Assembly: GCF_030409755.1 (NCBI RefSeq)
Contig: NZ_JAUFQE010000002.1
Location: 124,001 to 188,000, forward strand
DNA length: 64,000 nucleotides
Source: Vibrio lentus
GTDB lineage: Bacteria; Pseudomonadota; Gammaproteobacteria; Enterobacterales; Vibrionaceae
Reading direction: 5' to 3'
A program made the translations under genes and the position numbers. Shown here piece by piece: positions 1 to 64,000 of the stretch. Position 1 is the stretch's first letter, and each line of letters begins with the position of its first letter. Below the pieces are notes generated by a model. The model had not been told where the DNA came from. It ran no database searches and saw only the letters and a program-made list of their open reading frames with translations.

Positions 1-1
1 C

Positions 2-1165
2 GCGATTCCTAATCGAGCGGAGTTTAGACACAACCGACGCAATCCACTTCACCTTGATATCTTGGTGGTGGATGAAGCATCGATGGTCGACTTATCCATG
101 ATGTATAAGCTGGTGGATGCGCTACCTGAGCATGCAAGGCTTATTTTGCTTGGCGATAAAGATCAACTCGCTTCTGTTGAGGCGGGGGCGGTGTTAGGCG
201 ATATCTGTTCATTCAATTCTGCCGGTTACAGCAGCGCGCAAGGAAACTTGATTGCGGAAATGACAGGCTTTGATGCGATAGCCAATACAAGGCAGGTCAA
301 AACAGGATCGGTTAACCCTCCTGCGATTGCAGATAGCTTGTGTATGCTGCAGAAGAGTTACCGCTTTGATGCGCGTTCAGGTATCGGGCAGTTGGCAAAA
401 GCGATCAATAACGGCTCTGCTAATCAGGTCGATCAAGTGTTTGCGAAAGGGTTTGAGGATATCGAAAATCATCCCCTGTCGAGTGACAGCTATAACTTGA
501 TGCTGCGAACTTTGGTTAATGAGTATGGTGCGTATCTGAACCGAATGAATGTGCCGTTGGAAGAGCTAGAAACTCAAGAAGCACGCGCAAAATCGGTGCT
601 CGATTTGTTCAGTCAGTGTCGATTGCTGTGTTCCATTCGTGAAGGTGACTTTGGTGTTAAAGGCCTCAACCACAGAATCGAAAGGGCACTTGCTGCAAGG
701 CGCTTGGTGAATCCTCACAACGATGAATTGTGGTATCACGGGCGACCAGTAATGGTAACACGCAATGATCATGGCTTGGGCTTATACAATGGTGATATTG
801 GTATCTGTATGCTTGAAGCTGATGCAAGTAGCTCTTCTTCAACTGACGATAACTCAGCCCCTCGATTGAAGGTGTACTTTGAATTGCCCGATGGCAGTGT
901 AAAAGCCGTACTACCAAGTCGAGTGCCTGATCATGAAACCGCGTATGCGATGACGATTCACAAATCTCAAGGTAGTGAATTTGATCTGACCTTGATGATC
1001 TTACCGCCTGATTTCAGCCCGATTCTAACGCGAGAACTTATCTATACGGGTATTACACGTGCTAAGAAACGACTGATGATGTTCAGTGATACGAATGTAT
1101 TGAAGCGTGGTATTAAGGTGAAAACAGAGCGAGTGAGTGGTTTAGGAAGTCGCTTAACCAGCTAA
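2..1165 (+). CDS. recD: Exodeoxyribonuclease V subunit alpha RecD (3' part; 5' end outside window)
   Basis: This is the C-terminal 387 residues of RecD, the fast 5'-3' helicase subunit of RecBCD, which processes double-strand breaks for recombination and degrades foreign linear DNA. The reading frame is open from base 2, so the start lies before the window. Visible helicase motifs are the Walker B segment LVVDEASMVD, the motif III-like LLGDKDQLASVEAGAVL, and near the C terminus the UvrD-type motifs AMTIHKSQGSEF and ELIYTGITRAKK. These are typical of SF1B RecD. recBCD is usually an operon; recD would be its last gene, which fits the hairpin that follows. Confidence 0.95.
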   Translation, partial: AIPNRAEFRHNRRNPLHLDILVVDEASMVDLSMMYKLVDALPEHARLILLGDKDQLASVEAGAVLGDICSFNSAGYSSAQGNLIAEMTGFDAIANTRQVKTGSVNPPAIADSLCMLQKSYRFDARSGIGQLAKAINNGSANQVDQVFAKGFEDIENHPLSSDSYNLMLRTLVNEYGAYLNRMNVPLEELETQEARAKSVLDLFSQCRLLCSIREGDFGVKGLNHRIERALAARRLVNPHNDELWYHGRPVMVTRNDHGLGLYNGDIGICMLEADASSSSSTDDNSAPRLKVYFELPDGSVKAVLPSRVPDHETAYAMTIHKSQGSEFDLTLMILPPDFSPILTRELIYTGITRAKKRLMMFSDTNVLKRGIKVKTERVSGLGSRLTS

Positions 1166-1233
1166 CAGTCAGTAGTTTTAGCTAAGGTGTTGCTGGAAGT
1201 AAAGCTAGGAAATGGCAGGGTAAATCGTATACA

Positions 1234-1259
1234 CAAAGCAACCATCCCTGGTTGCTTTG
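1234..1259 (+). terminator. Hairpin after recD
   Basis: A perfect 11-bp inverted repeat (CAAAGCAACCA / TGGTTGCTTTG) with a TCCC loop lies 68 bp after the recD stop. It has no good T-tract, so it may be an RNA 3' end stabiliser rather than a strong intrinsic terminator. Confidence 0.5.
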
Positions 1260-1266
1260 AACGTTA

Positions 1267-1458
1267 TTAGGAATCCGTGCCTAAAAACGCTCGAGTAAAC
1301 GATATATGGTTTATCTTATACTTTGCTTGGCAATTCAAAATAAACTCTTTTAGGTTCTCGCTCACAGGGAACACGCAGTGTACGTCTAGCCCTTCTAAGA
1401 ATTGGTTATCAGCCATATCCCAAAAACTTTGCAGCGAGTTACAAACAATGGTTCTCAT
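1267..1458 (-). CDS. Possible small hypothetical protein in the recD-argA gap
   Basis: The gap between recD and argA (1166-1741) holds no gene I recognise. On the minus strand a 63-codon frame starts at an ATG at 1458 (MRTIVCNSLQSFWDMADNQF...) and ends in LGTDS. It has a soluble-protein-like composition and a weak AAGAG upstream. The frame can be extended to a TTG at 1536, which would add a hydrophobic stretch. A competing plus-strand frame (1277-1684) overlaps it and looks less protein-like. Neither has a convincing ribosome binding site, so this could be decayed coding DNA. Function unknown. Confidence 0.25.
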   Translation of the reverse strand: MRTIVCNSLQSFWDMADNQFLEGLDVHCVFPVSENLKEFILNCQAKYKINHISFTRAFLGTDS

Positions 1459-1741
1459 ATCAATGTTGCTCTTTTTGCTGTTTATACTAACGAGCAGAGC
1501 TACTGCTAGCGTGCTGACCGTTAACGGGTATAGCAATCCGTGCAGTTACCATCTCAATGAGTTCGATACGACTATCGAGATGGCAATTCCTATAAAAACA
1601 TTTGTTAATATTATTAAAGCGCTTAAATTCTATACAATAATCAGTGTGAGTGAAAGTGCATATTTAATAAAACCTATACAGTAAACGATTACATTTGCAA
1701 TTAATTTACGATCAAAGTGAGATTTTAGTCCAAAACTTTAT

Positions 1742-3079
1742 TTACACGTTCAATGCTAAGATCTTTGAGTTTCTCTGATAGTTGTATAGCCCCTGTTTTT
1801 CCATTGGCAATTCATCAACACCTATCTCGTAAAACCCCTGTTCGCGGAACCAATGAAGGCTGTGTGTGGTAAGAACAAATATTTGGTCGATGTCACGCGA
1901 CTTGGATTGATGACGCATGTAATCCAGCAATAATTGCCCACGGTTCCCATCGCGGTAGTCAGGGTGGATAGCAACACACGCCATCTCCGCCATGTGATCT
2001 TCGGGATAAGCATATAGTGCAGCGCAGCCAATAATCAGACCGTCTTTTTCGATAATGGTAAAGCGATGGACTTCTTGCTCTAACTGCTCTCTTGAGCGAC
2101 GAACGAGAATACCTTGCTCTTCAAGAGGGCGAATTAGGTCAAAGATACCACCGATGTCATCGATCTGAGCTTGTCTGACTTGCTCAGCACTCGCCATGAC
2201 CACTTGGGTTCCAATACCGTCGAAAGAGAACAGCTCTTGGATTAATGCGCCATCCACTTTGTAGCTGATTAAGTGACAACGAGGCACACCAGCACGACAC
2301 GCTGAGATCGCGCCTTTCAAGAATCGAAGTGTCCCTGTACTCATGTCTTCAGCTGGATTTTGAGATTGAGTTAAGCGTTCTAGAATTTGCTTGGCGTCTT
2401 TAGGGAAAAGTTCGGCGAGTACATTACCGTTTTGATCCGTTACCCCTTGCTCCGAGCAAAAGCCAATTAACTTATCAGCCTTTAAACGAATGGCCACTTG
2501 AGTTGCGACCTCTTCAGAAAGCAGGTTAAAGCTTTCACCTGTTACCGAGCTGGCAATAGGGCCAAGTAGGACGATGGAGCCTTGGGCTAGTGTACGATTA
2601 ATCCCTTCAATATCAATTCGACGAATACGCCCGCTGTGACAGTAATCTGTGCCGTCATCGACACCTAATGGCTGAGCGGTAATAAAGTTGCCGCTCATGA
2701 CGTTCAGTTGAGTGCCCGCCATTGGGGTGTTGTTCAGGCTCATTGAGAGTCGAGCTGTGATGGCGAGTTGCAATTGGCCTGCAGCCTGCATCGCAACACC
2801 CAGAGAATACTCATCGGTGACTCTAATATTCTTGTGATAAGGCGTATGGCAATCTTGCTTTGCTAACAGTTGGTTGATCTGCGGCCTTGCCCCATGAACA
2901 AGAACAATCTTGACCCCAAGGCTGTGGAGTAAGGCAATATCACTAATAATGTTACCAAAGTTTCTATCGGCAACGGCTTCTCCTCCCAGCATAATTACCA
3001 TGGTTTTACCACGGTGGGCATTTACGTAAGGGGTTGATTGTCTGAAACCTTTTACTAGCGCTGTACTTCTTAATTTCAC
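1742..3079 (-). CDS. argA: Amino-acid N-acetyltransferase (N-acetylglutamate synthase) ArgA
   Basis: ArgA transfers acetyl from acetyl-CoA to glutamate, the first step of arginine synthesis, in the cytoplasm. The 445-residue length fits the classical two-domain enzyme. Residues about 25-280 form the amino-acid-kinase fold ([15 protein letters not shown] and [12 protein letters not shown]), the site of arginine feedback inhibition. Residues about 300-440 form the GNAT domain ([22 protein letters not shown], the acetyl-CoA loop). The start follows LKF-free upstream DNA with two ARG boxes just before it, so repression by ArgR is likely. It is transcribed convergently with recD and divergently from the DUF2850 gene. 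Confidence 0.96.
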
Positions 3080-3093
3080 AGAACAAGTCCATT

Positions 3094-3132
3094 TGTGTTT
3101 ATTTATTCGTTAATTTAGCATTTAAATTCAAA
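3094..3132 (-). promoter_or_regulatory. Tandem ARG box (ArgR operator) upstream of argA
   Basis: Read towards argA, two 14-bp cores resemble TGAATWWWWATTCA: TGAATTTAAATGCT (3130-3117) and CGAATAAATAAACA (3109-3096). They are 7 bp apart, which equals the 3-bp spacing of paired 18-bp ARG boxes. The pair ends 17 bp before the argA start. The core matches and spacing are seen directly; ArgR binding is inferred. Confidence 0.65.
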
Positions 3133-3226
3133 AGTAAACAACACATTTTTGGAATAAAGCGCAAACTATTCTCATCTAGGGTTCATTATATAAACTGTCT
3201 CAGTGTAGAATGCGCATAGCATCTTT

Positions 3227-3715
3227 ATGAGTAGTTACCGAATGCAACAAGCTCCAGCAAGAAAGAACAAGATAGATGAGATAACTAAAGGCCTCTACAG
3301 TGAAGCTGAGCAGCGCAACCAATCTAAATTGAAGCGTAAGATCATTGAACGCAGCTTAATGGCATTAGCGTTGGTCGGTACGTTTGCGGTGGTGTCTCTT
3401 TTTGGTGATGTTATTAATCGAGTGCAAGATGCAGCAACACCCGATCACTTGCTTTATGGCACCTGGGTTGAACAAGATGTTGCTCATTATGCGACAGATG
3501 AATTTGTGCTAAATGACAACGGTGTTTCAGTCGGTGGTTCAGTCATTTCGACTAACTTTGAGTTCGATGGCAACTATTTTGAATATAAGGCGGGGGATAA
3601 AACGTATCGCTTCCGCATGACCAAAGCTGATCATACAGAAATGGTGCTCGATTCAGATGGGCACTACAACCCAGTATTTCGCCTCAAAGGCTATATTGAT
3701 AATTCCGGTCGATAG
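3227..3715 (+). CDS. DUF2850-type membrane-anchored protein
   Basis: A 162-residue protein of the kind annotated as DUF2850 in vibrios; function unknown. A basic, charged N-terminal tail of about 45 residues is followed by one membrane segment (LMALALVGTFAVVSLFGDVI) and then a periplasmic-side domain of about 100 residues with a YGTWVEQDV motif and alternating beta-strand-like stretches (EFVLNDNGVSVGG, FEYKAGDKTYRFRM). The topology suggests an inner-membrane anchor with an exported C-terminal domain. It is divergent from argA and lies 90 bp before mltA, so it may be cotranscribed with mltA. Confidence 0.75.
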   Translation: MSSYRMQQAPARKNKIDEITKGLYSEAEQRNQSKLKRKIIERSLMALALVGTFAVVSLFGDVINRVQDAATPDHLLYGTWVEQDVAHYATDEFVLNDNGVSVGGSVISTNFEFDGNYFEYKAGDKTYRFRMTKADHTEMVLDSDGHYNPVFRLKGYIDNSGR

Positions 3716-3805
3716 GTTATCTTACTGTAAACTCTTACAATCTAAGATTGTGTTATCTGACCGTTTTTGTCATCCTCGATGCATAGAATTTTTAGGATGA
3801 CTCTT

Positions 3806-4909
3806 GTGATTAAAAAATGGCTTCCCCTTGTTGCCGCCTCTTTACTATTTGGCTGTGCTCAACCAACCGATCGTGCTCAACAACACCTTGATGATGAATT
3901 TCCCCGTACCTTAAATAAGGTCGATCAAGTTGAATCCAACAAACCAAGAGACTACACCGCATTTTCAGAACAAGCTGAGATGGTGGTTTCTAAATCCCCT
4001 TCAATGGCAAAAATCTATGAACCGCTTTATCAGCAGCTTAATGAGTGGGCGATGCAAAGTGGTGATCCGAGCGAGCTAGCTAACTTCGGTGTTCAAACCG
4101 CTCAACTTGGTGGTGGCGATAAGCAAGGCAATGTTTTGTTCACGGGCTACTTTTCTCCGGTGATGGAACTGCGCCATGAAGCAAATGAAGAATACCGATT
4201 CCCTGTTTATGGACTTCCTGATTGTGATAAAGATTGTCCGACTCGCGAAGAGATCTACAATGGTGCATTAGAAGGCCAAGGTCTGGAATTAGGTTACGCA
4301 GCAAATCGTATCGACCCGTTTATGATGGAAGTGCAGGGCAGTGGCTTTGTCCATTTTGGTGACGACGATACGCTTAAATATTTCGCGTATGCGGGTAAGA
4401 ACAACAAAGCTTACGTGAGCATTGGCCGTGTATTGATTGATCGAGGCTTAGTTCCACGCGAAAAAATGTCATTAAAAGCCATTAAAGAGTGGGTGTTGGC
4501 GAATGAGCCTTCAGTGGTAAAAGAGCTGCTTGAGCAAAACCCTTCTTTTGTTTTCTTTACTTCTAGGGAAGATTTATCGGTAATGGGTAGCGCAGGCATT
4601 CCATTGTTGCCAATGGCGGCGGTTGCAGGTGATCGTTCTATTCTCCCGATGGGCACACCTATTCTTGCTGAGGTTCCGTTACTGAATGCTGATGGTACTT
4701 GGAGCGGCGCGCACCAACTAAGACTACTATTGGTTTTGGATACCGGTGGTGCGGTTAAGCAGAACCACTTAGACCTCTACCACGGTATGGGACCAAGAGC
4801 GGGTACTGAAGCGGGTCATTACAAACATTTTGGTCGAGTGTGGAAGCTGGGTTTAGATGGCAGCGCAACCGAAGCGCCTTGGGCTTTGCCTCCTGAAAAG
4901 GTCGAGTAA
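3806..4909 (+). CDS. mltA: Membrane-bound lytic murein transglycosylase A (MltA)
   Basis: MltA cleaves peptidoglycan glycan strands, leaving 1,6-anhydro-MurNAc ends, from the inner face of the outer membrane. The protein begins with a lipoprotein signal (IKKWLPLVAASLLFGC), the cysteine being the lipidation site. Later segments match the MltA domain (VLFTGYFSPVMELRH; MEVQGSGFVHFGD) and the C-terminal 3D domain (PMGTPILAEVPLL, LLLVLDTGGAVK, GPRAGTEAGHYKHFG), which carries the catalytic aspartate. I place the start at GTG 3806 because AGGA at 3794-3797 gives good spacing; an in-frame ATG at 3797 and a TTG at 3767 are alternatives that leave the lipobox intact. Confidence 0.94.
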   Translation: MIKKWLPLVAASLLFGCAQPTDRAQQHLDDEFPRTLNKVDQVESNKPRDYTAFSEQAEMVVSKSPSMAKIYEPLYQQLNEWAMQSGDPSELANFGVQTAQLGGGDKQGNVLFTGYFSPVMELRHEANEEYRFPVYGLPDCDKDCPTREEIYNGALEGQGLELGYAANRIDPFMMEVQGSGFVHFGDDDTLKYFAYAGKNNKAYVSIGRVLIDRGLVPREKMSLKAIKEWVLANEPSVVKELLEQNPSFVFFTSREDLSVMGSAGIPLLPMAAVAGDRSILPMGTPILAEVPLLNADGTWSGAHQLRLLLVLDTGGAVKQNHLDLYHGMGPRAGTEAGHYKHFGRVWKLGLDGSATEAPWALPPEKVE

Positions 4910-5022
4910 ACAACAATAAAATAGGGCATTGAAAGCGAATCGCTAATCCCCTAGACTTTTAATTCAAGAGTGCGTATAAAACGCACTCTTTTCTTTTTCT
5001 CAGAAATAAATTGGCGGCAACA

Positions 5023-5832
5023 ATGCGTGAATTGACCACTCCAGCTTCAGAAAACTATGACCAACGATTTGGTGGCACTCGTCGCTTATATGGCAATAGT
5101 GAAGTCGACATACTTAGAGCCGCACACGTGTGTGTTATCGGTATTGGTGGCGTGGGTTCATGGGCTGTTGAAGCGCTTGCTCGTACTGGTTTAGGTGAGC
5201 TGACGTTGATCGATATGGATGACGTGTGCGTGACTAACATCAACCGTCAAATCCACGCTATGTCGGGTACGGTTGGCAAGAGCAAAATCGAAGTAATGGC
5301 AGAGCGGGTCAAGCTGATTAACCCTGAGTGTAAAGTGAACCTGATTGATGACTTTATTGGCCCAGACAATCAGGCTGAATACCTATCGAAAGAGTTCGAT
5401 TTTGTTCTCGATGCGATTGATAGCATGAAAGCTAAGGCTTCCCTGTTGGCGTATTGTCGTAGCAACAAAATCAAAGTGATCACCACGGGTGGCGCTGGTG
5501 GGCAAGTTGACCCGACTCAAATCAAAGTGGCTGATCTAACTAAGACGATTCAAGACCCGTTAGCGAAGAAATTGAAAGACACATTACGTCGTCATCATAA
5601 TTTCCCTAAGAACCCAGCGCGTAAGTTTGGTATCGATTGTGTGTTCTCTACTGAGCAACTTAAATACCCTCAAGCCGACGGCAGTGTATGTGCTGCGAAA
5701 GCGACAGCAGAAGGTCCAAAGCGTATGGATTGTGCGACGGGTTTTGGTGCGGCAACGGTTGTTACGGCTACCTTTGGTTTTGTGGCGGTTTCACGTATCG
5801 TAGAAAAGATCGTTCAAAAGCATACTAAGTAA
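5023..5832 (+). CDS. tcdA: tRNA threonylcarbamoyladenosine dehydratase TcdA (CsdL)
   Basis: TcdA activates t6A37 of tRNA with ATP and dehydrates it to cyclic t6A. It belongs to the E1/MoeB/ThiF fold: the nucleotide-binding glycine motif VIGIGGVGSWAVEALARTG is near residue 33, followed by LTLIDMDDVCVTNINRQ and the adenylation-site aspartate in DFVLDAIDSMKAK. Length is about 269 residues, as usual. It sits next to csdE, and csdA follows in the opposite direction; CsdA-CsdE supplies sulfur traffic linked to TcdA in E. coli. I prefer ATG 5023 (MRELTTPASENYDQRFGG); a TTG at 5011 is possible. Confidence 0.93.
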   Translation: MRELTTPASENYDQRFGGTRRLYGNSEVDILRAAHVCVIGIGGVGSWAVEALARTGLGELTLIDMDDVCVTNINRQIHAMSGTVGKSKIEVMAERVKLINPECKVNLIDDFIGPDNQAEYLSKEFDFVLDAIDSMKAKASLLAYCRSNKIKVITTGGAGGQVDPTQIKVADLTKTIQDPLAKKLKDTLRRHHNFPKNPARKFGIDCVFSTEQLKYPQADGSVCAAKATAEGPKRMDCATGFGAATVVTATFGFVAVSRIVEKIVQKHTK

Positions 5833-5869
5833 TGTCTTCTATTCAATTAATAATCGACTGGATATTAAA

Positions 5870-6298
5870 ATGACCACATTCCCAAGCTCTCCATTCGGCA
5901 CTGAAATTACCAGTGATGATATTGTCTCGAAGATGCAGACATTCAGCGGCTGGGAAGACCGTTATCGCCAAGTGATTCAATGGGGTAAGAAATTACCTAG
6001 CATGCCTGATGAGCTTAAGAGTGAGCAGGTTGTGGTTTCTGGTTGCGAAAGCCAAGTGTGGCTAGTTTCTCAGAACATCGATGGTGTTTGGTATTTTTGC
6101 GCAGATTCGGATGCGCGTATTGTGCGTGGTCTTATTGCTTTAGTGATGGCTGCGTATGACGGTAAAACATCAGAGCAGATTCAAGCGTTCGATATCGATG
6201 GATACTTTGAACAAATCGGTTTAATTACTCATCTAAGCCCATCTCGCGGCAATGGATTAAAGGCGATTGTTGCTCAAATTCAAGAGCTAAGTGCTTAA
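5870..6298 (+). CDS. csdE: Cysteine desulfurase sulfur acceptor CsdE (SufE family)
   Basis: CsdE takes persulfide sulfur from the cysteine desulfurase CsdA and passes it on. The 142-residue length and the motif VVSGCESQVWLVSQ, with the acceptor cysteine in the loop before the strand, are typical of SufE/CsdE. Other family features are the N-terminal GWEDRYRQVIQWGKKLPSMP and the C-terminal LSPSRGNGLKAIV. It lies 37 bp after tcdA on the same strand, probably one transcript, and faces csdA across a hairpin and a tandem repeat. Confidence 0.93.
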   Translation: MTTFPSSPFGTEITSDDIVSKMQTFSGWEDRYRQVIQWGKKLPSMPDELKSEQVVVSGCESQVWLVSQNIDGVWYFCADSDARIVRGLIALVMAAYDGKTSEQIQAFDIDGYFEQIGLITHLSPSRGNGLKAIVAQIQELSA

Positions 6299-6321
6299 CA
6301 TTTCTTAGACACACAGAAACA

Positions 6322-6350
6322 AAAAGGGTTGACGCTAAACGCCAACCCTA
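6322..6350 (-). terminator. Terminator between csdE and csdA (T-tract for csdA)
   Basis: An inverted repeat (GGGTTGACG / CGCCAACCC, one mismatch) at about 6326-6348 is preceded on the plus strand by AAAAA. Read on the minus strand, the stem is followed by a T-run, so it fits an intrinsic terminator for csdA and may act in both directions. It lies beyond the heptanucleotide array, placing that array within the csdA transcript. Confidence 0.65.
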
Positions 6351-6356
6351 CATAAT

Positions 6357-6479
6357 CTCGCTACTCGCTACTCGCTACTCGCTACTCGCTACTCGCTACT
6401 CGCTACTCGCTACTCGCTACTCGCTACTCGCTACTCGCTACTCGCTACTCGCTACTCGCTACTCGCTACTCGCTACTCG

Positions 6480-6483
<4 letters not shown>
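6357..6483. repeat. Tandem heptanucleotide array, about 18 copies of CTCGCTA
   Basis: The seven-base unit CTCGCTA is repeated without variation for 127 bp (18.1 copies). The last copy contains the csdA stop codon: TAG is read from the repeat on the minus strand at 6482-6480. Unit length 7 means copy-number change would not touch the csdA reading frame upstream of the stop, only the length of its 3' UTR. Perfect short arrays of this kind arise and vary by slipped-strand mispairing. Confidence 0.98.
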
Positions 6484-7691
<1,208 letters not shown>

Positions 7692-7777
7692 CTATTCTTA
7701 CCTAAATCTTGGAAATTGGTGCTAGCTTTATGCTGAGCGGTATCGTTATTTTATCGCGACTTGTTAACCGTTGCTGA

Positions 7778-8671
7778 CTAATCTTGATGATTCCAGCTAT
7801 TTTCTCGTTCTTTAACCTGAGCGAAGAGCTTTTGGTTAACAGGAACCTCTATCTGATGCTTGAGTGCCGTCTTTAAAAGGTGTCCGGTAATGAAGTCGAT
7901 CTCTGTCTTTCGTTGGTAAAACATATCTTGCTTCATTGAGGAATTGTTCTTTGCTGTCGCTTGAATAACCTTGCTGACGCTTGTCTCTAATTCGTCAAAT
8001 GAACAAGTAATACCTTCAGCCTGCATCACTTGCGTGAGTTCTTTAATTATAGAACTCAGAGCTTCGCTAAATCTTTTGTCAGCAAGCTCTCCGTTTTTGA
8101 TCTGTTCCAACCCAGTCAGTGGGTTGATGGCACAATTGATGGCGAGCTTAGTCCATAGCGCCGTTTTTATTTCAGGATTCCAACTCACGGTAGGTAAAGC
8201 GTGTTCCAACACATCAACTAAAAAAGTGCACAGTTGACCTTTGAGGTTAAAAGCACCCAACTGGGTTTGTCCGATTCCTGTATGGGATACATTGTTGCGA
8301 TTGGGTTTGAATGCCGCTTGGGTGGTGGTCGCCAATACTACTGGGTGAGCATCAATTTGAGTCTCTATATGGTCGACCGCGCCCATTCCATTGTGCATGA
8401 ACATGAGAATGGTGTCAGGGTCTAGGTGTTGAAGCAGTGGAGTGGTTGCTTCTTCTACTTGCCAAGCTTTGACCGTGAAGATCACTAGGTCACTTTCTGA
8501 TAGCTTCTCGATATTGTTGTTACTGAAGGAAAGTGAAGCTTGTCTATCAAGCGATACGTCAATTGAGTTATCAGTGGAGCGACTCCACAAAGACACATTA
8601 TGACCCGCTTGAGAGAGTTTGATAGCCCACAAAGAGCCGATAGCTCCAGGCCCAATAATTGAGATGTTCAC
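7778..8671 (-). CDS. 2-dehydropantoate 2-reductase family protein (PanE-like)
   Basis: A ketopantoate-reductase-fold protein of 297 residues. The N terminus (MNISIIGPGAIGSLWAIKL) is an NADPH-binding GxGAxG motif; DLVIFTVKAWQ carries the KAxQ substrate-site lysine of PanE; NCAINPLTGL and a helical C-terminal half fit the family. PanE reduces ketopantoate to pantoate in coenzyme A synthesis, but many vibrios carry more than one paralog, so the exact substrate is uncertain. It stands alone, with csdA downstream on the same strand 86 bp away. Confidence 0.8.
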   Translation of the reverse strand: MNISIIGPGAIGSLWAIKLSQAGHNVSLWSRSTDNSIDVSLDRQASLSFSNNNIEKLSESDLVIFTVKAWQVEEATTPLLQHLDPDTILMFMHNGMGAVDHIETQIDAHPVVLATTTQAAFKPNRNNVSHTGIGQTQLGAFNLKGQLCTFLVDVLEHALPTVSWNPEIKTALWTKLAINCAINPLTGLEQIKNGELADKRFSEALSSIIKELTQVMQAEGITCSFDELETSVSKVIQATAKNNSSMKQDMFYQRKTEIDFITGHLLKTALKHQIEVPVNQKLFAQVKERENSWNHQD

Positions 8672-8733
8672 AGCAATACCGAGATAAGAAAGTGATGCTG
8701 CAAGGATAACGAGGCATTAAATGAAAGCAATAA

Positions 8734-8759
8734 AAAATGGCACCCGAGGGTGCCATTTT
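8734..8759 (-). terminator. Bidirectional terminator after ompK
   Basis: A perfect 12-bp stem (AAAATGGCACCC / GGGTGCCATTTT) with a GA loop and T-rich flanks lies 22 bp after the ompK stop. It is a textbook intrinsic terminator for ompK on the minus strand and also blocks plus-strand readthrough. Confidence 0.92.
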
Positions 8760-8781
8760 GGAAACTTTCTTAGAAATTCGA

Positions 8782-9597
8782 TTAGAACTTGTAAGTAACT
8801 GCGAAGTAGTGTGCTACGCCAGATGTAGAGAACTCACCAAACTGTGGGTTAGCGTTATCAATTAGGGCACCGTCTTTTAGGCCGTATACATCTTGATATA
8901 GTTTTAAACCGTAACCTACTGCAAATTGGTCATTGTGCCAGTAAATACCGTTGAACATTGCGCCGCCATTACTAGATTGGTTGTATGAACTATCACGACC
9001 AAATTCGTAATCGATGTAACCTTGGTAAGCAATGAATGAGCCGTTATCAAAGTTTACGAATGGTTTGAACCAGTTAGTCGAGAACTGGTAACCGTTCCAA
9101 TCTTTTGCATTTAGATCGTACGTTGCGTAAAGGTTGAACTGCATTTTGCCGAACCAAGGTACCATTACGTCAGAACCAATACCTGTTTTTGTTGCATAGC
9201 CGCCGTCAGCTTTGCCATCGATAGTAGTGTAGTTTGCAACATATAGTTCTTTTACTGGACCGAAAGAAAGATCTTTACCAGTTAGGCCATCGATAGACAT
9301 ACGTGGAGCAAATTTAACAAACAGTTGATCATCATCTGCTTTGTCGCTGCTGCTATCGTTAGTTAGGTTAAAAACGTCAATGTAACCATAAAGATCGAAG
9401 ATTCCAGAGCGACCACCAAATTCCATTTCAAGGTAAGTATGGTCTTTATCTTGTGGCTTCTCGTCGATAGTGTGCATGATATTAAACTGCATCCAGTTGT
9501 AATCATTTTTGTGAGTATCGCCGTCAGAATAATCCGCTGCCATTACCGGAGCAGAAGTTGCTGCAAGTAGGCCAAGAGTTAAAAGTGATTTACGCAT
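8782..9597 (-). CDS. ompK: OmpK, Tsx-like nucleoside-specific outer-membrane channel
   Basis: An outer-membrane beta-barrel of the Tsx/OmpK family, 271 residues. OmpK is known as the receptor of the broad-host vibriophage KVP40, and Tsx proteins pass nucleosides. The N-terminal signal peptide is MRKSLLTLGLLAATSAPVMA with cleavage before ADYSDGD. Family marks include EMEFGGRSGIFDLYGYIDVFN, MVPWFGKMQFNLYATYD, NGYQFSTNWFKPF and the C-terminal aromatic residue in HYFAVTYKF that BAM recognises. The frame continues upstream to 9741, but the signal peptide and a GAGAG site fix the start at 9597. A perfect CRP site lies upstream. Confidence 0.92.
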   Translation of the reverse strand: MRKSLLTLGLLAATSAPVMAADYSDGDTHKNDYNWMQFNIMHTIDEKPQDKDHTYLEMEFGGRSGIFDLYGYIDVFNLTNDSSSDKADDDQLFVKFAPRMSIDGLTGKDLSFGPVKELYVANYTTIDGKADGGYATKTGIGSDVMVPWFGKMQFNLYATYDLNAKDWNGYQFSTNWFKPFVNFDNGSFIAYQGYIDYEFGRDSSYNQSSNGGAMFNGIYWHNDQFAVGYGLKLYQDVYGLKDGALIDNANPQFGEFSTSGVAHYFAVTYKF

Positions 9598-9726
9598 AAT
9601 GGAACTCTCTATGTTTGAAATAAGTAACCCGCTAATCCGTGCGTGTTTATGATGTCCGAATGCCGAGCATAATAGCGATTTTGTTCTCAAATAAAAGTGA
9701 GACGCGATGAAAATTGCAATTATTAA

Positions 9727-9742
9727 TGTGAACTTGATCACA
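9727..9742 (-). promoter_or_regulatory. CRP-cAMP site upstream of ompK
   Basis: TGTGAACTTGATCACA matches the CRP half-sites TGTGA-N6-TCACA exactly. It is about 130 bp before the ompK start, in the long divergent region (9598-10181) shared with the DUF4397 gene. Catabolite control of a nucleoside channel is expected from E. coli tsx; which of the two genes it serves here is inferred. I see no other clear element in this region. Confidence 0.7.
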
Positions 9743-10181
9743 CTAATGATCTAAATGATGGAACTTTAAGATGGCAATGCATCTTGATGCACCACTAATT
9801 CTATTGATTTTGTGAAATTCGATTATTTTATGGATAAATTGGTGAATTACTGCCCTAAGCAAACGATTCTACTGAATAGAGTGACATGCATATCAAAATC
9901 AACAGTATTCCTTTCCAAGCCTTTTCGCGCTGAAAAGTGACTAAATCAAATCGCCCTCCATCCTGTGTTTGATCTATTTTTGACCAACTCCGTAATGGTG
10001 GGGGAATCAATTGATGAACAACTCATGTGATGAGTAATTTGGAGTACGAACCTGATTACTTTTCAAATCACAGAAATATTTGAGACAGTTCACTGCACTA
10101 AATACCGAGAAGTATTTAAAGATTTTTACTGAGCTAATCTTCTGTGTGACGAACTGGTCTAACTTTTTGGAGAGAAGACCG

Positions 10182-11528
10182 ATGAAATATTCACCATTAT
10201 TAGCGGTAGCAATTTCAGCGCTGTTCATTGTTGGGTGTGACGATGACGATGAACCAACGACACAACTGCAAGCCGTTCATGCATCACCCGATGCACCTCT
10301 AGCTAACGTTATTGTAAACAGTCAGGCTCGTTGGACTGGCGTTGATTATGCTCAAGCGTCTGGTTACGCCTCTGTCAATCAAGGACAGACATCAGTACAA
10401 GTCGATGTTCAACTTCCTGGTGACGCTGTCGCTACGGTGATCCCTCAAAGCCAATTCGATTTGAGCGGTGATTTAGATTACACCGTTATGGTGGTCGGTG
10501 ATGCTGATGGTTCCAATAACCCTGTAGAGGCTTTAGTCGTGACACGCCCCGCTGAGGGAACCGCAACAAGTTCAAGCCTAGATGTGCAAGTTGTACATGC
10601 AGCAACAGGAGTTGGTGCGGTGAACCTGTATGTTACTGGGCCGAGTGATCCGTTGGGCGCGCCGCTTGGGACTCTAGACTACAAAGATTTTACTGATGTG
10701 TTGAACATTCCAGCTGGTCAGTACCGAGTAAGATTAGAAACAGTGAGCGGAAGTGCTATTGCTTTTGACTCTGGAGAAATCACACTGTCTGGCGGTAGCG
10801 AGCTAACTATTGCGGCGGTGCCAAGAGCTGATTCAAACAGTGCATCTCCGGTGAAATTGATGGTGATGGATGGGAAAGGATCGTCTTTAATTTACGATAT
10901 GGCAGAAACTGCTGAGGTAAGAGTGGGGCACCTTGTTGATGGAGCACCGGTTGTTGATGTGTTCGTGAATGCAGCGGCATCGACTGATTTTGCAGATTTG
11001 ATGTTCAAAGATGTAACGATGTTTAAAGATTTGGCTGTGGGCAGTTACGACTTAGATGTGTATCAAGATGGAACCACGACTTCGGCATTCATTGACGTCG
11101 ATGGGTTAACTGTATTTGCTGGAATGGATTACAGCATTTATGCCGTCGGGACTGTCTCTCCATTGAACTTGGAAGCACTTGTCGTTCCTGAAAACCGTCG
11201 TCCGGTAGCGACTAGCGCAGTGTTGAACATCACCCATGCGGCGGCAAACCCAGTTGCAGCTTCGGTTGATATTTACTTGACTGAGAACGTAGGAATCTCT
11301 GGAAGTACTCCTGCGTTGAGTGATGTGAAATTTAAAGATTACGCGAATGGCATTTATGTGGCTGCGGGCTCTTATTATGTGACGATCACAGTCGCAGGTG
11401 ACCCATCGACTGTTGCGATTGATTCTGCGCCTGCAACTTTGACTAACGGGGTCGTGTATCAAGTGGTGGCGATTGATGATTCGATGGGAACTGGCTTTAA
11501 CTTAATAGTGAGTGATACGACAGACTAG
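10182..11528 (+). CDS. DUF4397 repeat lipoprotein
   Basis: A secreted lipoprotein of 448 residues. The start at 10182 follows a GGAGAG site and gives a lipoprotein signal, MKYSPLLAVAISALFIVGC, followed by an acidic DDDDE run that may favour outer-membrane sorting. The rest consists of repeated beta-rich units with recurring LQAVHASPDAPLANV / VQVVHAATGVGAVNLYV / VRVGHLVDGAPVVDVFV / LNITHAAANPVAASVDIYL openings and FKDYANG, YKDFTDV, FKDVTMF turns, each unit about 110 residues: about four copies of the DUF4397 fold. Its function is unknown; the design suggests a surface or periplasmic-face protein. The frame is open further upstream, but that part has no signal. Confidence 0.85.
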   Translation: MKYSPLLAVAISALFIVGCDDDDEPTTQLQAVHASPDAPLANVIVNSQARWTGVDYAQASGYASVNQGQTSVQVDVQLPGDAVATVIPQSQFDLSGDLDYTVMVVGDADGSNNPVEALVVTRPAEGTATSSSLDVQVVHAATGVGAVNLYVTGPSDPLGAPLGTLDYKDFTDVLNIPAGQYRVRLETVSGSAIAFDSGEITLSGGSELTIAAVPRADSNSASPVKLMVMDGKGSSLIYDMAETAEVRVGHLVDGAPVVDVFVNAAASTDFADLMFKDVTMFKDLAVGSYDLDVYQDGTTTSAFIDVDGLTVFAGMDYSIYAVGTVSPLNLEALVVPENRRPVATSAVLNITHAAANPVAASVDIYLTENVGISGSTPALSDVKFKDYANGIYVAAGSYYVTITVAGDPSTVAIDSAPATLTNGVVYQVVAIDDSMGTGFNLIVSDTTD

Positions 11529-11555
11529 CTCCTGAACATCTGAATACAGAAAATA

Positions 11556-11584
11556 AAAGAGGGTAGCTCATTGCTACCCTCTTT
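11556..11584 (+). terminator. Terminator between the DUF4397 gene and ampG
   Basis: The stem AGAGGGTAGC / GCTACCCTCT with a 5-nt loop is flanked by A-rich and T-rich runs, so it can terminate both the DUF4397 gene and the convergent ampG. Confidence 0.9.
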
Positions 11585-11603
11585 CTTTCGTTTGCTTTTT
11601 CTC

Positions 11604-12962
11604 TTATTCGTGGTTCTGTTTAGCTTTTTCTAACAAATCAGTGAAAAAGTGGCGTAACGAATAGAGCATGATCAAACTCGGTATCACCATTAATGATGTC
11701 AGTATAAAGAAGGTTGACCAGTCATTGAGGAAGTCGACCAATTCACCGCTGAAAGATGCCAACGTCGTTCGACCAAAATTACCTAAAGATGCTAATAGAG
11801 CATATTGCGTTGCAGAGAAAGCTTGCCCAGTTAATAGCGTTAAGAAGGAAACGAATGCCACTGTCGAAAAGGCGGTTGTGAAGTTATCGACAATAATCGT
11901 TGCAAGGAATAAGTTTTCATTGGGTCCTACTTGAGCAATCCATGCAAACATGAGGTTACTGGCAGCCATTGCCACACCGCCAATCATCAGCCCGCGCACA
12001 ATCCCGAACTTCACATTAAAGACACTGCCTAACAAGGTGAAGAAAATTGTTGCACCCCAACCAATTAACTTGGAATAGTGGCCGATTTGTTCATTGCTAA
12101 AGCCGATCTCTTTATAGAAGGGAATCGACATTCTGCCTAAGAAGGCTTCACCTATCTTAAACAGGAAGACGAACAACAGCAGGGTAATTGCAACTTGAAC
12201 ACCGTTTCTCTTAAAGAAATCGTAGAAAGGCTCTAGCACTGTAACGCTTAGCCAGGCCACAACTTTAGAACCCACAACCTTATTATGGCGCTGCTGTGCT
12301 TCTTTTTGTAGCGCTTCGCGTTGTGTTGTTGGTTCCCCAACAAATAAAGTGAATAGCATTAGAATAATGACAACACCAGCCATGCCGTAATACACGCCAT
12401 TCCAACCTATCGTATCGGCGTTGATAAAGGCGAGGTAACCCGGAAGAGAATAGCCTGTCCACCATCCCATCACGGCCATTGCGGATGCTTGTGGTAACTT
12501 TGATGATTCTGATTTTGGAAATGAATCAATACGGAAGGCATCAATCGCGACATCTTGGGTTGAAGAGGCGATCGCAATTCCGAGAGCAAGCATAGAGGTG
12601 AACATCAAGTCATTGGCTGGATTTACACCAGCGATGAAGAGTGTGCAGACCAATACAAAGCTTTGGCATAGGAATATCCAACTGCGTCGTTGACCTAATA
12701 TTGCATGTAGGATTGGCAGTTTGACTCGGTCTACCAATGGTGCCCAAAGAAAGTTAATGGCATAGACAGCGAATACACTACCGAAATAACCAATCGCAGC
12801 ACGAGTTAAACCAGCATCTTTTAGCCAGCCCGACATGTTAGAGCCGATAAGAACCCAAGGAAAGCCACTCGAACAACCCAGCATAAACACCCAAAGTAGA
12901 CGTTTATCTAGGTAGCTACGGAAGGTCTGCATCCAAGAAAGAGAGGGAGTGCCAGATGACAT
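11604..12962 (-). CDS. ampG: AmpG-type muropeptide permease (MFS)
   Basis: AmpG imports GlcNAc-anhydroMurNAc peptides from the periplasm for cell-wall recycling, and its cargo also signals beta-lactamase induction through AmpR where present. The 452-residue sequence has about 12 hydrophobic segments. The N-terminal LDKRLLWVFMLGCSSGFPWVLIGSNMSGWLKDAG and FLWAPLVDRVKLP, and STQDVAIDAFRID in TM5 region, are AmpG-family marks. It fits with lytic transglycosylase MltA in the same window as a source of its substrate. It lies upstream of no other gene on its strand within 600 bp except as a single unit. Confidence 0.92.
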   Translation of the reverse strand: MSSGTPSLSWMQTFRSYLDKRLLWVFMLGCSSGFPWVLIGSNMSGWLKDAGLTRAAIGYFGSVFAVYAINFLWAPLVDRVKLPILHAILGQRRSWIFLCQSFVLVCTLFIAGVNPANDLMFTSMLALGIAIASSTQDVAIDAFRIDSFPKSESSKLPQASAMAVMGWWTGYSLPGYLAFINADTIGWNGVYYGMAGVVIILMLFTLFVGEPTTQREALQKEAQQRHNKVVGSKVVAWLSVTVLEPFYDFFKRNGVQVAITLLLFVFLFKIGEAFLGRMSIPFYKEIGFSNEQIGHYSKLIGWGATIFFTLLGSVFNVKFGIVRGLMIGGVAMAASNLMFAWIAQVGPNENLFLATIIVDNFTTAFSTVAFVSFLTLLTGQAFSATQYALLASLGNFGRTTLASFSGELVDFLNDWSTFFILTSLMVIPSLIMLYSLRHFFTDLLEKAKQNHE

Positions 12963-12980
12963 GGGGCGTCCTTGTATAGA

Positions 12981-13006
12981 AAAACGCCCTTAAGAGGTTA
13001 AGGGCG
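12981..13006 (-). terminator. Terminator after the cyclophilin gene
   Basis: Stem CGCCCTTAA / TTAAGGGCG with a GAGG loop; read on the minus strand it is followed by TTTT, just after the ppiA stop. Confidence 0.88.
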
Positions 13007-13016
13007 CTGTATGAGA

Positions 13017-13565
13017 TTACTTAAGAAGTGTTACTTTGTTGATGATGATTGGGTCGGCTGGGATATCTGACATACGGCCCATTCGCTTAGTCGGAATGGT
13101 TGCCATCTTTTGTACGACATCGAAACCTTCAGTCACCGTACCGAAGACAGCGTAGCCAGGGTTGCCACCTTTTGCATTCAAGAAGTCGTTATCCGAAAAG
13201 TTGATGAAGAACTGGCGAGTCGCAGAATCTGGCGCGTTAGTGCGAGCCATTGCAATCGTTGCTGTATCATTCTTTAGACCGTTACTGCCTTCATTTTTGA
13301 TAGGGGCATAAGTCGCTTGTTGATTCATGTCTTGATCGAAGCCGCCGCCTTGCGCCATAAAGCCAGGAATAACACGGTGGAAGATAGTGCCTTCATAGCT
13401 ACCGTCGGCAACATATTTAAGGAAGTTATCAACACTAATCGGTGCTTGCTCTTGGTTTAGCTCGATAGTGAAGTCGCCTAATGTCGTCTCTACGTTCACT
13501 TTAGGGCCAGCCCAAACGCTCACGCTAACCAGCATTAATGCAATAGAAGTCAAAATACGGCTCAT
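13017..13565 (-). CDS. ppiA: Periplasmic peptidyl-prolyl cis-trans isomerase A (cyclophilin)
   Basis: A cyclophilin that interconverts cis and trans Xaa-Pro bonds in exported proteins. The signal peptide MSRILTSIALMLVSVSVWA with cleavage before GPKVN places it in the periplasm. Catalytic-core motifs are GTIFHRVIPGFMAQGGGF (arginine and phenylalanine of the active site), ARTNAPDSATRQFFINF and GYAVFGTVTEGFDVV. The length of 182 residues fits E. coli PpiA. The ATG shares one base with the stop of the upstream lipoprotein gene (TAATG), so the two are translationally coupled in one operon. Confidence 0.92.
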   Translation of the reverse strand: MSRILTSIALMLVSVSVWAGPKVNVETTLGDFTIELNQEQAPISVDNFLKYVADGSYEGTIFHRVIPGFMAQGGGFDQDMNQQATYAPIKNEGSNGLKNDTATIAMARTNAPDSATRQFFINFSDNDFLNAKGGNPGYAVFGTVTEGFDVVQKMATIPTKRMGRMSDIPADPIIINKVTLLK

Positions 13566-14134
13566 TAGAAACGTTCCTTCATGTAGTTTTGCAGTTCAGC
13601 GTCGTTAGCAATCTCAGTAAGAACCAAATTGATCACATCGTTAAGAACCATTGAGATATCGTCGTTTGAAGCGCTTAATGCACCAGTACGAGTTGCCGTA
13701 CCGTTGAATGTTTTAACGAGCTTACCTTCAGGTGTTTCAGCCGTTACTTCAAGTGTTACTTTACCGTCCATTTTGTTTTCCATAATAGTGTGTTCTACGG
13801 TAACAAGCGCTTCTTGAATCTCTAAAACAATTGAGTTTTCACTGTTTACGCTTGCACGGAAACCTTGAGAGTCCAGTTGTTTTGCTAATGCGTCCTCTAG
13901 AGAAATACGCATGTTTTGTTTAGCGTGAATCGGCTGGATATTTGAACGGCCACTATCAACCAAAGCAACATACTGAGCGGCACGAACATCTTTGCTCGTT
14001 AGTGTGTATGTTTTGTTTTGAACGATATTGCTTGAGCTTAGTGAAGCTTCTGGCATTACGTTGATCTGTTCTTGCTGAGGGGCTGAACAGGCAGTCAGAG
14101 CCATGATAGAAGCAGCCAAAATCAGTTTTTTCAT
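13565..14134 (-). CDS. YajG-family lipoprotein
   Basis: A 189-residue lipoprotein with signal MKKLILAASIMALTAC and a C-terminal domain rich in alternating strands and charged turns (VALVDSGRSNIQP, LEIQEALVTVEHTIMENKMDGKV). This matches the YajG family, whose function is unknown. In E. coli yajG sits next to ampG; here ampG is also close, one gene away on the same strand, which supports the assignment. It is coupled to ppiA by a one-base overlap. Confidence 0.85.
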   Translation of the reverse strand: MKKLILAASIMALTACSAPQQEQINVMPEASLSSSNIVQNKTYTLTSKDVRAAQYVALVDSGRSNIQPIHAKQNMRISLEDALAKQLDSQGFRASVNSENSIVLEIQEALVTVEHTIMENKMDGKVTLEVTAETPEGKLVKTFNGTATRTGALSASNDDISMVLNDVINLVLTEIANDAELQNYMKERF

Positions 14135-14201
14135 TCCTTTATCCTTTCTAAATTCACACCAGAAGCTCGGTATTTTAAATTCTTATGAAGCAGTCTACTG
14201 C

Positions 14202-15353
14202 CTATTTATTAAAATTTGCAGGCTCTCTTGTTGCCTGTAATATCTCAAATTTTTGGTTCAATTCAAGCGTTTCGACATTTGCTTCACCAAATAATCTTGC
14301 TAGTTTGACATCGTATCCGAGGTGTCGGTTACCAATAACAATTAATTTGCCCCCGTTACTAAGAACATGCTTTGCATCACAGAACATTTGCCACGCAATG
14401 TGATCCGTGATCGCTTGCTGTTGGTGGAACGGAGGGTTACACATAACTAAGTAGGTGCTGTTTTTCTTAAAGCCATCTAAACAGTTGTTTGCGATGAACT
14501 GGAAGTTACCTTCTTCGCCAAGGTTGTCTTTTACATTCTGGCGTGCAGACTCCACAGCCATGAAGCTTTCGTCTACACAGGTAATACGAGCTTGTGGGTT
14601 TAACTGACCAGCTTTCACACTCAGTACACCATTACCACAACCCAAATCAATTATGTGACGCAATTCTGGATCTTGTGGAATGTGTTCCAACATATAACGA
14701 GCGCCTTGATCGAGTGACTCGCCTGAGTAAACATTTGGTAAATTTTTCAAGCGAATATCTTCACCGTCCACATCCCATTCAACATAAGGTTCTACTGTTT
14801 GAATCGGTTGGCAGTTTGGAGAAGAGAACACAAGGCGATGTTTTTTCTTAGCCAGAGAGGTTTTGGTTTCGCCCAGATACTTTTCAAACAGGTTCAGTGT
14901 TGAAGTGTGGATCTCTTTTACTTTATTCACACCAATTACTTGGCAGCCTTCAGGCAGTGCTTGGCGCAATTGACTCAATTGCCATATTAGGTGGCGGTTG
15001 GTTTTTGGCAATTGCATGATCACAAGGTCGATACCGTGTGGAATATCATCCATCGTGTTTAAAAAGTTCACACGGTTGCTCTGATTGCGCTGTAAGTTTT
15101 TTAGCGTTCCGCGATGAGAAATGAAAGAGTCACTCATCATGGTCACATCATGGTCTTTCGAGAACCAAGCGGATAGGGCGCCAAAACTGTCGTTCATTAT
15201 CAGGATGTGTTTACCAGGTTCAAGATTCATCTCTTCAACATGGCTAATCAGGTATTCGTCGCCGGCATCCCAAGCTTGAAGGGTTTCATTTGAACGGTTG
15301 GGGAAACGATTTAGGGTTAAAGTTCTATCGTGAAGGGTAAGTTCAGTTTTCAT
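14202..15353 (-). CDS. rlmG: 23S rRNA (guanine-1835-N2)-methyltransferase RlmG
   Basis: RlmG methylates G1835 of 23S rRNA with S-adenosylmethionine. The protein has the two tandem Rossmann-like domains of the RlmG/RsmC group: a degenerate N-terminal one (EPGKHILIMNDSFGALSAWF) and an active C-terminal one with the SAM loop IIDLGCGNGVLSV and the catalytic VMCNPPFHQQQA at about residue 310. Length 383 fits E. coli YgjO. It is transcribed alone, divergent from bolA. Confidence 0.93.
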   Translation of the reverse strand: MKTELTLHDRTLTLNRFPNRSNETLQAWDAGDEYLISHVEEMNLEPGKHILIMNDSFGALSAWFSKDHDVTMMSDSFISHRGTLKNLQRNQSNRVNFLNTMDDIPHGIDLVIMQLPKTNRHLIWQLSQLRQALPEGCQVIGVNKVKEIHTSTLNLFEKYLGETKTSLAKKKHRLVFSSPNCQPIQTVEPYVEWDVDGEDIRLKNLPNVYSGESLDQGARYMLEHIPQDPELRHIIDLGCGNGVLSVKAGQLNPQARITCVDESFMAVESARQNVKDNLGEEGNFQFIANNCLDGFKKNSTYLVMCNPPFHQQQAITDHIAWQMFCDAKHVLSNGGKLIVIGNRHLGYDVKLARLFGEANVETLELNQKFEILQATREPANFNK

Positions 15354-15527
15354 TGCTTGAGATACTTATGTAAGAAATAACAAAGATATTGTCTCAAATG
15401 CAGACTGAACAAGATATAAAAAACTCGACTAAACCCCTTGAGTCAGCGATGAAATACTCAGACAGTCGCTTAGTTAGGGTTTATACTGGAGCGACAGATA
15501 ATGCCAATACGCTATTAAGGAATCACA

Positions 15528-15836
15528 ATGATCCAAGAAGTTATCGAAACAAAATTGCACAATGAGTTTTCACCAAGTCATTTAAACGTGGTGAATGAGA
15601 GCTATATGCACAATGTTCCGGCTGGTTCTGAGAGTCATTTTAAAGTGATTGTTGTCAGCGATGTGTTTGAAGGTTTGCGTCTTATTGCTCGTCACCGAGC
15701 GGTAAATAAAGCACTTTCAGAAGAACTGGCGAATAATATTCACGCGCTATCCATTCATACCTATACAAAAGATGAATGGATGAAGCAGTTAGATAACGTG
15801 CCAGACAGCCCTATGTGTATGGGCGGTGGAAAGTAA
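15528..15836 (+). CDS. bolA: BolA-family protein
   Basis: A 102-residue BolA/IbaG-type protein. BolA partners monothiol glutaredoxins in iron-sulfur handling and affects cell shape in stationary phase. The central [23 protein letters not shown] with the conserved histidine of the class II KH-like fold and the C-terminal [13 protein letters not shown] are family marks. The C terminus ends in CMGGGK. The start has an AAGGA site (TTAAGGAATCACAATG). It is a single gene closed by a hairpin. Confidence 0.92.
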
Positions 15837-15854
15837 TAGATTCAATACATATAA

Positions 15855-15880
15855 AGAGAGGTGGTTATGCCGCCTCTTTT
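15855..15880 (+). terminator. Terminator after bolA
   Basis: Stem AGAGGTGGT / GCCGCCTCT (with G-U pairs) followed by TTTT, 20 bp after the bolA stop. Confidence 0.88.
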
Positions 15881-16357
15881 GTCATCAAAACTATGTGTTT
15901 TTAGGTTTTATATCACTCAGATTGATGTCAAATTGAGCTATCAAAAACACCTATAATGAGTAATGTTTTTATTAACAGTGTTTCAACATAACTCGTAAAA
16001 TATTAGTTTGTGACAGAGTATTAATCTCTTGTTTAAAACACGATTCAAAAGCCATTTTATCTGTGCGGCTCGTCAAATTTATACATATTTGAGAGTCCAT
16101 ATGCTTCAAATCTCACCAAATAAAGGCCGTATTCAAGTTATTGGTCATGGCATCAAGTTGTCAAAAAATGCTAGAATACGGCACCTGATAAATCTCACAT
16201 AATTAGTGTGATGAATTTATTAAGATAATGTTGCGATTTTGGTATCTCAAATCTACCGAAACCGGACACTGTAATGTCGTGTCTAAGGGCGGAATAAAAC
16301 GTCCTGAATTTACGCAATTAAAAGAATCTTTTTCCCGATAAAGTAGTGCAAGTGCGT
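15881..16357 (+). other. Long leader region of the nqr operon
   Basis: This 477-bp stretch has no gene. The last 160 bp before nqrA contain two small hairpins: GACAC / GTGTC near 16265-16285 and AGGGCG / CGTCCT near 16286-16307. The upper part is A+T-rich and probably holds the nqr promoter. I do not recognise a known riboswitch and see no obvious leader peptide. The nqrA start lacks a strong Shine-Dalgarno site. Confidence 0.4.
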
Positions 16358-17698
16358 ATGATTACAATAAAGAAGGGTTTGGATCTTCCTATCGCAGGAA
16401 CTCCATCCCAGGTGATTAATGATGGTAAGTCCATCACTAAAGTCGCCTTGCTTGGCGAAGAGTACGTTGGTATGCGTCCTACGATGCATACTCGCGTTGG
16501 TGATGAAGTGAAGAAAGGCCAAGTTCTTTTTGCAGATAAAAAGAACCCAGGTGTTGTATTTACTTCTCCAGCAAGCGGTAAAGTTATTGAAGTGAACCGT
16601 GGTGCTAAGCGTGTTCTTCAATCAGTAGTGATTGAAGTAGCAGGCAATGAGCAAATCACGTTCAATAGCTATGAAGCTAACCAACTAGTAGGCCTTGACC
16701 GTGAAACGGTTAAAGCTCAGTTAGTTGAGTCTGGCGCATGGACCGCTTTGCGAACTCGTCCGTTCAGCAAGGTTCCAGCCATTGATTCTGAAACTCAGGC
16801 TATTTTCGTAACTGCTATGGATACTAATCCGCTAGCAGCTGAGCCAGAATTAATCATTAACGAGCAGTCTGATGCTTTCGTTGCTGGTTTAGATCTTCTT
16901 TCAATTCTGACTAACGGTAAAGTGTACGTTTGTAAAAAAGGTACTAGCTTACCTCGTTCAGCTCAGTCTAACGTTGAAGAACATGTTTTTGATGGCCCAC
17001 ACCCTGCAGGTCTTGCAGGCACGCATATGCATTACCTATACCCGGTAAATGCACAAAATGTAGCGTGGAGCATTAACTACCAAGACGTGATCGCATTCGG
17101 TAAGCTTTTCCTTACTGGTGAGATTTACTCTGAGCGTGTTGTTTCTCTGGCTGGTCCAGTGGTGAATAACCCTCGTCTAGTTCGTACTCAAATTGGTGCT
17201 AGCCTTGAAGAGTTGACGGACAGCGAGTTGATGCCAGGTGAAGTTCGCCTGATCTCAGGTTCAGTGCTATCTGGTGTTCACGCTTCAGGTCCACATGCTT
17301 ACCTTGGCCGTTACCATCAACAAGTTTCGGTTCTTCGTGAAGGTCGTGATAAAGAGCTATTCGGCTGGGCTATGCCTGGTAAGAACAAGTTCTCTGTTAC
17401 TCGTTCATTCCTTGGTCACGTGTTTAAAGGTCAGTTGTTCAACATGACAACGACGACAAACGGTAGTGATCGCTCTATGGTTCCAATTGGTAACTACGAG
17501 AAAGTAATGCCATTAGATATGGAGCCTACTTTGCTGCTTCGCGATCTATGCGCTGGCGACGTTGATAGTGCACAAGCACTTGGTGCGCTAGAGCTAGATG
17601 AAGAAGATTTAGCACTGTGTACCTTTGTATGTCCTGGTAAGTACGAGTACGGTCAGTTACTTCGTGAATGCCTAGATACAATTGTGAAGGAAGGGTAA
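16358..17698 (+). CDS. nqrA: Na+-translocating NADH:quinone reductase subunit A
   Basis: NqrA is the peripheral cytoplasmic subunit of Na+-NQR, the sodium-pumping respiratory complex, and takes part in ubiquinone binding. The start [20 protein letters not shown] at 16358 gives 446 residues, the length of the Vibrio cholerae protein; an in-frame GTG 12 bp upstream is less likely. The motifs [51 protein letters not shown] and [18 protein letters not shown] are typical. First gene of nqrABCDEF, with nqrB 5 bp after its stop. Confidence 0.97.
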
Positions 17699-17703
17699 TT
17701 TTC

Positions 17704-18948
17704 ATGGGCCTTAAAAAGTTTATTGAAGACATCGAGCATCATTTTGAACCAGGTGGTAAACACGAAACGTGGTTTGCGCTTTACGAAGCAGCAGCAACAC
17801 TTTTCTACACACCAGGTACTGTTACAAAGAAAAGCTCGCATGTCCGTGATAGCGTTGATTTAAAACGCATCATGATCATGGTTTGGCTTGCGGTATTCCC
17901 AGCAATGTTCTGGGGTATGTACAACGCAGGTGGTCAGGCTATCGCAGCACTAAACCACATGTATTCAGGTGCAGAACTAGTTTCTATCATTGATGGTAAC
18001 TGGCACTACTGGCTAACCGAAATGCTTGGAGCCTCCTTAGGGGCCGATGCAGGTTGGGGTAGTAAGATGCTCTTGGGTGCGACTTACTTCTTACCTATCT
18101 ACGCAACGGTATTTATCGTTGGTGGTTTCTGGGAAGTGCTGTTCTGTATGGTGCGTAAGCACGAAGTAAACGAAGGTTTCTTTGTTACTTCTATCTTATT
18201 TGCGCTTATCGTTCCGCCAACGCTTCCTCTATGGCAAGCAGCACTAGGTATTACCTTTGGTGTTGTTGTAGCTAAAGAGATCTTCGGTGGTACGGGTCGT
18301 AACTTCTTGAACCCTGCTCTTGCTGGTCGTGCGTTCCTATTCTTTGCATACCCTGCACAGATTTCAGGTGACGTAGTTTGGACCGCTGCAGATGGCTTCT
18401 CTGGTGCAACTGCTCTTAGCCAATGGGCTCAAGGCGGCGGTAGTGCACTAATGAACGTAACATCGGGTGAAGCAATCACTTGGATGGACGCATTCATTGG
18501 TAACATTCCAGGTTCTATCGGTGAAGTTTCAACGCTTGCACTTATGATTGGTGCAGCAATGATTGTTTACATGGGCATTGCTTCATGGCGCATCATTGCG
18601 GGTGTAATGATCGGTATGATTGCTGTGTCTACGCTGTTCAACGTGATCGGTTCTGATACTAACGCAATGTTCAGTATGCCTTGGCACTGGCACCTAGTTC
18701 TAGGTGGCTTCGCATTCGGTATGTTCTTCATGGCGACAGACCCAGTATCAGCTTCATTTACCAATAAAGGTAAGTGGTGGTACGGCATCCTAATCGGCGC
18801 AATGTGTGTAATGATTCGTGTAGTTAACCCTGCATACCCAGAAGGCATGATGCTTGCGATTCTATTCGCAAACCTATTTGCTCCTCTGTTTGACCACGTT
18901 GTAATCGAGAAGAACATTAAGCGGAGACTAGCGCGCTATGGCAAGTAA
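17704..18948 (+). CDS. nqrB: Na+-translocating NADH:quinone reductase subunit B
   Basis: NqrB is the large membrane subunit that carries covalently bound FMN and riboflavin and forms much of the Na+ path. The start [18 protein letters not shown] at 17704 gives 414 residues. About ten membrane segments are visible. The flavinylation motif [13 protein letters not shown] holds the threonine to which ApbE attaches FMN (about residue 236). [25 protein letters not shown] is another family mark. The gene overlaps nqrC by 11 bp. Confidence 0.97.
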
Positions 18949-19705
18949 TAACGATAGCATTAAAAAGACGCTGTTTGTTGTTATCGCATTGAGCCTAGTG
19001 TGCTCAATCATCGTTTCAACAGCTGCAGTTGTTCTTAAACCTAAGCAACAAGCTAACGCAGTTCTGGATCAGCAAACTAAGATCCTTGAAGTTGCGGGCA
19101 TTGAACTTGCGGGTAATATTCCAGAACTGTACGCAGAGAACATCGAACCTCGTTTAGTTGATTTCGCTACTGGCGATTTCGTTGACGGCGATGCTGCTGC
19201 ATACGACCAACGTAAAGCGGCAAAAGATCCAGCTCAGTCAATCAAGCTTTCAGCTGAAGATGACATCGCTAAGATCATTCGTCGTGCTAACACGGGTACT
19301 GTATACCTAGTGAAAGATGGCGCTGAGACTTCTAAAGTTATCATCCCTGTTCACGGTAACGGCCTTTGGTCAATGATGTACGCATTCGTTGCGGTAGAAA
19401 CTGATGGCAACACAGTTTCTGGTATCACTTACTACGAGCAAGGTGAAACTCCTGGACTTGGTGGTGAAGTTGAGAACCCAACTTGGCGCGCTCAATTCGT
19501 TGGTAAGAAATTATTCGACGAAAACCACAAACCTGCTATTCAGGTTGTTAAAGGTGGCGCTCCTCAAGGTTCTGAGCACGGTGTAGATGGCCTTTCTGGT
19601 GCAACACTGACTAGCGTTGGTGTTCAACATACATTTGACTTCTGGTTAGGTGATATGGGCTTTGGTCCGTTCCTAGCAAAAGTTCGTGACGGAGGTCTGA
19701 ACTAA
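18938..19705 (+). CDS. nqrC: Na+-translocating NADH:quinone reductase subunit C
   Basis: NqrC is anchored by one N-terminal membrane segment ([23 protein letters not shown]) with a periplasmic FMN-binding domain. The motif [13 protein letters not shown] carries the threonine (about residue 225) that receives covalent FMN, and [15 protein letters not shown] is the flavin-contact loop. Length 255 fits the family. It overlaps nqrB at its 5' end and shares one base with the nqrD start (TAATG), showing translational coupling. Confidence 0.97.
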
Positions 19706-20337
19706 TGTCTAGTGCAAAAGAAATTAAAAAGAGCATCTTAGCGCCTGTGTTGGATAACAACCCAATCGCGCTACAGGTTCTTGGTGTGTGTTCTGCTCTT
19801 GCGGTAACCACTAAGCTAGAAACAGCATTTGTTATGACTATCGCAGTAATGTTCGTTACTGCTCTGTCTAACTTCTTCGTTTCTTTGATCCGTAACCACA
19901 TTCCTAACAGTGTGCGTATCATCGTTCAGATGGCAATTATCGCATCATTAGTAATCGTGGTAGACCAAGTGCTTAAAGCATACCTATACGATATCTCTAA
20001 GCAGCTATCTGTATTCGTAGGCCTAATCATTACTAACTGTATTGTAATGGGTCGTGCTGAAGCATTCGCAATGAAGTCTGCGCCAATCCCATCTCTAATC
20101 GATGGTCTTGGTAACGGTCTTGGTTACGGTTTCGTTCTTATCACTGTTGGTTTCTTCCGTGAGCTTCTAGGCTCTGGCAAACTATTTGGTATGGAAGTAC
20201 TACCTCTAGTGAGCAACGGTGGTTGGTATCAGCCAAACGGCTTGATGCTTCTAGCACCTTCTGCATTCTTCCTAATTGGTTTCTTGATTTGGGCAATTCG
20301 TGTGTTCAAACCAGAACAAGTAGAAGCGAAGGGGTAA
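19705..20337 (+). CDS. nqrD: Na+-translocating NADH:quinone reductase subunit D
   Basis: A 210-residue, six-helix membrane subunit homologous to NqrE. Together NqrD and NqrE hold an iron-sulfur centre in the membrane; the cysteines in [17 protein letters not shown] (about residue 29) and [16 protein letters not shown] (about residue 112) correspond to its ligands. Other marks are [13 protein letters not shown] and [13 protein letters not shown]. It is coupled to nqrC by a one-base overlap and ends 7 bp before nqrE. Confidence 0.97.
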
Positions 20338-20344
20338 GGTAGTC

Positions 20345-20941
20345 ATGGAACATTATATTAGTCTGCTAGTTAAATCGATTTTCATCGAAAACATGGCGCT
20401 TTCTTTCTTCCTAGGTATGTGTACATTCCTAGCGGTTTCTAAGAAAGTTAAAACTTCTTTTGGTCTTGGTGTTGCGGTAGTTGTAGTACTTACAATCGCT
20501 GTTCCTGTAAACAACCTTGTTTACACACACATCCTAAAAGAAAATGCACTTGTTGCCGGTGTCGATTTAAGTTTCCTTAACTTCATCGCATTCATCGGTG
20601 TTATCGCTGCACTTGTACAAATCCTAGAGATGGTTCTAGACCGTTTCTTCCCACCTTTGTACAACGCACTAGGTATCTTCCTTCCTCTGATCACAGTTAA
20701 CTGTGCAATCTTTGGTGGTGTATCTTTCATGGTAACGCGTGACTACAACTTTGCTGAATCTGTTGTTTACGGCTTCGGTTCTGGTGTGGGTTGGATGTTA
20801 GCTATCGTTGCTCTTGCGGGTATCCGTGAGAAGATGAAGTACTCTGACGTACCTCCAGGTCTTCGTGGCCTTGGTATCACGTTCATTACTGTTGGTCTGA
20901 TGGCGTTAGGCTTTATGTCTTTCTCTGGTGTTCAACTGTAG
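20345..20941 (+). CDS. nqrE: Na+-translocating NADH:quinone reductase subunit E
   Basis: A 198-residue six-helix membrane subunit with inverted-topology similarity to NqrD. Cysteines in [17 protein letters not shown] (about residue 26) and [14 protein letters not shown] (about residue 120) are the expected iron ligands shared with NqrD. Further marks are [27 protein letters not shown] and [12 protein letters not shown]. It has a GAAGGGGTAAGGTAGTC ribosome binding region overlapping the end of nqrD. Confidence 0.97.
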
Positions 20942-20970
20942 GGTAAGCACCCAGTAATAAGGAATAACAA

Positions 20971-22197
20971 ATGCAAAGCATTATTCTTGGCGTAGCGATG
21001 TTTACCATTATTGTATTGGCTCTAGTACTAGTGATTCTTTTCGCTAAGTCTAAGCTAGTACCATCAGGTGACATCACTATTGCTGTAAACGGCGACCCTG
21101 AAAAGGCGATCGTTACTCAACCTGGTAGCAAGCTACTTGGTGCCCTAGCTGGCGCTGGTATCTTCGTATCTTCTGCTTGTGGCGGCGGTGGCTCTTGTGG
21201 TCAGTGTCGTGTAAAAGTTAAGTCTGGCGGTGGCGATATTCTACCTACAGAACTTGATCACATCACAAAAGGTGAAGCTCGCGAAGGCGAACGTCTTGCA
21301 TGTCAAGTTGCTATGAAAACTGACATGGAGATTGAACTAGACGAAGATATCTTTGGTGTTAAAAAGTGGGAATGTACTGTTATCTCTAACGATAACGAAG
21401 CTACTTTCATCAAAGAACTTGCTCTAGCTATCCCTGAAGGTGAAGAAGTTCCGTTCCGCGCGGGTGGTTACATTCAGATTGAAGCTGAACCACATCACGT
21501 GAAATACGCAGATTACGATATTCCTGAGGAATACCGTGGTGACTGGGATAAGTTCAACTTGTTCCGTTACGAGTCTATCGTTAAAGAGCATTCGATCCGT
21601 GCTTACTCTATGGCTTCATACCCAGAAGAGAAAGGCATCATCAAGCTTAACGTGCGTATCGCAACTCCGCCGCCAAACAATCCTGATGTAGCTCCTGGTG
21701 TGATGTCTTCATACATCTGGTCTCTTAAAGAAGGCGACAAATGTACTATTTCTGGTCCATTTGGTGAGTTCTTTGCTAAAGACACAGACAATGAAATGGT
21801 ATTCATCGGTGGTGGTGCAGGTATGGCGCCAATGCGTTCACATATCTTCGACCAACTTAAGCGTCTTAACTCTACTCGTAAGATGTCTTACTGGTACGGT
21901 GCACGTTCTAAGCGTGAGATGTTCTACATTGAAGATTTCGACGGCCTAGCGGCTGCAAACGAAAACTTCGTGTGGCATTGTGCTCTGTCTGATCCTCAAC
22001 CTGAGGACAACTGGGACGGTTACACTGGTTTCATCCACAACGTACTGTACGAAAACTACCTGAAGGATCATGAAGCTCCTGAAGACTGTGAGTACTACAT
22101 GTGTGGTCCACCAATGATGAACGCAGCTGTTATCGGCATGCTGAAAGATCTTGGTGTAGAAGATGAAAACATCCTACTAGATGACTTCGGTGGTTAA
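20971..22197 (+). CDS. nqrF: Na+-translocating NADH:quinone reductase subunit F
   Basis: NqrF is the NADH-oxidising input subunit. One N-terminal membrane helix anchors it. Next comes a plant-type ferredoxin domain with the 2Fe-2S ligands [16 protein letters not shown] and LACQV (about residues 70, 76, 79 and 111), then the FAD domain ([11 protein letters not shown] near 210) and the NADH domain ([15 protein letters not shown] and YYMCGPPMM). Length 408 fits the family. Last of the six nqr genes; a hairpin follows, so apbE and nqrM may use readthrough or a second promoter. Confidence 0.97.
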
Positions 22198-22218
22198 TCC
22201 ATTTAAGTGATTGATATT

Positions 22219-22244
22219 ATGGCTGACTCCTACGAGTCAGCCAT
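22219..22244 (+). terminator. Hairpin terminator after nqrF
   Basis: Stem ATGGCTGACT / AGTCAGCCAT with a 6-nt loop followed by TTGTTTTTC, 21 bp after the nqrF stop. Confidence 0.88.
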
Positions 22245-22370
22245 TTGTTTTTCTAAAGCTCGTTTTGACAACATACTGGCTTATATAAGAAAGAGTAAGG
22301 TATTTTTAAGACCTATGTTTACTCTTATTTTTCCTTATATAAATCCTCAACATTAAACAGGAGTAAGCAA

Positions 22371-23375
22371 GTGAGAATTTGGCTTGTTGCATTAACTTCT
22401 TTGATTTTTCTTGCTGGCTGTGAAAAGCCGATTGAGCAAGTGCATTTAAGTGGCCCTACGATGGGTACTAGCTACAATATTAAATACATCAATGGTGATG
22501 AGTTCCCTGAGTCAAAAGAGATTCACACCGAGATTGATCGCTTGCTTGAAGAAGTAAACGATCAGATGTCGACTTACCGTGAAGACTCAGAGCTAAGCCG
22601 TTTTAATCAACACAAAGGTGCAGACGCATTTGAAGTTTCTGAGCAAACTGCGATTGTAGTGAAAGAAGCGATTCGTTTGAACGGTCTTACTGAAGGTGCG
22701 TTGGATGTTACCGTTGGCCCTTTAGTGAACTTGTGGGGTTTTGGCCCTGAAGCACGTCCAGAAGTTGTTCCAACAGACGAAGAGCTTGCTGCTCGTAAAG
22801 CGAAGGTGGGTATTCACCATCTAAGCATTGAAGGCAATAAACTCAGTAAGGATCTACCAAACCTGTATGTCGACCTTTCGACGATTGCAAAAGGTTGGGG
22901 CGTTGACGTTGTAGCTGACTACCTTGATTCAATTGGCATTCACAACTACATGGTTGAAATTGGTGGTGAAATTCGCTTGAAAGGTCTAAACCGTGACAAT
23001 GTGGGTTGGCGCATAGCGATTGAGAAACCAAGTGTAGAAGAGCGTACTATTCAAGAGATCATCGAACCAGGTGATATGGCGATTGCAACCTCTGGTGACT
23101 ATCGCAACTATTTCGAGCGTGATGGTGTTCGTTACTCACACATCATCAACCCAGAAACAGGTAAACCTCTTCATCACAAAGTGGTTTCTGTGACTGTTTT
23201 AAACCCGTCTTCAATGACTGCAGACGGTTTATCTACAGGCCTTATGGTCTTAGGTGAAGTAAGAGGAATGGAAATCGCTAACCAGCATAACATCCCAGCG
23301 TTTATGGTGGTTAAAACAGCAGATGGCTTTAAAGAAATTGCTTCAGAAGCATTTAAGCCATACTTAGGTAAATAA
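22371..23375 (+). CDS. apbE: FAD:protein FMN transferase (ApbE/Ftp)
   Basis: ApbE takes FMN from FAD and links it to the threonines of NqrB and NqrC in the periplasm, with Mg2+. The protein starts with a lipoprotein signal (IWLVALTSLIFLAGC). Family motifs are GPTMGTSYNIKY near the N terminus, YVDLSTIAKGWGVD, the FAD-contact EIGGEIRLKG, and the metal-site region SVTVLNPSSMTADGLSTGLMVLG. Length 334 is usual. Its position directly after nqrABCDEF and before nqrM is the common gammaproteobacterial maturation arrangement. Confidence 0.96.
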   Translation: MRIWLVALTSLIFLAGCEKPIEQVHLSGPTMGTSYNIKYINGDEFPESKEIHTEIDRLLEEVNDQMSTYREDSELSRFNQHKGADAFEVSEQTAIVVKEAIRLNGLTEGALDVTVGPLVNLWGFGPEARPEVVPTDEELAARKAKVGIHHLSIEGNKLSKDLPNLYVDLSTIAKGWGVDVVADYLDSIGIHNYMVEIGGEIRLKGLNRDNVGWRIAIEKPSVEERTIQEIIEPGDMAIATSGDYRNYFERDGVRYSHIINPETGKPLHHKVVSVTVLNPSSMTADGLSTGLMVLGEVRGMEIANQHNIPAFMVVKTADGFKEIASEAFKPYLGK

Positions 23376-23391
23376 GGTAAGCGAGAGAATT

Positions 23392-23646
23392 ATGAATACA
23401 TTTCTGATTACATTTGGTGTTTTTCTTGCCGTGATCACAGCAATGTCGATTGGCTATATTGTCCAAAAGAAAGTTGTGAAAGGTAGCTGTGGTGGTTTAG
23501 GTGCTGTTGGTATCGACAAAGTCTGTAATTGCCCAGAACCTTGTGATGCGCGTAAAAAGCGCGAAGCACGTGAAGCTTACCGCGTTGAGAAACTGGCTGA
23601 GCGTCAAGAAAAAGAAGCGGCTTGGAGCAAGGATCGTATCGCTTAA
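23392..23646 (+). CDS. nqrM: NqrM, (Na+)-NQR maturation factor
   Basis: An 84-residue protein with one N-terminal membrane helix (FLITFGVFLAVITAMSIGYIV) and a cytoplasmic, basic tail. Four cysteines in GSCGGLGAVGIDKVCNCPEPC fit the DUF539/NqrM family, known to be needed for delivery of iron to the NqrD/NqrE centre. It lies 16 bp after apbE, on the same transcript. Confidence 0.94.
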   Translation: MNTFLITFGVFLAVITAMSIGYIVQKKVVKGSCGGLGAVGIDKVCNCPEPCDARKKREAREAYRVEKLAERQEKEAAWSKDRIA

Positions 23647-23718
23647 TCGGTGATAACGGTTGATGCTAGTTTTCCTAAATTAGTCTTTAACTAATGGGTC
23701 ATCTAGCTCTCTAAACGC

Positions 23719-23752
23719 AAAGAGCTCAAGGCATTGTCTTGAGCTCTTTTTG
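23719..23752 (+). terminator. Terminator after nqrM
   Basis: Stem AAAGAGCTCAAG / CTTGAGCTCTTT with a 7-nt loop and a following T-run. The next gene is convergent and ends at 23826. Confidence 0.92.
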
Positions 23753-23825
23753 TTCCTAGAGACTTAAACGCTTAAAGTGAACAGCCTATAAAGGGTTTGG
23801 CTGTTATATATGTCTATATAACTAC

Positions 23826-25055
23826 CTATGAACTCTTATTGCGAGTGCATACAAGCTGGTTTCTACCTTGCTCTTTGGCCGTATAAAGCAGTTCGTCGGC
23901 AGCTTTGATTTGTTCATCTAACTTGCCGTCTAAATCAGTGACACCAATACTGATGCTGACTTTAATACTTTGGGATTCATGTATGACTTCATGATCTTCT
24001 ATTGCCACTCTCATCGATTCTAGATTATCAACGAAGCTTTCAAACGACCCACACGACTGAATACAAAACTCTTCACCACCAAAACGAACGGCTACATCAT
24101 CGCTGAAGTGGTCCTTGATGATACCGCCCACGGCAACCAGTACCGCATCACCACCATCATGGCCGAAGGTATCATTCACTTTCTTAAAGAAATCGATATC
24201 CATCATCGCTATATTTCTTTCTTCACAGCCTTTGCATGGTTGATTGAACAAATAGCGACGGTTCCATAGCCCCGTAAGTGCATCTTCATTGGCATGACGA
24301 AACAGTTCATTGGTCGCTTCCTTCATATCGAGAAGCTGGTGAATACGGCAGAAAAATTCTTCTTGGTTAAATGGCTTATAGAGGAAGTCGTTAGCGCCCG
24401 CTTTAAGGAAGCGCGCGGTCATGGTGCGATCGTCGCTACCTGATAGACCAAGAATAGCGAGTTGGTTGCGGTCGTGGTTTACTCGAATGTCACGGGTCAT
24501 CGAAATACCATCTTTTTTCGGCATGTCATGATCGGTAACGACAAACGTGATATCAGGATCCTTGCTGAGAAGCTCTAGTGCTTGTTCGCCATCTTTCGCT
24601 TGAATCGTTTGAATATATTGATGTTCGAGGAGTTGGACGACATATCGACGAACTACAGCTGAATCATCAACCACCAACGCTTTATGGTGTCGGTTATTCG
24701 AGATTCGATTAACCAGAGGAAGTAAGTAACTGACCGATGACATACTGTCTTTAAGGATGTAATCAAGCACACCTTTGGCGAGAACCTGTTCTCGAAGTGT
24801 GTTGTTGAACATACCGGTTAGTACAATGATTTTTTGTTGGTAGCCGAGTACCAAATCAATGATTTCACCATCTTGACCATCGGGTAGGCAGTAATCTAAT
24901 ACAGCACACAAGAAATCCGTCTCTTGCTCTAAGATCGCTTTCGCTTCCTCAATTGATTCTGCGAGTGCGACTTCATAGCCACTGTTTTTTAATTGCTGGT
25001 ATAGATAGTTTCGGAATGCTCGACTGTCCTCCACCACTAGTATTTTTTCACTCAA
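23826..25055 (-). CDS. Response regulator with two receiver domains and a GGDEF diguanylate cyclase domain
   Basis: A 409-residue signalling protein. Residues about 4-115 form a first receiver domain (ILVVEDSRAFRNY; phosphoacceptor aspartate in CAVLDYCLPDGQDG). Residues about 125-240 form a second (ALVVDDSAVVRRYV; aspartate in FVVTDHDMPKKDG; lysine in FLYKPFN). Residues about 250-405 are a GGDEF domain with DALTGLWNRRYLF, MMDIDFFKKVNDTFGHDGGD and the active-site FGGEEF, so it should make c-di-GMP from GTP. No histidine kinase is adjacent. It is divergent from the broken dinB; its promoter shares the short gap with the dinB LexA box. Confidence 0.93.
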   Translation of the reverse strand: MSEKILVVEDSRAFRNYLYQQLKNSGYEVALAESIEEAKAILEQETDFLCAVLDYCLPDGQDGEIIDLVLGYQQKIIVLTGMFNNTLREQVLAKGVLDYILKDSMSSVSYLLPLVNRISNNRHHKALVVDDSAVVRRYVVQLLEHQYIQTIQAKDGEQALELLSKDPDITFVVTDHDMPKKDGISMTRDIRVNHDRNQLAILGLSGSDDRTMTARFLKAGANDFLYKPFNQEEFFCRIHQLLDMKEATNELFRHANEDALTGLWNRRYLFNQPCKGCEERNIAMMDIDFFKKVNDTFGHDGGDAVLVAVGGIIKDHFSDDVAVRFGGEEFCIQSCGSFESFVDNLESMRVAIEDHEVIHESQSIKVSISIGVTDLDGKLDEQIKAADELLYTAKEQGRNQLVCTRNKSS

Positions 25056-25176
25056 AAGCTATCCCTACTTATCGACTAAATACTCCTTACAATACTATCA
25101 GAAGAGTGGACTGCTGTTGAAGTGAAACCTCTTGAGCTGGACACGAGATCATTTTAAATCGAGGAATAATTGATTA

Positions 25177-25196
25177 TACTGTTCATAGATACAGTT
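25177..25196 (+). promoter_or_regulatory. LexA (SOS) box of the interrupted chromosomal dinB
   Basis: TACTGTTCATAGATACAGTT contains the perfect LexA core CTGT-N8-ACAG (25179-25194). It lies 22 bp before the dinB ATG at 25218, where a dinB SOS box is expected. Since dinB is now cut after codon 20, the first complete gene downstream on this strand is ginA at 25372. Confidence 0.88.
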
Positions 25197-25217
25197 GTAA
25201 GATTGAGTTATTCCTAA

Positions 25218-25280
25218 ATGTGCAGTGCAGGCCAAGATAAAATCAGAAAAATAATCCATGTCGATATGGATTGTTTTTAA
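25218..25280 (+). pseudogene. dinB: 5' fragment of chromosomal dinB (20 codons), cut by the island
   Basis: From ATG 25218 the translation ends RKIIHVDMDCF and then meets TAA. This is the conserved N terminus of DNA polymerase IV, including the catalytic-metal aspartate of HVDMD. In other DinB proteins the next residues are FAAVEMRDNP, and in this window these reappear at 46046. The first codons (MCSAGQDKI) fit a Vibrio DinB start, though the exact start codon is a guess. The stop codon is made at the junction by island DNA. Confidence 0.9.
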
Positions 25281-25371
25281 ACTCTGACGTGTTAGTTTGA
25301 AGAAAAATTTGTAAGTATTTTTATTGTTTACTACCTTTCACTTATAGGTGGCAACTTAATGGTAAAAATGT

Positions 25372-26604
25372 ATGCAAAGAGTACGTGATAAAACTCATAA
25401 CAAGCACTGGATTTATCTTGATGATAACGATGTGCCACTTCTGTTACCTTGCCTTTATAGTCGTTACACCACCTTGAATGGGCTTTCTGTTGTCCATGAG
25501 AAAGTAAAGAACGCTGAGACAGAGCAATATGACTTCCAATTCAAGGAGGTTGAAATTGGTGAAGATGCTCAAAACGTCAGGGGTGAGAAATTGGGTGTTT
25601 TCCTTGAGTGGTTAGAAGATTATGCCAAAGAATCAGATCAGCCCCTACTTACACTCGATAACCATATTGCTCTTCCCGATGAATATATGAATACATTCAT
25701 TAATGACCATCTAGTTCATAAGATGGAAGTTAGTGAAGTTGTCGTTAATCGAGCAGTAATGTCATTAGAGAGTTATTACAACTGGCTTTCTTACTTCTTT
25801 GATATGTCATATAAAAAAATCTTTATATATTCAGAAAATAGACAATTAGTTCGCTTAAATAGCAAATCAAAACTTATCATAAAATATCTCCTTCCAGCGA
25901 CAAGGGAATTGCTTTACGCCAATACAAATACTTTTTTGGAGGAGATTGTTCTACGCAATGGTGGAGAGCTTGGTTGTCGAACCAAAGAGAACCAAGGGTT
26001 TTACTTGGAAGATTTTAAGGCTGATGGCTTTATTCAAAAAGGCTTATTGAACCTTTTTAAAGATATTATGGCTAATCCTGATAAAGAGGAATTTGAGTAC
26101 CACCTAGCTTCTTTTCACGCAAAATATGGTTCAAAGAGAAAGTTTTATATTCAGCGTTCTCACCTTAGTTTAATGAAGCGTTATTACGACCAAGAGCGCC
26201 CTAAAACTGAGAGTAACCAGTTATTGGTCTCCAACTCTACTAATGACACTTTTGGTAAGCCCGTAGGTAAACAATACGGCACTCAGCTTTTTTCTAGGGT
26301 GTTAGAGAAAGTTCGCAAATTAATACAAGAGAATCCAGAAGCTTACTCAGGTTATCAAGAGTTGGATAAAGCTCTGAGTTACCACCACTTAAGACACTCT
26401 TTTGGCACTGATATTTTTTATGAAGGTTGTCAACAAGCAAAGAAATCATACGAATCGATTACCACGGAATCTGCAGTGTATATTGAAACCGCAAGACGCT
26501 TAGGACACAAAGTAGATAGCAAGTATTCAAACCAAACCACAAAAATGTATATTCATGCTTGTGGCCAGAGAGAGCAGTTACTAAGAGAGGTGGTTCTTGG
26601 ATAA
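25372..26604 (+). CDS. ginA: GinA-like tyrosine recombinase
   Basis: A 410-residue tyrosine recombinase that would cut and rejoin DNA at the island ends. The C-terminal catalytic domain shows HHLRHSFGT (HxxR, H338-R341), ARRLGH (H379) and the nucleophile candidate Y393 in TTKMYIH. The N-terminal half has no motif I recognise. It is the first of four genes in the order and size pattern of ginABCD in GInt islands; the symbol rests on that pattern. It begins 154 bp after the broken dinB ATG and ends with an 8-bp overlap into the next gene. Base composition is A+T-rich compared with the core genes. Confidence 0.85.
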   Translation: MQRVRDKTHNKHWIYLDDNDVPLLLPCLYSRYTTLNGLSVVHEKVKNAETEQYDFQFKEVEIGEDAQNVRGEKLGVFLEWLEDYAKESDQPLLTLDNHIALPDEYMNTFINDHLVHKMEVSEVVVNRAVMSLESYYNWLSYFFDMSYKKIFIYSENRQLVRLNSKSKLIIKYLLPATRELLYANTNTFLEEIVLRNGGELGCRTKENQGFYLEDFKADGFIQKGLLNLFKDIMANPDKEEFEYHLASFHAKYGSKRKFYIQRSHLSLMKRYYDQERPKTESNQLLVSNSTNDTFGKPVGKQYGTQLFSRVLEKVRKLIQENPEAYSGYQELDKALSYHHLRHSFGTDIFYEGCQQAKKSYESITTESAVYIETARRLGHKVDSKYSNQTTKMYIHACGQREQLLREVVLG

Positions 26605-28846
26605 TTTAGAGGAATTTTCAAGCACTGAGATAGAAAGGGTGCTATCAAGTGAATTTAAGAAAAAGCAACCGATAGCATCACTAGAGTTGCCTTTCTCTGT
26701 TAAGTCTATTTCTATCCCTCAGAGTAGAAAAAGTGCTGCCTATATTCTATCCATGACTGACACCGAGGATTCCGATAAATCGATTATCTACAAGGCAATG
26801 ATTGCGGCTTATAACTACGCCTTTTTTGACAAAAGTGCTGCGTTTTCTGCAACAGTATACTTTTCGAATGCAGCCAAACCATTCATTGAATGGCTCAATG
26901 CCCACAAAATTGAAAATCGCTACGAAGCTATAAAACTTTACGAAACCGACCGTATGGATGAGTTAGAGAATCATGGTGGTTATAGCCCTTTAATTACTTT
27001 GAAGTGTGTATTGGGTTATGCCATTGAGTCTGAATCATTAAGAAAAGAGTTAAGTAGTGATGAGTATGCGTATCTTATTGAGCTTCGCAAAACAAAACAC
27101 ACCCCTAACCTGAATAAGTCTCAAAAATCTATAGCCAGTTATTTCGGTGCATTAGACTGGTTAAGAAGAGACGATATTGGTATTGGAAGTGAGCTTTATT
27201 CCGCTCTCGCTTCCCCAAAGTTGGCGGTGAATTCATTAAGCTTAACCGCAGCTACTGTTATTCTTGCATTGAAAACCTATAAAGATGAACTACAAGCGCT
27301 GATTAGGAGTATTAAACCGCAGTTAAGTCCCTGGTTAGTTATTGAGTCAAAGGATAGTAGATTTGAGAGGTGTAAAGCAGTAGGTAATATCATTTATTTG
27401 ATGTTGTCTGCTTACCATAAACAAGATAATTCATCGAATACCCTTAAAGCAGCGCTAGAGGTTTTGATTCTTTCTAATTCAAGTAGTTTAGTTACCTACA
27501 ATACTATTACTCCAGCATTAAAGAGCCAGAATGAGTGTGATAGCCTTTTTTTGAATAAAAGACGTGACAAAACGAAAGTTAATGTGGGTTTCACAGGTTT
27601 GCATTCTTCTGCAGTACTAGATGGCACTCTTTTCTCTATCGAGTGGATTAAGGGTGTGTTAAATGGCGATTCATCAAAAGCACTGACTAATGTAGAGGGG
27701 TTAATGTTTGCTTGGTTGATGGCCAGCTTAACGGTGCAACCAAATGACATACCTAAACTAAGGCACTCTGATTTTAGATTGATGAAAGTTGGTGGAAGAG
27801 TCACTAATATTGAGTGCGAGTATTTTAAAGGTCGGGCTAAAGTGTTTCATACAACCCGTTCTTTATCCGCTCGAACACCAGAAGGTAAGGCGCTTTTAAC
27901 ACTACTTGAACAGCAGGATGAAGGCTTGCCTTTCTTTGCTAAACAATTATTGGTAATTAGTAACAACATCAACGCACTTTTAGGTGTTTTTGCTGCGATA
28001 CTTCAAATAAGCGACTTGTCTGAAAAGCTTGAAGCTGCACACGAAAAACAACAGCAACCCAATTTAATGCCTCAAGTAATTTGCGTACTGATTTCCCACG
28101 GTGCCCATCCTGAAAATGTTATTGATAACCCTAGGAAAATAACGATAGAAGAGAGATGTAAATTAGTCGCTCAATCGCAATCACCTTGCCAGAGAGGTAT
28201 TTTCGGTCTTCAAGTTATTAAAAATAGTGCAGTTCATGCATTTAGTGACTCATACACATTGAATTACTTGATTAATCGAAACTCTCATTCGAACCAAACT
28301 GAGAAAGTAAGCTACCTAACCGAAGATAATGAAGAATGGATGAATAGCTCTGGTCGAATCACTCGTGAGGTGATGCTGGATTTGATTCATAATGTTTTTA
28401 ATTTGAACTTTAAGGCTGAGAATGAAAAACAAGTCGCAGCATTTAATAGTGAGTTTATGGCGGTCACAGATTTGATTTCATACAAGCATGAGGAAATGAA
28501 TGCAAGGCTTAGAGTCGTCACAGGGCAAGAAAAGGGTCGAGTTAATGAAGTGGGCGTGATGGCGTTGAGTGACCAAAAAGAAAATGAAGCGTTATCGCCG
28601 ATCTATGTCTCAGATAGCCCTATTACTGTTTTAAAAATGCACAATTATCTCCATGAATTCAAAAAGAACTATAAGAAGCTCCTTTCTCATAATCCTGACC
28701 ACTTATTTAAAACTGTGATACCGACTGTGGAATGGCTAGAAGACACCCTACCCAAGATGAGTAAAGCATCACAACGTAAAGGTAGGGAGCAGTTTGACTT
28801 AATGATAAAAAATGGCGTGGTAATGAGCGTCTTTCACTCGATGTAA
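26597..28846 (+). CDS. ginB: GinB-like large recombinase-related protein
   Basis: A 749-residue protein in second position of the gin operon. The TTG start overlaps ginA by 8 bp, which implies coupled translation. Sequence around residues 370-400 (FAWLMASLTVQPNDIPKLRHSDFRL) looks like the box I region of tyrosine recombinases, but the usual arginine after TG is replaced (QPND). Further on, AVHAFSDSY stands where HxxR should be, again without the arginine, and I find no clear C-terminal tyrosine motif. It may therefore be a non-catalytic partner of GinA and GinC. Assignment as GinB rests on position, size and the recombinase-like core. Confidence 0.75.
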   Translation: MDNLEEFSSTEIERVLSSEFKKKQPIASLELPFSVKSISIPQSRKSAAYILSMTDTEDSDKSIIYKAMIAAYNYAFFDKSAAFSATVYFSNAAKPFIEWLNAHKIENRYEAIKLYETDRMDELENHGGYSPLITLKCVLGYAIESESLRKELSSDEYAYLIELRKTKHTPNLNKSQKSIASYFGALDWLRRDDIGIGSELYSALASPKLAVNSLSLTAATVILALKTYKDELQALIRSIKPQLSPWLVIESKDSRFERCKAVGNIIYLMLSAYHKQDNSSNTLKAALEVLILSNSSSLVTYNTITPALKSQNECDSLFLNKRRDKTKVNVGFTGLHSSAVLDGTLFSIEWIKGVLNGDSSKALTNVEGLMFAWLMASLTVQPNDIPKLRHSDFRLMKVGGRVTNIECEYFKGRAKVFHTTRSLSARTPEGKALLTLLEQQDEGLPFFAKQLLVISNNINALLGVFAAILQISDLSEKLEAAHEKQQQPNLMPQVICVLISHGAHPENVIDNPRKITIEERCKLVAQSQSPCQRGIFGLQVIKNSAVHAFSDSYTLNYLINRNSHSNQTEKVSYLTEDNEEWMNSSGRITREVMLDLIHNVFNLNFKAENEKQVAAFNSEFMAVTDLISYKHEEMNARLRVVTGQEKGRVNEVGVMALSDQKENEALSPIYVSDSPITVLKMHNYLHEFKKNYKKLLSHNPDHLFKTVIPTVEWLEDTLPKMSKASQRKGREQFDLMIKNGVVMSVFHSM

Positions 28847-28855
28847 GGGGGATTT

Positions 28856-31639
28856 ATGACACAAAAAGTATTTAAAAATCCAGTTGATAGTTTTTGGTAT
28901 GACCAGAATTTAAAGTTGACCGCTAACCCATTTTTCATGAGTGATAAAGGCGATGTATATTCTGATACTTGGTACTTTAAGATTAGACGCAATGGCGCTA
29001 TCACAACATTGGATTTTTCATTGTTTGATTTACCCGCTTTTAACCATGAATCCATAGCGACTTACTTAAAGGATGGGTGTGACCACCCTTTAAATGCGAA
29101 AAAATATGCAAAGTTAGTTTGTCTGAGTGTCATCAGTCCTAGGGACTCTCAAGCTGTTCTTCCTGTTTATCAAATGATGCTGCACCTTTTCGCCTTCCTT
29201 AAAGAGAATAGCGCAACAAGCCTTACTGTATCGTCATTGGAGTCTTTTTGGATATCAGTTATGGGAAGAACGACCAACCAGTATGGATTTGTGAATCGTA
29301 TATCAACGCCTTCTTATCGAGGAGCAATTAAACCAGTTCAATTTCATAAAATAAGAAATAATCTTAAAGCATTAGGTGTTGTTGGTGTTATTGATTCCAT
29401 TCCAACACAAAAAAAAATAGAAAAAAGCTTAGATGAAGTCTGTCAATCACAATACAGCACAACGCTCAATGAGTTTAAAAAAGGCGGTAGCTTTAACTTT
29501 CTTGGGCTTGAGTTGGGGCAGTATTACGTTGACCATCTTAATCAGGTTTATCAAAACGACTTTCTGTATGCCTCTGTATGTCGGTTGGTATTTGAGAGTA
29601 TCGACACTAAATATGGGATGAAGAGTTTAGATACCAGTTTATCTAATAGCCTCCGTGAAATCATACTTACTGCAATATTAAATGACAAAGAGTATAAGCC
29701 TACCGGCCACAGAGGCGGAATTAATTTTAATGCTCTTGCAGTGGAAGTGAGAGATGCGCTTTTTGAGGAATACTTGAAGCGATTTGAGTTGGTAACGCCT
29801 TTAAAAGACCAATCCATTGAAGCGTTAGTTATTGAGTTAGGATTATTCTCTCGAAGTGATTCAGTGGAATTAATTCGAATATTAATGCTGCAAAAATACT
29901 TAGGTTTAGAGGGGAATAAGAAATCACATCAGGTATGGCAAGGCTATTTGCTTTCATTAGATAAAACCTTTTTAGAGGCAGAATCTTTAAGCCAATTATC
30001 CGTAGATGATGTGTACGAAAAAATGCAAATAATTGTCTCTAAGCAAAGATTGGGGAGGGAGCTGTTTCTTGCTGATATTGGCGTTTGGGCAAATAAACAA
30101 TTCTTTCATTCAGAGTTAAAAACGTATCGAAGCTTTAAAGAAATTCTGAATATTCCACTTTATGCGATGACTAATCTTGTTGTGGCGTGGACAGGCTATC
30201 GACTATCTGAATTCGGTTTTCCATTGAATGCGATACACTCTGAACCGAATTTGGATATTCTCGACAATGCTCACGTTCCATTTCGCTTCAAGCTTAAATG
30301 GCTTGTCCCTAAAACGGGCGGTTCAACCAAAATTAATCGAGAAATCACCTCTCAGTGCTATCTAGTTGCCGCACAATTAAATGAGGTGTTCGGGCGTGAA
30401 GGTGATGAGCCGTGCCTATATTCTTGTGCAGAACAGGCTAAAAAGGAGAGCATTAATCAATCTGCAAAATACATTGATAATAGAGTTAGAGCGAATTGGG
30501 AAGGCTTTGTCAGAGCGTACCAGCCTTTTAATGATGTGGTTAAGCTCGATACCTTAAATAGCAAGCACACTGCTCAGTTGACGATTGATGAGCAAAAAGA
30601 ATTAGAATTGCTGTCAGCCAAATACAGTATTGGCAGTGCTCGTTATAAGAACTTGCTTTCTTGTGCTCAAGAGGTGAAAAAAGATTGGGTGAGACTGTCC
30701 TGCACAAGTTTTAACTCCGCTAAAGCTCAAAAAGCGCTGAAAGTCTCTATTAAACTATTCTCTAAAGGTGAGCCTCTTGAAAATACAAAGCATCAAGAAA
30801 TTATCGAAACTTATCTTTCCGATGAAACTAAAGCGCTGCTAGTCAATGGCTCAGTGGATTTGAATGATAAGAAAACAACGATGGATATTAGCTCTGAGTT
30901 ATTAAAAGGTGCGCGCTATCCTTCTCCCCACGCTTTTCGTCATATATGGGCTGAGTCAGTTCTCACACGCTATCAGGGTGATGTGGGTGCGGTTATACGC
31001 CACCAGTTTGCTCACCTAGATAATTCTTTCTTCATGGCGTACCTAAGGGATAAAGATGCTAGAGGGTTAATGCAATCAGCGAAGCAGCGTTACCTAAACT
31101 CATTGGTCGAATTGCTGATTATAGAGTCAGAGCAAGTTGGTAAAAAATACGTAGGCGGTTTGGCACAGTTCGTGAAAAAAGCGACAACATTAACGCAAGT
31201 GAAAGATGATAATGGAATACTTGCTCTAAGAGAGGCGTTAAGTGGTCGTATCATTGATATTCAGGTGAATACTTTCGCTACTTGTATTCCTCGTGATGGA
31301 GCGGATTCTAGAGCAAAATGTTCGAAAATGGGGTTGTTAAACCCACAAGATGCCAAGCCTGATCTTTGTCTGAATTGTACCAATGTACTCATCACTGAGG
31401 GTAATATCAAAGGGATATGGCAAGTGATTCAACCAATGGTTAAAGAGTCGTTACAGGAGCACGCTTTTGGTTTCTTTTTAGAGGCACACCTACCAACACT
31501 CAAATCAAGCTGGAAGCGCATCAAAGAGCTTAGAAGTGAAAAGAACGTTGTGAGTGTCGATAAGATTTTAGCTGCAATTAGCAAAGCAATTAATGCTATA
31601 GAAAGTAAGGTTAAGGAAGAGGAAAAGCTGTATGCATAA
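28856..31639 (+). CDS. ginC: GinC-like large tyrosine recombinase
   Basis: A 927-residue protein with a complete-looking tyrosine recombinase active site: R449 in TGYRLSEF, H692 and R695 in PHAFRHIW, H720 in FAHLDNSF and Y729 in FMAYLRDK. After the catalytic domain, about residues 815-850, a cysteine cluster (ATCIPRDG, AKCSKMG, LCLNCTN) suggests a zinc-binding module. The C terminus is a helical tail. It starts 10 bp after ginB and overlaps ginD by 8 bp. The long N-terminal region is unassigned. It probably acts with GinA in integration and excision. Confidence 0.82.
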   Translation: MTQKVFKNPVDSFWYDQNLKLTANPFFMSDKGDVYSDTWYFKIRRNGAITTLDFSLFDLPAFNHESIATYLKDGCDHPLNAKKYAKLVCLSVISPRDSQAVLPVYQMMLHLFAFLKENSATSLTVSSLESFWISVMGRTTNQYGFVNRISTPSYRGAIKPVQFHKIRNNLKALGVVGVIDSIPTQKKIEKSLDEVCQSQYSTTLNEFKKGGSFNFLGLELGQYYVDHLNQVYQNDFLYASVCRLVFESIDTKYGMKSLDTSLSNSLREIILTAILNDKEYKPTGHRGGINFNALAVEVRDALFEEYLKRFELVTPLKDQSIEALVIELGLFSRSDSVELIRILMLQKYLGLEGNKKSHQVWQGYLLSLDKTFLEAESLSQLSVDDVYEKMQIIVSKQRLGRELFLADIGVWANKQFFHSELKTYRSFKEILNIPLYAMTNLVVAWTGYRLSEFGFPLNAIHSEPNLDILDNAHVPFRFKLKWLVPKTGGSTKINREITSQCYLVAAQLNEVFGREGDEPCLYSCAEQAKKESINQSAKYIDNRVRANWEGFVRAYQPFNDVVKLDTLNSKHTAQLTIDEQKELELLSAKYSIGSARYKNLLSCAQEVKKDWVRLSCTSFNSAKAQKALKVSIKLFSKGEPLENTKHQEIIETYLSDETKALLVNGSVDLNDKKTTMDISSELLKGARYPSPHAFRHIWAESVLTRYQGDVGAVIRHQFAHLDNSFFMAYLRDKDARGLMQSAKQRYLNSLVELLIIESEQVGKKYVGGLAQFVKKATTLTQVKDDNGILALREALSGRIIDIQVNTFATCIPRDGADSRAKCSKMGLLNPQDAKPDLCLNCTNVLITEGNIKGIWQVIQPMVKESLQEHAFGFFLEAHLPTLKSSWKRIKELRSEKNVVSVDKILAAISKAINAIESKVKEEEKLYA

Positions 31640-32183
31640 TGACTTTGAATTAGATGAGCTTATGTCGGATAAGTTTCTGGACTCGTTAGACGATACCTTA
31701 GATAAATCAGAACAGAATGAACAATCTTCATGGGTGGTTAACGAATCCGAGCATACAACCCATAAAGCTTACCATGCCATTCTTAATTTAAAAAAAGAAG
31801 CCGAAGAAGCGATTTCAAGCTTTGGTGAGGTAGCAACAAATAAGACTAAGAAGTTCTACCAAATTAAAAAGTCTAATGTAGCTAGAGTGGTTGGCCGGTC
31901 AGCACAAAGCATTTTTAATGCGTCCTCATTCAGTAAAGACATTGAAGGCTTCTTTGATGATGTTAATCAAGAGCTTTTAGAGATGCATGAAATTGAACAA
32001 AAGAAGCAATTAAAAAGAAAGAAAACGGGCATCAGAGTTAATAAAAAAGAAGTTATTGTTCAGAGTCATCAATCTTTAGAAAAAAAGTACAACGCACTTA
32101 AAGCTCGAAGCGTCAAAGAAACATTGGATTTAGCCGTTGCCAAGATGCCTTTGGATTTGAAAGCAAAAATGGGACTTATGTAA
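31632..32183 (+). CDS. ginD: GinD-like small charged protein
   Basis: A 183-residue, strongly charged, helical protein with an acidic start (FELDELMSDKFLDSLDDTLD) and a lysine-rich second half (KKQLKRKKTGIRVNKKEV). No catalytic motif is visible. It overlaps ginC by 8 bp and is last in the operon, the place of ginD, which is required for GInt movement. It may be a DNA-binding accessory or directionality factor; this is inference. Confidence 0.7.
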   Translation: MHNDFELDELMSDKFLDSLDDTLDKSEQNEQSSWVVNESEHTTHKAYHAILNLKKEAEEAISSFGEVATNKTKKFYQIKKSNVARVVGRSAQSIFNASSFSKDIEGFFDDVNQELLEMHEIEQKKQLKRKKTGIRVNKKEVIVQSHQSLEKKYNALKARSVKETLDLAVAKMPLDLKAKMGLM

Positions 32184-32234
32184 GTCGTCAAAAAAGCTAT
32201 ATTTTCGTTACAAACAGATGCATATATCTTGGGC

Positions 32235-32365
32235 TTAATCTTCATCTGGAATCAAATCATAGATAGAACATTTGAGAGCTTTAGATATCGTAAACACCTT
32301 ATCTAAAGTCACATTTTTTCACCACGCTCAAGAACACCAATATAATTTAAACTAAAGCCGCACTG
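32235..32365 (-). pseudogene. Remnant of an XRE-type regulator (C-terminal half, frameshifted)
   Basis: On the minus strand, FSLNYIGVLERGEK is followed, after loss of one A in an A-run, by NVTLDKVFTISKALKCSIYDLIPDED and a stop. This is the recognition-helix and C-terminal part of an HTH_3 regulator with its start missing. It lies between ginD and an IS66 remnant and is plainly inactive. Confidence 0.7.
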
Positions 32366-32399
32366 TAGTATCCGACTCATGAACCCACGGGGCGACTTG

Positions 32400-32816
32400 T
32401 TAGTGTTTGAAGTTCCAAGGTAGGAGTGAGTCGATATCAGACTCTACTTTCGCCAGCTCTTTCATGCACTTGACCATGTATTCGTAGAGGATAAGACCAT
32501 TGGCTTTCGCAGTCTCGATGATGCTGTAAAGCATGGCGCTCGCATCAGCACCGTTTGGTGTGTCTGAGAATAACCAATTTTTTCTGCCAATGACTAGCGG
32601 TTTAATTGCGCGTTCAGCGCGATTATTATCGATAGATAAGTGACCATCATCGATATAACGTATGAGCTTTGGGCATTGTGCCCGAGCGTGTATTTTATCG
32701 CTTTATCTAGTGGACTAGAGCCTATCACTTTCTGGGTCGTCATCCATTCGTAAAGTTCATCCAGTATCGGCTTGGCATGCGCTTGACGCTCCGAGCCCTT
32801 TCGCTGGATCGTGTAG
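32400..32816 (-). pseudogene. IS66-family transposase (TnpC) C-terminal remnant
   Basis: The minus strand encodes the IS66 TnpC C terminus in two frames. The first is GSERQAHAKPILDELYEWM...; after a frameshift near 32680 it continues [35 protein letters not shown], and ends [15 protein letters not shown] and a stop at 32400. [11 protein letters not shown] holds the catalytic glutamate region of IS66. The remaining 5' two thirds are gone. The remnant abuts the last codons of the XRE gene at 32817, and the terminal CPIRD of that regulator may be encoded by IS-derived DNA. Confidence 0.85.
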
Positions 32817-33161
32817 TTAATCCCTTATCGGACAGCTATTTTCAAATGACTCTTCAATAAGCCGCACTGTCACCTCAAGAATCTTCTGCTTATCCGTTTC
32901 AGACAGCTTATTTAGATTCACAGCTAACTCCGCAGAAATCTCATCTTCACAAAAGAAGTAACTCAAAGGCACACCAAGTTCATCTGAAATTGACTTTAAC
33001 GTATTGATATCCGGCGCATGTTTTCCCTTTTCGTATTGATTCATTCTCGGGCTTGCGGAGCTTTCATCCATTCCTATACGCACCCCCAAAGCTTTTTGGG
33101 AGAGTTTCGCTTTTTTGCGTGCTTCTTTAAGACGCTCAGGGATTGGGTTAGTAAATGACAC
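32817..33161 (-). CDS. XRE-family transcriptional regulator
   Basis: A 114-residue regulator. The N-terminal 65 residues are an HTH_3 domain (RLKEARKKAKLSQKALGVRIGMDESSASPRMNQYEKGKHAPDINTLKSISDELGVP). The C-terminal half is helical (LAVNLNKLSETDKQKILEVTVRLIEESF), probably for dimerisation. It is divergent from the winged-helix/helicase pair; the 83-bp gap has two identical-pattern palindromes that are likely its operators, so it probably represses itself and the helicase operon. Confidence 0.88.
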   Translation of the reverse strand: MSFTNPIPERLKEARKKAKLSQKALGVRIGMDESSASPRMNQYEKGKHAPDINTLKSISDELGVPLSYFFCEDEISAELAVNLNKLSETDKQKILEVTVRLIEESFENSCPIRD

Positions 33162-33190
33162 TTATAGTTCATGTCTCTGATCTCAAGGTA

Positions 33191-33241
33191 ACTAAGATTT
33201 TCTTAGTTTTACTGATTTCTGTATACTAAGCAATCCTTAGT
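33191..33241. promoter_or_regulatory. Two 17-bp palindromic operators, ACTAAG-N5-CTTAGT
   Basis: ACTAAGATTTTCTTAGT (33191-33207) and ACTAAGCAATCCTTAGT (33225-33241) share perfect 6-bp arms and a 5-bp spacer, with centres 34 bp apart. They lie between the divergent XRE and winged-helix genes. The arms are identical while the spacers differ, as expected for protein-binding sites. Binding by the adjacent XRE protein is inferred. Confidence 0.82.
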
Positions 33242-33264
33242 TTTTGGTTGGTGTAATTTTGGAA

Positions 33265-33795
33265 ATGAAACGGGCTCGAAGAATTAGTGCGGTCATGCAC
33301 AAGTTATTGATAGAAAGTGGGTTAGATGGATTCACCGTGCTAGAAGCGAGAGATTTATGGCTATCACTTGGTAATGTGGACTCCAATTCAGCCGAAGCTC
33401 GTAAAAAGGTGTACCGAGCAATTTTTCACTTTGAAAAGAAAAGTTGGTTGCGAAGTGAGGGATCAGGTCGGAAAAAGCGTTACTTTCAAACGGAACAATT
33501 TAAAGGTTTACATAACAATGTAACCACGAATAACCAAGCGGATATAAAGCCTAAAGTACCCATTCAAAACTATTCCATTTTGATCAATGAACGTAATGAA
33601 TATAAGGGTGAACTTGAGATCGTACTTGGGGAGATTGACGAATATCAATCGATCGTATCTCGATTTCCTGAGCTAGAAAATAAACTAGCCCCTTTGCATC
33701 AAGAGGCTAAAGAGCGCGCCGCTTTATTGCTCGGTAAAGTGAATGTTTTAACAAGGGTGCTGAATACTCTCTATGAAGGAGATGAGCCGTGTTAA
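33265..33795 (+). CDS. Winged-helix/coiled-coil protein coupled to the helicase
   Basis: A 176-residue protein with an N-terminal winged-helix-like region (VLEARDLWLSLGN, ARKKVYRAIFHFEKKSWLRSEGSGRKKRYFQ), a linker, and a C-terminal coiled coil (NEYKGELEIVLGEIDEYQSIVSRFPELENKL). I choose ATG 33265; a TTG at 33244 also opens the frame but overlaps the second operator region. The end overlaps the helicase start by 7 bp, so the two are coupled and likely work together, perhaps as a DNA-recognition subunit with its motor. No known system is assigned. Confidence 0.75.
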   Translation: MKRARRISAVMHKLLIESGLDGFTVLEARDLWLSLGNVDSNSAEARKKVYRAIFHFEKKSWLRSEGSGRKKRYFQTEQFKGLHNNVTTNNQADIKPKVPIQNYSILINERNEYKGELEIVLGEIDEYQSIVSRFPELENKLAPLHQEAKERAALLLGKVNVLTRVLNTLYEGDEPC

Positions 33796-35168
33796 GGGAA
33801 TGGCAAGGTGAATGCTCTGACAGAGCGTTGAAAAAATATCAATCCAGCAGCTCACATTTCTTTTGCCAAGCTACACCAGGGGCTGGTAAGACAGTGCTTG
33901 CCGCTACTATTGCGTCAAGGCTGCTACAAAGTGACATGGTAGATCTTGTATTGTGCTTCTCGCCATCATTGACGGTTTCTGATGGTATAAAAAGAACCTT
34001 TTCATCGATACTTAATTGCACATTTAATGGTGGTATAGGAGCTATAGGGCAATCTTTAACATACCAATCTATCCAGTTCCTCAATGAGGAGTTTTGGCAA
34101 ACATTACGGAAGCACAGAGTCTTTGTTGTCTTTGATGAAATACACCATTGCTCTGGCTCTGAGGTTGAAAAGGCGAACATTTGGGGGCAGCAAGTTCTTA
34201 CAAAGATTCAAGGGCTTGCTACTTTTACCCTCGCACTTTCAGGTACACCGTGGCGTTCAGACTCTTTACCCATTGTCATGGGTGAGTATAGCGACCCAGA
34301 CGGACAGCTTCTTGTCGATTACCAATACACTCTTAAACAAGCTATAGCTGATGGTGTTTGTAGAACGCCTAAAATCGTCTTGGTTGATAATGAACACTTA
34401 TCTGTTAATAGTAGCGAAAAAGTCGAATCCTTTTCATCAATATTAGAGATGCTTAAACAGACAAAAGCATCCTACCAGAGTGTTATTCACAACCAAGAGG
34501 CGATGGAATATCTACTCTGTTTAGGGTGTGAGCGGTTAGAAAAAGTACGTACCAGGTCCCCCAATGCCGGTGGGCTGATTGTTGCAGCGTCGGTTCAACA
34601 TGCGCAAACAATCAAAGAGATACTATCTCAAAAGTTTGGGCAAACCGTTTCTATCGTCACTTATCGACATGAAGAACCGCTGGCAGAAATAGAGCGTTAT
34701 CGACAAAGCGACGCACAATGGATTGTTAGTGTAGGTATGATCAGTGAGGGTACTGATATTCCTCGCCTTCAAGTATGTTGCCATATGAGTTCAGTCAAAA
34801 CGGAATTGTATTTCAGGCAGGTGCTCGGAAGAATACTTCGTGTGAATAATACAATAAACCAACAAGCGTGGTTATTCACTTTTGCTGAACAAAGTCTGAT
34901 TGAGTTTTCTGAAAGGATTGAACAGGATATTCCTGAGTCTCGTCTCTATGTAAGTATGGGGAAACCTATCGAAACAGAGTTCTCTGGTCGAGGAAATAGC
35001 TTAAGTGTCGCGCTTCCGCTTGAGTCCCCAAAAGGTGGGAGAACAACAGTATCTTGGGAAAGCAGTACAGACAGTTCAAATAGTCTCTATGGAACACTAG
35101 GGGCGTTTGATGAGCTTCGACTTGGGGCATTTAAGCAGAGAGTGATCTCGGCTTTCTCTTCTATGTAG
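33789..35168 (+). CDS. SF2 DEAD/DEAH-type helicase
   Basis: A 459-residue superfamily 2 helicase. Motif I is ATPGAGKT (residues 28-35), motif II VVFDEIHH (D116), motif III LALSGTPWRSD, motif V-VI MISEGTDIPRLQVCCHMSS and YFRQVLGRILRVNN with the arginine fingers. A ResIII/UvrB-like core is complete, with a short C-terminal tail. Start is GTG at 33789, overlapping the winged-helix gene. A decayed second copy of its 3' third lies at 44237-44706 near the right end of the island, so this gene appears to be part of the element's backbone. The role, defence or element maintenance, is open. Confidence 0.88.
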   Translation: MLREWQGECSDRALKKYQSSSSHFFCQATPGAGKTVLAATIASRLLQSDMVDLVLCFSPSLTVSDGIKRTFSSILNCTFNGGIGAIGQSLTYQSIQFLNEEFWQTLRKHRVFVVFDEIHHCSGSEVEKANIWGQQVLTKIQGLATFTLALSGTPWRSDSLPIVMGEYSDPDGQLLVDYQYTLKQAIADGVCRTPKIVLVDNEHLSVNSSEKVESFSSILEMLKQTKASYQSVIHNQEAMEYLLCLGCERLEKVRTRSPNAGGLIVAASVQHAQTIKEILSQKFGQTVSIVTYRHEEPLAEIERYRQSDAQWIVSVGMISEGTDIPRLQVCCHMSSVKTELYFRQVLGRILRVNNTINQQAWLFTFAEQSLIEFSERIEQDIPESRLYVSMGKPIETEFSGRGNSLSVALPLESPKGGRTTVSWESSTDSSNSLYGTLGAFDELRLGAFKQRVISAFSSM

Positions 35169-35272
35169 TTGAAAAAAACATAGGCTACAATTTCACTAAA
35201 GGCACACTGGGGAGGCCGGAATGAATTACTTTGCAGAGGACCCCTTCTAGGTAATGCAAACCTGGAGGGTAA

Positions 35273-35560
35273 ATGAAAAGGCTAAAACAGCAGTACCAGA
35301 ACCGTATAAAATACCAGTGCCAATATCTTTGGGGTCTTTATCCAAGCGTTCGCAGTGGAACTCATAAGCACTTTTCTACCAAGCAGGAAAAGAGCTATTA
35401 TTTTCTTCACAAGGTTGAGTGTAGAGGTTACCCGATTAAACTGCGAGCCGCGCGAGGAAGAGCGTTAGCTAACCCATGGGACGACTACCCGTCGTATGTG
35501 TATGGCCTAGCAAAAAGTTGGAAGCATAACTCGAGGCGTCAAAAACAATACTACCGATAA
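35273..35560 (+). CDS. Small basic protein of unknown function
   Basis: A 95-residue, very basic, aromatic-rich protein (MKRLKQQYQNRIKYQCQYLW... ending KSWKHNSRRQKQYYR). The start has a strong site (CTGGAGGGTAAATG) and a terminator follows within 10 bp, so it looks like a real gene. I do not recognise a domain; the composition suggests nucleic-acid binding. It follows the helicase by 105 bp, the intervening DNA being GC-rich and possibly structured in RNA. Confidence 0.55.
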   Translation: MKRLKQQYQNRIKYQCQYLWGLYPSVRSGTHKHFSTKQEKSYYFLHKVECRGYPIKLRAARGRALANPWDDYPSYVYGLAKSWKHNSRRQKQYYR

Positions 35561-35566
35561 CCCATC

Positions 35567-35594
35567 AAAGCTCTCTATTCTGGAGAGCTTTTTT
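35567..35594 (+). terminator. Terminator after the small basic gene
   Basis: Stem AAAGCTCTC / GAGAGCTTT with a 7-nt loop followed by TTTTT. Confidence 0.92.
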
Positions 35595-35724
35595 ATACGA
35601 AATACTCTCTTCAATCGAAGGCTAATTATTAGCATCACTATGGTGTTATTTTGATTTTAAATTATTGATTTTAAATGTTAATTTATTGACGTTTACGCTG
35701 GTTGTTATTAAGTAAACCACCCAC

Positions 35725-35767
35725 ATCGCAAGTTGCGATGCGCAGGTTGCGATTCGCTACCTGCGAA
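35725..35767. repeat. Cluster of 15-bp spaced palindromes, (A/T)TCGC-N5-GCGA(A/T)
   Basis: ATCGCAAGTTGCGAT (35725-35739), the overlapping GCGCAGGTTGCGA (35740-35752) and TTCGCTACCTGCGAA (35753-35767) are adjacent palindromic units. A second copy of TTCGCTACCTGCGAA stands at 37513-37527 beyond the IS, within further TCGCTTGG repeats (37467-37501). The IS appears to have landed inside this array. The DNA before it (35595-35724) is A+T-rich with no gene. Function unknown; binding sites are one option. Confidence 0.7.
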
Positions 35768-35769
35768 TG

Positions 35770-37454
35770 TGATTACCGAGGGAGGTTGACGGTCTAAATA
35801 CCGAAGGATTCTGTCGTTGCTTTATTCATAGTAGTCCACTATTGCAGATTAGTTTCTATTCGATAATTGATTCCTCGGCACGTGCCTCCCGTAACTCTCT
35901 TGTATTCAGCTTTTCTTCAAGCCAGATGTTCCTTACTGTTGAGTGACTAATCGAGATGTTAAAGCGCTTCCTCATCTCACCACTTATCCTAATAGAGGTT
36001 AGGTGAGGCGATTTTAGTGTTAATGAGATGACGATATTTCGAGTCTTTTCATCGATGCGATTATTGTTGTGTGATTGACCATACAGACGTTTCAAAGCAA
36101 GTGGGCCATGGGCTTCAAGTAATTGACGGTTGTTGTGAATGCTTTTGACAGAACAACCGCTTTGTCGAGCCGCTTCTCTCACATTGCCTAACTTATTGGC
36201 AAGCTCTATGACATCGAGCTTTTTCTGAACTTCTTCTCCGTATTCTTTCCTAGAGCTAGGCTCAGTAAGCTCTTTAATCGATAACTCTCGGTCGGCAAAA
36301 TAAGCCGTAAAACCCCCATCAAGTTGCTTACGTAATTCGACTTGTTGACTCACGATAGAGTGCCGTAACGGGGAGGTGATTTGATACATTGCGTTGGCGT
36401 AACTGAAGGTATGATCTCGACGGATTTTTCGATATTCTTTTTGAATACATATCGCGTCAATGTTCAGGTACTTCGGAACGGGTGTATGCTCAGAGCGCAT
36501 TAATTTGGCGTTAACTGTGAGGGTCGTTGCCCAATACTCAGGGATGAAGGTGTTTTGTAGGTAGTTATTTGCACTGATCATATCAGTAACCCCAGCCAAC
36601 CTTAACTCAGGGACTAGACGATCTTGGAACGTATCAAAGGCACGTTCGATGCGACCCTTGCCTTGAGGCGAATTGGCAAAAATAATTTCTATACCCAGCT
36701 CTTCACAGGCTCGTTGCATCTGGGAGAAGTGGCAACGTTTTGGTCCACCGAAGATGCCAGCTCTATCGACATAAAGAGTCTTAAAAAGCCCTTTTTTCTC
36801 GATATAAGTTTTCATTACTTTGAGGCATCCTTCGGTGGTTTCTGAAGGGAAAAACTCCGCATGAACCTCACTGGTTGCATCATCAATCATGGCGATAAGA
36901 CAAGATTTTTTATCACCGAACCAAAGGTGTGGACTGCCGTCCATTTGCAGCATTAAGCCTTCGGCCTCCATACGCTCACGTCGTCTTCTTACCTTAGAAC
37001 GTCGATGTTTGGCTCGTTTTACATGATGGATTTCATGTGCCCAGGTACGAAGCGTCTCCCGCTTTACTTTGATGCCTTCAAATACCTCTAACATGTCGGC
37101 GAGATGAAGCATGTTAAAGTCGTAATACTTGGCCTTTATAAGAGCTTGAACTTGCTGCTTTAAGGTAATGGGTATTTTATTAGCGGGTGTCCTTCCTGTG
37201 TTGCCATGAACCACAAATCGGATACCATCAGAGCGATATCGCCTGAGATAACGTTCAATGGTTCTGCGAGACTTATTGAGGAGCTTAGAGGCATTAGTAA
37301 TTGATATTTTACCGAGAGCAACTTTCGCGATGATATCCACGGTAAGCTGAGATTGAGTATCCATAACGATCATCCTATACACCCCTGACTAATTCGTAGC
37401 ACTAGTCAAAGGATTACGTAAAAATAGAGACCGTCAATTTCCCTCGGTAATTAA
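35770..37454. mobile_element. ISNCY-like insertion sequence with terminal inverted repeats
   Basis: The ends read ATTACCGAGGGAGGTTGACGGTCT on the left (from 35772) and, in reverse complement, ATTACCGAGGGAAATTGACGGTCT on the right (to 37451): 24 bp with two mismatches. A 7-bp GCGAATG lies just outside each end (35763-35769 and 37455-37461), a probable target duplication. One intact transposase gene fills the element. The pair of 17-bp GATTCGCTACCTGCGAA copies outside the IS belongs to the host array, not to the IS. Confidence 0.82.
35856..37382 (-). CDS. ISNCY-type DDE transposase
   Basis: A 508-residue transposase, intact. Residues about 10-55 form a helix-turn-helix (ITNASKLLNKSRRTIERYLRRYRSDG). 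The rve-type core shows the catalytic triad candidates D148 (LMLQMDGSPHLWFG), D206 (TLYVDRAGIF) and E246 (GKGRIERAFD). A second HTH pair is visible near the C terminus (VREAARQSGCSVKSIHNNRQLL and ISGEMRKRFNISISHSTVRN). An internal ATG seven codons in (MDTQSQL) is a likely alternative start. Size and layout fit ISNCY-group transposases; an exact IS name would need a database. Confidence 0.88.
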   Translation of the reverse strand: MYRMIVMDTQSQLTVDIIAKVALGKISITNASKLLNKSRRTIERYLRRYRSDGIRFVVHGNTGRTPANKIPITLKQQVQALIKAKYYDFNMLHLADMLEVFEGIKVKRETLRTWAHEIHHVKRAKHRRSKVRRRRERMEAEGLMLQMDGSPHLWFGDKKSCLIAMIDDATSEVHAEFFPSETTEGCLKVMKTYIEKKGLFKTLYVDRAGIFGGPKRCHFSQMQRACEELGIEIIFANSPQGKGRIERAFDTFQDRLVPELRLAGVTDMISANNYLQNTFIPEYWATTLTVNAKLMRSEHTPVPKYLNIDAICIQKEYRKIRRDHTFSYANAMYQITSPLRHSIVSQQVELRKQLDGGFTAYFADRELSIKELTEPSSRKEYGEEVQKKLDVIELANKLGNVREAARQSGCSVKSIHNNRQLLEAHGPLALKRLYGQSHNNNRIDEKTRNIVISLTLKSPHLTSIRISGEMRKRFNISISHSTVRNIWLEEKLNTRELREARAEESIIE

Positions 37455-37612
37455 GCGAATGACAAAGTCGCTTGGTAGTTACGATACGACAGAATCGCTT
37501 GGTGATCACAGATTCGCTACCTGCGAAACGAAGTTATTTTTGCCCCTTTTCTACTTAGTGCAATTACTCAGTAATGATTTGCGCTGCTGAGTTTTTCATA
37601 CGTGAGTTATGG

Positions 37613-37676
37613 TAGGAACTGCGTATGAAAGTTGCACGTACGGTTTCTAGAGAGGCAGCACTTCGTCTACTCAACT
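37613..37676 (+). ncRNA. Possible group II intron 3' end (domains V-VI) remnant
   Basis: GGAACTGCGTATGAAAGTTG followed by CACGTACGGTTTCTAG resembles the domain V hairpin of bacterial group II introns, with a GAAA tetraloop and the CACGTACGGTT 3' strand. GTCTACTCAACT follows, like a domain VI end. No reverse transcriptase gene is nearby, so it would be a fragment. The surrounding 37455-37889 contains no gene. Covariance search is needed to confirm. Confidence 0.5.
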
Positions 37677-37840
37677 AAAATTTTGCTTGTGCCGACTGTC
37701 TATTTAAATCATATGAGCGGCAATTGACTTACTTTTGGTATTGTCGGTAATGTGTCTTTGGGTGTGAGTTACACAGGTACGAAGAGATGTAATGTTACCG
37801 GTTGAGTTGCCTACAATAAAACGAGCATCAGGATCTTTTG

Positions 37841-37887
37841 TGAAACTACGCTTTCACATTTTGAACATTAATGGAGATATAGTTTCA
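37841..37887 (+). promoter_or_regulatory. Inverted repeat before the HipB-like gene
   Basis: TGAAACTA (37841-37848) and TAGTTTCA (37880-37887) are perfect inverted arms 31 bp apart, the second ending 2 bp before the start codon. This is a plausible autoregulatory operator pair for the HTH protein that follows. Confidence 0.4.
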
Positions 37888-37889
37888 TT

Positions 37890-38198
37890 ATGAACTCACG
37901 TCGTAGAGCAGTGGTTTTTCCTAGACAGCAACGCATCCTCGATCAACTGGGTGAGAATATTGAGTTGGCGTTGAAGCGACGGCATATATCACAGGAGTTG
38001 TTACACCAACGAACGGGGGTATCAAAACCGACATTACGAAGGATTATCAGAGGTGATTCAACAGTGTCTATTGGGCACTATATGATCGTTTTGTCAGTAT
38101 TAGGCCTCGAAAATGACCTTGGTATGGTCGCCAGTGATCGTGTGCTTATTGGTAAACTTGAATCGATAGAGAAGCTTAAGAGTAATTCAAATACATGA
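37890..38198 (+). CDS. HipB-like XRE regulator (orphan antitoxin-type)
   Basis: A 102-residue HTH_3 protein: RILDQLGENIELALKRRHISQELLHQRTGVSKPTLRRIIRGDSTVSIGHYMIVLSVLGLENDLGMV. The layout, with a long first helix and GLENDL tail, resembles HipB-type antitoxin regulators. No hipA-like kinase gene follows; the next frame is a short zinc-ribbon gene. The GGAG site is rather far (about 13 bp) from the ATG. It may be a solitary regulator or what is left of a toxin-antitoxin pair. Confidence 0.7.
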   Translation: MNSRRRAVVFPRQQRILDQLGENIELALKRRHISQELLHQRTGVSKPTLRRIIRGDSTVSIGHYMIVLSVLGLENDLGMVASDRVLIGKLESIEKLKSNSNT

Positions 38199-38315
38199 AA
38201 CATTGTTGTTCTGTTGCCTTTAGGACCGCTATAGTTTTCAGCTACTACTTAGTCGTTATTTGGGACTGGCTAACATCTAAGTAATGATTAATCTTATCAG
38301 CAGCAGGAGTTCACA

Positions 38316-38531
38316 ATGAAAGTTTATGGACAAAAAACGATAGAAGTCGTTGTTGATCGACATTGTGATATTTGTGGTGTTAGCGTGATGGTCGATTCAA
38401 ATGGCGTTCAGTTAGAAGAGGTTGGTTAACTGACTGCCAACTGGGGATTTGGGTCAAAAATGGACGGTATTATTCACCACCTTGATATGTGTGAAAGTTG
38501 TTTTCAAGTTGCATTATCTGCTCTAAAGTAG
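38316..38531 (+). pseudogene. Small zinc-ribbon protein gene interrupted by one in-frame TAA
   Basis: From ATG 38316 (AGGAG site 8 bp upstream) the frame reads MKVYGQKTIEVVVDRHCDICG...QLEEVG, then TAA at codon 38 (38427-38429), then continues LTANWGFGSKMDGIIHHLDMCESCFQVALSALK to TAG at codon 72. The first half has CxxC (CDIC) and the second CxxC (CESC), which together would make a four-cysteine zinc site. Both halves look coding in the same frame, so a single G-to-T change (GAA to TAA) is the simplest explanation. It follows the HipB-like gene. Confidence 0.65.
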
Positions 38532-38591
38532 CATCGTCGAAGCATTGTGATGTTCGATGTTGAGCAAGACCTTCCCGATGAAAAATTTGGT

Positions 38592-38670
38592 CAACAACCT
38601 GTTGGCTAAAATCAGACTCGCTTGTTAGTGAAGCAAGCCGTTTCCCAATTGTGCAACAACCTGTTGCACA
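38592..38670. repeat. Two CAACAACCTGTTG palindromes
   Basis: CAACAACCTGTTG occurs at 38592-38604 and within the longer palindrome TGTGCAACAACCTGTTGCACA at 38650-38670 (9-bp arms, 3-nt loop). A related ACCAACTCTGTTGACCA follows near 38738. They lie in the gene-free 38532-38799, which I otherwise cannot explain. They could be binding sites or a decayed repeat family. Confidence 0.5.
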
Positions 38671-38799
38671 AATCAGTCAAAATCAAAAATGCCCCTTTCT
38701 GTGTTGCAGGCACAGTAAGCCTGTCCATTTTTACCAACTCTGTTGACCAAATTTTAGTAATGCTACAGAGTATTTATCGAAATCGCGCTGGAGCAGATA

Positions 38800-41064
38800 T
38801 CACTCATCTATATCATCAAAAATGCTTCGACTGCTCGTATAGCTTACATTCGGTTCATCAACTATGATGTCTCGCGAAGCCGAACTGTCTTCCTCCAGTG
38901 GGTTTTCATCGACCCATTCTTTAACTAACATGCGCTGTTTTTCTATAATATTTCTAATACGCAAACTATGTGGATATTCATCTACAATGCCTGAAAGCAG
39001 TTGAGTAAAACGATTCATGTGCCACTCTGGGTCTTCTTCGGGATCGTGCTCTTCTTGATGTAAATAACGTACTTCCTCAATTCGCGGCAGTAATTCAGTA
39101 CGAATCGCTTCTCTTAGTATTCTCACTTCCTTATCATTTAATAGTGAGCGGAGCTCAGGGTCACCTAGAACTCTGGCATCTTCACCATTTTGAGCATATT
39201 TCGAGACCGTAGTTACCAGTGTTTTACGCGCGCTTTCTGGTAAGATGCCTAGTTTGAACAAGCGAATAGCTAAGTCTACTTCTACCGAAAAATCTAAGTT
39301 CGGCGTAGGGGTCGTGATATGATCAATTAATTTGGGGTCAGCTCTGAGATACGATTCGAGAAACTGCTTGTTGCACCGTCCGTTTAAAAAACTTAGCAGT
39401 TCTCGTCGAGCCCACCAACCTGACATCCATTGAGTCTTATAGGCAGAACTTGTTTTATATGTAATAAGTCGCTTAATGAGTAATTCAAACATAGAACTAG
39501 GCAGTACAACAGCTTGTTCAATGTCTACGTTGCCACAAGTTATCTGACGCATCAGCTTTTGGATATCGCTACCGCGGACATAAATCCCAAGCAGCTCCGG
39601 ACTGCCTCGAAGCATGACAGAGTATGCGTCTCCAATAGTTGGGTGTTTGAAAGTCCAAAAGGACTTTCCGTCCGAATTCACGTGGACTACTAGACTATCG
39701 CGCAGTGCTTCGAGTGCAGCTGTACATCCTCCCAAGTCACTGCCCAATCGCCTCAGAGTATCATCCTCAGCAGCCGTCAATGTGACCGGGCTTTGCAATT
39801 GACCGTTGGACATATAAATTAATGCTAATGCTGCTTTGCAACCGGCGTCTAGCTCTTTACAGGTATCTATGAGGAATTGTTCGCGCTTATCTACAAACCT
39901 CTCCAAGCTCAAATCAGACAGGTACAAATTTTTGGTGAAAAATGGATCTGCCAACCTCCTAGCTGTTTCTGGAATGAACCTATCATGATCTGCAACAGTC
40001 TCTAAATGTGGTTTAACCGCAGCACGAAACTCTCTGGGTTGTCTTCCAAGCTTTAGATGGTTGTAGAGAATCTGCCTTCGTTCGTCTGGCGTTAGGTTAT
40101 GAACATCTACAACAACCTGGCTCTCCTGGAAGAGTGGGAAGGCGCCGTCCTTCAAATCCTGACGTGCACGATTATAGATGTAGTCTCGTGACGTCATAAC
40201 GATACGGTTTCCTTGGCGAAGAATGGTTCTCACCTCATTGAGGATATGATTCCAACCGGAGGCAAGGCCACTTTCATACTGAGTCACTCCGAATGCGTCA
40301 TCGATCCAGAATAGTTGGGACTTTTCATTAGGATTCCAACGCTCAACGACTGACTGGGGTGTCATCAACTTAACCACAGACGCTCCCCATTGGTCAGCAG
40401 ATGACATAGCAAGTAATGATGCTATGGTCGTTTTTCCTGAGGCTGGCTCGCCAACTAGAAGCACAAAACTATGCGTGTCGAGAGCTTCAGCTGCTTTTCG
40501 ATAAGACTCAGTTAAAACGACCTTAGCTAGATCTTCTTTCATTGTTTCGAGTACAGCTTTGGCTTGAGCATATGCTCGGTCGTCTAGAATTTGGCTCAAG
40601 TCTCCGAGACCGTATACTCTTGGAACCATCATCCTTAAATGCTTATTGTCACGAATTTGGTCTTCCAGCCAAGTGGAACCCAATATAAGGAAATCTTTGA
40701 TTCCTGCTTCTTTGGACCTTTCCTTAATCTTTAGTTCGGTAGCACCGGAAACACCAGCGTTTGTCATTAGAATATAAATGTCACATTCATTCTTGCTGAC
40801 TAATCGTTCGGCTTTGCTGAATTCGTCTTCGAGATCTGATGGTGTGAGAGAGTGCCCAACGCGAGCGGTGAACTTACATTGGATCACAAAGCGGCCAGAG
40901 AACAACTCACCATTTTGTTGGCTCCAGATACCTGAAAATGCTCCATCTCTACCGCCGTCATTAGTATCTAGAAAGGACTGGACCGTTTGACCGAGAACTT
41001 CGCGTAATACCGAAAGGCACAACTGTTGAAAGCTGTGCCAACCAAGAGTATGAAGATTAAACAT
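38800..41064 (-). CDS. Restriction-endonuclease-like / nSTAND3 NTPase fusion (candidate defence gene)
   Basis: A 754-residue, two-domain protein. Residues about 1-140 look like a PD-(D/E)XK nuclease of the Mrr kind: FQQLCLSVLREVLG, NDGGRDGAF (D40), FVIQCKFT (Q62, K64). Residues about 155-400 are a STAND-type P-loop ATPase: Walker A GEPASGKT (205-212), Walker B LFWIDDAFG (D255, D256), sensor VMTSRDYIYNRA. The C-terminal 350 residues are helical, probably the sensor part. This architecture is that of nuclease-STAND proteins used in anti-phage immunity (Avs-like), though it is shorter than known Avs proteins. The true trigger is unknown. It follows a truncated DUF4297-like gene on the same strand. 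Confidence 0.82.
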   Translation of the reverse strand: MFNLHTLGWHSFQQLCLSVLREVLGQTVQSFLDTNDGGRDGAFSGIWSQQNGELFSGRFVIQCKFTARVGHSLTPSDLEDEFSKAERLVSKNECDIYILMTNAGVSGATELKIKERSKEAGIKDFLILGSTWLEDQIRDNKHLRMMVPRVYGLGDLSQILDDRAYAQAKAVLETMKEDLAKVVLTESYRKAAEALDTHSFVLLVGEPASGKTTIASLLAMSSADQWGASVVKLMTPQSVVERWNPNEKSQLFWIDDAFGVTQYESGLASGWNHILNEVRTILRQGNRIVMTSRDYIYNRARQDLKDGAFPLFQESQVVVDVHNLTPDERRQILYNHLKLGRQPREFRAAVKPHLETVADHDRFIPETARRLADPFFTKNLYLSDLSLERFVDKREQFLIDTCKELDAGCKAALALIYMSNGQLQSPVTLTAAEDDTLRRLGSDLGGCTAALEALRDSLVVHVNSDGKSFWTFKHPTIGDAYSVMLRGSPELLGIYVRGSDIQKLMRQITCGNVDIEQAVVLPSSMFELLIKRLITYKTSSAYKTQWMSGWWARRELLSFLNGRCNKQFLESYLRADPKLIDHITTPTPNLDFSVEVDLAIRLFKLGILPESARKTLVTTVSKYAQNGEDARVLGDPELRSLLNDKEVRILREAIRTELLPRIEEVRYLHQEEHDPEEDPEWHMNRFTQLLSGIVDEYPHSLRIRNIIEKQRMLVKEWVDENPLEEDSSASRDIIVDEPNVSYTSSRSIFDDIDE

Positions 41065-41173
41065 ATAAATTCTAAATCCATTTCTATTTTATTGGCTTAG
41101 CTTACATCATGCCATCTTCATCAGAAACACTTCAAAGGCCAATAGCTGAGTTTTGAAGGAGTGAACAAAATAC

Positions 41174-41401
41174 TTATCCTAGCTTCTTAACTTGCACATA
41201 GATTCGCCCGAGCCCAGTAATAAGCTCGATATCCTCATCAAGTCCAACCGACACAGCATCGACATCAGCCGTTGGAGCTAATAGTAAGCATCCAACAGCA
41301 TATAGGTGTTGATATAGAAATCCTCTGTGTACAGCTTCGATTCTCCTTAGCTGTATACCATCCAGTATATCTAGAGAGCGTGGCTCATCGCTTTCATGCA
41401 T
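41174..41401 (-). pseudogene. N-terminal fragment of a DUF4297/Cap4-like dsDNA nuclease
   Basis: A 75-codon frame with a good ribosome site (AAGGAAG) encodes LDILDGIQLRRIEAVHRGFLYQ, HLYAVGCLLLA, LDEDIELITG and GRIYVQVKKLG, then stops. The ED...QVK pattern is the PD-(D/E)XK core of DUF4297-type nucleases (Cap4 effectors and relatives), which are normally several hundred residues long. It ends right after the catalytic lysine, so the protein is cut off. It lies 109 bp before the nuclease-STAND gene on the same strand and may have been its operon partner. Confidence 0.6.
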
Positions 41402-41617
41402 TACTATCTTCCTTAATCGTTTTTCTGTAACTAAATTAGCACTTTAATACATAGGAGTTAAGGTCATATCTAACAGAAGGTGTCTAGAACGTTAGTGGAA
41501 AATTACTTCAGATAGATAGGAACGCCTCTACCCCTTTCTGTGCTTACTCTCATAAAATCTCAATCCTCAACTAATTATTTTTTATGCATGATCTAATGGA
41601 TCGTCCAAAGACAAGAC

Positions 41618-41848
41618 TTGGTTTTATTACCTCGGACTCATGATGTGCTAGAAGTAAAGACTGAAGACGACCAACGCATCAGCGTTAAAACTCTGTTAAC
41701 AGTTGAGCAGCAACTTGCCATAAGGCGTGATCAATGTGGATATATTGAGCCAACTTCGCTTCATTACGGTGGAGTAATTTTCGATTATTTGACGAAAGCC
41801 CTTATATGCAACAAGGCTTGTGTTACATTGAAAAAAACAGCTAGTTAG
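41618..41848 (+). CDS. Doubtful 76-codon frame before the AAA ATPase gene
   Basis: A TTG-started frame (VLLPRTHDVLEVKTEDDQRIS...TLKKTAS) ends 8 bp before the ATPase start. The first half looks protein-like, but there is no clear ribosome binding site and I know no relative. It may be the tail of a decayed gene. The DNA before it (41402-41617) shows no gene. Confidence 0.25.
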   Translation: MVLLPRTHDVLEVKTEDDQRISVKTLLTVEQQLAIRRDQCGYIEPTSLHYGGVIFDYLTKALICNKACVTLKKTAS

Positions 41849-41856
41849 AAAAACTT

Positions 41857-44010
41857 ATGAAAATCAATGTATCGAAAATCAAGAAAGATAGTATTTTCAC
41901 TGACGAATATTTAGCGCTAACGCAGAACAACGAGTTAGATTTCGAACGTAAGAAAGTATGTGTGGTATATGGACCTAATGGTACTGGAAAAACAAGTTTA
42001 TCCAAGGTCTTAAACCAAGACCAAGATGTAGAGTACACGCTGGACATTGGTGGTATAGAACATACCGAAAATAGTGATCCGATAGCTCATATCATATCAG
42101 ACCAAAATGACAGAAACGTAATTCAAGGTGAGACTCAGGATTTTATCCTCGGCGATGATATTAAAAGGGAATACCAACTTAAAGAAAAACTGAACGACAG
42201 CTTTTCCTTACTGTTCGAAAAAGAACTTGTTGGTATCCTCAAGAAAAACTATCAAATAGCTAAAATGAGTACGAATTTTGATGAGCTCATTCTAGATAAA
42301 GACCTATTAGGTTACATAGCAGACATAGCAAATAGTCGATCCAGAGGTAAAAAAATAGATCGTAAAAACTTCATTGATAAAGTATACGGATACCAATTAG
42401 CAGAAACGCCAGACTATGATGAAGCGAAGCTAAGGTTTTTCATTGAGGATTTTGCCAAAAATGACTCAATCATTCGCGCTTTATCAAACTACAATTTCCA
42501 ACTTGATGATAAAGAACAGAGCATAGTCAAACTTGAAGAGCAAAGCGAAGCTGTAATAATTCTAGAGAAATTTAATTATATAGATGAATGTTTAGTCTGC
42601 GACCATCCTATTGATGTAGTAGCTAAACTAGCTCAGAAAAACGAACAATATGAACAAACATCCAATCAAATGGATGAAAAAGAAAAAGAGATAGCAGAAA
42701 AGATCATCAAGAACCTGTCTCAGCCTGACTCGTTTAATATCAAAGATAGAGTTAGAACTGCTATAAAGAAATCTGATAAATCCTTCATTGAGGATCTAGT
42801 CGTTGAATTCAACAATTATAAATCAGTGTACTGGCAGCTTCTCAAACATGACTTTATAACAACTTCAACTAATCACGCGTTACAAGAAGACTATGAAGCC
42901 TATCAAGCATTACTCAAGAATAAGCCAACATTTGGAAGTGAAGACATATTGTTCATCGAACAGTTTCTAAATGAATCTCTTGAGCGTGAAATTTCGCTAG
43001 AGCGTGATGATAATAACAATATTAGACTTATGTTAGGAGGGAAAGACTTTTTAAACAAAAACCGCCAAGACCTTGAGCTAAGTAATGGTGAGCAGAACTT
43101 CCTTTCACTCGCATTTGAGCTCTTAAAAGCGAAAAACTCGGCATGTGAATTAATCGTACTTGATGACCCGATATCGAGCTTTGATTCCATTTACAAGAAC
43201 AAACTAGCATATGCGATTTTAAGCTTCTTATCTTCCAAAAAGACTCTAGTCCTTACGCACAACACAGACTTAATTAAACTATTAGAGCATCAGGCAAAAC
43301 AGTGCTTAAACTTGTACTACTTCAACAACGTATTAGGCGAGAGTAACGGCTTTACGCCAATTAACCCTCAAGAAATGTCGATTCTCTTGTACATCCATGA
43401 ATTCTTAAACCTTTTAAGAGAGGATATAAAAACGGAAATTGATGATGAAAAACAATTTCTGATATCTCTAGTTCCGTTTATGCGTGGGTTTTGTCAAATT
43501 AGGGGATTGGTAGAAGAAAAGAACAAGTTAACTCAGTTAATGCATGGTTACTGTGATGAAATGATCAATGTTACAGAAATCTATGAGAAGCTATTTTCTG
43601 ACAGAGTGCTAGGGAATGTTCATAAAATATCAGCGAAGGAAGTTGTTGGTTGGGACTATACAAAATTTAGCCCTTTAAAATCAGAATCTTACCCTTTACT
43701 ATCAAAAACACTAAGGCACACACTTACATATTTATACTTGAGGCTAAATGTTGAAAAAGTTTTAGTTGATACATATGCCATCAATACAAACAAACACGAT
43801 ATGCTATCTAGTATCATTTTCGCATCGTTTAAGGGAAATGAACGTGAAAAGATACAACATCGTGTCTTTTTCATGTCAAAGAAGACTCTTCTAAATGAGT
43901 TTAATCACTTTGAAATGGATATGAACATCTTTCAGCCTGCAATCGATATTACAGACAAAGCTTTAAACAAAGAGCGAGAGCAGATACTCAAGCGATTAAA
44001 AACACTATGA
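41857..44010 (+). CDS. SMC/RloC-like AAA ATPase with zinc hook (candidate defence gene)
   Basis: A 717-residue ABC/SMC-type ATPase of the AAA_13 kind. Walker A is GPNGTGKT (39-46), signature LSNGEQNFLSLAF (from S409), Walker B IVLDDPISSFDS (D436, D437), and H-loop LVLTHN (H468). A CLVC zinc-hook motif (C245, C248) sits in the coiled-coil insertion, followed by long charged helices. After the ATPase core there is a 240-residue C-terminal domain with RLNVE (R629, E633) and histidines 647 and 668. PrrC and RloC anticodon nucleases use an R-x3-E...H triad there, so an RNase effector is possible but not shown. No HNH partner follows, which argues against Septu. Confidence 0.8.
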   Translation: MKINVSKIKKDSIFTDEYLALTQNNELDFERKKVCVVYGPNGTGKTSLSKVLNQDQDVEYTLDIGGIEHTENSDPIAHIISDQNDRNVIQGETQDFILGDDIKREYQLKEKLNDSFSLLFEKELVGILKKNYQIAKMSTNFDELILDKDLLGYIADIANSRSRGKKIDRKNFIDKVYGYQLAETPDYDEAKLRFFIEDFAKNDSIIRALSNYNFQLDDKEQSIVKLEEQSEAVIILEKFNYIDECLVCDHPIDVVAKLAQKNEQYEQTSNQMDEKEKEIAEKIIKNLSQPDSFNIKDRVRTAIKKSDKSFIEDLVVEFNNYKSVYWQLLKHDFITTSTNHALQEDYEAYQALLKNKPTFGSEDILFIEQFLNESLEREISLERDDNNNIRLMLGGKDFLNKNRQDLELSNGEQNFLSLAFELLKAKNSACELIVLDDPISSFDSIYKNKLAYAILSFLSSKKTLVLTHNTDLIKLLEHQAKQCLNLYYFNNVLGESNGFTPINPQEMSILLYIHEFLNLLREDIKTEIDDEKQFLISLVPFMRGFCQIRGLVEEKNKLTQLMHGYCDEMINVTEIYEKLFSDRVLGNVHKISAKEVVGWDYTKFSPLKSESYPLLSKTLRHTLTYLYLRLNVEKVLVDTYAINTNKHDMLSSIIFASFKGNEREKIQHRVFFMSKKTLLNEFNHFEMDMNIFQPAIDITDKALNKEREQILKRLKTL

Positions 44011-44012
44011 AT

Positions 44013-44047
44013 TAAATGATAGGCACCGAGAGGGGGCCTATCATTTA
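44013..44047 (+). terminator. Perfect hairpin after the AAA ATPase gene
   Basis: TAAATGATAGGC / GCCTATCATTTA form a perfect 12-bp stem around an 11-nt loop, starting 3 bp after the stop codon. A T-tract is absent beyond the arm, but position and stability suggest a transcript end. Confidence 0.75.
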
Positions 44048-44146
44048 AGTACACTAGGAACCCAAGGAACTGCCGTAGAGCGTCGACTACCTGAAGTAGA
44101 AGACGCTTTCTCTAGTGGATTGGATGCTCTTAGTGAGGTGGTATGA
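44045..44146 (+). pseudogene. C-terminal coding fragment of unknown protein
   Basis: In one frame the DNA reads STLGTQGTAVERRLPEVEDA and then FSSGLDALSEVV to a stop. It has protein-like composition but no start and overlaps the hairpin arm. It is probably the tail of an earlier cargo gene. I do not recognise the family. Confidence 0.3.
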
Positions 44147-44236
44147 AGGGTATCTGCTTTTCCATCCCTAATGTTATTCGCTAAATTTGAAATTAAGTAA
44201 TTAGTCTAAATTGTTTTTGTCCAGAGGCGTGTCAGC

Positions 44237-44706
44237 ATGATCGTCGTTGGCATGCCCCCAGTTTTTGTGATCAGCAAGGGATCGGATATCCCGCGCCTTC
44301 AAGTATGTTGTCATATGAGTTCATTAAAACGGAACTGTACTGCAGAAAAGTGCTTGGGCGCATACTTCGAGTTAACTCTTCAGAAGTACAACATGCTTGG
44401 TTATTTACCTTTGCTGAGCCAAATCTAATTGAGTTTGCAGAGCGAATTGAAGATGACATTCCGGAGTCATGTCTTTATGCCCACATGAGAGAGCAAAACA
44501 AGCCTCAGATTCCCATTCAGCGTAATGCTTCTAGTAATTCTCGCTCTTTGCTGAAGAGAGTAACGGCTCGAATGTTACTTGGGGAAGTAACGGTGCCCAT
44601 GTCTATGAAGGCGGTTTCGGAGGGAGTCTAAGAGTATTTGATGAGCTTCAGCTTGGGGCATTTTGGAAAGGGTTATTTCGTCTTTTTCATCTATATAGTT
44701 GAACAC
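44237..44706 (+). pseudogene. Decayed second copy of the SF2 helicase 3' end
   Basis: The DNA encodes SDIPRLQVCCHMSS and, after a frameshift, KTELYCRKVLGRILRVNSSE, HAWLFTFAEPNLIEFAERIEDDIPES, matching motifs V-VI and the C terminus of the helicase at 33789-35168. Nucleotide similarity continues past the old stop (GATGAGCTTCAGCTTGGGGCATTT here, GATGAGCTTCGACTTGGGGCATTT there, shown in part). The 5' two thirds are missing. It lies just upstream of the element-borne dinB. Confidence 0.85.
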
Positions 44707-44751
44707 TGCATCGTAGATTCTTTTGCTAATACCAGATTTGAATTGCTATAC

Positions 44752-44771
44752 TGCTGTGCAAATACACAGTA
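44752..44771 (+). promoter_or_regulatory. LexA (SOS) box of the element-borne dinB
   Basis: CTGTGCAAATACACAG (44754-44769) is a perfect CTGT-N8-ACAG LexA core, 58 bp before the element dinB start. The replacement polymerase gene therefore appears to keep SOS control. Confidence 0.85.
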
Positions 44772-44827
44772 CAAAGGTGTTGAAAAAGGTTTATGCACCT
44801 AAACCATTCAAAAACATCGATTAAAGT

Positions 44828-45877
44828 ATGCGAAAAATAATTCATATTGATCTCGACAGTTACTATGTCTCTGTAGAAGCAAGGGACAACCCCTCTTTAC
44901 GTGGAATTCCTCTAGCAGTTGGAGGGAAAAATGGTCGCGGTGTTATTGCAACTTGTAGTTATGAGGCGAGAGCTTTTGGTGTGCGTTCGGCTATGTCTAC
45001 AACAAAAGCGTTACAACTTTGCCCAAGCTTAACAGTAGTGTCTGGAAATATGGAAAAGTATAAGGCGGTATCTAGGCAAATCCATGAAATATTTAGACGG
45101 TATACGGATGTAATAGAGCCACTATCCTTAGACGAGGCGTATTTAGATGTCACAGGTTCTAAGCTGTTTCAAGGTTCAGCAACTTTAATTGCAGAAGACA
45201 TACGCAAGTCTATTCAAACTGAATTGAATTTAACGGCTTCGGCAGGAATTTCCCCATTAAAGTTTGTTTCTAAAGTCGCTTCAGATGTGAATAAACCTAA
45301 TGGTATATGTATTGTCCCACCTTCTGAGATCCAAACTTTTATAGACGAATTAGAATTAGGGAAAATAAATGGTGTTGGGAAGGTGACGTTAGAGAAATTA
45401 AACAAACTCGGCTTATATAAAGGGGATGATGTTAAGAATTTCGATAAAAACACTTTGATTTCAAAATTTGGCAAATTCGGACATACACTTTGGCAAAGGT
45501 GCAATGGTATTGATGATAGAGATATTGTTGTCGAAAGGATTAGAAAGTCAGTAGGGGTTGAGCGGACATATTTAAATGATATTCATAGTTTGGATGAATG
45601 CATACTAGCAATAAAGCCTCTGTATGTCGAATTAGAGCAAAGGTTAGAAAAAGCGCTTGCAGATAAAGTGATCACGAAACTCGGTGTAAAATTAAAGTTC
45701 AACGATTTTCAACAAACAACGGTTGAACATAAGTATGATGAAATGGATATGCAGTTTTTTATCAAGTTATGTGAAGAAGCCGTTGCTAGAAGTCATGGAC
45801 GAAGTATACGTTTAGTCGGATTAAGTGTTGGTATTGAACCCAAGAAATCAACGGACCAATTACAACTCCCTTTGTGA
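44828..45877 (+). CDS. dinB: DNA polymerase IV carried by the island (DinB, complete)
   Basis: A complete Y-family translesion polymerase of 349 residues. Metal ligands are in HIDLDSYY and PLSLDEAYLD; the steric-gate position is tyrosine (SYYVSVEA) where the host protein has phenylalanine. The helix-hairpin-helix region (INGVGKVTLEKLNKLG) and little-finger domain are present, and the C terminus DQLQLPL is a beta-clamp binding motif. It differs clearly from the interrupted host dinB, is more A+T-rich, and lies in the same orientation at the right end with its own LexA box. It likely restores Pol IV function lost by insertion. Confidence 0.92.
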   Translation: MRKIIHIDLDSYYVSVEARDNPSLRGIPLAVGGKNGRGVIATCSYEARAFGVRSAMSTTKALQLCPSLTVVSGNMEKYKAVSRQIHEIFRRYTDVIEPLSLDEAYLDVTGSKLFQGSATLIAEDIRKSIQTELNLTASAGISPLKFVSKVASDVNKPNGICIVPPSEIQTFIDELELGKINGVGKVTLEKLNKLGLYKGDDVKNFDKNTLISKFGKFGHTLWQRCNGIDDRDIVVERIRKSVGVERTYLNDIHSLDECILAIKPLYVELEQRLEKALADKVITKLGVKLKFNDFQQTTVEHKYDEMDMQFFIKLCEEAVARSHGRSIRLVGLSVGIEPKKSTDQLQLPL

Positions 45878-46045
45878 TTTTTGTAAGTGGATTTTTAAGA
45901 AAATACTAGTTTTTTACATAAATTTCTCGGATTTTTTTGTTAGGGGTTTTTGTTAGTAAGAATTTGTATCTAACCCTATGTTATAAAGACGCATTCACTT
46001 ACTCAGCCAGTCAAACTTACATTTTTCACCTAAGGGTTCTTCAAC
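45878..46045. other. Right terminal region of the island
   Basis: A+T-rich, gene-free DNA between the element dinB stop and the point where host dinB codons resume. It contains CTTACATTTTTC (46016-46027), inverted relative to GAAAAATTTGTAAG near the left end, and ends TTCTTCAAC just before GCAGCTGTAGAA of dinB. These are likely recombinase-binding arms; the crossover is probably within the last 10 bp. Confidence 0.6.
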
Positions 46046-47059
46046 GCAGCTGTAGAAATGCGTGACAACCCGGCTTACCGAAATCGACCACTTGCGGTTG
46101 GTGGGCATGAAAAACAACGGGGTGTCTTGAGTACTTGTAATTATGAAGCTCGCAAGTTTGGTATTCGTTCAGCGATGCCAACGGGGAAAGCACTGCAACT
46201 TTGTCCTAATTTATTAGTGGTTCCGGGAAGAATGCAGGTCTATGTTGAGATCTCTAAAAAGATCCGCGAAATATTTTCTCGATACACAGCATTGATCGAA
46301 CCTCTTTCTCTAGATGAAGCGTTTCTCGACGTGACTGAATCAACATTGTGTCACGGTTCTGCGACCCTGATTGCCGAGTCAATTCGCCGTGATATTTGGA
46401 ACGAGTTAAACCTTACGGCTTCAGCGGGTGTCGCTCCGATAAAATTTCTGGCGAAAGTGGCTTCGGATATGAATAAGCCCAATGGGCAATTTGTTATCCC
46501 TCCGCAAGACGTACAAGCTGTTATCGATGATTTACCACTCGAAAGAATCCCAGGCGTTGGCAAGGTCAGCATTGAAAAGCTCCATCTAGCGGGATTCTTT
46601 ACATGCAAGGACATCAAAGGGGCAGACTATCGAGACTTGCTTCTGAAGTTTGGTCGACAAGGTGCATCGCTGTGGAAGCGAAGCCATGGTATTGATGAAA
46701 GAGAAGTCATCATAGAACGCGAGCGTAAATCCGTAGGCGTTGAGCGAACGTTTACTCAAAATATTTCGACTTATGCTGAGTGCTGGCAGGTGATTGAAGA
46801 CAAATTGTTTCCTGAGCTTGAAACCCGCCTAGAAAAAGCCAGCCCAAGTAAAGCAATCATCAAGCAGGGTATTAAACTCAAGTTTGCCGATTTCCAGCAA
46901 ACAACCATAGAACACATACATGCTTCATTGGATCGAGAACACTTCAAAGAGCTATTGAGTGAGATCTTAAAAAGACAACAAGGGCGAGAGATACGCCTGC
47001 TCGGTTTGAGTGTGATGTTACAACCTAAAGAACAAGTGAAGCAGCTGAGTTTCTTTTAA
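46046..47059 (+). pseudogene. dinB: 3' part of chromosomal dinB, separated from its start by the island
   Basis: From 46046 the frame reads AAVEMRDNPAYRNRPLAVGG and continues to a complete DinB C terminus ending KQLSFF, a beta-clamp motif. The conserved N terminus, with the first catalytic aspartate and steric gate, lies 20.8 kb away at 25218-25277. The ATG at 46058 is an internal methionine and any product from it would lack the first metal ligand. All downstream motifs (PLSLDEAFLD; RIPGVGKVSIEKL) are intact, so the break is recent or reversible. Confidence 0.93.
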
Positions 47060-47065
47060 TTTTCA

Positions 47066-47093
47066 TCAGCTAGGTTTATGCAAACCTAGCTGA
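47066..47093. terminator. Bidirectional hairpin between dinB and the RecQ-like gene
   Basis: TCAGCTAGGTTT / AAACCTAGCTGA form a perfect 12-bp stem with an ATGC loop between two convergent genes. Flanking T-richness is modest on both sides. Confidence 0.8.
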
Positions 47094-47125
47094 CTTCTTG
47101 GCACTAGTACCGTCTTTTAATCTTC

Positions 47126-49060
47126 TTATCTTGGTAATCGTTTTACCAATGCTAAGGTTTCACTGAACGGTTGTTGTTCTAACTTTCCGTACCCCGACAT
47201 TTTGCTGGCTTTTAATTTGGTAGAAAGCGGTGTCGCGATTCCACATAAAAAGCGCGTAATGGCTTCATCGGTAATCAGTTGTTGGCTGTTGGAGATGAAT
47301 TCTTGAATCCAAGCGACGACGATCTCTTCATCTATAGGGCCAGCTTTCACGCTTGGTAGTGTGGCAATTTCACCTCGGCATACTGAGCAGTGACCACAGT
47401 TTTTGGGTGCTTTATCATCGGTGAAGTAACTCGCAAGGCGAGAGCTTAGGCAGGTATCAGCCTCAAAGAAGCTCAGCATTTGGTTAAGACGGTTTATCTC
47501 ACTGTTCTCTTTTGCTTTAAACAACTCAGTTAAACGTTCTGATAATTGCATCATATCTTCAGATGTATTGTTGATCGCGTAAACATCGGTGATCTGCTTA
47601 CTTTCCAACTCAATCCAGCCTTGTTCATTGAAGTAATCGATAGCCGCAATCACACGCTGACGATCGGCTTGGAAGTGAGTCCAAAGCGCATCGAAATCGA
47701 CTTGGCACCAAACTCTGGCTTGAGGAGAGCATTGGAAAATCGCTTCTACAAAATGGCGACGTTCACTTTGGAATTGCTCGGTGATCTGCTGCTTAGGACG
47801 AATGAACTTAAATTTGTAGTCAGCAAAATAGCTGTATTTAGGTTCAATCACGCCTTCAATTTCTAGATAAACCAACAGTGTTTTTAGTGGAAGTTGACGA
47901 ATGTTAGATTCACGCGATAGTTGGTTGAGCATGATCTCCCATTGGTTTGCTCCAGAAGCGCCATTGTTTTGGTTTTCGTAGATCTCTTTTAATACCGCTT
48001 GGATTGAGATGTTGTCTGGTGTATCACCAAATACGAAGTTCTCTAGCGTACTGAGGCCATACTTGTTGGCGAGAAGAATACATGCTGAAGGTTGACCATC
48101 TCGGCCTGCTCTGCCGATTTCTTGCGAGTAGTTCTCTATTGATTTGGGTAAATCGAAGTGAATCACACGGCGAATATTTGATTTGTCGACGCCCATCCCG
48201 AAAGCAATAGTCGCAACAATACAATGCACGTCATCATTCATGAATTGATGTTGAATCGCATCTCTATTTTCTGGTTTAAGCCCTGCATGGTAAGCGACTG
48301 CGTTGATTCCAGCATTGCGCAGTTGTTGAGCCACCATCTCTGCCGTTTGTTGAAGGGTGACATAAACGATGGTTGGAGCTTGAGGCGCTTGATTGGCGAC
48401 AGAGCACAGCGTCTCTAGCTTACTAGCTTGTTCACAAGGCTGAATCGACAGATCGAGATTTTGACGATAGAAACCCGTAACCACAACACGTTCTTCATTG
48501 ATATCAAACTTAGACTTCATGTCTTGGATAACTGAGGTGGTTGCGGTTGCAGTCAATAGCAATACCTGCGGGATATTCAACTGTTTTTGGTATTGAGGCA
48601 ACTTGAGATAGTCTGGTCTAAAGTTGTGTCCCCACTCAGAAATACAGTGCGCCTCATCGACCACAAGTAGCGAGATTGGAACCTGAGAAATAAACTGACG
48701 AAAGCGTTCGTTCTTCAAACGTTCGACGGAGATCATCAGGATCTTGGTATCTCCGTTACGCACAGACTGCATCACCTGCTGAGTGGTCTGTCTGTCTTGA
48801 CTAGATTCTATTGCAGCGGCGCTGATCCCTTTACTGTGTAAGAAGCTCAACTGGTCTTTCATTAAGGCTAACAGTGGAGAAATAACCAAGGTTAAATGAG
48901 GAAGTTCTAACGCGGGTAACTGGTAGCACAGCGATTTACCTGAGCCCGTCGGGAAGATAGCCGCGGTAGAGTGACCGGATAGAACATTATCAATGACTTG
49001 CTTTTGCCCATTACGCAGTGAATCGAATCCGAATACTTGTTTTAGCTTCTGCTCAATCAT
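47126..49060 (-). CDS. RecQ-family ATP-dependent DNA helicase
   Basis: A 644-residue 3'-5' helicase of the RecQ family. Motifs: FPTGSGKSLCYQLPAL (Walker A), LLVVDEAHCISEWGHNFRPDY (DEAH with the RecQ aromatic loop), LLTATAT, VYVTLQQTAE, AFGMGVDKSNIRRVIHFDLPKSIENYSQEIGRAGRDG (motifs V-VI). A zinc-binding region with CGHCSVCRG stands near residue 555. I see no HRDC domain at the C terminus, so this may be the second, RecQ-like paralog of vibrios rather than the E. coli RecQ ortholog; I leave the symbol blank. Confidence 0.9.
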   Translation of the reverse strand: MIEQKLKQVFGFDSLRNGQKQVIDNVLSGHSTAAIFPTGSGKSLCYQLPALELPHLTLVISPLLALMKDQLSFLHSKGISAAAIESSQDRQTTQQVMQSVRNGDTKILMISVERLKNERFRQFISQVPISLLVVDEAHCISEWGHNFRPDYLKLPQYQKQLNIPQVLLLTATATTSVIQDMKSKFDINEERVVVTGFYRQNLDLSIQPCEQASKLETLCSVANQAPQAPTIVYVTLQQTAEMVAQQLRNAGINAVAYHAGLKPENRDAIQHQFMNDDVHCIVATIAFGMGVDKSNIRRVIHFDLPKSIENYSQEIGRAGRDGQPSACILLANKYGLSTLENFVFGDTPDNISIQAVLKEIYENQNNGASGANQWEIMLNQLSRESNIRQLPLKTLLVYLEIEGVIEPKYSYFADYKFKFIRPKQQITEQFQSERRHFVEAIFQCSPQARVWCQVDFDALWTHFQADRQRVIAAIDYFNEQGWIELESKQITDVYAINNTSEDMMQLSERLTELFKAKENSEINRLNQMLSFFEADTCLSSRLASYFTDDKAPKNCGHCSVCRGEIATLPSVKAGPIDEEIVVAWIQEFISNSQQLITDEAITRFLCGIATPLSTKLKASKMSGYGKLEQQPFSETLALVKRLPR

Positions 49061-49205
49061 TTGTGTTCTACCTGAGTTGTTAAGTGTCGTATTGATGCTA
49101 AAGCGTTCGCCTGTCTATGATCGCGTCGCTTGATGAATCAAATGTCTTGCACCTGATTGTACCTAATTCTATTCTGTAGCTCCTATAGAAAAGCACTCCA
49201 AAAGT

Positions 49206-49679
49206 ATGAATAAGTCTGAGCTTCGACAAATAATTTTAGAGCAACTCGAATCACGGTTAAGCATCGCACAATCTGCGACTCAGCGAGCTATTGATGCTGC
49301 CACCGATGAAGAGACCGTGCCAGAGCACAAGTACGATACCTTGGCGTTAGAAGCCTCGTACCTTGCCCATGGACAAGCGATGCGGGTTCAAGAGTGTGAA
49401 GATGACATCCAGTGTTACCGAAACCTCGTATTACGAGACAGTGAAAGAATTACCGTCAGCAGCTATGTTGTGGTCATTGACGAACATGATGAACATAAGC
49501 ACTTTTTCCTAGGGCCAAGAGTCGGGGGGCTTTCTGTTACATGGAACGACAATGAGATTGCCATTGTGACGGCGAATGCACCATTTGGTCAGGCTCTAAT
49601 GGGCAAAGAAGTCGGTGATGAAATTGAGTTTAGGGTCGCTGATAAACAGTTTTGCTATGAAGTAGTATCGATTGACTGA
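49206..49679 (+). CDS. GreA/GreB-family elongation-factor-like protein
   Basis: A 157-residue protein. The first 75 residues form an antiparallel coiled coil as in GreA/GreB (MNKSELRQIILEQLESRLSI... with DAATDEETVPEHKYDTLALEA at the tip, including acidic residues). The rest is an FKBP-like C-terminal domain (GPRVGGLSVTWNDNEIAIVTANAPFGQALMGKEVGDEIEFRVADKQF). GreA/GreB rescue backtracked RNA polymerase; this shorter-motif paralog may act differently, as do Rnk and similar proteins. It is a single gene divergent from the RecQ-like gene. Confidence 0.82.
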   Translation: MNKSELRQIILEQLESRLSIAQSATQRAIDAATDEETVPEHKYDTLALEASYLAHGQAMRVQECEDDIQCYRNLVLRDSERITVSSYVVVIDEHDEHKHFFLGPRVGGLSVTWNDNEIAIVTANAPFGQALMGKEVGDEIEFRVADKQFCYEVVSID

Positions 49680-49766
49680 ATGACAGGCTTATAAATATAA
49701 ACGTTTTTCTGACAAAGAAGCATAAACTAGCGGTATAGTCGTTGGGCAGATTGATGAGAGGGTGTT

Positions 49767-50525
49767 ATGAAAAAAAGCGTATTAATTGCATCATTAACAG
49801 TGGCTACCGCTGTTGTGAGCCTGCCAACTTTTGCAGCTCAGTGTCGAGTTGATTTGAAAAATGAACTACGAATTGACGAGCAGAAAGTCGAAATCCATCA
49901 AGTAAATGGTGATACAGCTATTCTTGATGGCAACAACGATCTTTATATTCATGGTGAAAAGGTCGCACTTGATGCCGACCAACAAGCGGCAATTGAAAAA
50001 TACCGCGACAGCATGAATGAGTATTTACCACGCGCAAAACAAATGGCGAATGACAGCTTAGCCTTGGCGAATGATGTTATTGATGACATCGCTGCCAGCC
50101 TAGATTCTCCAGAGTCGTTTGATAATGTAAAAGAATCAATGAAAACGTACTTTGCTGAATTAGAGGCTCGTTATTATAAAGATGGCGAGTTAGTCCTACC
50201 GGCTAATAGTTTCGATTCGATGGCGAATGGTTGGTCTGAAGATTTCGAAAAGGCTAAGGAGATCTTTAACCAAGAGTTTATCTCAAGTGCCTTTAATGCG
50301 ATGTCAGAAAAAATGAAGCAAGACGGCGGACTAAATCTGACCGAAATGGCTGATAGCATGGCTGAATTAAAGCTTAAAGTTGAAGAGCGAATGAAAGAAC
50401 ACTCTCAACAAGTACAAGAGGAAGCGAATGAGTTCTGTGATTCTCTAGATGAGATGGCAGAGCAAGAGCAAGAGCTGCATAAAATTATTCCGAACCTAAA
50501 AGACTACCAAGTATTTACTATCTAG
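49767..50525 (+). CDS. DUF2884 (YggN-like) periplasmic protein
   Basis: A 252-residue exported protein with signal MKKSVLIASLTVATAVVSLPTFA cleaved before AQCRVDLKN. The mature part starts with a small strand region (RIDEQKVEIHQVNGDTAILDG) and is otherwise a long helical, glutamate-rich domain (MKQDGGLNLTEMADSMAELKLKVEERMKEHSQQVQEE cut here into visible heptads). This matches the DUF2884/YggN family of unknown function. Two cysteines (mature position 3 and the FCDSLDEM one near the end) may form a disulfide. Confidence 0.82.
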   Translation: MKKSVLIASLTVATAVVSLPTFAAQCRVDLKNELRIDEQKVEIHQVNGDTAILDGNNDLYIHGEKVALDADQQAAIEKYRDSMNEYLPRAKQMANDSLALANDVIDDIAASLDSPESFDNVKESMKTYFAELEARYYKDGELVLPANSFDSMANGWSEDFEKAKEIFNQEFISSAFNAMSEKMKQDGGLNLTEMADSMAELKLKVEERMKEHSQQVQEEANEFCDSLDEMAEQEQELHKIIPNLKDYQVFTI

Positions 50526-50546
50526 CCTGAGTTTCAGATTCGTTAG

Positions 50547-50572
50547 AAGAGCACCTATTGGTGCTCTTTTTT
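50547..50572 (+). terminator. Terminator after the DUF2884 gene
   Basis: Stem AGAGCACC / GGTGCTCT with a TATT loop followed by six Ts. Confidence 0.92.
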
Positions 50573-50798
50573 ATGGGTTAAATAAGCTAACAATTAACTT
50601 AGGAATACCTCTCAGTAGTCGGATCAATCGTTGTCTTGATTTTATGTGGTCAGTTAGTCTGGGTAATTGTTAATAACTTGGTCTTAAATACTAAATAGAT
50701 TGTAAAAATAAGCTAATTGTTCATTTATTAGTTGTGCCTATCATTGCTTTTGATTACTGTACTTCTCAACTAGTTCACTGATTTTTGATGCGGGCAAT

Positions 50799-52160
50799 AT
50801 GGACCAACAATCTTCCTCTTCAAGAGAGCACTTTAGCTCTCGTTTGGGTTTTATTTTAGCAGCGGCGGGTGCAGCTGTTGGCTTAGGTAATATTTGGGGT
50901 TTCCCAACTCAAGTTGCCAGTAACGGCGGTGGCGCTTTTCTGCTTGTTTACCTAATCATGATTTTCGTGGTTGCTTTCCCGATGCTGGTGGTTGAGATGG
51001 CGATTGGCCGTCATGGTCAAGCGAACCCTGTCGATAGTATGCGCTCGTTGACGACAAATCCGTTAGGTAAGAAAGTCGGTGAATTTGTCGGTTGGATTGG
51101 CTTAAGTGTCCCAAGTGCCGTGTTAGCATTTTATAGTATTGTCGGCGGTTGGTTGATTTGCTTCCTAATTGGTGCAGTCGCTGATCTTGTCGGTCTAGAA
51201 GCTGTTGCTGATTGGTTTAAAGGCTTCAGTGTTGAGCGCAATGTATTTGGTACGGTCGCATTCTATGTGCTGACTATCTTGATTGTTCAGGGTGGTGTTA
51301 AGCAAGGTATCGAGAAGTGGTCGACTCGCTTAATGCCGGCATTGTTCATTTTGTTTGGCTTACTGTTTGTTTACATCATGACGCAAGCTGGTGCGATGGA
51401 AGGGCTGAAACATTACTTGGTGCCAGACTTTGAGAAAGTGTTGGATAGAAAACTGATTCTAGCGGCAATGGGACAAGGCTTCTTCTCGCTAACCATTGGT
51501 GGCTGCTCTATGTTGGTTTATGGTTCTTACTTAAGCAAGAAAGAGAACCTACCAAAAATGGCGATGAACGTAACCTTGGTTGATACCGCTGTCGCTTTTA
51601 TTGCTGGCTTAGTGGTTATGCCTGCAATGTTTGTTGCGATGCAAAAGGGCGTACAAATCTATGCTGAAGACGGCTCACTATTGAGCTCTGACACGCTGGT
51701 ATTTACGGTTCTGCCTTTGATGTTTGATAGCTTAGGCGTACTTGGTCAGATCTTCGCAATTGTCTTCTTCTTGTTGCTAACGATTGCTGCTCTTACTTCT
51801 TCAATTTCGATGCTGGAAGGACCTGTAGCACTAGTGAGTGAGCGTTTCAATACAAGACGAACGCCAACAAGCTGGGTGATTGGTGGTGCCATCGCATTGT
51901 TCAGTGTGGTGATTGTTTACAACTTTTCCGCGATGTTTGGTATGGTTGCGATGATAGCGACTCAGTATCTTCAACCGGTCGCAGCTCTGATGTTCTGTGT
52001 GTTTGGTGGTTGGGTATGGAGTCGAGCTTCAAAAGTGAAAGAGCTTGAACATGGCTGCCCTGACTTTCAGCTTGGTTGGTTTGGTAAAGTGTGGCCAATG
52101 TATGTGAAGTTCGTGTGTCCAGTCTTGGTGGCAACAGTTATCTGGGCTTCATTTGGTTAG
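50799..52160 (+). CDS. NSS-family sodium-dependent transporter
   Basis: A neurotransmitter:sodium symporter family (LeuT-fold) protein of 453 residues with about 11-12 membrane segments. The first helix carries the family motif LGFILAAAGAAVGLGNIWGFP, the unwound sodium/substrate site, and the next has GGGAFLLVYLIMIFVVAFPM. TM6-8 include GQGFFSLTIGGCSMLVYGSYL. Substrate is probably an amino acid or similar solute and cannot be told from sequence alone. It is single, with its own terminator. Confidence 0.92.
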   Translation: MDQQSSSSREHFSSRLGFILAAAGAAVGLGNIWGFPTQVASNGGGAFLLVYLIMIFVVAFPMLVVEMAIGRHGQANPVDSMRSLTTNPLGKKVGEFVGWIGLSVPSAVLAFYSIVGGWLICFLIGAVADLVGLEAVADWFKGFSVERNVFGTVAFYVLTILIVQGGVKQGIEKWSTRLMPALFILFGLLFVYIMTQAGAMEGLKHYLVPDFEKVLDRKLILAAMGQGFFSLTIGGCSMLVYGSYLSKKENLPKMAMNVTLVDTAVAFIAGLVVMPAMFVAMQKGVQIYAEDGSLLSSDTLVFTVLPLMFDSLGVLGQIFAIVFFLLLTIAALTSSISMLEGPVALVSERFNTRRTPTSWVIGGAIALFSVVIVYNFSAMFGMVAMIATQYLQPVAALMFCVFGGWVWSRASKVKELEHGCPDFQLGWFGKVWPMYVKFVCPVLVATVIWASFG

Positions 52161-52198
52161 TAGACCATTTAGCATCTAGATGATTAGACCTGCAGTTC

Positions 52199-52223
52199 AA
52201 GGCCACTCTTAATGAGTGGCTTT
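52199..52223 (+). terminator. Terminator after the NSS transporter gene
   Basis: Stem AAGGCCACTC / GAGTGGCTTT with a TTAAT loop, 38 bp after the stop. Confidence 0.85.
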
Positions 52224-52262
52224 GTTGTTTTCGTATCGAACAAGCTTGTTTTGCTCGATAGA

Positions 52263-52297
52263 AAAAAGGCGCTGAACATACAGTTCAGCGCCTTTTT
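52263..52297 (-). terminator. Terminator after lipA
   Basis: A long perfect stem AAAAGGCGCTGAAC / GTTCAGCGCCTTTT, 23 bp beyond the lipA stop, with T-runs on both strands. Confidence 0.92.
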
Positions 52298-52319
52298 AAT
52301 TTTGGCTTAAGCAATGTGG

Positions 52320-53285
52320 TTACTTAATTTCCATACCTTGAGCTTGCAAGTCGGCATGGTAAGAAGAACGTACAAATGGGCCACAAGCTGCGTGAGTGAA
52401 GCCTAGTTCAAGAGCAATCTCTTTCAGTTCATCAAACTCAGAAGGCGGTACGTAGCGTTCTACTGGTAAGTGGTGACGGCTTGGTGCCAGGTATTGGCCT
52501 AGTGTCAGCATCGTTACGCCATGTTCGCGAAGATCTTTCAATACTTGAACGATCTCTTCTTTCGTTTCACCAAGACCCATCATTACACCAGATTTCGTTG
52601 GGATGTCTGGGTGTTGCTCTTTGAATTTTCTCAACAGATCAAGAGACCACTTGTAGTTCGCGCCTGGACGAGCTTTACGGTATAGACGTGGCGCTGTCTC
52701 TAGGTTGTGGTTGAAAACATCTGGCGGGTTGTCTTTCATCAGATCAAGCGCAACGTCCATACGACCACGGAAGTCTGGAACCAGTGTTTCAATGCGAATG
52801 TTTGGATTCTGTTCGCGAATTTCACGGTTACAGTCAGCAAAGTGCTGAGCACCACCATCACGCAGGTCATCACGGTCAACTGAAGTGATTACAACGTACT
52901 TCAGTTTCATGTCTTTAATCGTCTTAGCCAGTTTCTTCGGCTCTTCTGCTTCAGGAGCAACAGGACGACCATGGGCAACATCACAGAACGGGCAGCGACG
53001 AGTACAGATAGCGCCAAGAATCATAAACGTTGCCGTGCCGTGGTTAAAACACTCGGCTAGGTTAGGGCAAGACGCTTCTTCACAAACTGAGTGCAGGTTG
53101 TTTTTACGCATTGCTGATTTGATTTCTTGAATACGATGGCTGTCTGAAGGAAGTTTAATCTTCATCCATGCAGGCTTACGTAGAACTTCTTTCTGTTCAG
53201 CAGGCATATTCTTTACGGGAATTAATGCCATTTTGTCAGCGTCACGATATTTAACGCCTTTTTCCATTTGGATTGGTTTGCTCAT
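52320..53285 (-). CDS. lipA: Lipoyl synthase LipA
   Basis: LipA is a radical-SAM enzyme that inserts two sulfurs into the protein-bound octanoyl group to make lipoyl cofactors. Auxiliary cluster cysteines are in [15 protein letters not shown]; the radical-SAM CxxxCxxC is in [11 protein letters not shown]; the C terminus carries the RSSYHADLQ serine that ligates the auxiliary cluster. Length 321 is standard. It lies 4 bp after lipB, so the two form one operon on the minus strand, and LipB supplies its substrate. Confidence 0.97.
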
Positions 53286-53289
53286 GATT

Positions 53290-53949
53290 TTATGCTTCTG
53301 CTGTAATGTTACTGGTGGCTTGAATGTCTACTTGGTCATAGCCGAGTAGTTCTACTAGCTCTTGTATTAACTGTTGCTCAACGCTCTCTAATTCACTTGG
53401 TCCGCCTAACTGGCTTACCTGCGCCATTTCCATACCTTGGTAACCACATGGGTTAATGCGTAGGAATGGGGATAAGTCCATATCGACGTTGAGTGCAAGC
53501 CCATGAAATGAGCAGCCGCGTCGAATACGTAATCCGAGTGAACAGATTTTCTTGCCATCGACATAGACACCAGGAGCGTCAGGTCGGGCAGTTGAATTTA
53601 TATTGTAAGCTTTCAGAGTGTTGATTACGAGGTTCTCAATATGAGTCACCAAATCACGTACTCCGAATTTTTTGCGGCGGATGTTAATCAAAAAGTAAGC
53701 GACTAACTGGCCTGGGCCGTGATAAGTCACTTGGCCACCGCGATCGCTTTGAATGACAGGGATATCACCAGCATTTAGTACATGCTCGGCTTTGCCTGCT
53801 TGTCCTTGAGTGAAGACTGGGTTGTGTTCAACCAACCAAACTTGGTCTATGTCTTCTTCTGTGCGTTCGTCTGTGAACTTATGCATGGCTTTCCACACAG
53901 GTTCGTAATCCTGACGGCCTAATTTTTTTACGATTAGCTTATTTTGCAA
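53290..53949 (-). CDS. lipB: Octanoyltransferase LipB
   Basis: LipB moves octanoyl from acyl carrier protein to lipoyl domains. The conserved [19 protein letters not shown], the lysine of [27 protein letters not shown] and the active cysteine in [12 protein letters not shown] are all present. Length 219 fits. First gene of lipB-lipA; ybeD is upstream on the same strand behind a terminator hairpin. Confidence 0.96.
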
Positions 53950-54100
53950 AGCTGCACTCCCTCAAGGATTAATAAAGTGAACGCATTATAAACGCGAAAC
54001 ATGATTCTAACTACAGACGGACTGCAAGGTTTTTCAACTTTCTTTGTATTTATTGAAAATTAAGTTGAATGATTTGGAGTCCAATAGGGTGCTTCAAACA

Positions 54101-54127
54101 AAAACAGCGGCAATAAGCCGCTGTTTT
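54101..54127 (-). terminator. Terminator after ybeD
   Basis: Stem AAAACAGCGGC / GCCGCTGTTTT, 18 bp past the ybeD stop, bidirectional in appearance. Confidence 0.9.
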
Positions 54128-54144
54128 TCATGCGTAATCGTCGA

Positions 54145-54420
54145 TTACAGAACCATACGAACGATTTCGATATCGCCCAGCTCTTTGTATAGCGTTTCTA
54201 CTTGTTCAATAGAAGTCGCTGTAATATTGATTGAAACAGAGTGGTAGTTACCTTTCGCACTCGGTTTTAGTGTTGGGCTGTAGTCACCAGGAGCATGGCG
54301 CTGGATCACTTCTAGCACTAGCTCTGTAAGCTCTGGCTTAGCGTAGCCCATTACTTTGTAAGTGAATGAACAAGGGAACTCTAAGAGGTCTTTTAGTTTT
54401 GCATCAGAATTGATGTTCAT
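54145..54420 (-). CDS. ybeD: YbeD/DUF493 family protein
   Basis: A 91-residue ferredoxin-like-fold protein of the DUF493 (YbeD) family; function unknown. The start [17 protein letters not shown] at 54420 matches family length; the frame is open 45 codons further but that part is not family-like. Marks are [24 protein letters not shown] and [23 protein letters not shown]. The dacA-ybeD-lipB order matches E. coli. Confidence 0.92.
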
Positions 54421-54544
54421 GATTAGCTCCAAAAGGCTAGACTCTCGCAAATTGGCGAAATGTCGATAAAAAGCGTGTTCGGTCAACAGACACGAGTAAT
54501 AAGCCGGAATACTACGTGTAAATATCACCGAACTCAAGATCAAC

Positions 54545-54567
54545 AAAAGCCGCACATGGCGGCTTTT
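54545..54567 (-). terminator. Terminator after dacA
   Basis: Stem AAAAGCCGC / GCGGCTTTT with an ACATG loop, about 90 bp beyond the dacA stop. Confidence 0.85.
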
Positions 54568-54654
54568 GGTTCGTTAATGCGTAAATAAGTAATTTACTCA
54601 TTAGCTTAGCTATACAAGAACTTTATGTATTGCTAGAACAAACGTTTGACTCGT

Positions 54655-55836
54655 TTAGAATAAACCTTTGAATAGCAGTACTAGGTAGTCCCATAGGCGG
54701 CTAAATAGGCTGCCTTGGTCTACATCTTCAAGTGCAAGTAGCGGGTATTCAGCAACGTCTTCACCATCAACTTGGTAGAAGAGTTTTCCTACAACATCGC
54801 CTTTGCTAATCGGTGCTTCCAGTTCTTTTTCAAGAACGAAGCTAGCTTTTAGGTTCTTCGCTTGGCCACGAGGTAGAGTCACGAAAGTATCTTCGTCGAC
54901 ACCTAGAGCAACTGTGTCCTTACTACCCATCCAGATTTTTTCTTCAACGAATGTCTCGCCAGCAGTATGTGGTGCCACTGTTTCGAAGAAACGGAAACCG
55001 TAGCTCAGTAGCTTTTTGCTTTCTGTTTTACGAGCGTTCGCATTCTTAGTGCCCATCACAACCGCAACAAGACGCATTTTGCCTTCTGTTGCTGAGCTTA
55101 CTAGGCTGTAACCTGCGTTGCTCGTGTGGCCAGTTTTAATGCCATCAACGTTCATGCTCTTATCCCATAACAGACCGTTACGGTTGTACTGGGTGATGCC
55201 GTTGTAAGTGAATTTTTTCTGTGAGTAGATACGGTACTCATCAGGAACGTCACGAATCAGTGCCTGACCAAGTAAAGCCATATCATAAGGCGTTGAGTAT
55301 AGGTTTGGATTGTCTAGACCGTGCACGTTAGCGAAGTGCGTGTCTTTCATGCCAATAGAGCTTGCCCAAGCGTTCATTAGGTCAACGAATGCGTCTTCAG
55401 AGCCAGCAATATGCTCAGCCATTGCAACACAAGCATCGTTACCTGATTGAATGATGATGCCACGGTTCAGTTCTTCAACTTTAACCGTTGTACCTACTTC
55501 AACGAACATCTTAGATGAGTCTGGGAAGTTTTTAGCCCAAGCGTTTTCGCTAATGACAACGTCGTCGTCTAAGTTGATGTTACCACGGTCAAGCTCTTGG
55601 CCAATCACGTAGCTCGTCATCATCTTGGTTAAACTTGCTGGAGAAAGCTGAGTGTTCATTTCTTTCTCTGCTAGTACTTTGCCTGAATGGTAATCCATCA
55701 GAACAAAACCTTTAGCGGCGATTTGAGGTGCATCAGGTACAACAATAGGAGCGGCGAATGACGATGTAGCTATCGTTGCAGAAAGAGCAACAGAAGTAGC
55801 AAAAATCGATTTAACAAGTTTATTAGATTTAATCAT
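54655..55836 (-). CDS. dacA: D-alanyl-D-alanine carboxypeptidase (PBP5/6 type) DacA
   Basis: DacA trims the terminal D-alanine from peptidoglycan pentapeptides. A signal peptide (IFATSVALSATIATSSFA) precedes the mature protein. Penicillin-binding motifs are SPASLTKMMTSY (catalytic SxxK), IIQSGNDACVAMAEH (SxN) and GIKTGHTSNAGYS (KTG). The C-terminal 100 residues are the PBP5 beta domain, and the tail LFSRLWDYLVLLFKGLF is the amphipathic membrane anchor. Length 393 is standard. Confidence 0.96.
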   Translation of the reverse strand: MIKSNKLVKSIFATSVALSATIATSSFAAPIVVPDAPQIAAKGFVLMDYHSGKVLAEKEMNTQLSPASLTKMMTSYVIGQELDRGNINLDDDVVISENAWAKNFPDSSKMFVEVGTTVKVEELNRGIIIQSGNDACVAMAEHIAGSEDAFVDLMNAWASSIGMKDTHFANVHGLDNPNLYSTPYDMALLGQALIRDVPDEYRIYSQKKFTYNGITQYNRNGLLWDKSMNVDGIKTGHTSNAGYSLVSSATEGKMRLVAVVMGTKNANARKTESKKLLSYGFRFFETVAPHTAGETFVEEKIWMGSKDTVALGVDEDTFVTLPRGQAKNLKASFVLEKELEAPISKGDVVGKLFYQVDGEDVAEYPLLALEDVDQGSLFSRLWDYLVLLFKGLF

Positions 55837-55929
55837 TTTGAATGCAATTATTTGGTGAACTATTCATATATTAACAGAATCACTCTGTCACACCAGAGCG
55901 CTGATTACCAGAAGTAACTGTTAGATTAA

Positions 55930-56772
55930 TTAGCGAGTTAGCGTGTGCTTTTTTATATAAGCTGACGGGTAACCCATCAGCTTAACTTGTTCTAATTTCT
56001 CTTGAGTCAGAGCATAGTCATGAAATGGCCCAAGCATCAGACGGTAGTTGTCGTCATTTGGCTGCAAGAACGTTGCTACAGCTAGCTTTTCGCCTAGATC
56101 TTTGGCTAACTTCTCGGTTCTATCTTCATGTGGCGATGTGGCTACCTGAATAATAAATTGCGGCAAAGCAGCCTTTTTATTCGCGTCTGTTGGCATAGCC
56201 ACAGTGATGACTTCTATCTCAACATTTGCTGTGCCTGTTCTCAAGACATCGAGCTTGTAAGCTGCCGCATAACTAAGGTCAATGATTCGGCCTTCATGGA
56301 ATGGGCCTCGGTCATTGATACGAACAATCGTCGTTTTGTTGTTATCGGTATTTGTCACTTTTACATAGCTTGGAATGGGCAATGTTTTGTGCGCTGCTGA
56401 CATCGAATACATGTCGTAGATCTCGCCATTTGAGGTTAAATGGCCATGAAATTTCTTACCGTACCAAGAGGCTTTTCCTTTCTCGGTAAACCCTTCGGTC
56501 TTCTTTACGATTTTGTAGTCTTCACCACGCAGAGTGTAGTTAGTGTTACCTCCTAAGCTGTAAGGTTCATATTGAGGGTGAGCGTCCTCTAGGTGCTCGA
56601 CTGAGATTGGCACATCTGGCGCAATATCAGAATCAATGTCGTAACGGCCTTTTTGCTCTTGGGAAGAGCAACCATTAATCAAAACCGCCAAGCCGACGAT
56701 AGACAGCATTTTTTTGATTGGCAGTTCATTGACCAAAGATGTTGTTAGGGGGAATGCTTTAATAGACATCAA
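55930..56772 (-). CDS. rlpA: RlpA septal-ring lytic transglycosylase-like lipoprotein
   Basis: A 280-residue outer-membrane lipoprotein. The signal ends VGLAVLINGCSS with a lipidated cysteine. The double-psi beta-barrel domain spans about residues 95-185 (GKASWYGKKFHGHLTSNGE, MSAAHKTLPIPSYVKVTN, VRINDRGPFHEGRIIDLSYAAA), carrying the aspartate and histidine used by RlpA glycan hydrolases. The C terminus is a SPOR domain (FIIQVATSPHEDRTEKLA), which binds denuded glycan at the septum. It directly abuts rodA, in the usual mrdA-rodA-rlpA-dacA operon. Confidence 0.95.
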   Translation of the reverse strand: MMSIKAFPLTTSLVNELPIKKMLSIVGLAVLINGCSSQEQKGRYDIDSDIAPDVPISVEHLEDAHPQYEPYSLGGNTNYTLRGEDYKIVKKTEGFTEKGKASWYGKKFHGHLTSNGEIYDMYSMSAAHKTLPIPSYVKVTNTDNNKTTIVRINDRGPFHEGRIIDLSYAAAYKLDVLRTGTANVEIEVITVAMPTDANKKAALPQFIIQVATSPHEDRTEKLAKDLGEKLAVATFLQPNDDNYRLMLGPFHDYALTQEKLEQVKLMGYPSAYIKKHTLTR

Positions 56773-57894
56773 TTAGGTCGCCTTTGAGAATGCTTTTCTG
56801 TGTGTATGGATCGACATTAAAATACCAAATCCAGCCATGAGAGTAACCATTGAGGTGCCGCCGTAACTGACTAGCGGGAGAGGGACCCCAACTACAGGTA
56901 GAATGCCACTTACCATGCCAATGTTTACAAAAATATAAACGAAGAAGCTCAGTACAATACTGCCAGCCATCATTCGGCCAAATGCCGTTTGCGCTTGGCT
57001 CGCCAGAAATAAACCACGTCCAATAATGAATAGGTAGATAGCGAGCAAAAACAAAATACCTATCATGCCCCATTCTTCGGCAATTACCGCAAAAATGAAG
57101 TCAGTGTGTCGCTCTGGAATAAACTCCAGTTGAGATTGCGTGCCTTGTAGCCAACCTTTTCCGGATACCCCACCAGAACCTATCGCAATTTTACTCTGAA
57201 TGATGTGGTAGCCCGCACCTAATGGATCTGATTCAGGATCAAAAAGGGTTCTTACACGTACTTTCTGATATTCACGCATCAAGAAGAACCACAGGATCGG
57301 GATGAACCCACCCAGTGCAATCGCTGCGCTCATAATTATTTTCCAGCTGATCCCAGCAAGGAAGATAACGAAGATACCAGAGGCCGCAATCAGGATAGAT
57401 GTTCCTAGATCGGGCTGTTTAGCGATGAGAATCGTGGGTACAAACACCATCACCAAGGAGATCGCAAGGGTTTGGAAAGTTGGTGGTAGTGAACGTTTAC
57501 CAATAAACCTAGCCAACATTAAAGGAACCGCAAGCTTTAGTAGCTCTGAGGGCTGGAATCGAACAAATCCGAAGTTCAGCCAACGTTGTGCACCTTTAGA
57601 GGCTTCACCAAAGAACAGTACTCCGAGTAGCAAAATAACGCCGCCTGCAAATAGCAAGGGAGCTAAGCTCTCATAAGTGCGTGGTGAGAGTTGAGCCAAG
57701 AAGATCATCACACCTAAAGACAGAGCCATACGCATCGCTTGGCGATCCATCATCGCAAGGCTTTGGCCGCTTGCGCTGTACATGATCAATAAGGCAAAGC
57801 CCATTAAAACCAGAATGCCGAGCAATAGTGGCAGGTCGATATGTAGCCGTTCGAATAAGGCTCTATTTCGTCCAGTTGAAGGATCAAGTTTCAT
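56773..57894 (-). CDS. rodA: Rod-shape peptidoglycan glycosyltransferase RodA (MrdB)
   Basis: RodA is a SEDS-family polymerase that works with PBP2 (mrdA) to build side-wall peptidoglycan during elongation. About ten membrane segments. SEDS marks are [39 protein letters not shown] (catalytic aspartate region), and [35 protein letters not shown]. Length 373 is standard. Its start shares one base with the mrdA stop (TAATG), giving coupled translation. Confidence 0.97.
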
Positions 57895-59786
57895 TATTTT
57901 ATTGCCTTACTTTCATAATCTTCTGCAAGGATAATATGGTCTAAAATCCTTCTTACTACTGGGCCACCATTGGATGAACCACCACCTGCATTTTCTAAAA
58001 CAATGGTGACCACTGCTTCAGGGTTTTCAAAAGGAGCGTAACCAGTAAAGAGGGCGTGATCGCGTAAATGCTCGGCAATCTCGTCCGCGTTGTACTCTTC
58101 ATCTTCCTTCAGGCCGAATACCTGTGCGGTACCGGATTTACCGGCAGAGACGTAAGACATCTTCTGGAATGAGCGTCTTGCCGTGCCTTTTTTGCCGTGG
58201 TTTACCAGTTTCATGCCTTCTTGGGCAATATCCCAATACTTCTGCTTTACACCTGTTACTGGTGGATAGGTCTCGATTTCCGAAAGAACTTGTTCATCGA
58301 ATGGGCGGCCGTTCTCTATGGTTGAGCGCAATAGATGAGGTGCAGTTACTTCACCCTCATTAACCAATACCGAGGTCGCTTTCGCTATCTGCATTGGTGT
58401 CGCTGTCCAGTAACCTTGTCCAATACCAACGGGAATGGTGTCACCTTGATACCAAGGCACACGATGTCGCGCCATTTTCCACTCACGGGTTGGCATGTTG
58501 GCTTTACTTTCTTCGTAGATATCAATACCGGTGTAATCACCGAAACCAAACATCATCATCCATTTAGATAAGCGGTCAATGCCCAGATCAAAGGATATTT
58601 GGTAGAAGAAGGTATCAACAGACTCTTCAATTGCTTTGACGATATCAACTTTACCGTGTCCCCAGCGCAGCCAGTCACGAAACGGTTTGGTTTTTGAATT
58701 GGGTATTTTCCAATAACCCGGGTCATTTCGTGTCGTGTTCGGTGTAATGACACCTTCTTGCAATGCTGCAACAGCAATGAAAGGTTTGATGGTCGAAGCG
58801 GGTGGATATATACCTAAAGTCGCTCGGTTAACCAAAGGTCGGTTTTTATCCTGTAATAGAGCATTGTAACCCTTAGATGAAATACCGTGTACGAAGGCGT
58901 TCGGGTCATAGCTTGGGCTTGATACCATCGCTAATACACCATTATCTTTTGGATCGAGAACGACAGCTGAGCCTCTGCGCCCGTCGAGCAATTTGTGCAC
59001 GTACGTCTGCAGTTTGATATCGAGGTTTAGCACGATATCTTTACCCGGTACTGAAGGGACAAATTTGAGTGTGCGAATTACGCGTCCACGGCTGTTGACT
59101 TCAACTTCTTGATAGCCAGCCGTTCCGTGCAACATGTCTTCGTAATAGCGTTCAATACCAAGCTTTCCAATGTCACGAGTGGCTTGGTAGTTGGAGTCTT
59201 TTTCTTCTCGAACTAGACGTTGCATGTCGCGATCGTTGATTCGCGAGACATAGCCAATTACGTGGGTGAGAACATCACCATAAGGATAGAAACGTTTTAA
59301 AGTTCCGGTGACTTCTACGCCTGGAAATTTATGTTGGTTAACTGAGAAAACAGCCACTTGCTCTTCAGTGAGCTGGTTAAGAATCGGTACCGACTTAAAG
59401 CGTCGTGAATTACGACGATCACGATTAAAGCGCTCGATACGTTCAGGAGGAATCTCAATTAAGGTTTGCAAACGGATGAGCGTGTCATCCATATCTTTAA
59501 TTTTTTCTGGGATGATCTCTAGGTTGAAAACCGGGCGGTTTTCCGCAAGGAGCACTCCGTTTCGATCGTAAATCAGACCGCGATTGGGCGCGATAGGCAC
59601 AACCTTTATTCGGTTGTCATTCGATCGAGTTTTATAGTCCTGATATTGGTTGACCTGAATGTTATACAGGTTAACAACCAACATTGTCATCATGACTATG
59701 ATCCCTATAAACGCAACAAAAGCACGGCTAGTGAATAGTCGTGCTTCTGCTTTGTAGTCACGGATTTGGCTACGTTTACGTAACAT
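57894..59786 (-). CDS. mrdA: Peptidoglycan DD-transpeptidase MrdA (PBP2)
   Basis: PBP2 cross-links peptidoglycan in the elongasome. One N-terminal membrane helix ([23 protein letters not shown]) is followed by the dimerisation/pedestal domain and the transpeptidase domain with [15 protein letters not shown] (SxxK), SVDTFFYQ (SxD/N) and [11 protein letters not shown] (KSG). Length 630 fits. First of mrdA-rodA-rlpA and 6 bp after rlmH on the same strand. Confidence 0.97.
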
Positions 59787-59792
59787 TAACGC

Positions 59793-60263
59793 TTATTCTC
59801 GGTGGTACGGGTGGTTAGCAGTGATGCTCCAAGCTCGATACAAGCTTTCAGCCATGATAACGCGTACTAATGGATGAGGTAAGGTCAGTGCTGACAAAGA
59901 CCAGCTTTGATCCGCGGCTGCTTTACATGCAGGGGCTAATCCTTCAGGCCCTCCAATCAGGATGGACACATCACGTCCATCCAACTTCCAACTTTCTAAT
60001 TGCTCAGCAAGCTGTGGTGTATCCCATTTTTTACCTGGGATATCGAGCGTGACAATTCGATTACCTTTTGGAACCGCTGCCAACATCGCTTCACCTTCTT
60101 TTTGAAGGATACGTGCAATATCGGCGTTTTTGCCACGTTTGCCTGCAGTGATCTCAATGAGCTCTAATGGCATGTCGTGAGGGAAGCGACGGCGATACTC
60201 TTGAAAGCCTTCTTCAACCCACTTTGGCATTTTAGTGCCAACAGCAATCAGTTGGATTTTCAA
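59793..60263 (-). CDS. rlmH: 23S rRNA pseudouridine-1915 N3-methyltransferase RlmH
   Basis: RlmH is a SPOUT-fold methyltransferase that methylates pseudouridine 1915 of 23S rRNA in the assembled ribosome. The knot region carries [47 protein letters not shown] split across the SAM-binding loop, and the C terminus NHPYHRE is characteristic. Length 156 is standard. It follows rsfS by 3 bp. Confidence 0.97.
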
Positions 60264-60266
60264 CGC

Positions 60267-60584
60267 TTAGCTCCAAAGCTTTTCTAGTTGATACAGCTCA
60301 CGATGCTCTTCTTGCATAACGTGAAGCATGCTCGTACCCATATCTAGGACAACCCACTCACCTTCTTTTTGACCGTCCATACCTAGCGGTTGTAGACCTA
60401 CTTTTCTTACTTCATCTGCGACATGTTGTGCAATAGAGGCAACGTGGCGCTTAGAAGTGCCAGTACAAACAATCATGAAATCAGTCACACTTGATTTGCC
60501 TTCTACATCGATAGTTACAATCGATTCTGCTTTCATGTCGTCGGCTTTGTCTGCAAGAAAGTCTTTTAGTTCTTCACGTAACAC
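60267..60584 (-). CDS. rsfS: Ribosomal silencing factor RsfS
   Basis: RsfS binds protein L14 on the large subunit and blocks subunit joining when nutrients run low. Family marks are DMKAESIVTIDVEGKSSVTDFMIVCTGTSKRHVASIAQHV and PLGMDGQKEGEWVVLDMGTSMLHVMQEEHRELYQLEKLW, shown in part. Length 105 is standard. The rsfS-rlmH pair is conserved upstream of mrdA. Confidence 0.97.
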   Translation of the reverse strand: MLREELKDFLADKADDMKAESIVTIDVEGKSSVTDFMIVCTGTSKRHVASIAQHVADEVRKVGLQPLGMDGQKEGEWVVLDMGTSMLHVMQEEHRELYQLEKLWS

Positions 60585-60650
60585 TGGGTGTTCCTTTAAT
60601 CTGAATTTAGCTTTGTTTAGGGTATTTTGACCCTAGAATATAACACGCTT

Positions 60651-61676
60651 TTATGCGTGAAACGGTATAGAAGCGGAAGGGATACAAAACTCTACGCTTA
60701 ACTGATGAATTAGTGGCCAAGGCGACTGTTCATATTGGGTTTTTGTCATCAATTCAGCTTGAGTGAGCAACGCAAACAGGGAGTGTAATCGAGAAATCGA
60801 AACTCTTGTTAGCGCTGCGTTATAAAGAGGTTTCTTAGATTGCCATATACGGTGCTTGTCAAAAACCTGCCCGATTGGCATCTGTTTCATTTGTTGCTGC
60901 ATTTGTAATAGCAGAGCAAGCTCACGTTGTATGCTACGCAGCAAGATGACGGGTTCGACACCTTCGGCTTCTAACTGACGCAGAATTCTCTGTGCACGGT
61001 TACCTTTGCCAGCCAATAACGCATCACTCCAATGGAATGGCGTAAAGTGGTTATGCCGGCTGAGTGACTCTTCAAGTCGGACTAATGTGAGTTTTCCATC
61101 AGGATACTGAAGAGCGAGCTTTTCAAGGCTTTGAGTTAGGGCGAAGAGGTTGCCTTCGTGCCATTGAGCCAGCATTTGAATAGCTTCTGGATCAGGTAAT
61201 AGGCCAACCTGACGACAACGCGCTTGGACAAACTGAGGCAAGCGGCTGACATCAGGAGTTAAACAGCTTACCCAATGCCCTTGATTCGAGAGTGCTTTGA
61301 ACCATTTTGCATTTTCTTGGGCTTTCGTCAGCTTAGTGCCAACCAATATCAATAAGATGTCGTTGTGAATATGTTCCGAGATCGCGAGTAATTCTTTTGC
61401 AATCGCAGCGTTAACCCCAGACTCAGGTAGCTCAAGTTCGATGATCTGGCGACTTGAAAATAGGCTTAATGCTTGAGTGCAGTCATAGACTTGATTCCAG
61501 TCGAGGCTATTATCAATCGCAAAACGGTGACGTTCTTCGAAGCCTTGCTCTTTGGCTGTCTTTTGAATCGCTTCTCGGCTTTCTTGCAGCAGCAAAGGCT
61601 CATTACCAAAAATTAGGTAAACGTTGCTTAATTGCTTAGTAAGTTGCTCAGATAAACGATCGGCAAAAATACGCAT
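60651..61676 (-). CDS. holA: DNA polymerase III subunit delta HolA
   Basis: HolA is the delta wrench of the clamp loader, opening the beta clamp. The N terminus (MRIFADRLSEQLTKQLSNVYLIFGNEPLLLQESREAI) and the middle and C-terminal helical collar regions (EGVEPVILLRSIQRELALLLQM) match the family; it lacks a P-loop, as expected for delta. Length 341 is standard. It lies between lptE and rsfS on the same strand, in the order known from E. coli. Confidence 0.96.
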   Translation of the reverse strand: MRIFADRLSEQLTKQLSNVYLIFGNEPLLLQESREAIQKTAKEQGFEERHRFAIDNSLDWNQVYDCTQALSLFSSRQIIELELPESGVNAAIAKELLAISEHIHNDILLILVGTKLTKAQENAKWFKALSNQGHWVSCLTPDVSRLPQFVQARCRQVGLLPDPEAIQMLAQWHEGNLFALTQSLEKLALQYPDGKLTLVRLEESLSRHNHFTPFHWSDALLAGKGNRAQRILRQLEAEGVEPVILLRSIQRELALLLQMQQQMKQMPIGQVFDKHRIWQSKKPLYNAALTRVSISRLHSLFALLTQAELMTKTQYEQSPWPLIHQLSVEFCIPSASIPFHA

Positions 61677-61685
61677 CGAATAAAA

Positions 61686-62342
61686 CTATTGCTCAACCGT
61701 TACGCTAGGCTCAGCATCAGGTGCTGTACTGGCGTCGATCTCAACGTCGTCAATTTCGATGTTCTTGATGTTGTACTGCTTTTCTAGCTCTTTTACTTGA
61801 ACGTTCTCTAGAGCTTGTAGATCCATGCTACCGGCTGCAATGTTCGCTTTCAATCGAGCCATCTGACGAAGGATCTGGCTTGTCGCAAGCTTACGCATTT
61901 CATCTTCAATCATGTCACGTTCAACCGATTTTGCGAGTGCTGTGAGCGGGTTATCAAGGTAACTACGAGTCACGCTGGTTGAGAATGTTTTTGAACCTAG
62001 ATCGGGGATGGTTACTCGATATGAAGCGTAGAACGTCAGTTCAATTTCTGCTGCACGAGTATTTTGGTAAAGAGATAGAGTGCGTTCGCCAACACTCTCA
62101 CTAATAATGTGCAAGTTAGGTGTATTTTCTGCCGGTGGCACAATTTCTACATCATTCATACGCAGCTGGCCTTTCATCATACGTGTGAACGTACTGTATT
62201 GGTCGTAACTGGTCACAGAGATCTTGTTGAGTTCTTCTGGTACGGAGTAATCACCACGTAGGTGGAAACCACAGGCACTTAGCAGGCTAACGGTTAAAAC
62301 AACAATAGTAACTTTCAATGAAGATAGTGAAATCAGGCGCAT
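61686..62342 (-). CDS. lptE: LPS-assembly lipoprotein LptE
   Basis: LptE plugs the LptD barrel and helps insert lipopolysaccharide in the outer membrane. The lipoprotein signal ends LLSACGFHLRGDYSVP, the CGFHLRG being the family hallmark. The rest fits the LptE fold (NTRAAEIELTFYASYRV; VTRSYLDNPLTALAKSVERDMIEDEMRKLA, shown in part). The C-terminal 40 residues are acidic and probably disordered. It follows leuS after a 227-bp gap with no gene and lies 10 bp before holA. Confidence 0.95.
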   Translation of the reverse strand: MRLISLSSLKVTIVVLTVSLLSACGFHLRGDYSVPEELNKISVTSYDQYSTFTRMMKGQLRMNDVEIVPPAENTPNLHIISESVGERTLSLYQNTRAAEIELTFYASYRVTIPDLGSKTFSTSVTRSYLDNPLTALAKSVERDMIEDEMRKLATSQILRQMARLKANIAAGSMDLQALENVQVKELEKQYNIKNIEIDDVEIDASTAPDAEPSVTVEQ

Positions 62343-62569
62343 TATTTGATGGCTCTCATGAAGGTAGAATACTTATTTAAAGGCTTTAGAGCTTTCGAAT
62401 CGTAGGACTCTGAGTCTAAAGCACTTAAATAAGTAGACAGGGCAATGTTGCACCCTGTCTAGAGACTACTGAAAACAAAATAGGTTCGCTTCAGCAGTTA
62501 TATGTGCAGACTAAAGCTAGTTCGCTTTAATCTGCAACTAGTTAGTTAGCCAATGTTAGTTAACTAATA

Positions 62570-64000
62570 TTAGTTAGCTACGATGTTCAGAAGCTTGCCA
62601 GGTACGAAGATAACTTTACGAATAGTTAAGCCATCTAGGAACTTCTTAGCGTTCTCATCGTTTAGACCAAGCTTACGAACTTGCTCTTCTGTTGCGTCAG
62701 CTGCAACCGTTAGCTTCGCACGTAGCTTACCGTTGATCATTACAACGATAGTCTTCTCGTCTTCAACTAGCGCTTTCTCATCGAAAGTTGGCCATGTCGC
62801 TGAGTCTACGTTTGATTCACCTAATGCAATCCACATTTCGTAAGAGATGTGTGGAGTCATTGGGTAAAGCATGCGAACCACTGCTTTTAGCGCTTCATCA
62901 AGAATTGCACGATCTTGTACAGATTCTTGAGGTGCTTTCGCTAGCTTGTTCATCAATTCCATGATCGCAGCGATGGCAGTGTTGAATGTTTGGCGACGGC
63001 CGATATCGTCCGTTACTTTCGCAATAGTTTTGTGAATATCACGACGAAGTGCTTTCTGATCACCAGACAGCGCAGAAGCATCAACAGATTCAGCAGCACC
63101 TTTAGCTGAGTGAGCGTGAACCAGTTTCCAAACACGCTTAAGGAAGCGGTTTGCGCCTTCAACGCCAGACTCTTGCCACTCAAGCGTCATGTCTGCAGGC
63201 GATGCAAACATCATGAATAGGCGTACTGTATCAGCGCCGTACTTGTCTACCATCTCTTGTGGGTCGATACCGTTGTTTTTAGACTTAGACATTTTGATCA
63301 TGCCTGAGTGTTCAACGTCGCGGCCCTGGTTGTCGATTGCTTTTTCAATGCGACCTTTCGCGTCACGGTCGATAGTCACGTCAGTTGGAGCAATCCATTC
63401 CTTCGTGCCTTTCTCGTTCGTGTGGTAGAACGCATCAGCGAGAACCATACCTTGACATAGAAGCTGTTTGAACGGTTCATCAGATGTCACGTAACCCGCA
63501 TCACGAAGAAGCTTGTGGAAGAAGCGAGAGTAAAGCAGGTGCATACATGCGTGCTCGATACCACCAACGTATTGGTCAACTGGCAACCAGTAGTTTGCTT
63601 TCTCTGGATCTAGAATGTCGTCAGCTTGTGGTGAACAGTAACGTGCGTAGTACCATGAAGATTCCATGAACGTATCGAACGTATCAGTTTCACGTAGCGC
63701 TGGTTCGCCATTGAATGTTGTTTCAGCCCAAGACTTATCCGCCTTGATTGGGCTAGTTACGCCATCCATTACCACGTCTTCTGGAAGAATAACGGGTAGT
63801 TGGTCTGCTGGTACTGGGTGAACTTCACCATCTTCAGTGGTTACCATTGGGATTGGAGCACCCCAGTAACGCTGACGAGAAACGCCCCAGTCACGTAGAC
63901 GGAAGTTTACTGTTTTCTTACCTTTGCCTTCAGCTTCAAGCTTCGCAGCGATTGCATCGAATGCTTCTTGGAACGCAAGACCATCGAATTCACCAGAATC
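62570..64000 (-). CDS. leuS: Leucyl-tRNA synthetase LeuS (3' part; 5' end outside window)
   Basis: The C-terminal 476 residues of class Ia leucyl-tRNA synthetase, open to the window edge. Visible are [16 protein letters not shown] after the editing domain, [35 protein letters not shown], and the signature loop [14 protein letters not shown] (KMSKS). The anticodon-binding helical domain and the C-terminal tRNA-binding domain ([22 protein letters not shown]) follow. The ATG at 63847 is internal; the true start is beyond 64000. Confidence 0.97.

Follow-up and report, generated by a model that had tools for sequence, protein, structure and literature searches.

A probable SE-like integrative element interrupts dinB of Vibrio lentus and supplies a divergent dinB gene

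The dinB gene of Vibrio lentus is interrupted after codon 20 by 20.8 kb of mobile DNA, within a window (the whole stretch of DNA analysed) of 64 kb. What kind of element is this, and what becomes of DNA polymerase IV (Pol IV) in a cell whose dinB it splits? Positions 25218-25277 are MCSAGQDKIRKIIHVDMDCF, with TAA directly 3', and AAVEMRDNPAYRN... occupies 46046-47059, open to the stop and on the same strand as the 5' part. Borders were set against relatives in which the site is unoccupied and reads CFYAAVE or CFFAAVE. By this comparison, the native 5' part comprises 20 codons and two bases (25218-25279, forward strand) and ends in TTTTTA (25274-25279, forward strand), which, when aligned with related elements and with unoccupied dinB, proves to be the crossover spacer of the dinB attB, retained in attL. 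The element follows at 25280-46038 (20,759 bp), then a 6-bp footprint, CTTCAA (46039-46044, forward strand), which is element-borne and missing from unoccupied dinB, and then native dinB from 46045. The 3' remnant (46045-47059, forward strand) lacks the first motif, and its frame is open to the stop. The sequence and the unoccupied relatives confirm the split after codon 20 and the common strand of the two halves, as an earlier note on this DNA had claimed, and support its placing of a mobile element in dinB at the DNA of the active-site loop. The right end it gave, 46058, is the next in-frame ATG; the true element end is 46038. The target is surrounded by a palindrome (16-nt arms, 88% complementary), with the crossover at its edge and not its centre. 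The native dinB promoter contains a CTGT-N8-ACAG box (25179-25194, forward strand), which now lies upstream of the element operon. Boxes of this pattern, which we take to be LexA-type, number two in the 64 kb, with 1.02 expected by chance.

The dinB loci of 29 relatives were compared, two of which are occupied. In 13, the unoccupied site is flanked within about 4 kb by the same GGDEF and RecQ genes, contrary to the earlier note's refuting case of relatives with this gene order but no dinB; in the remaining 16, the stretch examined does not hold both neighbours. A full-length dinB frame is present in 12 of the 13 unoccupied loci with both neighbours. It is missing in four of 27 unoccupied loci (a set that excludes the occupied L030, L031, and L036), namely L042, where the site pattern was unmatched, L052, L056, and L058. 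A bias of used sites towards GATTG over GACTG (13:1 vs 17:9) was not significant (p = 0.07). The genome of our strain has two dinB matches in all, the native remnant and a copy within the element. An intact native dinB elsewhere, which would have spoken against an insertion, is not among them, and the element copy is the sole full-length dinB found in this genome.

This second dinB is a complete gene that the earlier sequence-only reading had overlooked. That a conserved gene was hit by insertion stands; to speak of its loss gives only part of the account, as the element brings a replacement. The surrogate (44828-45877, forward strand) matches the Pol IV model NF002677 with a score of 485.9 against a cut-off of 256, contains IMS domains, and can be aligned from residue 2 to residue 342 with solved structures of Pol IV. 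The surrogate and native DinB proteins are 57% identical. A LexA-type box found by motif match (44754-44769, forward strand) begins 74 nt before the ATG. In the 12 dinB-sited elements with both borders read, the surrogate is complete (open frame in 12/12), starting with ATG in ten and TTG in two; nine have a LexA-type box within 250 nt upstream, and three have no canonical one. These features suggest that the surrogate is functional and under SOS control. The native remnant also has an open frame in all 12, and a retained function is conceivable. The surrogate is 99.4% identical in DNA to that of the G017 element, with 80.3% identity between the two native remnants, which points to lateral transfer. 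In G065, intA is broken, tfp is cut, and intB and srap were not found; the surrogate frame is still open. Compared with G153 codons, the remnant differs at 47 synonymous and three other codons, and the surrogate at 38 synonymous and nine other codons. The octamer abutting the crossover is present in none of the 12 surrogate DinBs, and the surrogate would escape insertion because it lacks this target. TrmL surrogates of related elements also deviate from the target codons, which we take as background synonymous divergence.

Other cargo includes a gene pair for a 183-aa protein and a 459-aa ResIII/RadD-like helicase (33244-35168, forward strand) and a transposase-like protein (35856-37382, reverse strand) with HTH domains and an rve match under its Pfam cut-off. 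Profile searches also gave two defence-like proteins, an Mrr_cat-nSTAND3 protein (PDC-S73; 38800-41064, reverse strand) and an AAA_13 ATPase (PDC-S06 models; 41857-44010, forward strand).

The left end of the element is a four-gene operon. The intA-like gene (25372-26604, forward strand) encodes a 410-aa tyrosine recombinase with R203, K251, H338, R341, H379, and Y393 conserved in an alignment of ten sequences; its Pfam Phage_integrase match (E 0.00056) is under the cut-off, and NF040815 is far under its own. The tfp-like protein (749 aa; 26597-28846, forward strand) shows a recombinase motif in degenerate form, H547-x-x-S550, in an alignment of 27 sequences that includes its own; it has no Pfam or NCBIfam match and, by sequence search, no match among solved structures. 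The large intB-like protein (927 aa; 28856-31639, forward strand) has the full catalytic set R449, K486, H692, R695, H720, and Y729, invariant in alignments of five and six sequences. It likewise has no Pfam or NCBIfam match, and the sequence search of solved structures gave two weak matches, one of them XerA (E 0.56). The putative recombinase nature of the tfp-like and intB-like proteins thus rests on motifs. The fourth gene, srap-like (183 aa; 31632-32183, forward strand), was assigned by synteny and conservation in relatives.

This architecture resembles that of SE-6283 (Tn6283), described as a strand-biased circularizing integrative element (SE) in bcp, which likewise has a four-gene left operon, a 6-bp footprint, and a conserved-gene target (PMC5991714, PMC9345347). 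According to the SE family survey, members share the order of catalytic, degenerate, large catalytic, and small protein, inverted-repeat ends, and a rule of 6-bp fingerprint and footprint (PMC10214605). Here, two RHRY proteins flank a degenerate one and precede a small protein, and the ends are imperfect inverted repeats: motif C at the left (25280-25299, forward strand) matches motif C' at the right (46019-46038, forward strand) in nine of the first 13 bases. The identity is eight or nine bases in eight more elements, 11 in G954, five in G377, and two in G454, whose ends are unsure; G454 was therefore left out of the end and footprint analyses. In all 11 remaining dinB elements, the six target bases of the dinB spacer precede C in attL, and six foreign bases follow C' in attR before dinB resumes. 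Tfp and Srap showed no recognisable homology to those of the one verified SE compared: profile comparison of the core proteins with the SE of pAQU1 gave no match past a recombinase motif stretch (probability 19% for IntA, 0.1 and 0.5% for Tfp, 0.6% for IntB, and 0.1% for Srap).

The earlier note had supposed that related islands use the same site, and this is now seen. Of 24 elements read, own included, 14 lie at the same dinB position, 12 of them with both borders read; 11 of the 14 are in Vibrio, two (G377 and G454) in a different family of the order, each in a genus of its own, and one in Psychrosphaera. Close relatives of the element were found neither in viral contigs (0) nor in phage records (0) nor in plasmid records; the last contain three distant relatives, two with the small protein. 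Among the elements in dinB (12/12), trmL-like (4/4), dGTPase (2/2), and HAD-hydrolase (1/1) genes, each of the 19 that could be read far enough carries a complete homologue of the gene it interrupts.

The 6-bp footprint differs in each of the ten relatives compared and equals a dinB spacer in none of the 11 dinB-sited elements; our own, CTTCAA, is one base off a dinB spacer. The G003 element, the only one found in a flagellin gene, lies in a flagellin-like gene and has the footprint TTTCTA, which is a dinB spacer. Native dinB of G003 contains at attB 11 bases of the element right end (14 with three T that dinB could supply), and both dinB copies of this genome are broken. That footprints at dinB are never dinB spacers and the flagellin-sited one is of dinB type suggests a shuttle, with the element alternating between dinB and other sites. 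The two broken copies in G003, together with the four of 27 unoccupied loci without a full-length frame, leave room for Pol IV being dispensable, provided that the assemblies are correct.

Three other explanations were weighed. The second dinB could be ordinary passenger cargo, giving extra mutagenesis or damage tolerance, and its match with the target a coincidence. In the DinB tree (77 of at least 120 DinB matches listed, NATrem_G017 excluded, and G003 never included owing to its broken frame), nine surrogates group within a clade of their kind (58 rows, SH-aLRT 98), and in G377 and G954 (2/12) the surrogate lies inside the element on the opposite strand and not beside the border. Both observations would fit cargo, but target and carried gene agree in 19/19 elements, the trmL-like, dGTPase, and HAD-hydrolase cases included, and we regard coincidence as distinctly improbable. 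Homologous recombination or misassembly, to which the adjoining of two dinB genes might point, is scarcely credible: the proteins are just 57% identical, and the layout repeats across species with differing cargo and footprints.

A genomic island with three integrases (GInt) is an unlikely, somewhat closer alternative. GInts likewise have four essential genes in an operon at the left end, and distant members can use one common site, ssb (PMC5385486). In the published description, from which the difference was judged, ginA and ginB are catalytic and the third protein, GinC, is degenerate and lacks the first arginine, whereas here the order is catalytic, degenerate, catalytic, with the third protein fully catalytic; in GInts, an outward promoter has been proposed to lessen the harm done to the target (PMC5385486). 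The reading that we favour with good confidence is that of an SE-like integrative element in dinB, whose divergent dinB is left as the one full-length Pol IV gene of the cell. A Gamma-Mobile-Trio element, with the genes gmtY-gmtZ-gmtX, was also considered; no NCBIfam model of that name was among the matches of the four operon proteins, in a library whose coverage of it is unconfirmed.

The gene umuC, also a target of mobile DNA, encodes a Y-family polymerase. Elements with tmexCD-toprJ use it as a hotspot and have two integrases and two hypothetical genes; they differ in their resistance cargo, and the passages available do not mention a carried umuC copy (PMC10654056). For a carried target gene, the texts compared offer precedents. 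SE-6283, which differs from our element in its target, bcp, carries a 54.8% identical bcp homologue thought to be compensatory (PMC5991714, PMC9345347); homology was checked against the pAQU1 SE proteins, with none recognisable. Tn552-II, of Tn554 type with tgl, has a donor flank in its right end and a target-like gene that may make up for the disruption; it differs in host (Staphylococcus), a 7-bp att, other genes, and a three-gene tnpABC (PMC12486829). The recA-mobile elements of Vibrio break recA and supply a divergent recA, and differ in being of ICE type (as described in PMC5991714). The main text of the SE family survey does not contain the word dinB, and the passages found there do not mention carried target-gene copies (PMC10214605); neither a dinB example nor a rule of this breadth appears in the parts of these texts that we compared.

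The following course of events is proposed. The IntA/Tfp-like/IntB/Srap-like operon, the presumed machinery, would join the ends by one strand exchange to give a double-stranded circle; the circle, the strand bias, and a copy-out mode are inferred by analogy with known SEs. The circle would insert at ATGGAYTG|6-bp spacer|YGC, the active-site codons of dinB, so that the left border would keep the six bases of the host and the right border receive six from the previous location. Insertion would inactivate the chromosomal Pol IV, and the damage would be offset by the divergent dinB that the element carries behind a separate LexA-type box. The SOS promoter of native dinB may read into intA.

We would give even chances to a wider proposal. 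The elements would form a separate SE-like family, whose lineages each use one conserved gene (dinB, dGTPase, trmL, or HAD nucleotidase-like) and as a rule replace it. In the dinB lineage, this would have established a Pol IV clade that moves laterally, is under SOS control and, being without the target octamer, is safe from its own recombinase; several marine bacteria would have no other full-length Pol IV. The footprints would reflect alternation between dinB and other sites on moving between cells. What had been a remark on single elements (SE-6283 with bcp, Tn552-II with tgl) becomes a countable rule, 19/19 here. This explains how a near-invariant catalytic site can serve as an address without loss of function, and a host translesion polymerase would become a mobile trait. 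The 6-bp footprints record the origin of each copy, so that genome sequences allow tests of how elements that have no transfer genes complete their life cycle.

The native dinB gene is interrupted after codon 20, and direct reading of the window sequence agrees with the earlier note on this point. Since unoccupied relatives read through the site (CFYAAVE or CFFAAVE), both borders, attL and attR, are fixed. Alignment with unoccupied dinB and related elements shows native dinB kept in attL up to 25279, followed by the element at 25280–46038 (20,759 bp), a footprint of six foreign bases, CTTCAA, at 46039–46044 and the resumption of native dinB at 46045. The G+C content of the element is 39.8%, as compared to 43.8 and 44.5% in the flanks. 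GGDEF and RecQ genes flank dinB within about 4 kb at 13 of the relatives' 29 dinB loci (two of them occupied); the other 16 showed at most one of the two neighbours.

A complete dinB, the surrogate, is located at the right end of the element (44828–45877). Its product scores 485.9 in the profile match (Pol IV cut-off 256), and residues 2–342 align to solved Pol IV structures. The genome contains two dinB matches in all, the surrogate and the 3′ remnant of the native gene; no intact native copy was found elsewhere, and the element copy is the only full-length dinB found in this genome. The remnant lacks the first motif, including the aspartate that we take to be catalytic, and we therefore infer that it would be unable to act as a polymerase. 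Even so, its frame runs on to the stop codon, both here and in each of the 12 elements for which the two borders were read. Because the differences from G153 are mostly synonymous (47 codons synonymous and 3 otherwise different in the remnant, 38 and 9 in the surrogate), both copies seem to have stayed under selection during most of the time since the two genomes diverged.

The left end of the element is made up of four genes with a common direction. The first encodes a 410-aa IntA-like tyrosine recombinase, in which R203, K251, R341, H379, and Y393 are invariant and H338 nearly so (10 sequences including our own). The second protein (749 aa, Tfp-like) has HxxS in place of the HxxR motif (27 sequences including our own), the third (927 aa, IntB-like) has the full catalytic set (alignments of 5 and 6 sequences), and the fourth (Srap-like) has 183 aa. 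This architecture and the borders are those of strand-biased circularizing integrative elements (SEs; PMC10214605), and the gene order differs from that of GInts (PMC5385486). The proteins do not match those of the pAQU1 SE, the one verified SE compared, and we file the element as SE-like but of a separate family. The Tfp-like protein has 132 relatives, and nearly all of the 120 matches listed are named hypothetical or uncharacterized protein.

The middle is filled by variable cargo with defence-like genes, among them an Mrr_cat-nSTAND3 protein (38800–41064) and an AAA_13 ATPase (41857–44010), both matching PADLOC candidate-system models. As compared to the G017 element, 25000–35767 and 44206–47058 both align at 92%; between them, the match is limited to a short repeat. 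A transposase-like protein at 35856–37382 has HTH domains and matches rve weakly; it may represent a separate insertion sequence within the cargo. A cargo pair at 33244–35168 codes for a 183-aa protein (distinct from the Srap-like one) and a helicase. Its counterparts in the trmL-type elements G071, G133, and G136, from other species, are 89–96% identical to it, although the IntA of those elements is only about 26% identical to ours; the pair would be a cargo module moving between element families. Degraded DNA related to the 3′ portion of the pair occupies 44305–44631, directly ahead of the surrogate. TGTAAG/CTTACA is the top enriched 6-mer in the terminal 400 nt (40 versus 1.97 expected; 10 of 11 elements), located here in 25280–25429 and 45789–46038, and marks candidate accessory recombinase sites.

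Within the genus, IntA searches (our genome counted) matched 11 of 148 genomes at an E-value of at most 1e-3 and 12 of 227 at 1e-60; they also gave 7 of 394 of the order, 1 of 369 of the class (our own), and six named loci, and a broader profile gave 8 of 394 (order) and 17 of 227 (genus). From these overlapping sets, 24 distinct elements, ours included, were read. Use of the same dinB site by related islands, which the earlier note had proposed, holds for 14 of them: our own, G017, G126, G005, G143, G065, G153, G191, G167, G377, G954, G454, G223, and G219 (the last two cut by contig ends). The others interrupt trmL-like (G007, G071, G133, and G136), dGTPase-like (G194 and G445), HAD-hydrolase (G331), and flagellin-like (G003) genes; for G517 and the second G153 element, no interrupted gene was identified. 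The names trmL, dGTPase, HAD nucleotidase, and flagellin are our own assignments from the sequence; the G194 dGTPase pair, the one run through Pfam, gave HD and HD_assoc. In G331 and G445, the sequence read stops short of the target's second half. The G454 element (L093, L094, and L099) is distant (IntA 30%), carries its own dinB, and lies at or very near the dinB site with ends that look different; its use of the site is perhaps convergent. An element with the same four-gene architecture is present on Shewanella plasmid pXY8M38-1 (L137, 11833–19542), where the operon is followed by a phytanoyl-CoA dioxygenase gene, perhaps the surrogate of some target.

Every dinB element that could be read far enough (12 of 12) carries a complete homologue of its target (start ATG in 10, TTG in two), as do 4 of 4 elements in trmL, 2 of 2 in a dGTPase gene, and 1 of 1 in a HAD gene, so that carried and interrupted genes match in 19 of 19 elements. 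The G003 element, in the flagellin-like gene, contains a dinB copy and no flagellin copy; no surrogate was seen in G517 and the second G153 element. In a quick tree, the nine Vibrio surrogates fall within one clade of 58 proteins (SH-aLRT 98; genomic context read for these nine), separate from a clade of 31 of the 34 native rows. The three non-Vibrio surrogates group in another clade, placed close to natives with long branches; the tree program marks this position as doubtful. Surrogate and host gene move separately: between our genome and G017, the surrogates are 99.4% identical in DNA and the remnants 80.3%. Compensation has been proposed for SE-6283 with bcp (PMC5991714 and PMC9345347) and for Tn552-II with tgl (PMC12486829), and recA-mobile elements are named as a parallel to SE-6283/bcp in PMC5991714. 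A literature search on dinB or Pol IV with integrative elements, islands, or recombinases, main texts only, returned no dinB case among the matches listed; an Acinetobacter surveillance paper was the lone further match.

ATGGATTG adjoins the spacer (the six dinB bases at the crossover) in G219 and in all 12 occupied sites for which the two borders could be read; G223 has ATGGACTG. ATGGAYTG is kept in none of the 12 surrogates, which have DLD[SC] (nine) or DMDA (three). DMDC is kept in 23 of 23 unoccupied native proteins of the tree, in none of the 58-row clade, and in 23 of 28 other database proteins (absent in P0047 and P0055–P0058). Absence of the target octamer may let surrogates avoid self-insertion, a reading tempered by descent within clades, which leaves about two independent changes, and by the few outside proteins that also lack the motif.

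The LexA-type box of our surrogate begins 74 nt before its ATG. The window has two exact matches, this one and one in the native dinB promoter; as 1.02 are expected, the count is ordinary and the positions alone are informative. A canonical box lies within 250 nt upstream of 9 of 12 surrogates and in 12 of 13 native promoters, the thirteenth being close to it. As no terminator-like site was found in 25000–26000, SOS read-through from the native promoter into the operon is possible.

In SEs, the six bases beside the right end motif C′ derive from the previous location (PMC10214605). The footprints of 11 dinB elements (CTTCAA, TCTAGT, GAGTCA, TGTGGA, ATCTAG, GCACTT, TACATA, AGAATT, TTGCGA, GCATAG, and TATAGT) never equal a dinB spacer, our CTTCAA being a single base away from one, CTTCTA. 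The G003 element (L019 and L020), outside dinB, has the footprint TTTCTA, which is a dinB spacer; 0.6% of random six-mers of that base make-up match the spacer set. The native dinB of G003 (L088) has a normal start, GATATGGATTG, TTT, and 11 bases of the element's right end (11 to 14 can be counted) before a jump far downstream, and would be an old insertion since lost. The locus carries a deletion, and both sides have been lost. The left end of the G003 element is also found in dinB of G219. We read this as movement of elements between dinB and secondary sites, the outside-dinB half coming from one element (G003). Plasmids are probably the vehicle, a step we infer since plasmid records yielded no close relative of our element.

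The G065 operon is ruined, with intA broken, tfp shortened (followed by what we take to be an IS3-type transposase), and no intB or srap found; its surrogate is open. The G003 surrogate has a frame break around codon 30, and native dinB of that genome is partly deleted. Since both G003 copies are damaged and 4 of the 27 unoccupied loci yielded no full-length dinB frame, cells may tolerate the loss of Pol IV, provided that the assemblies are correct.
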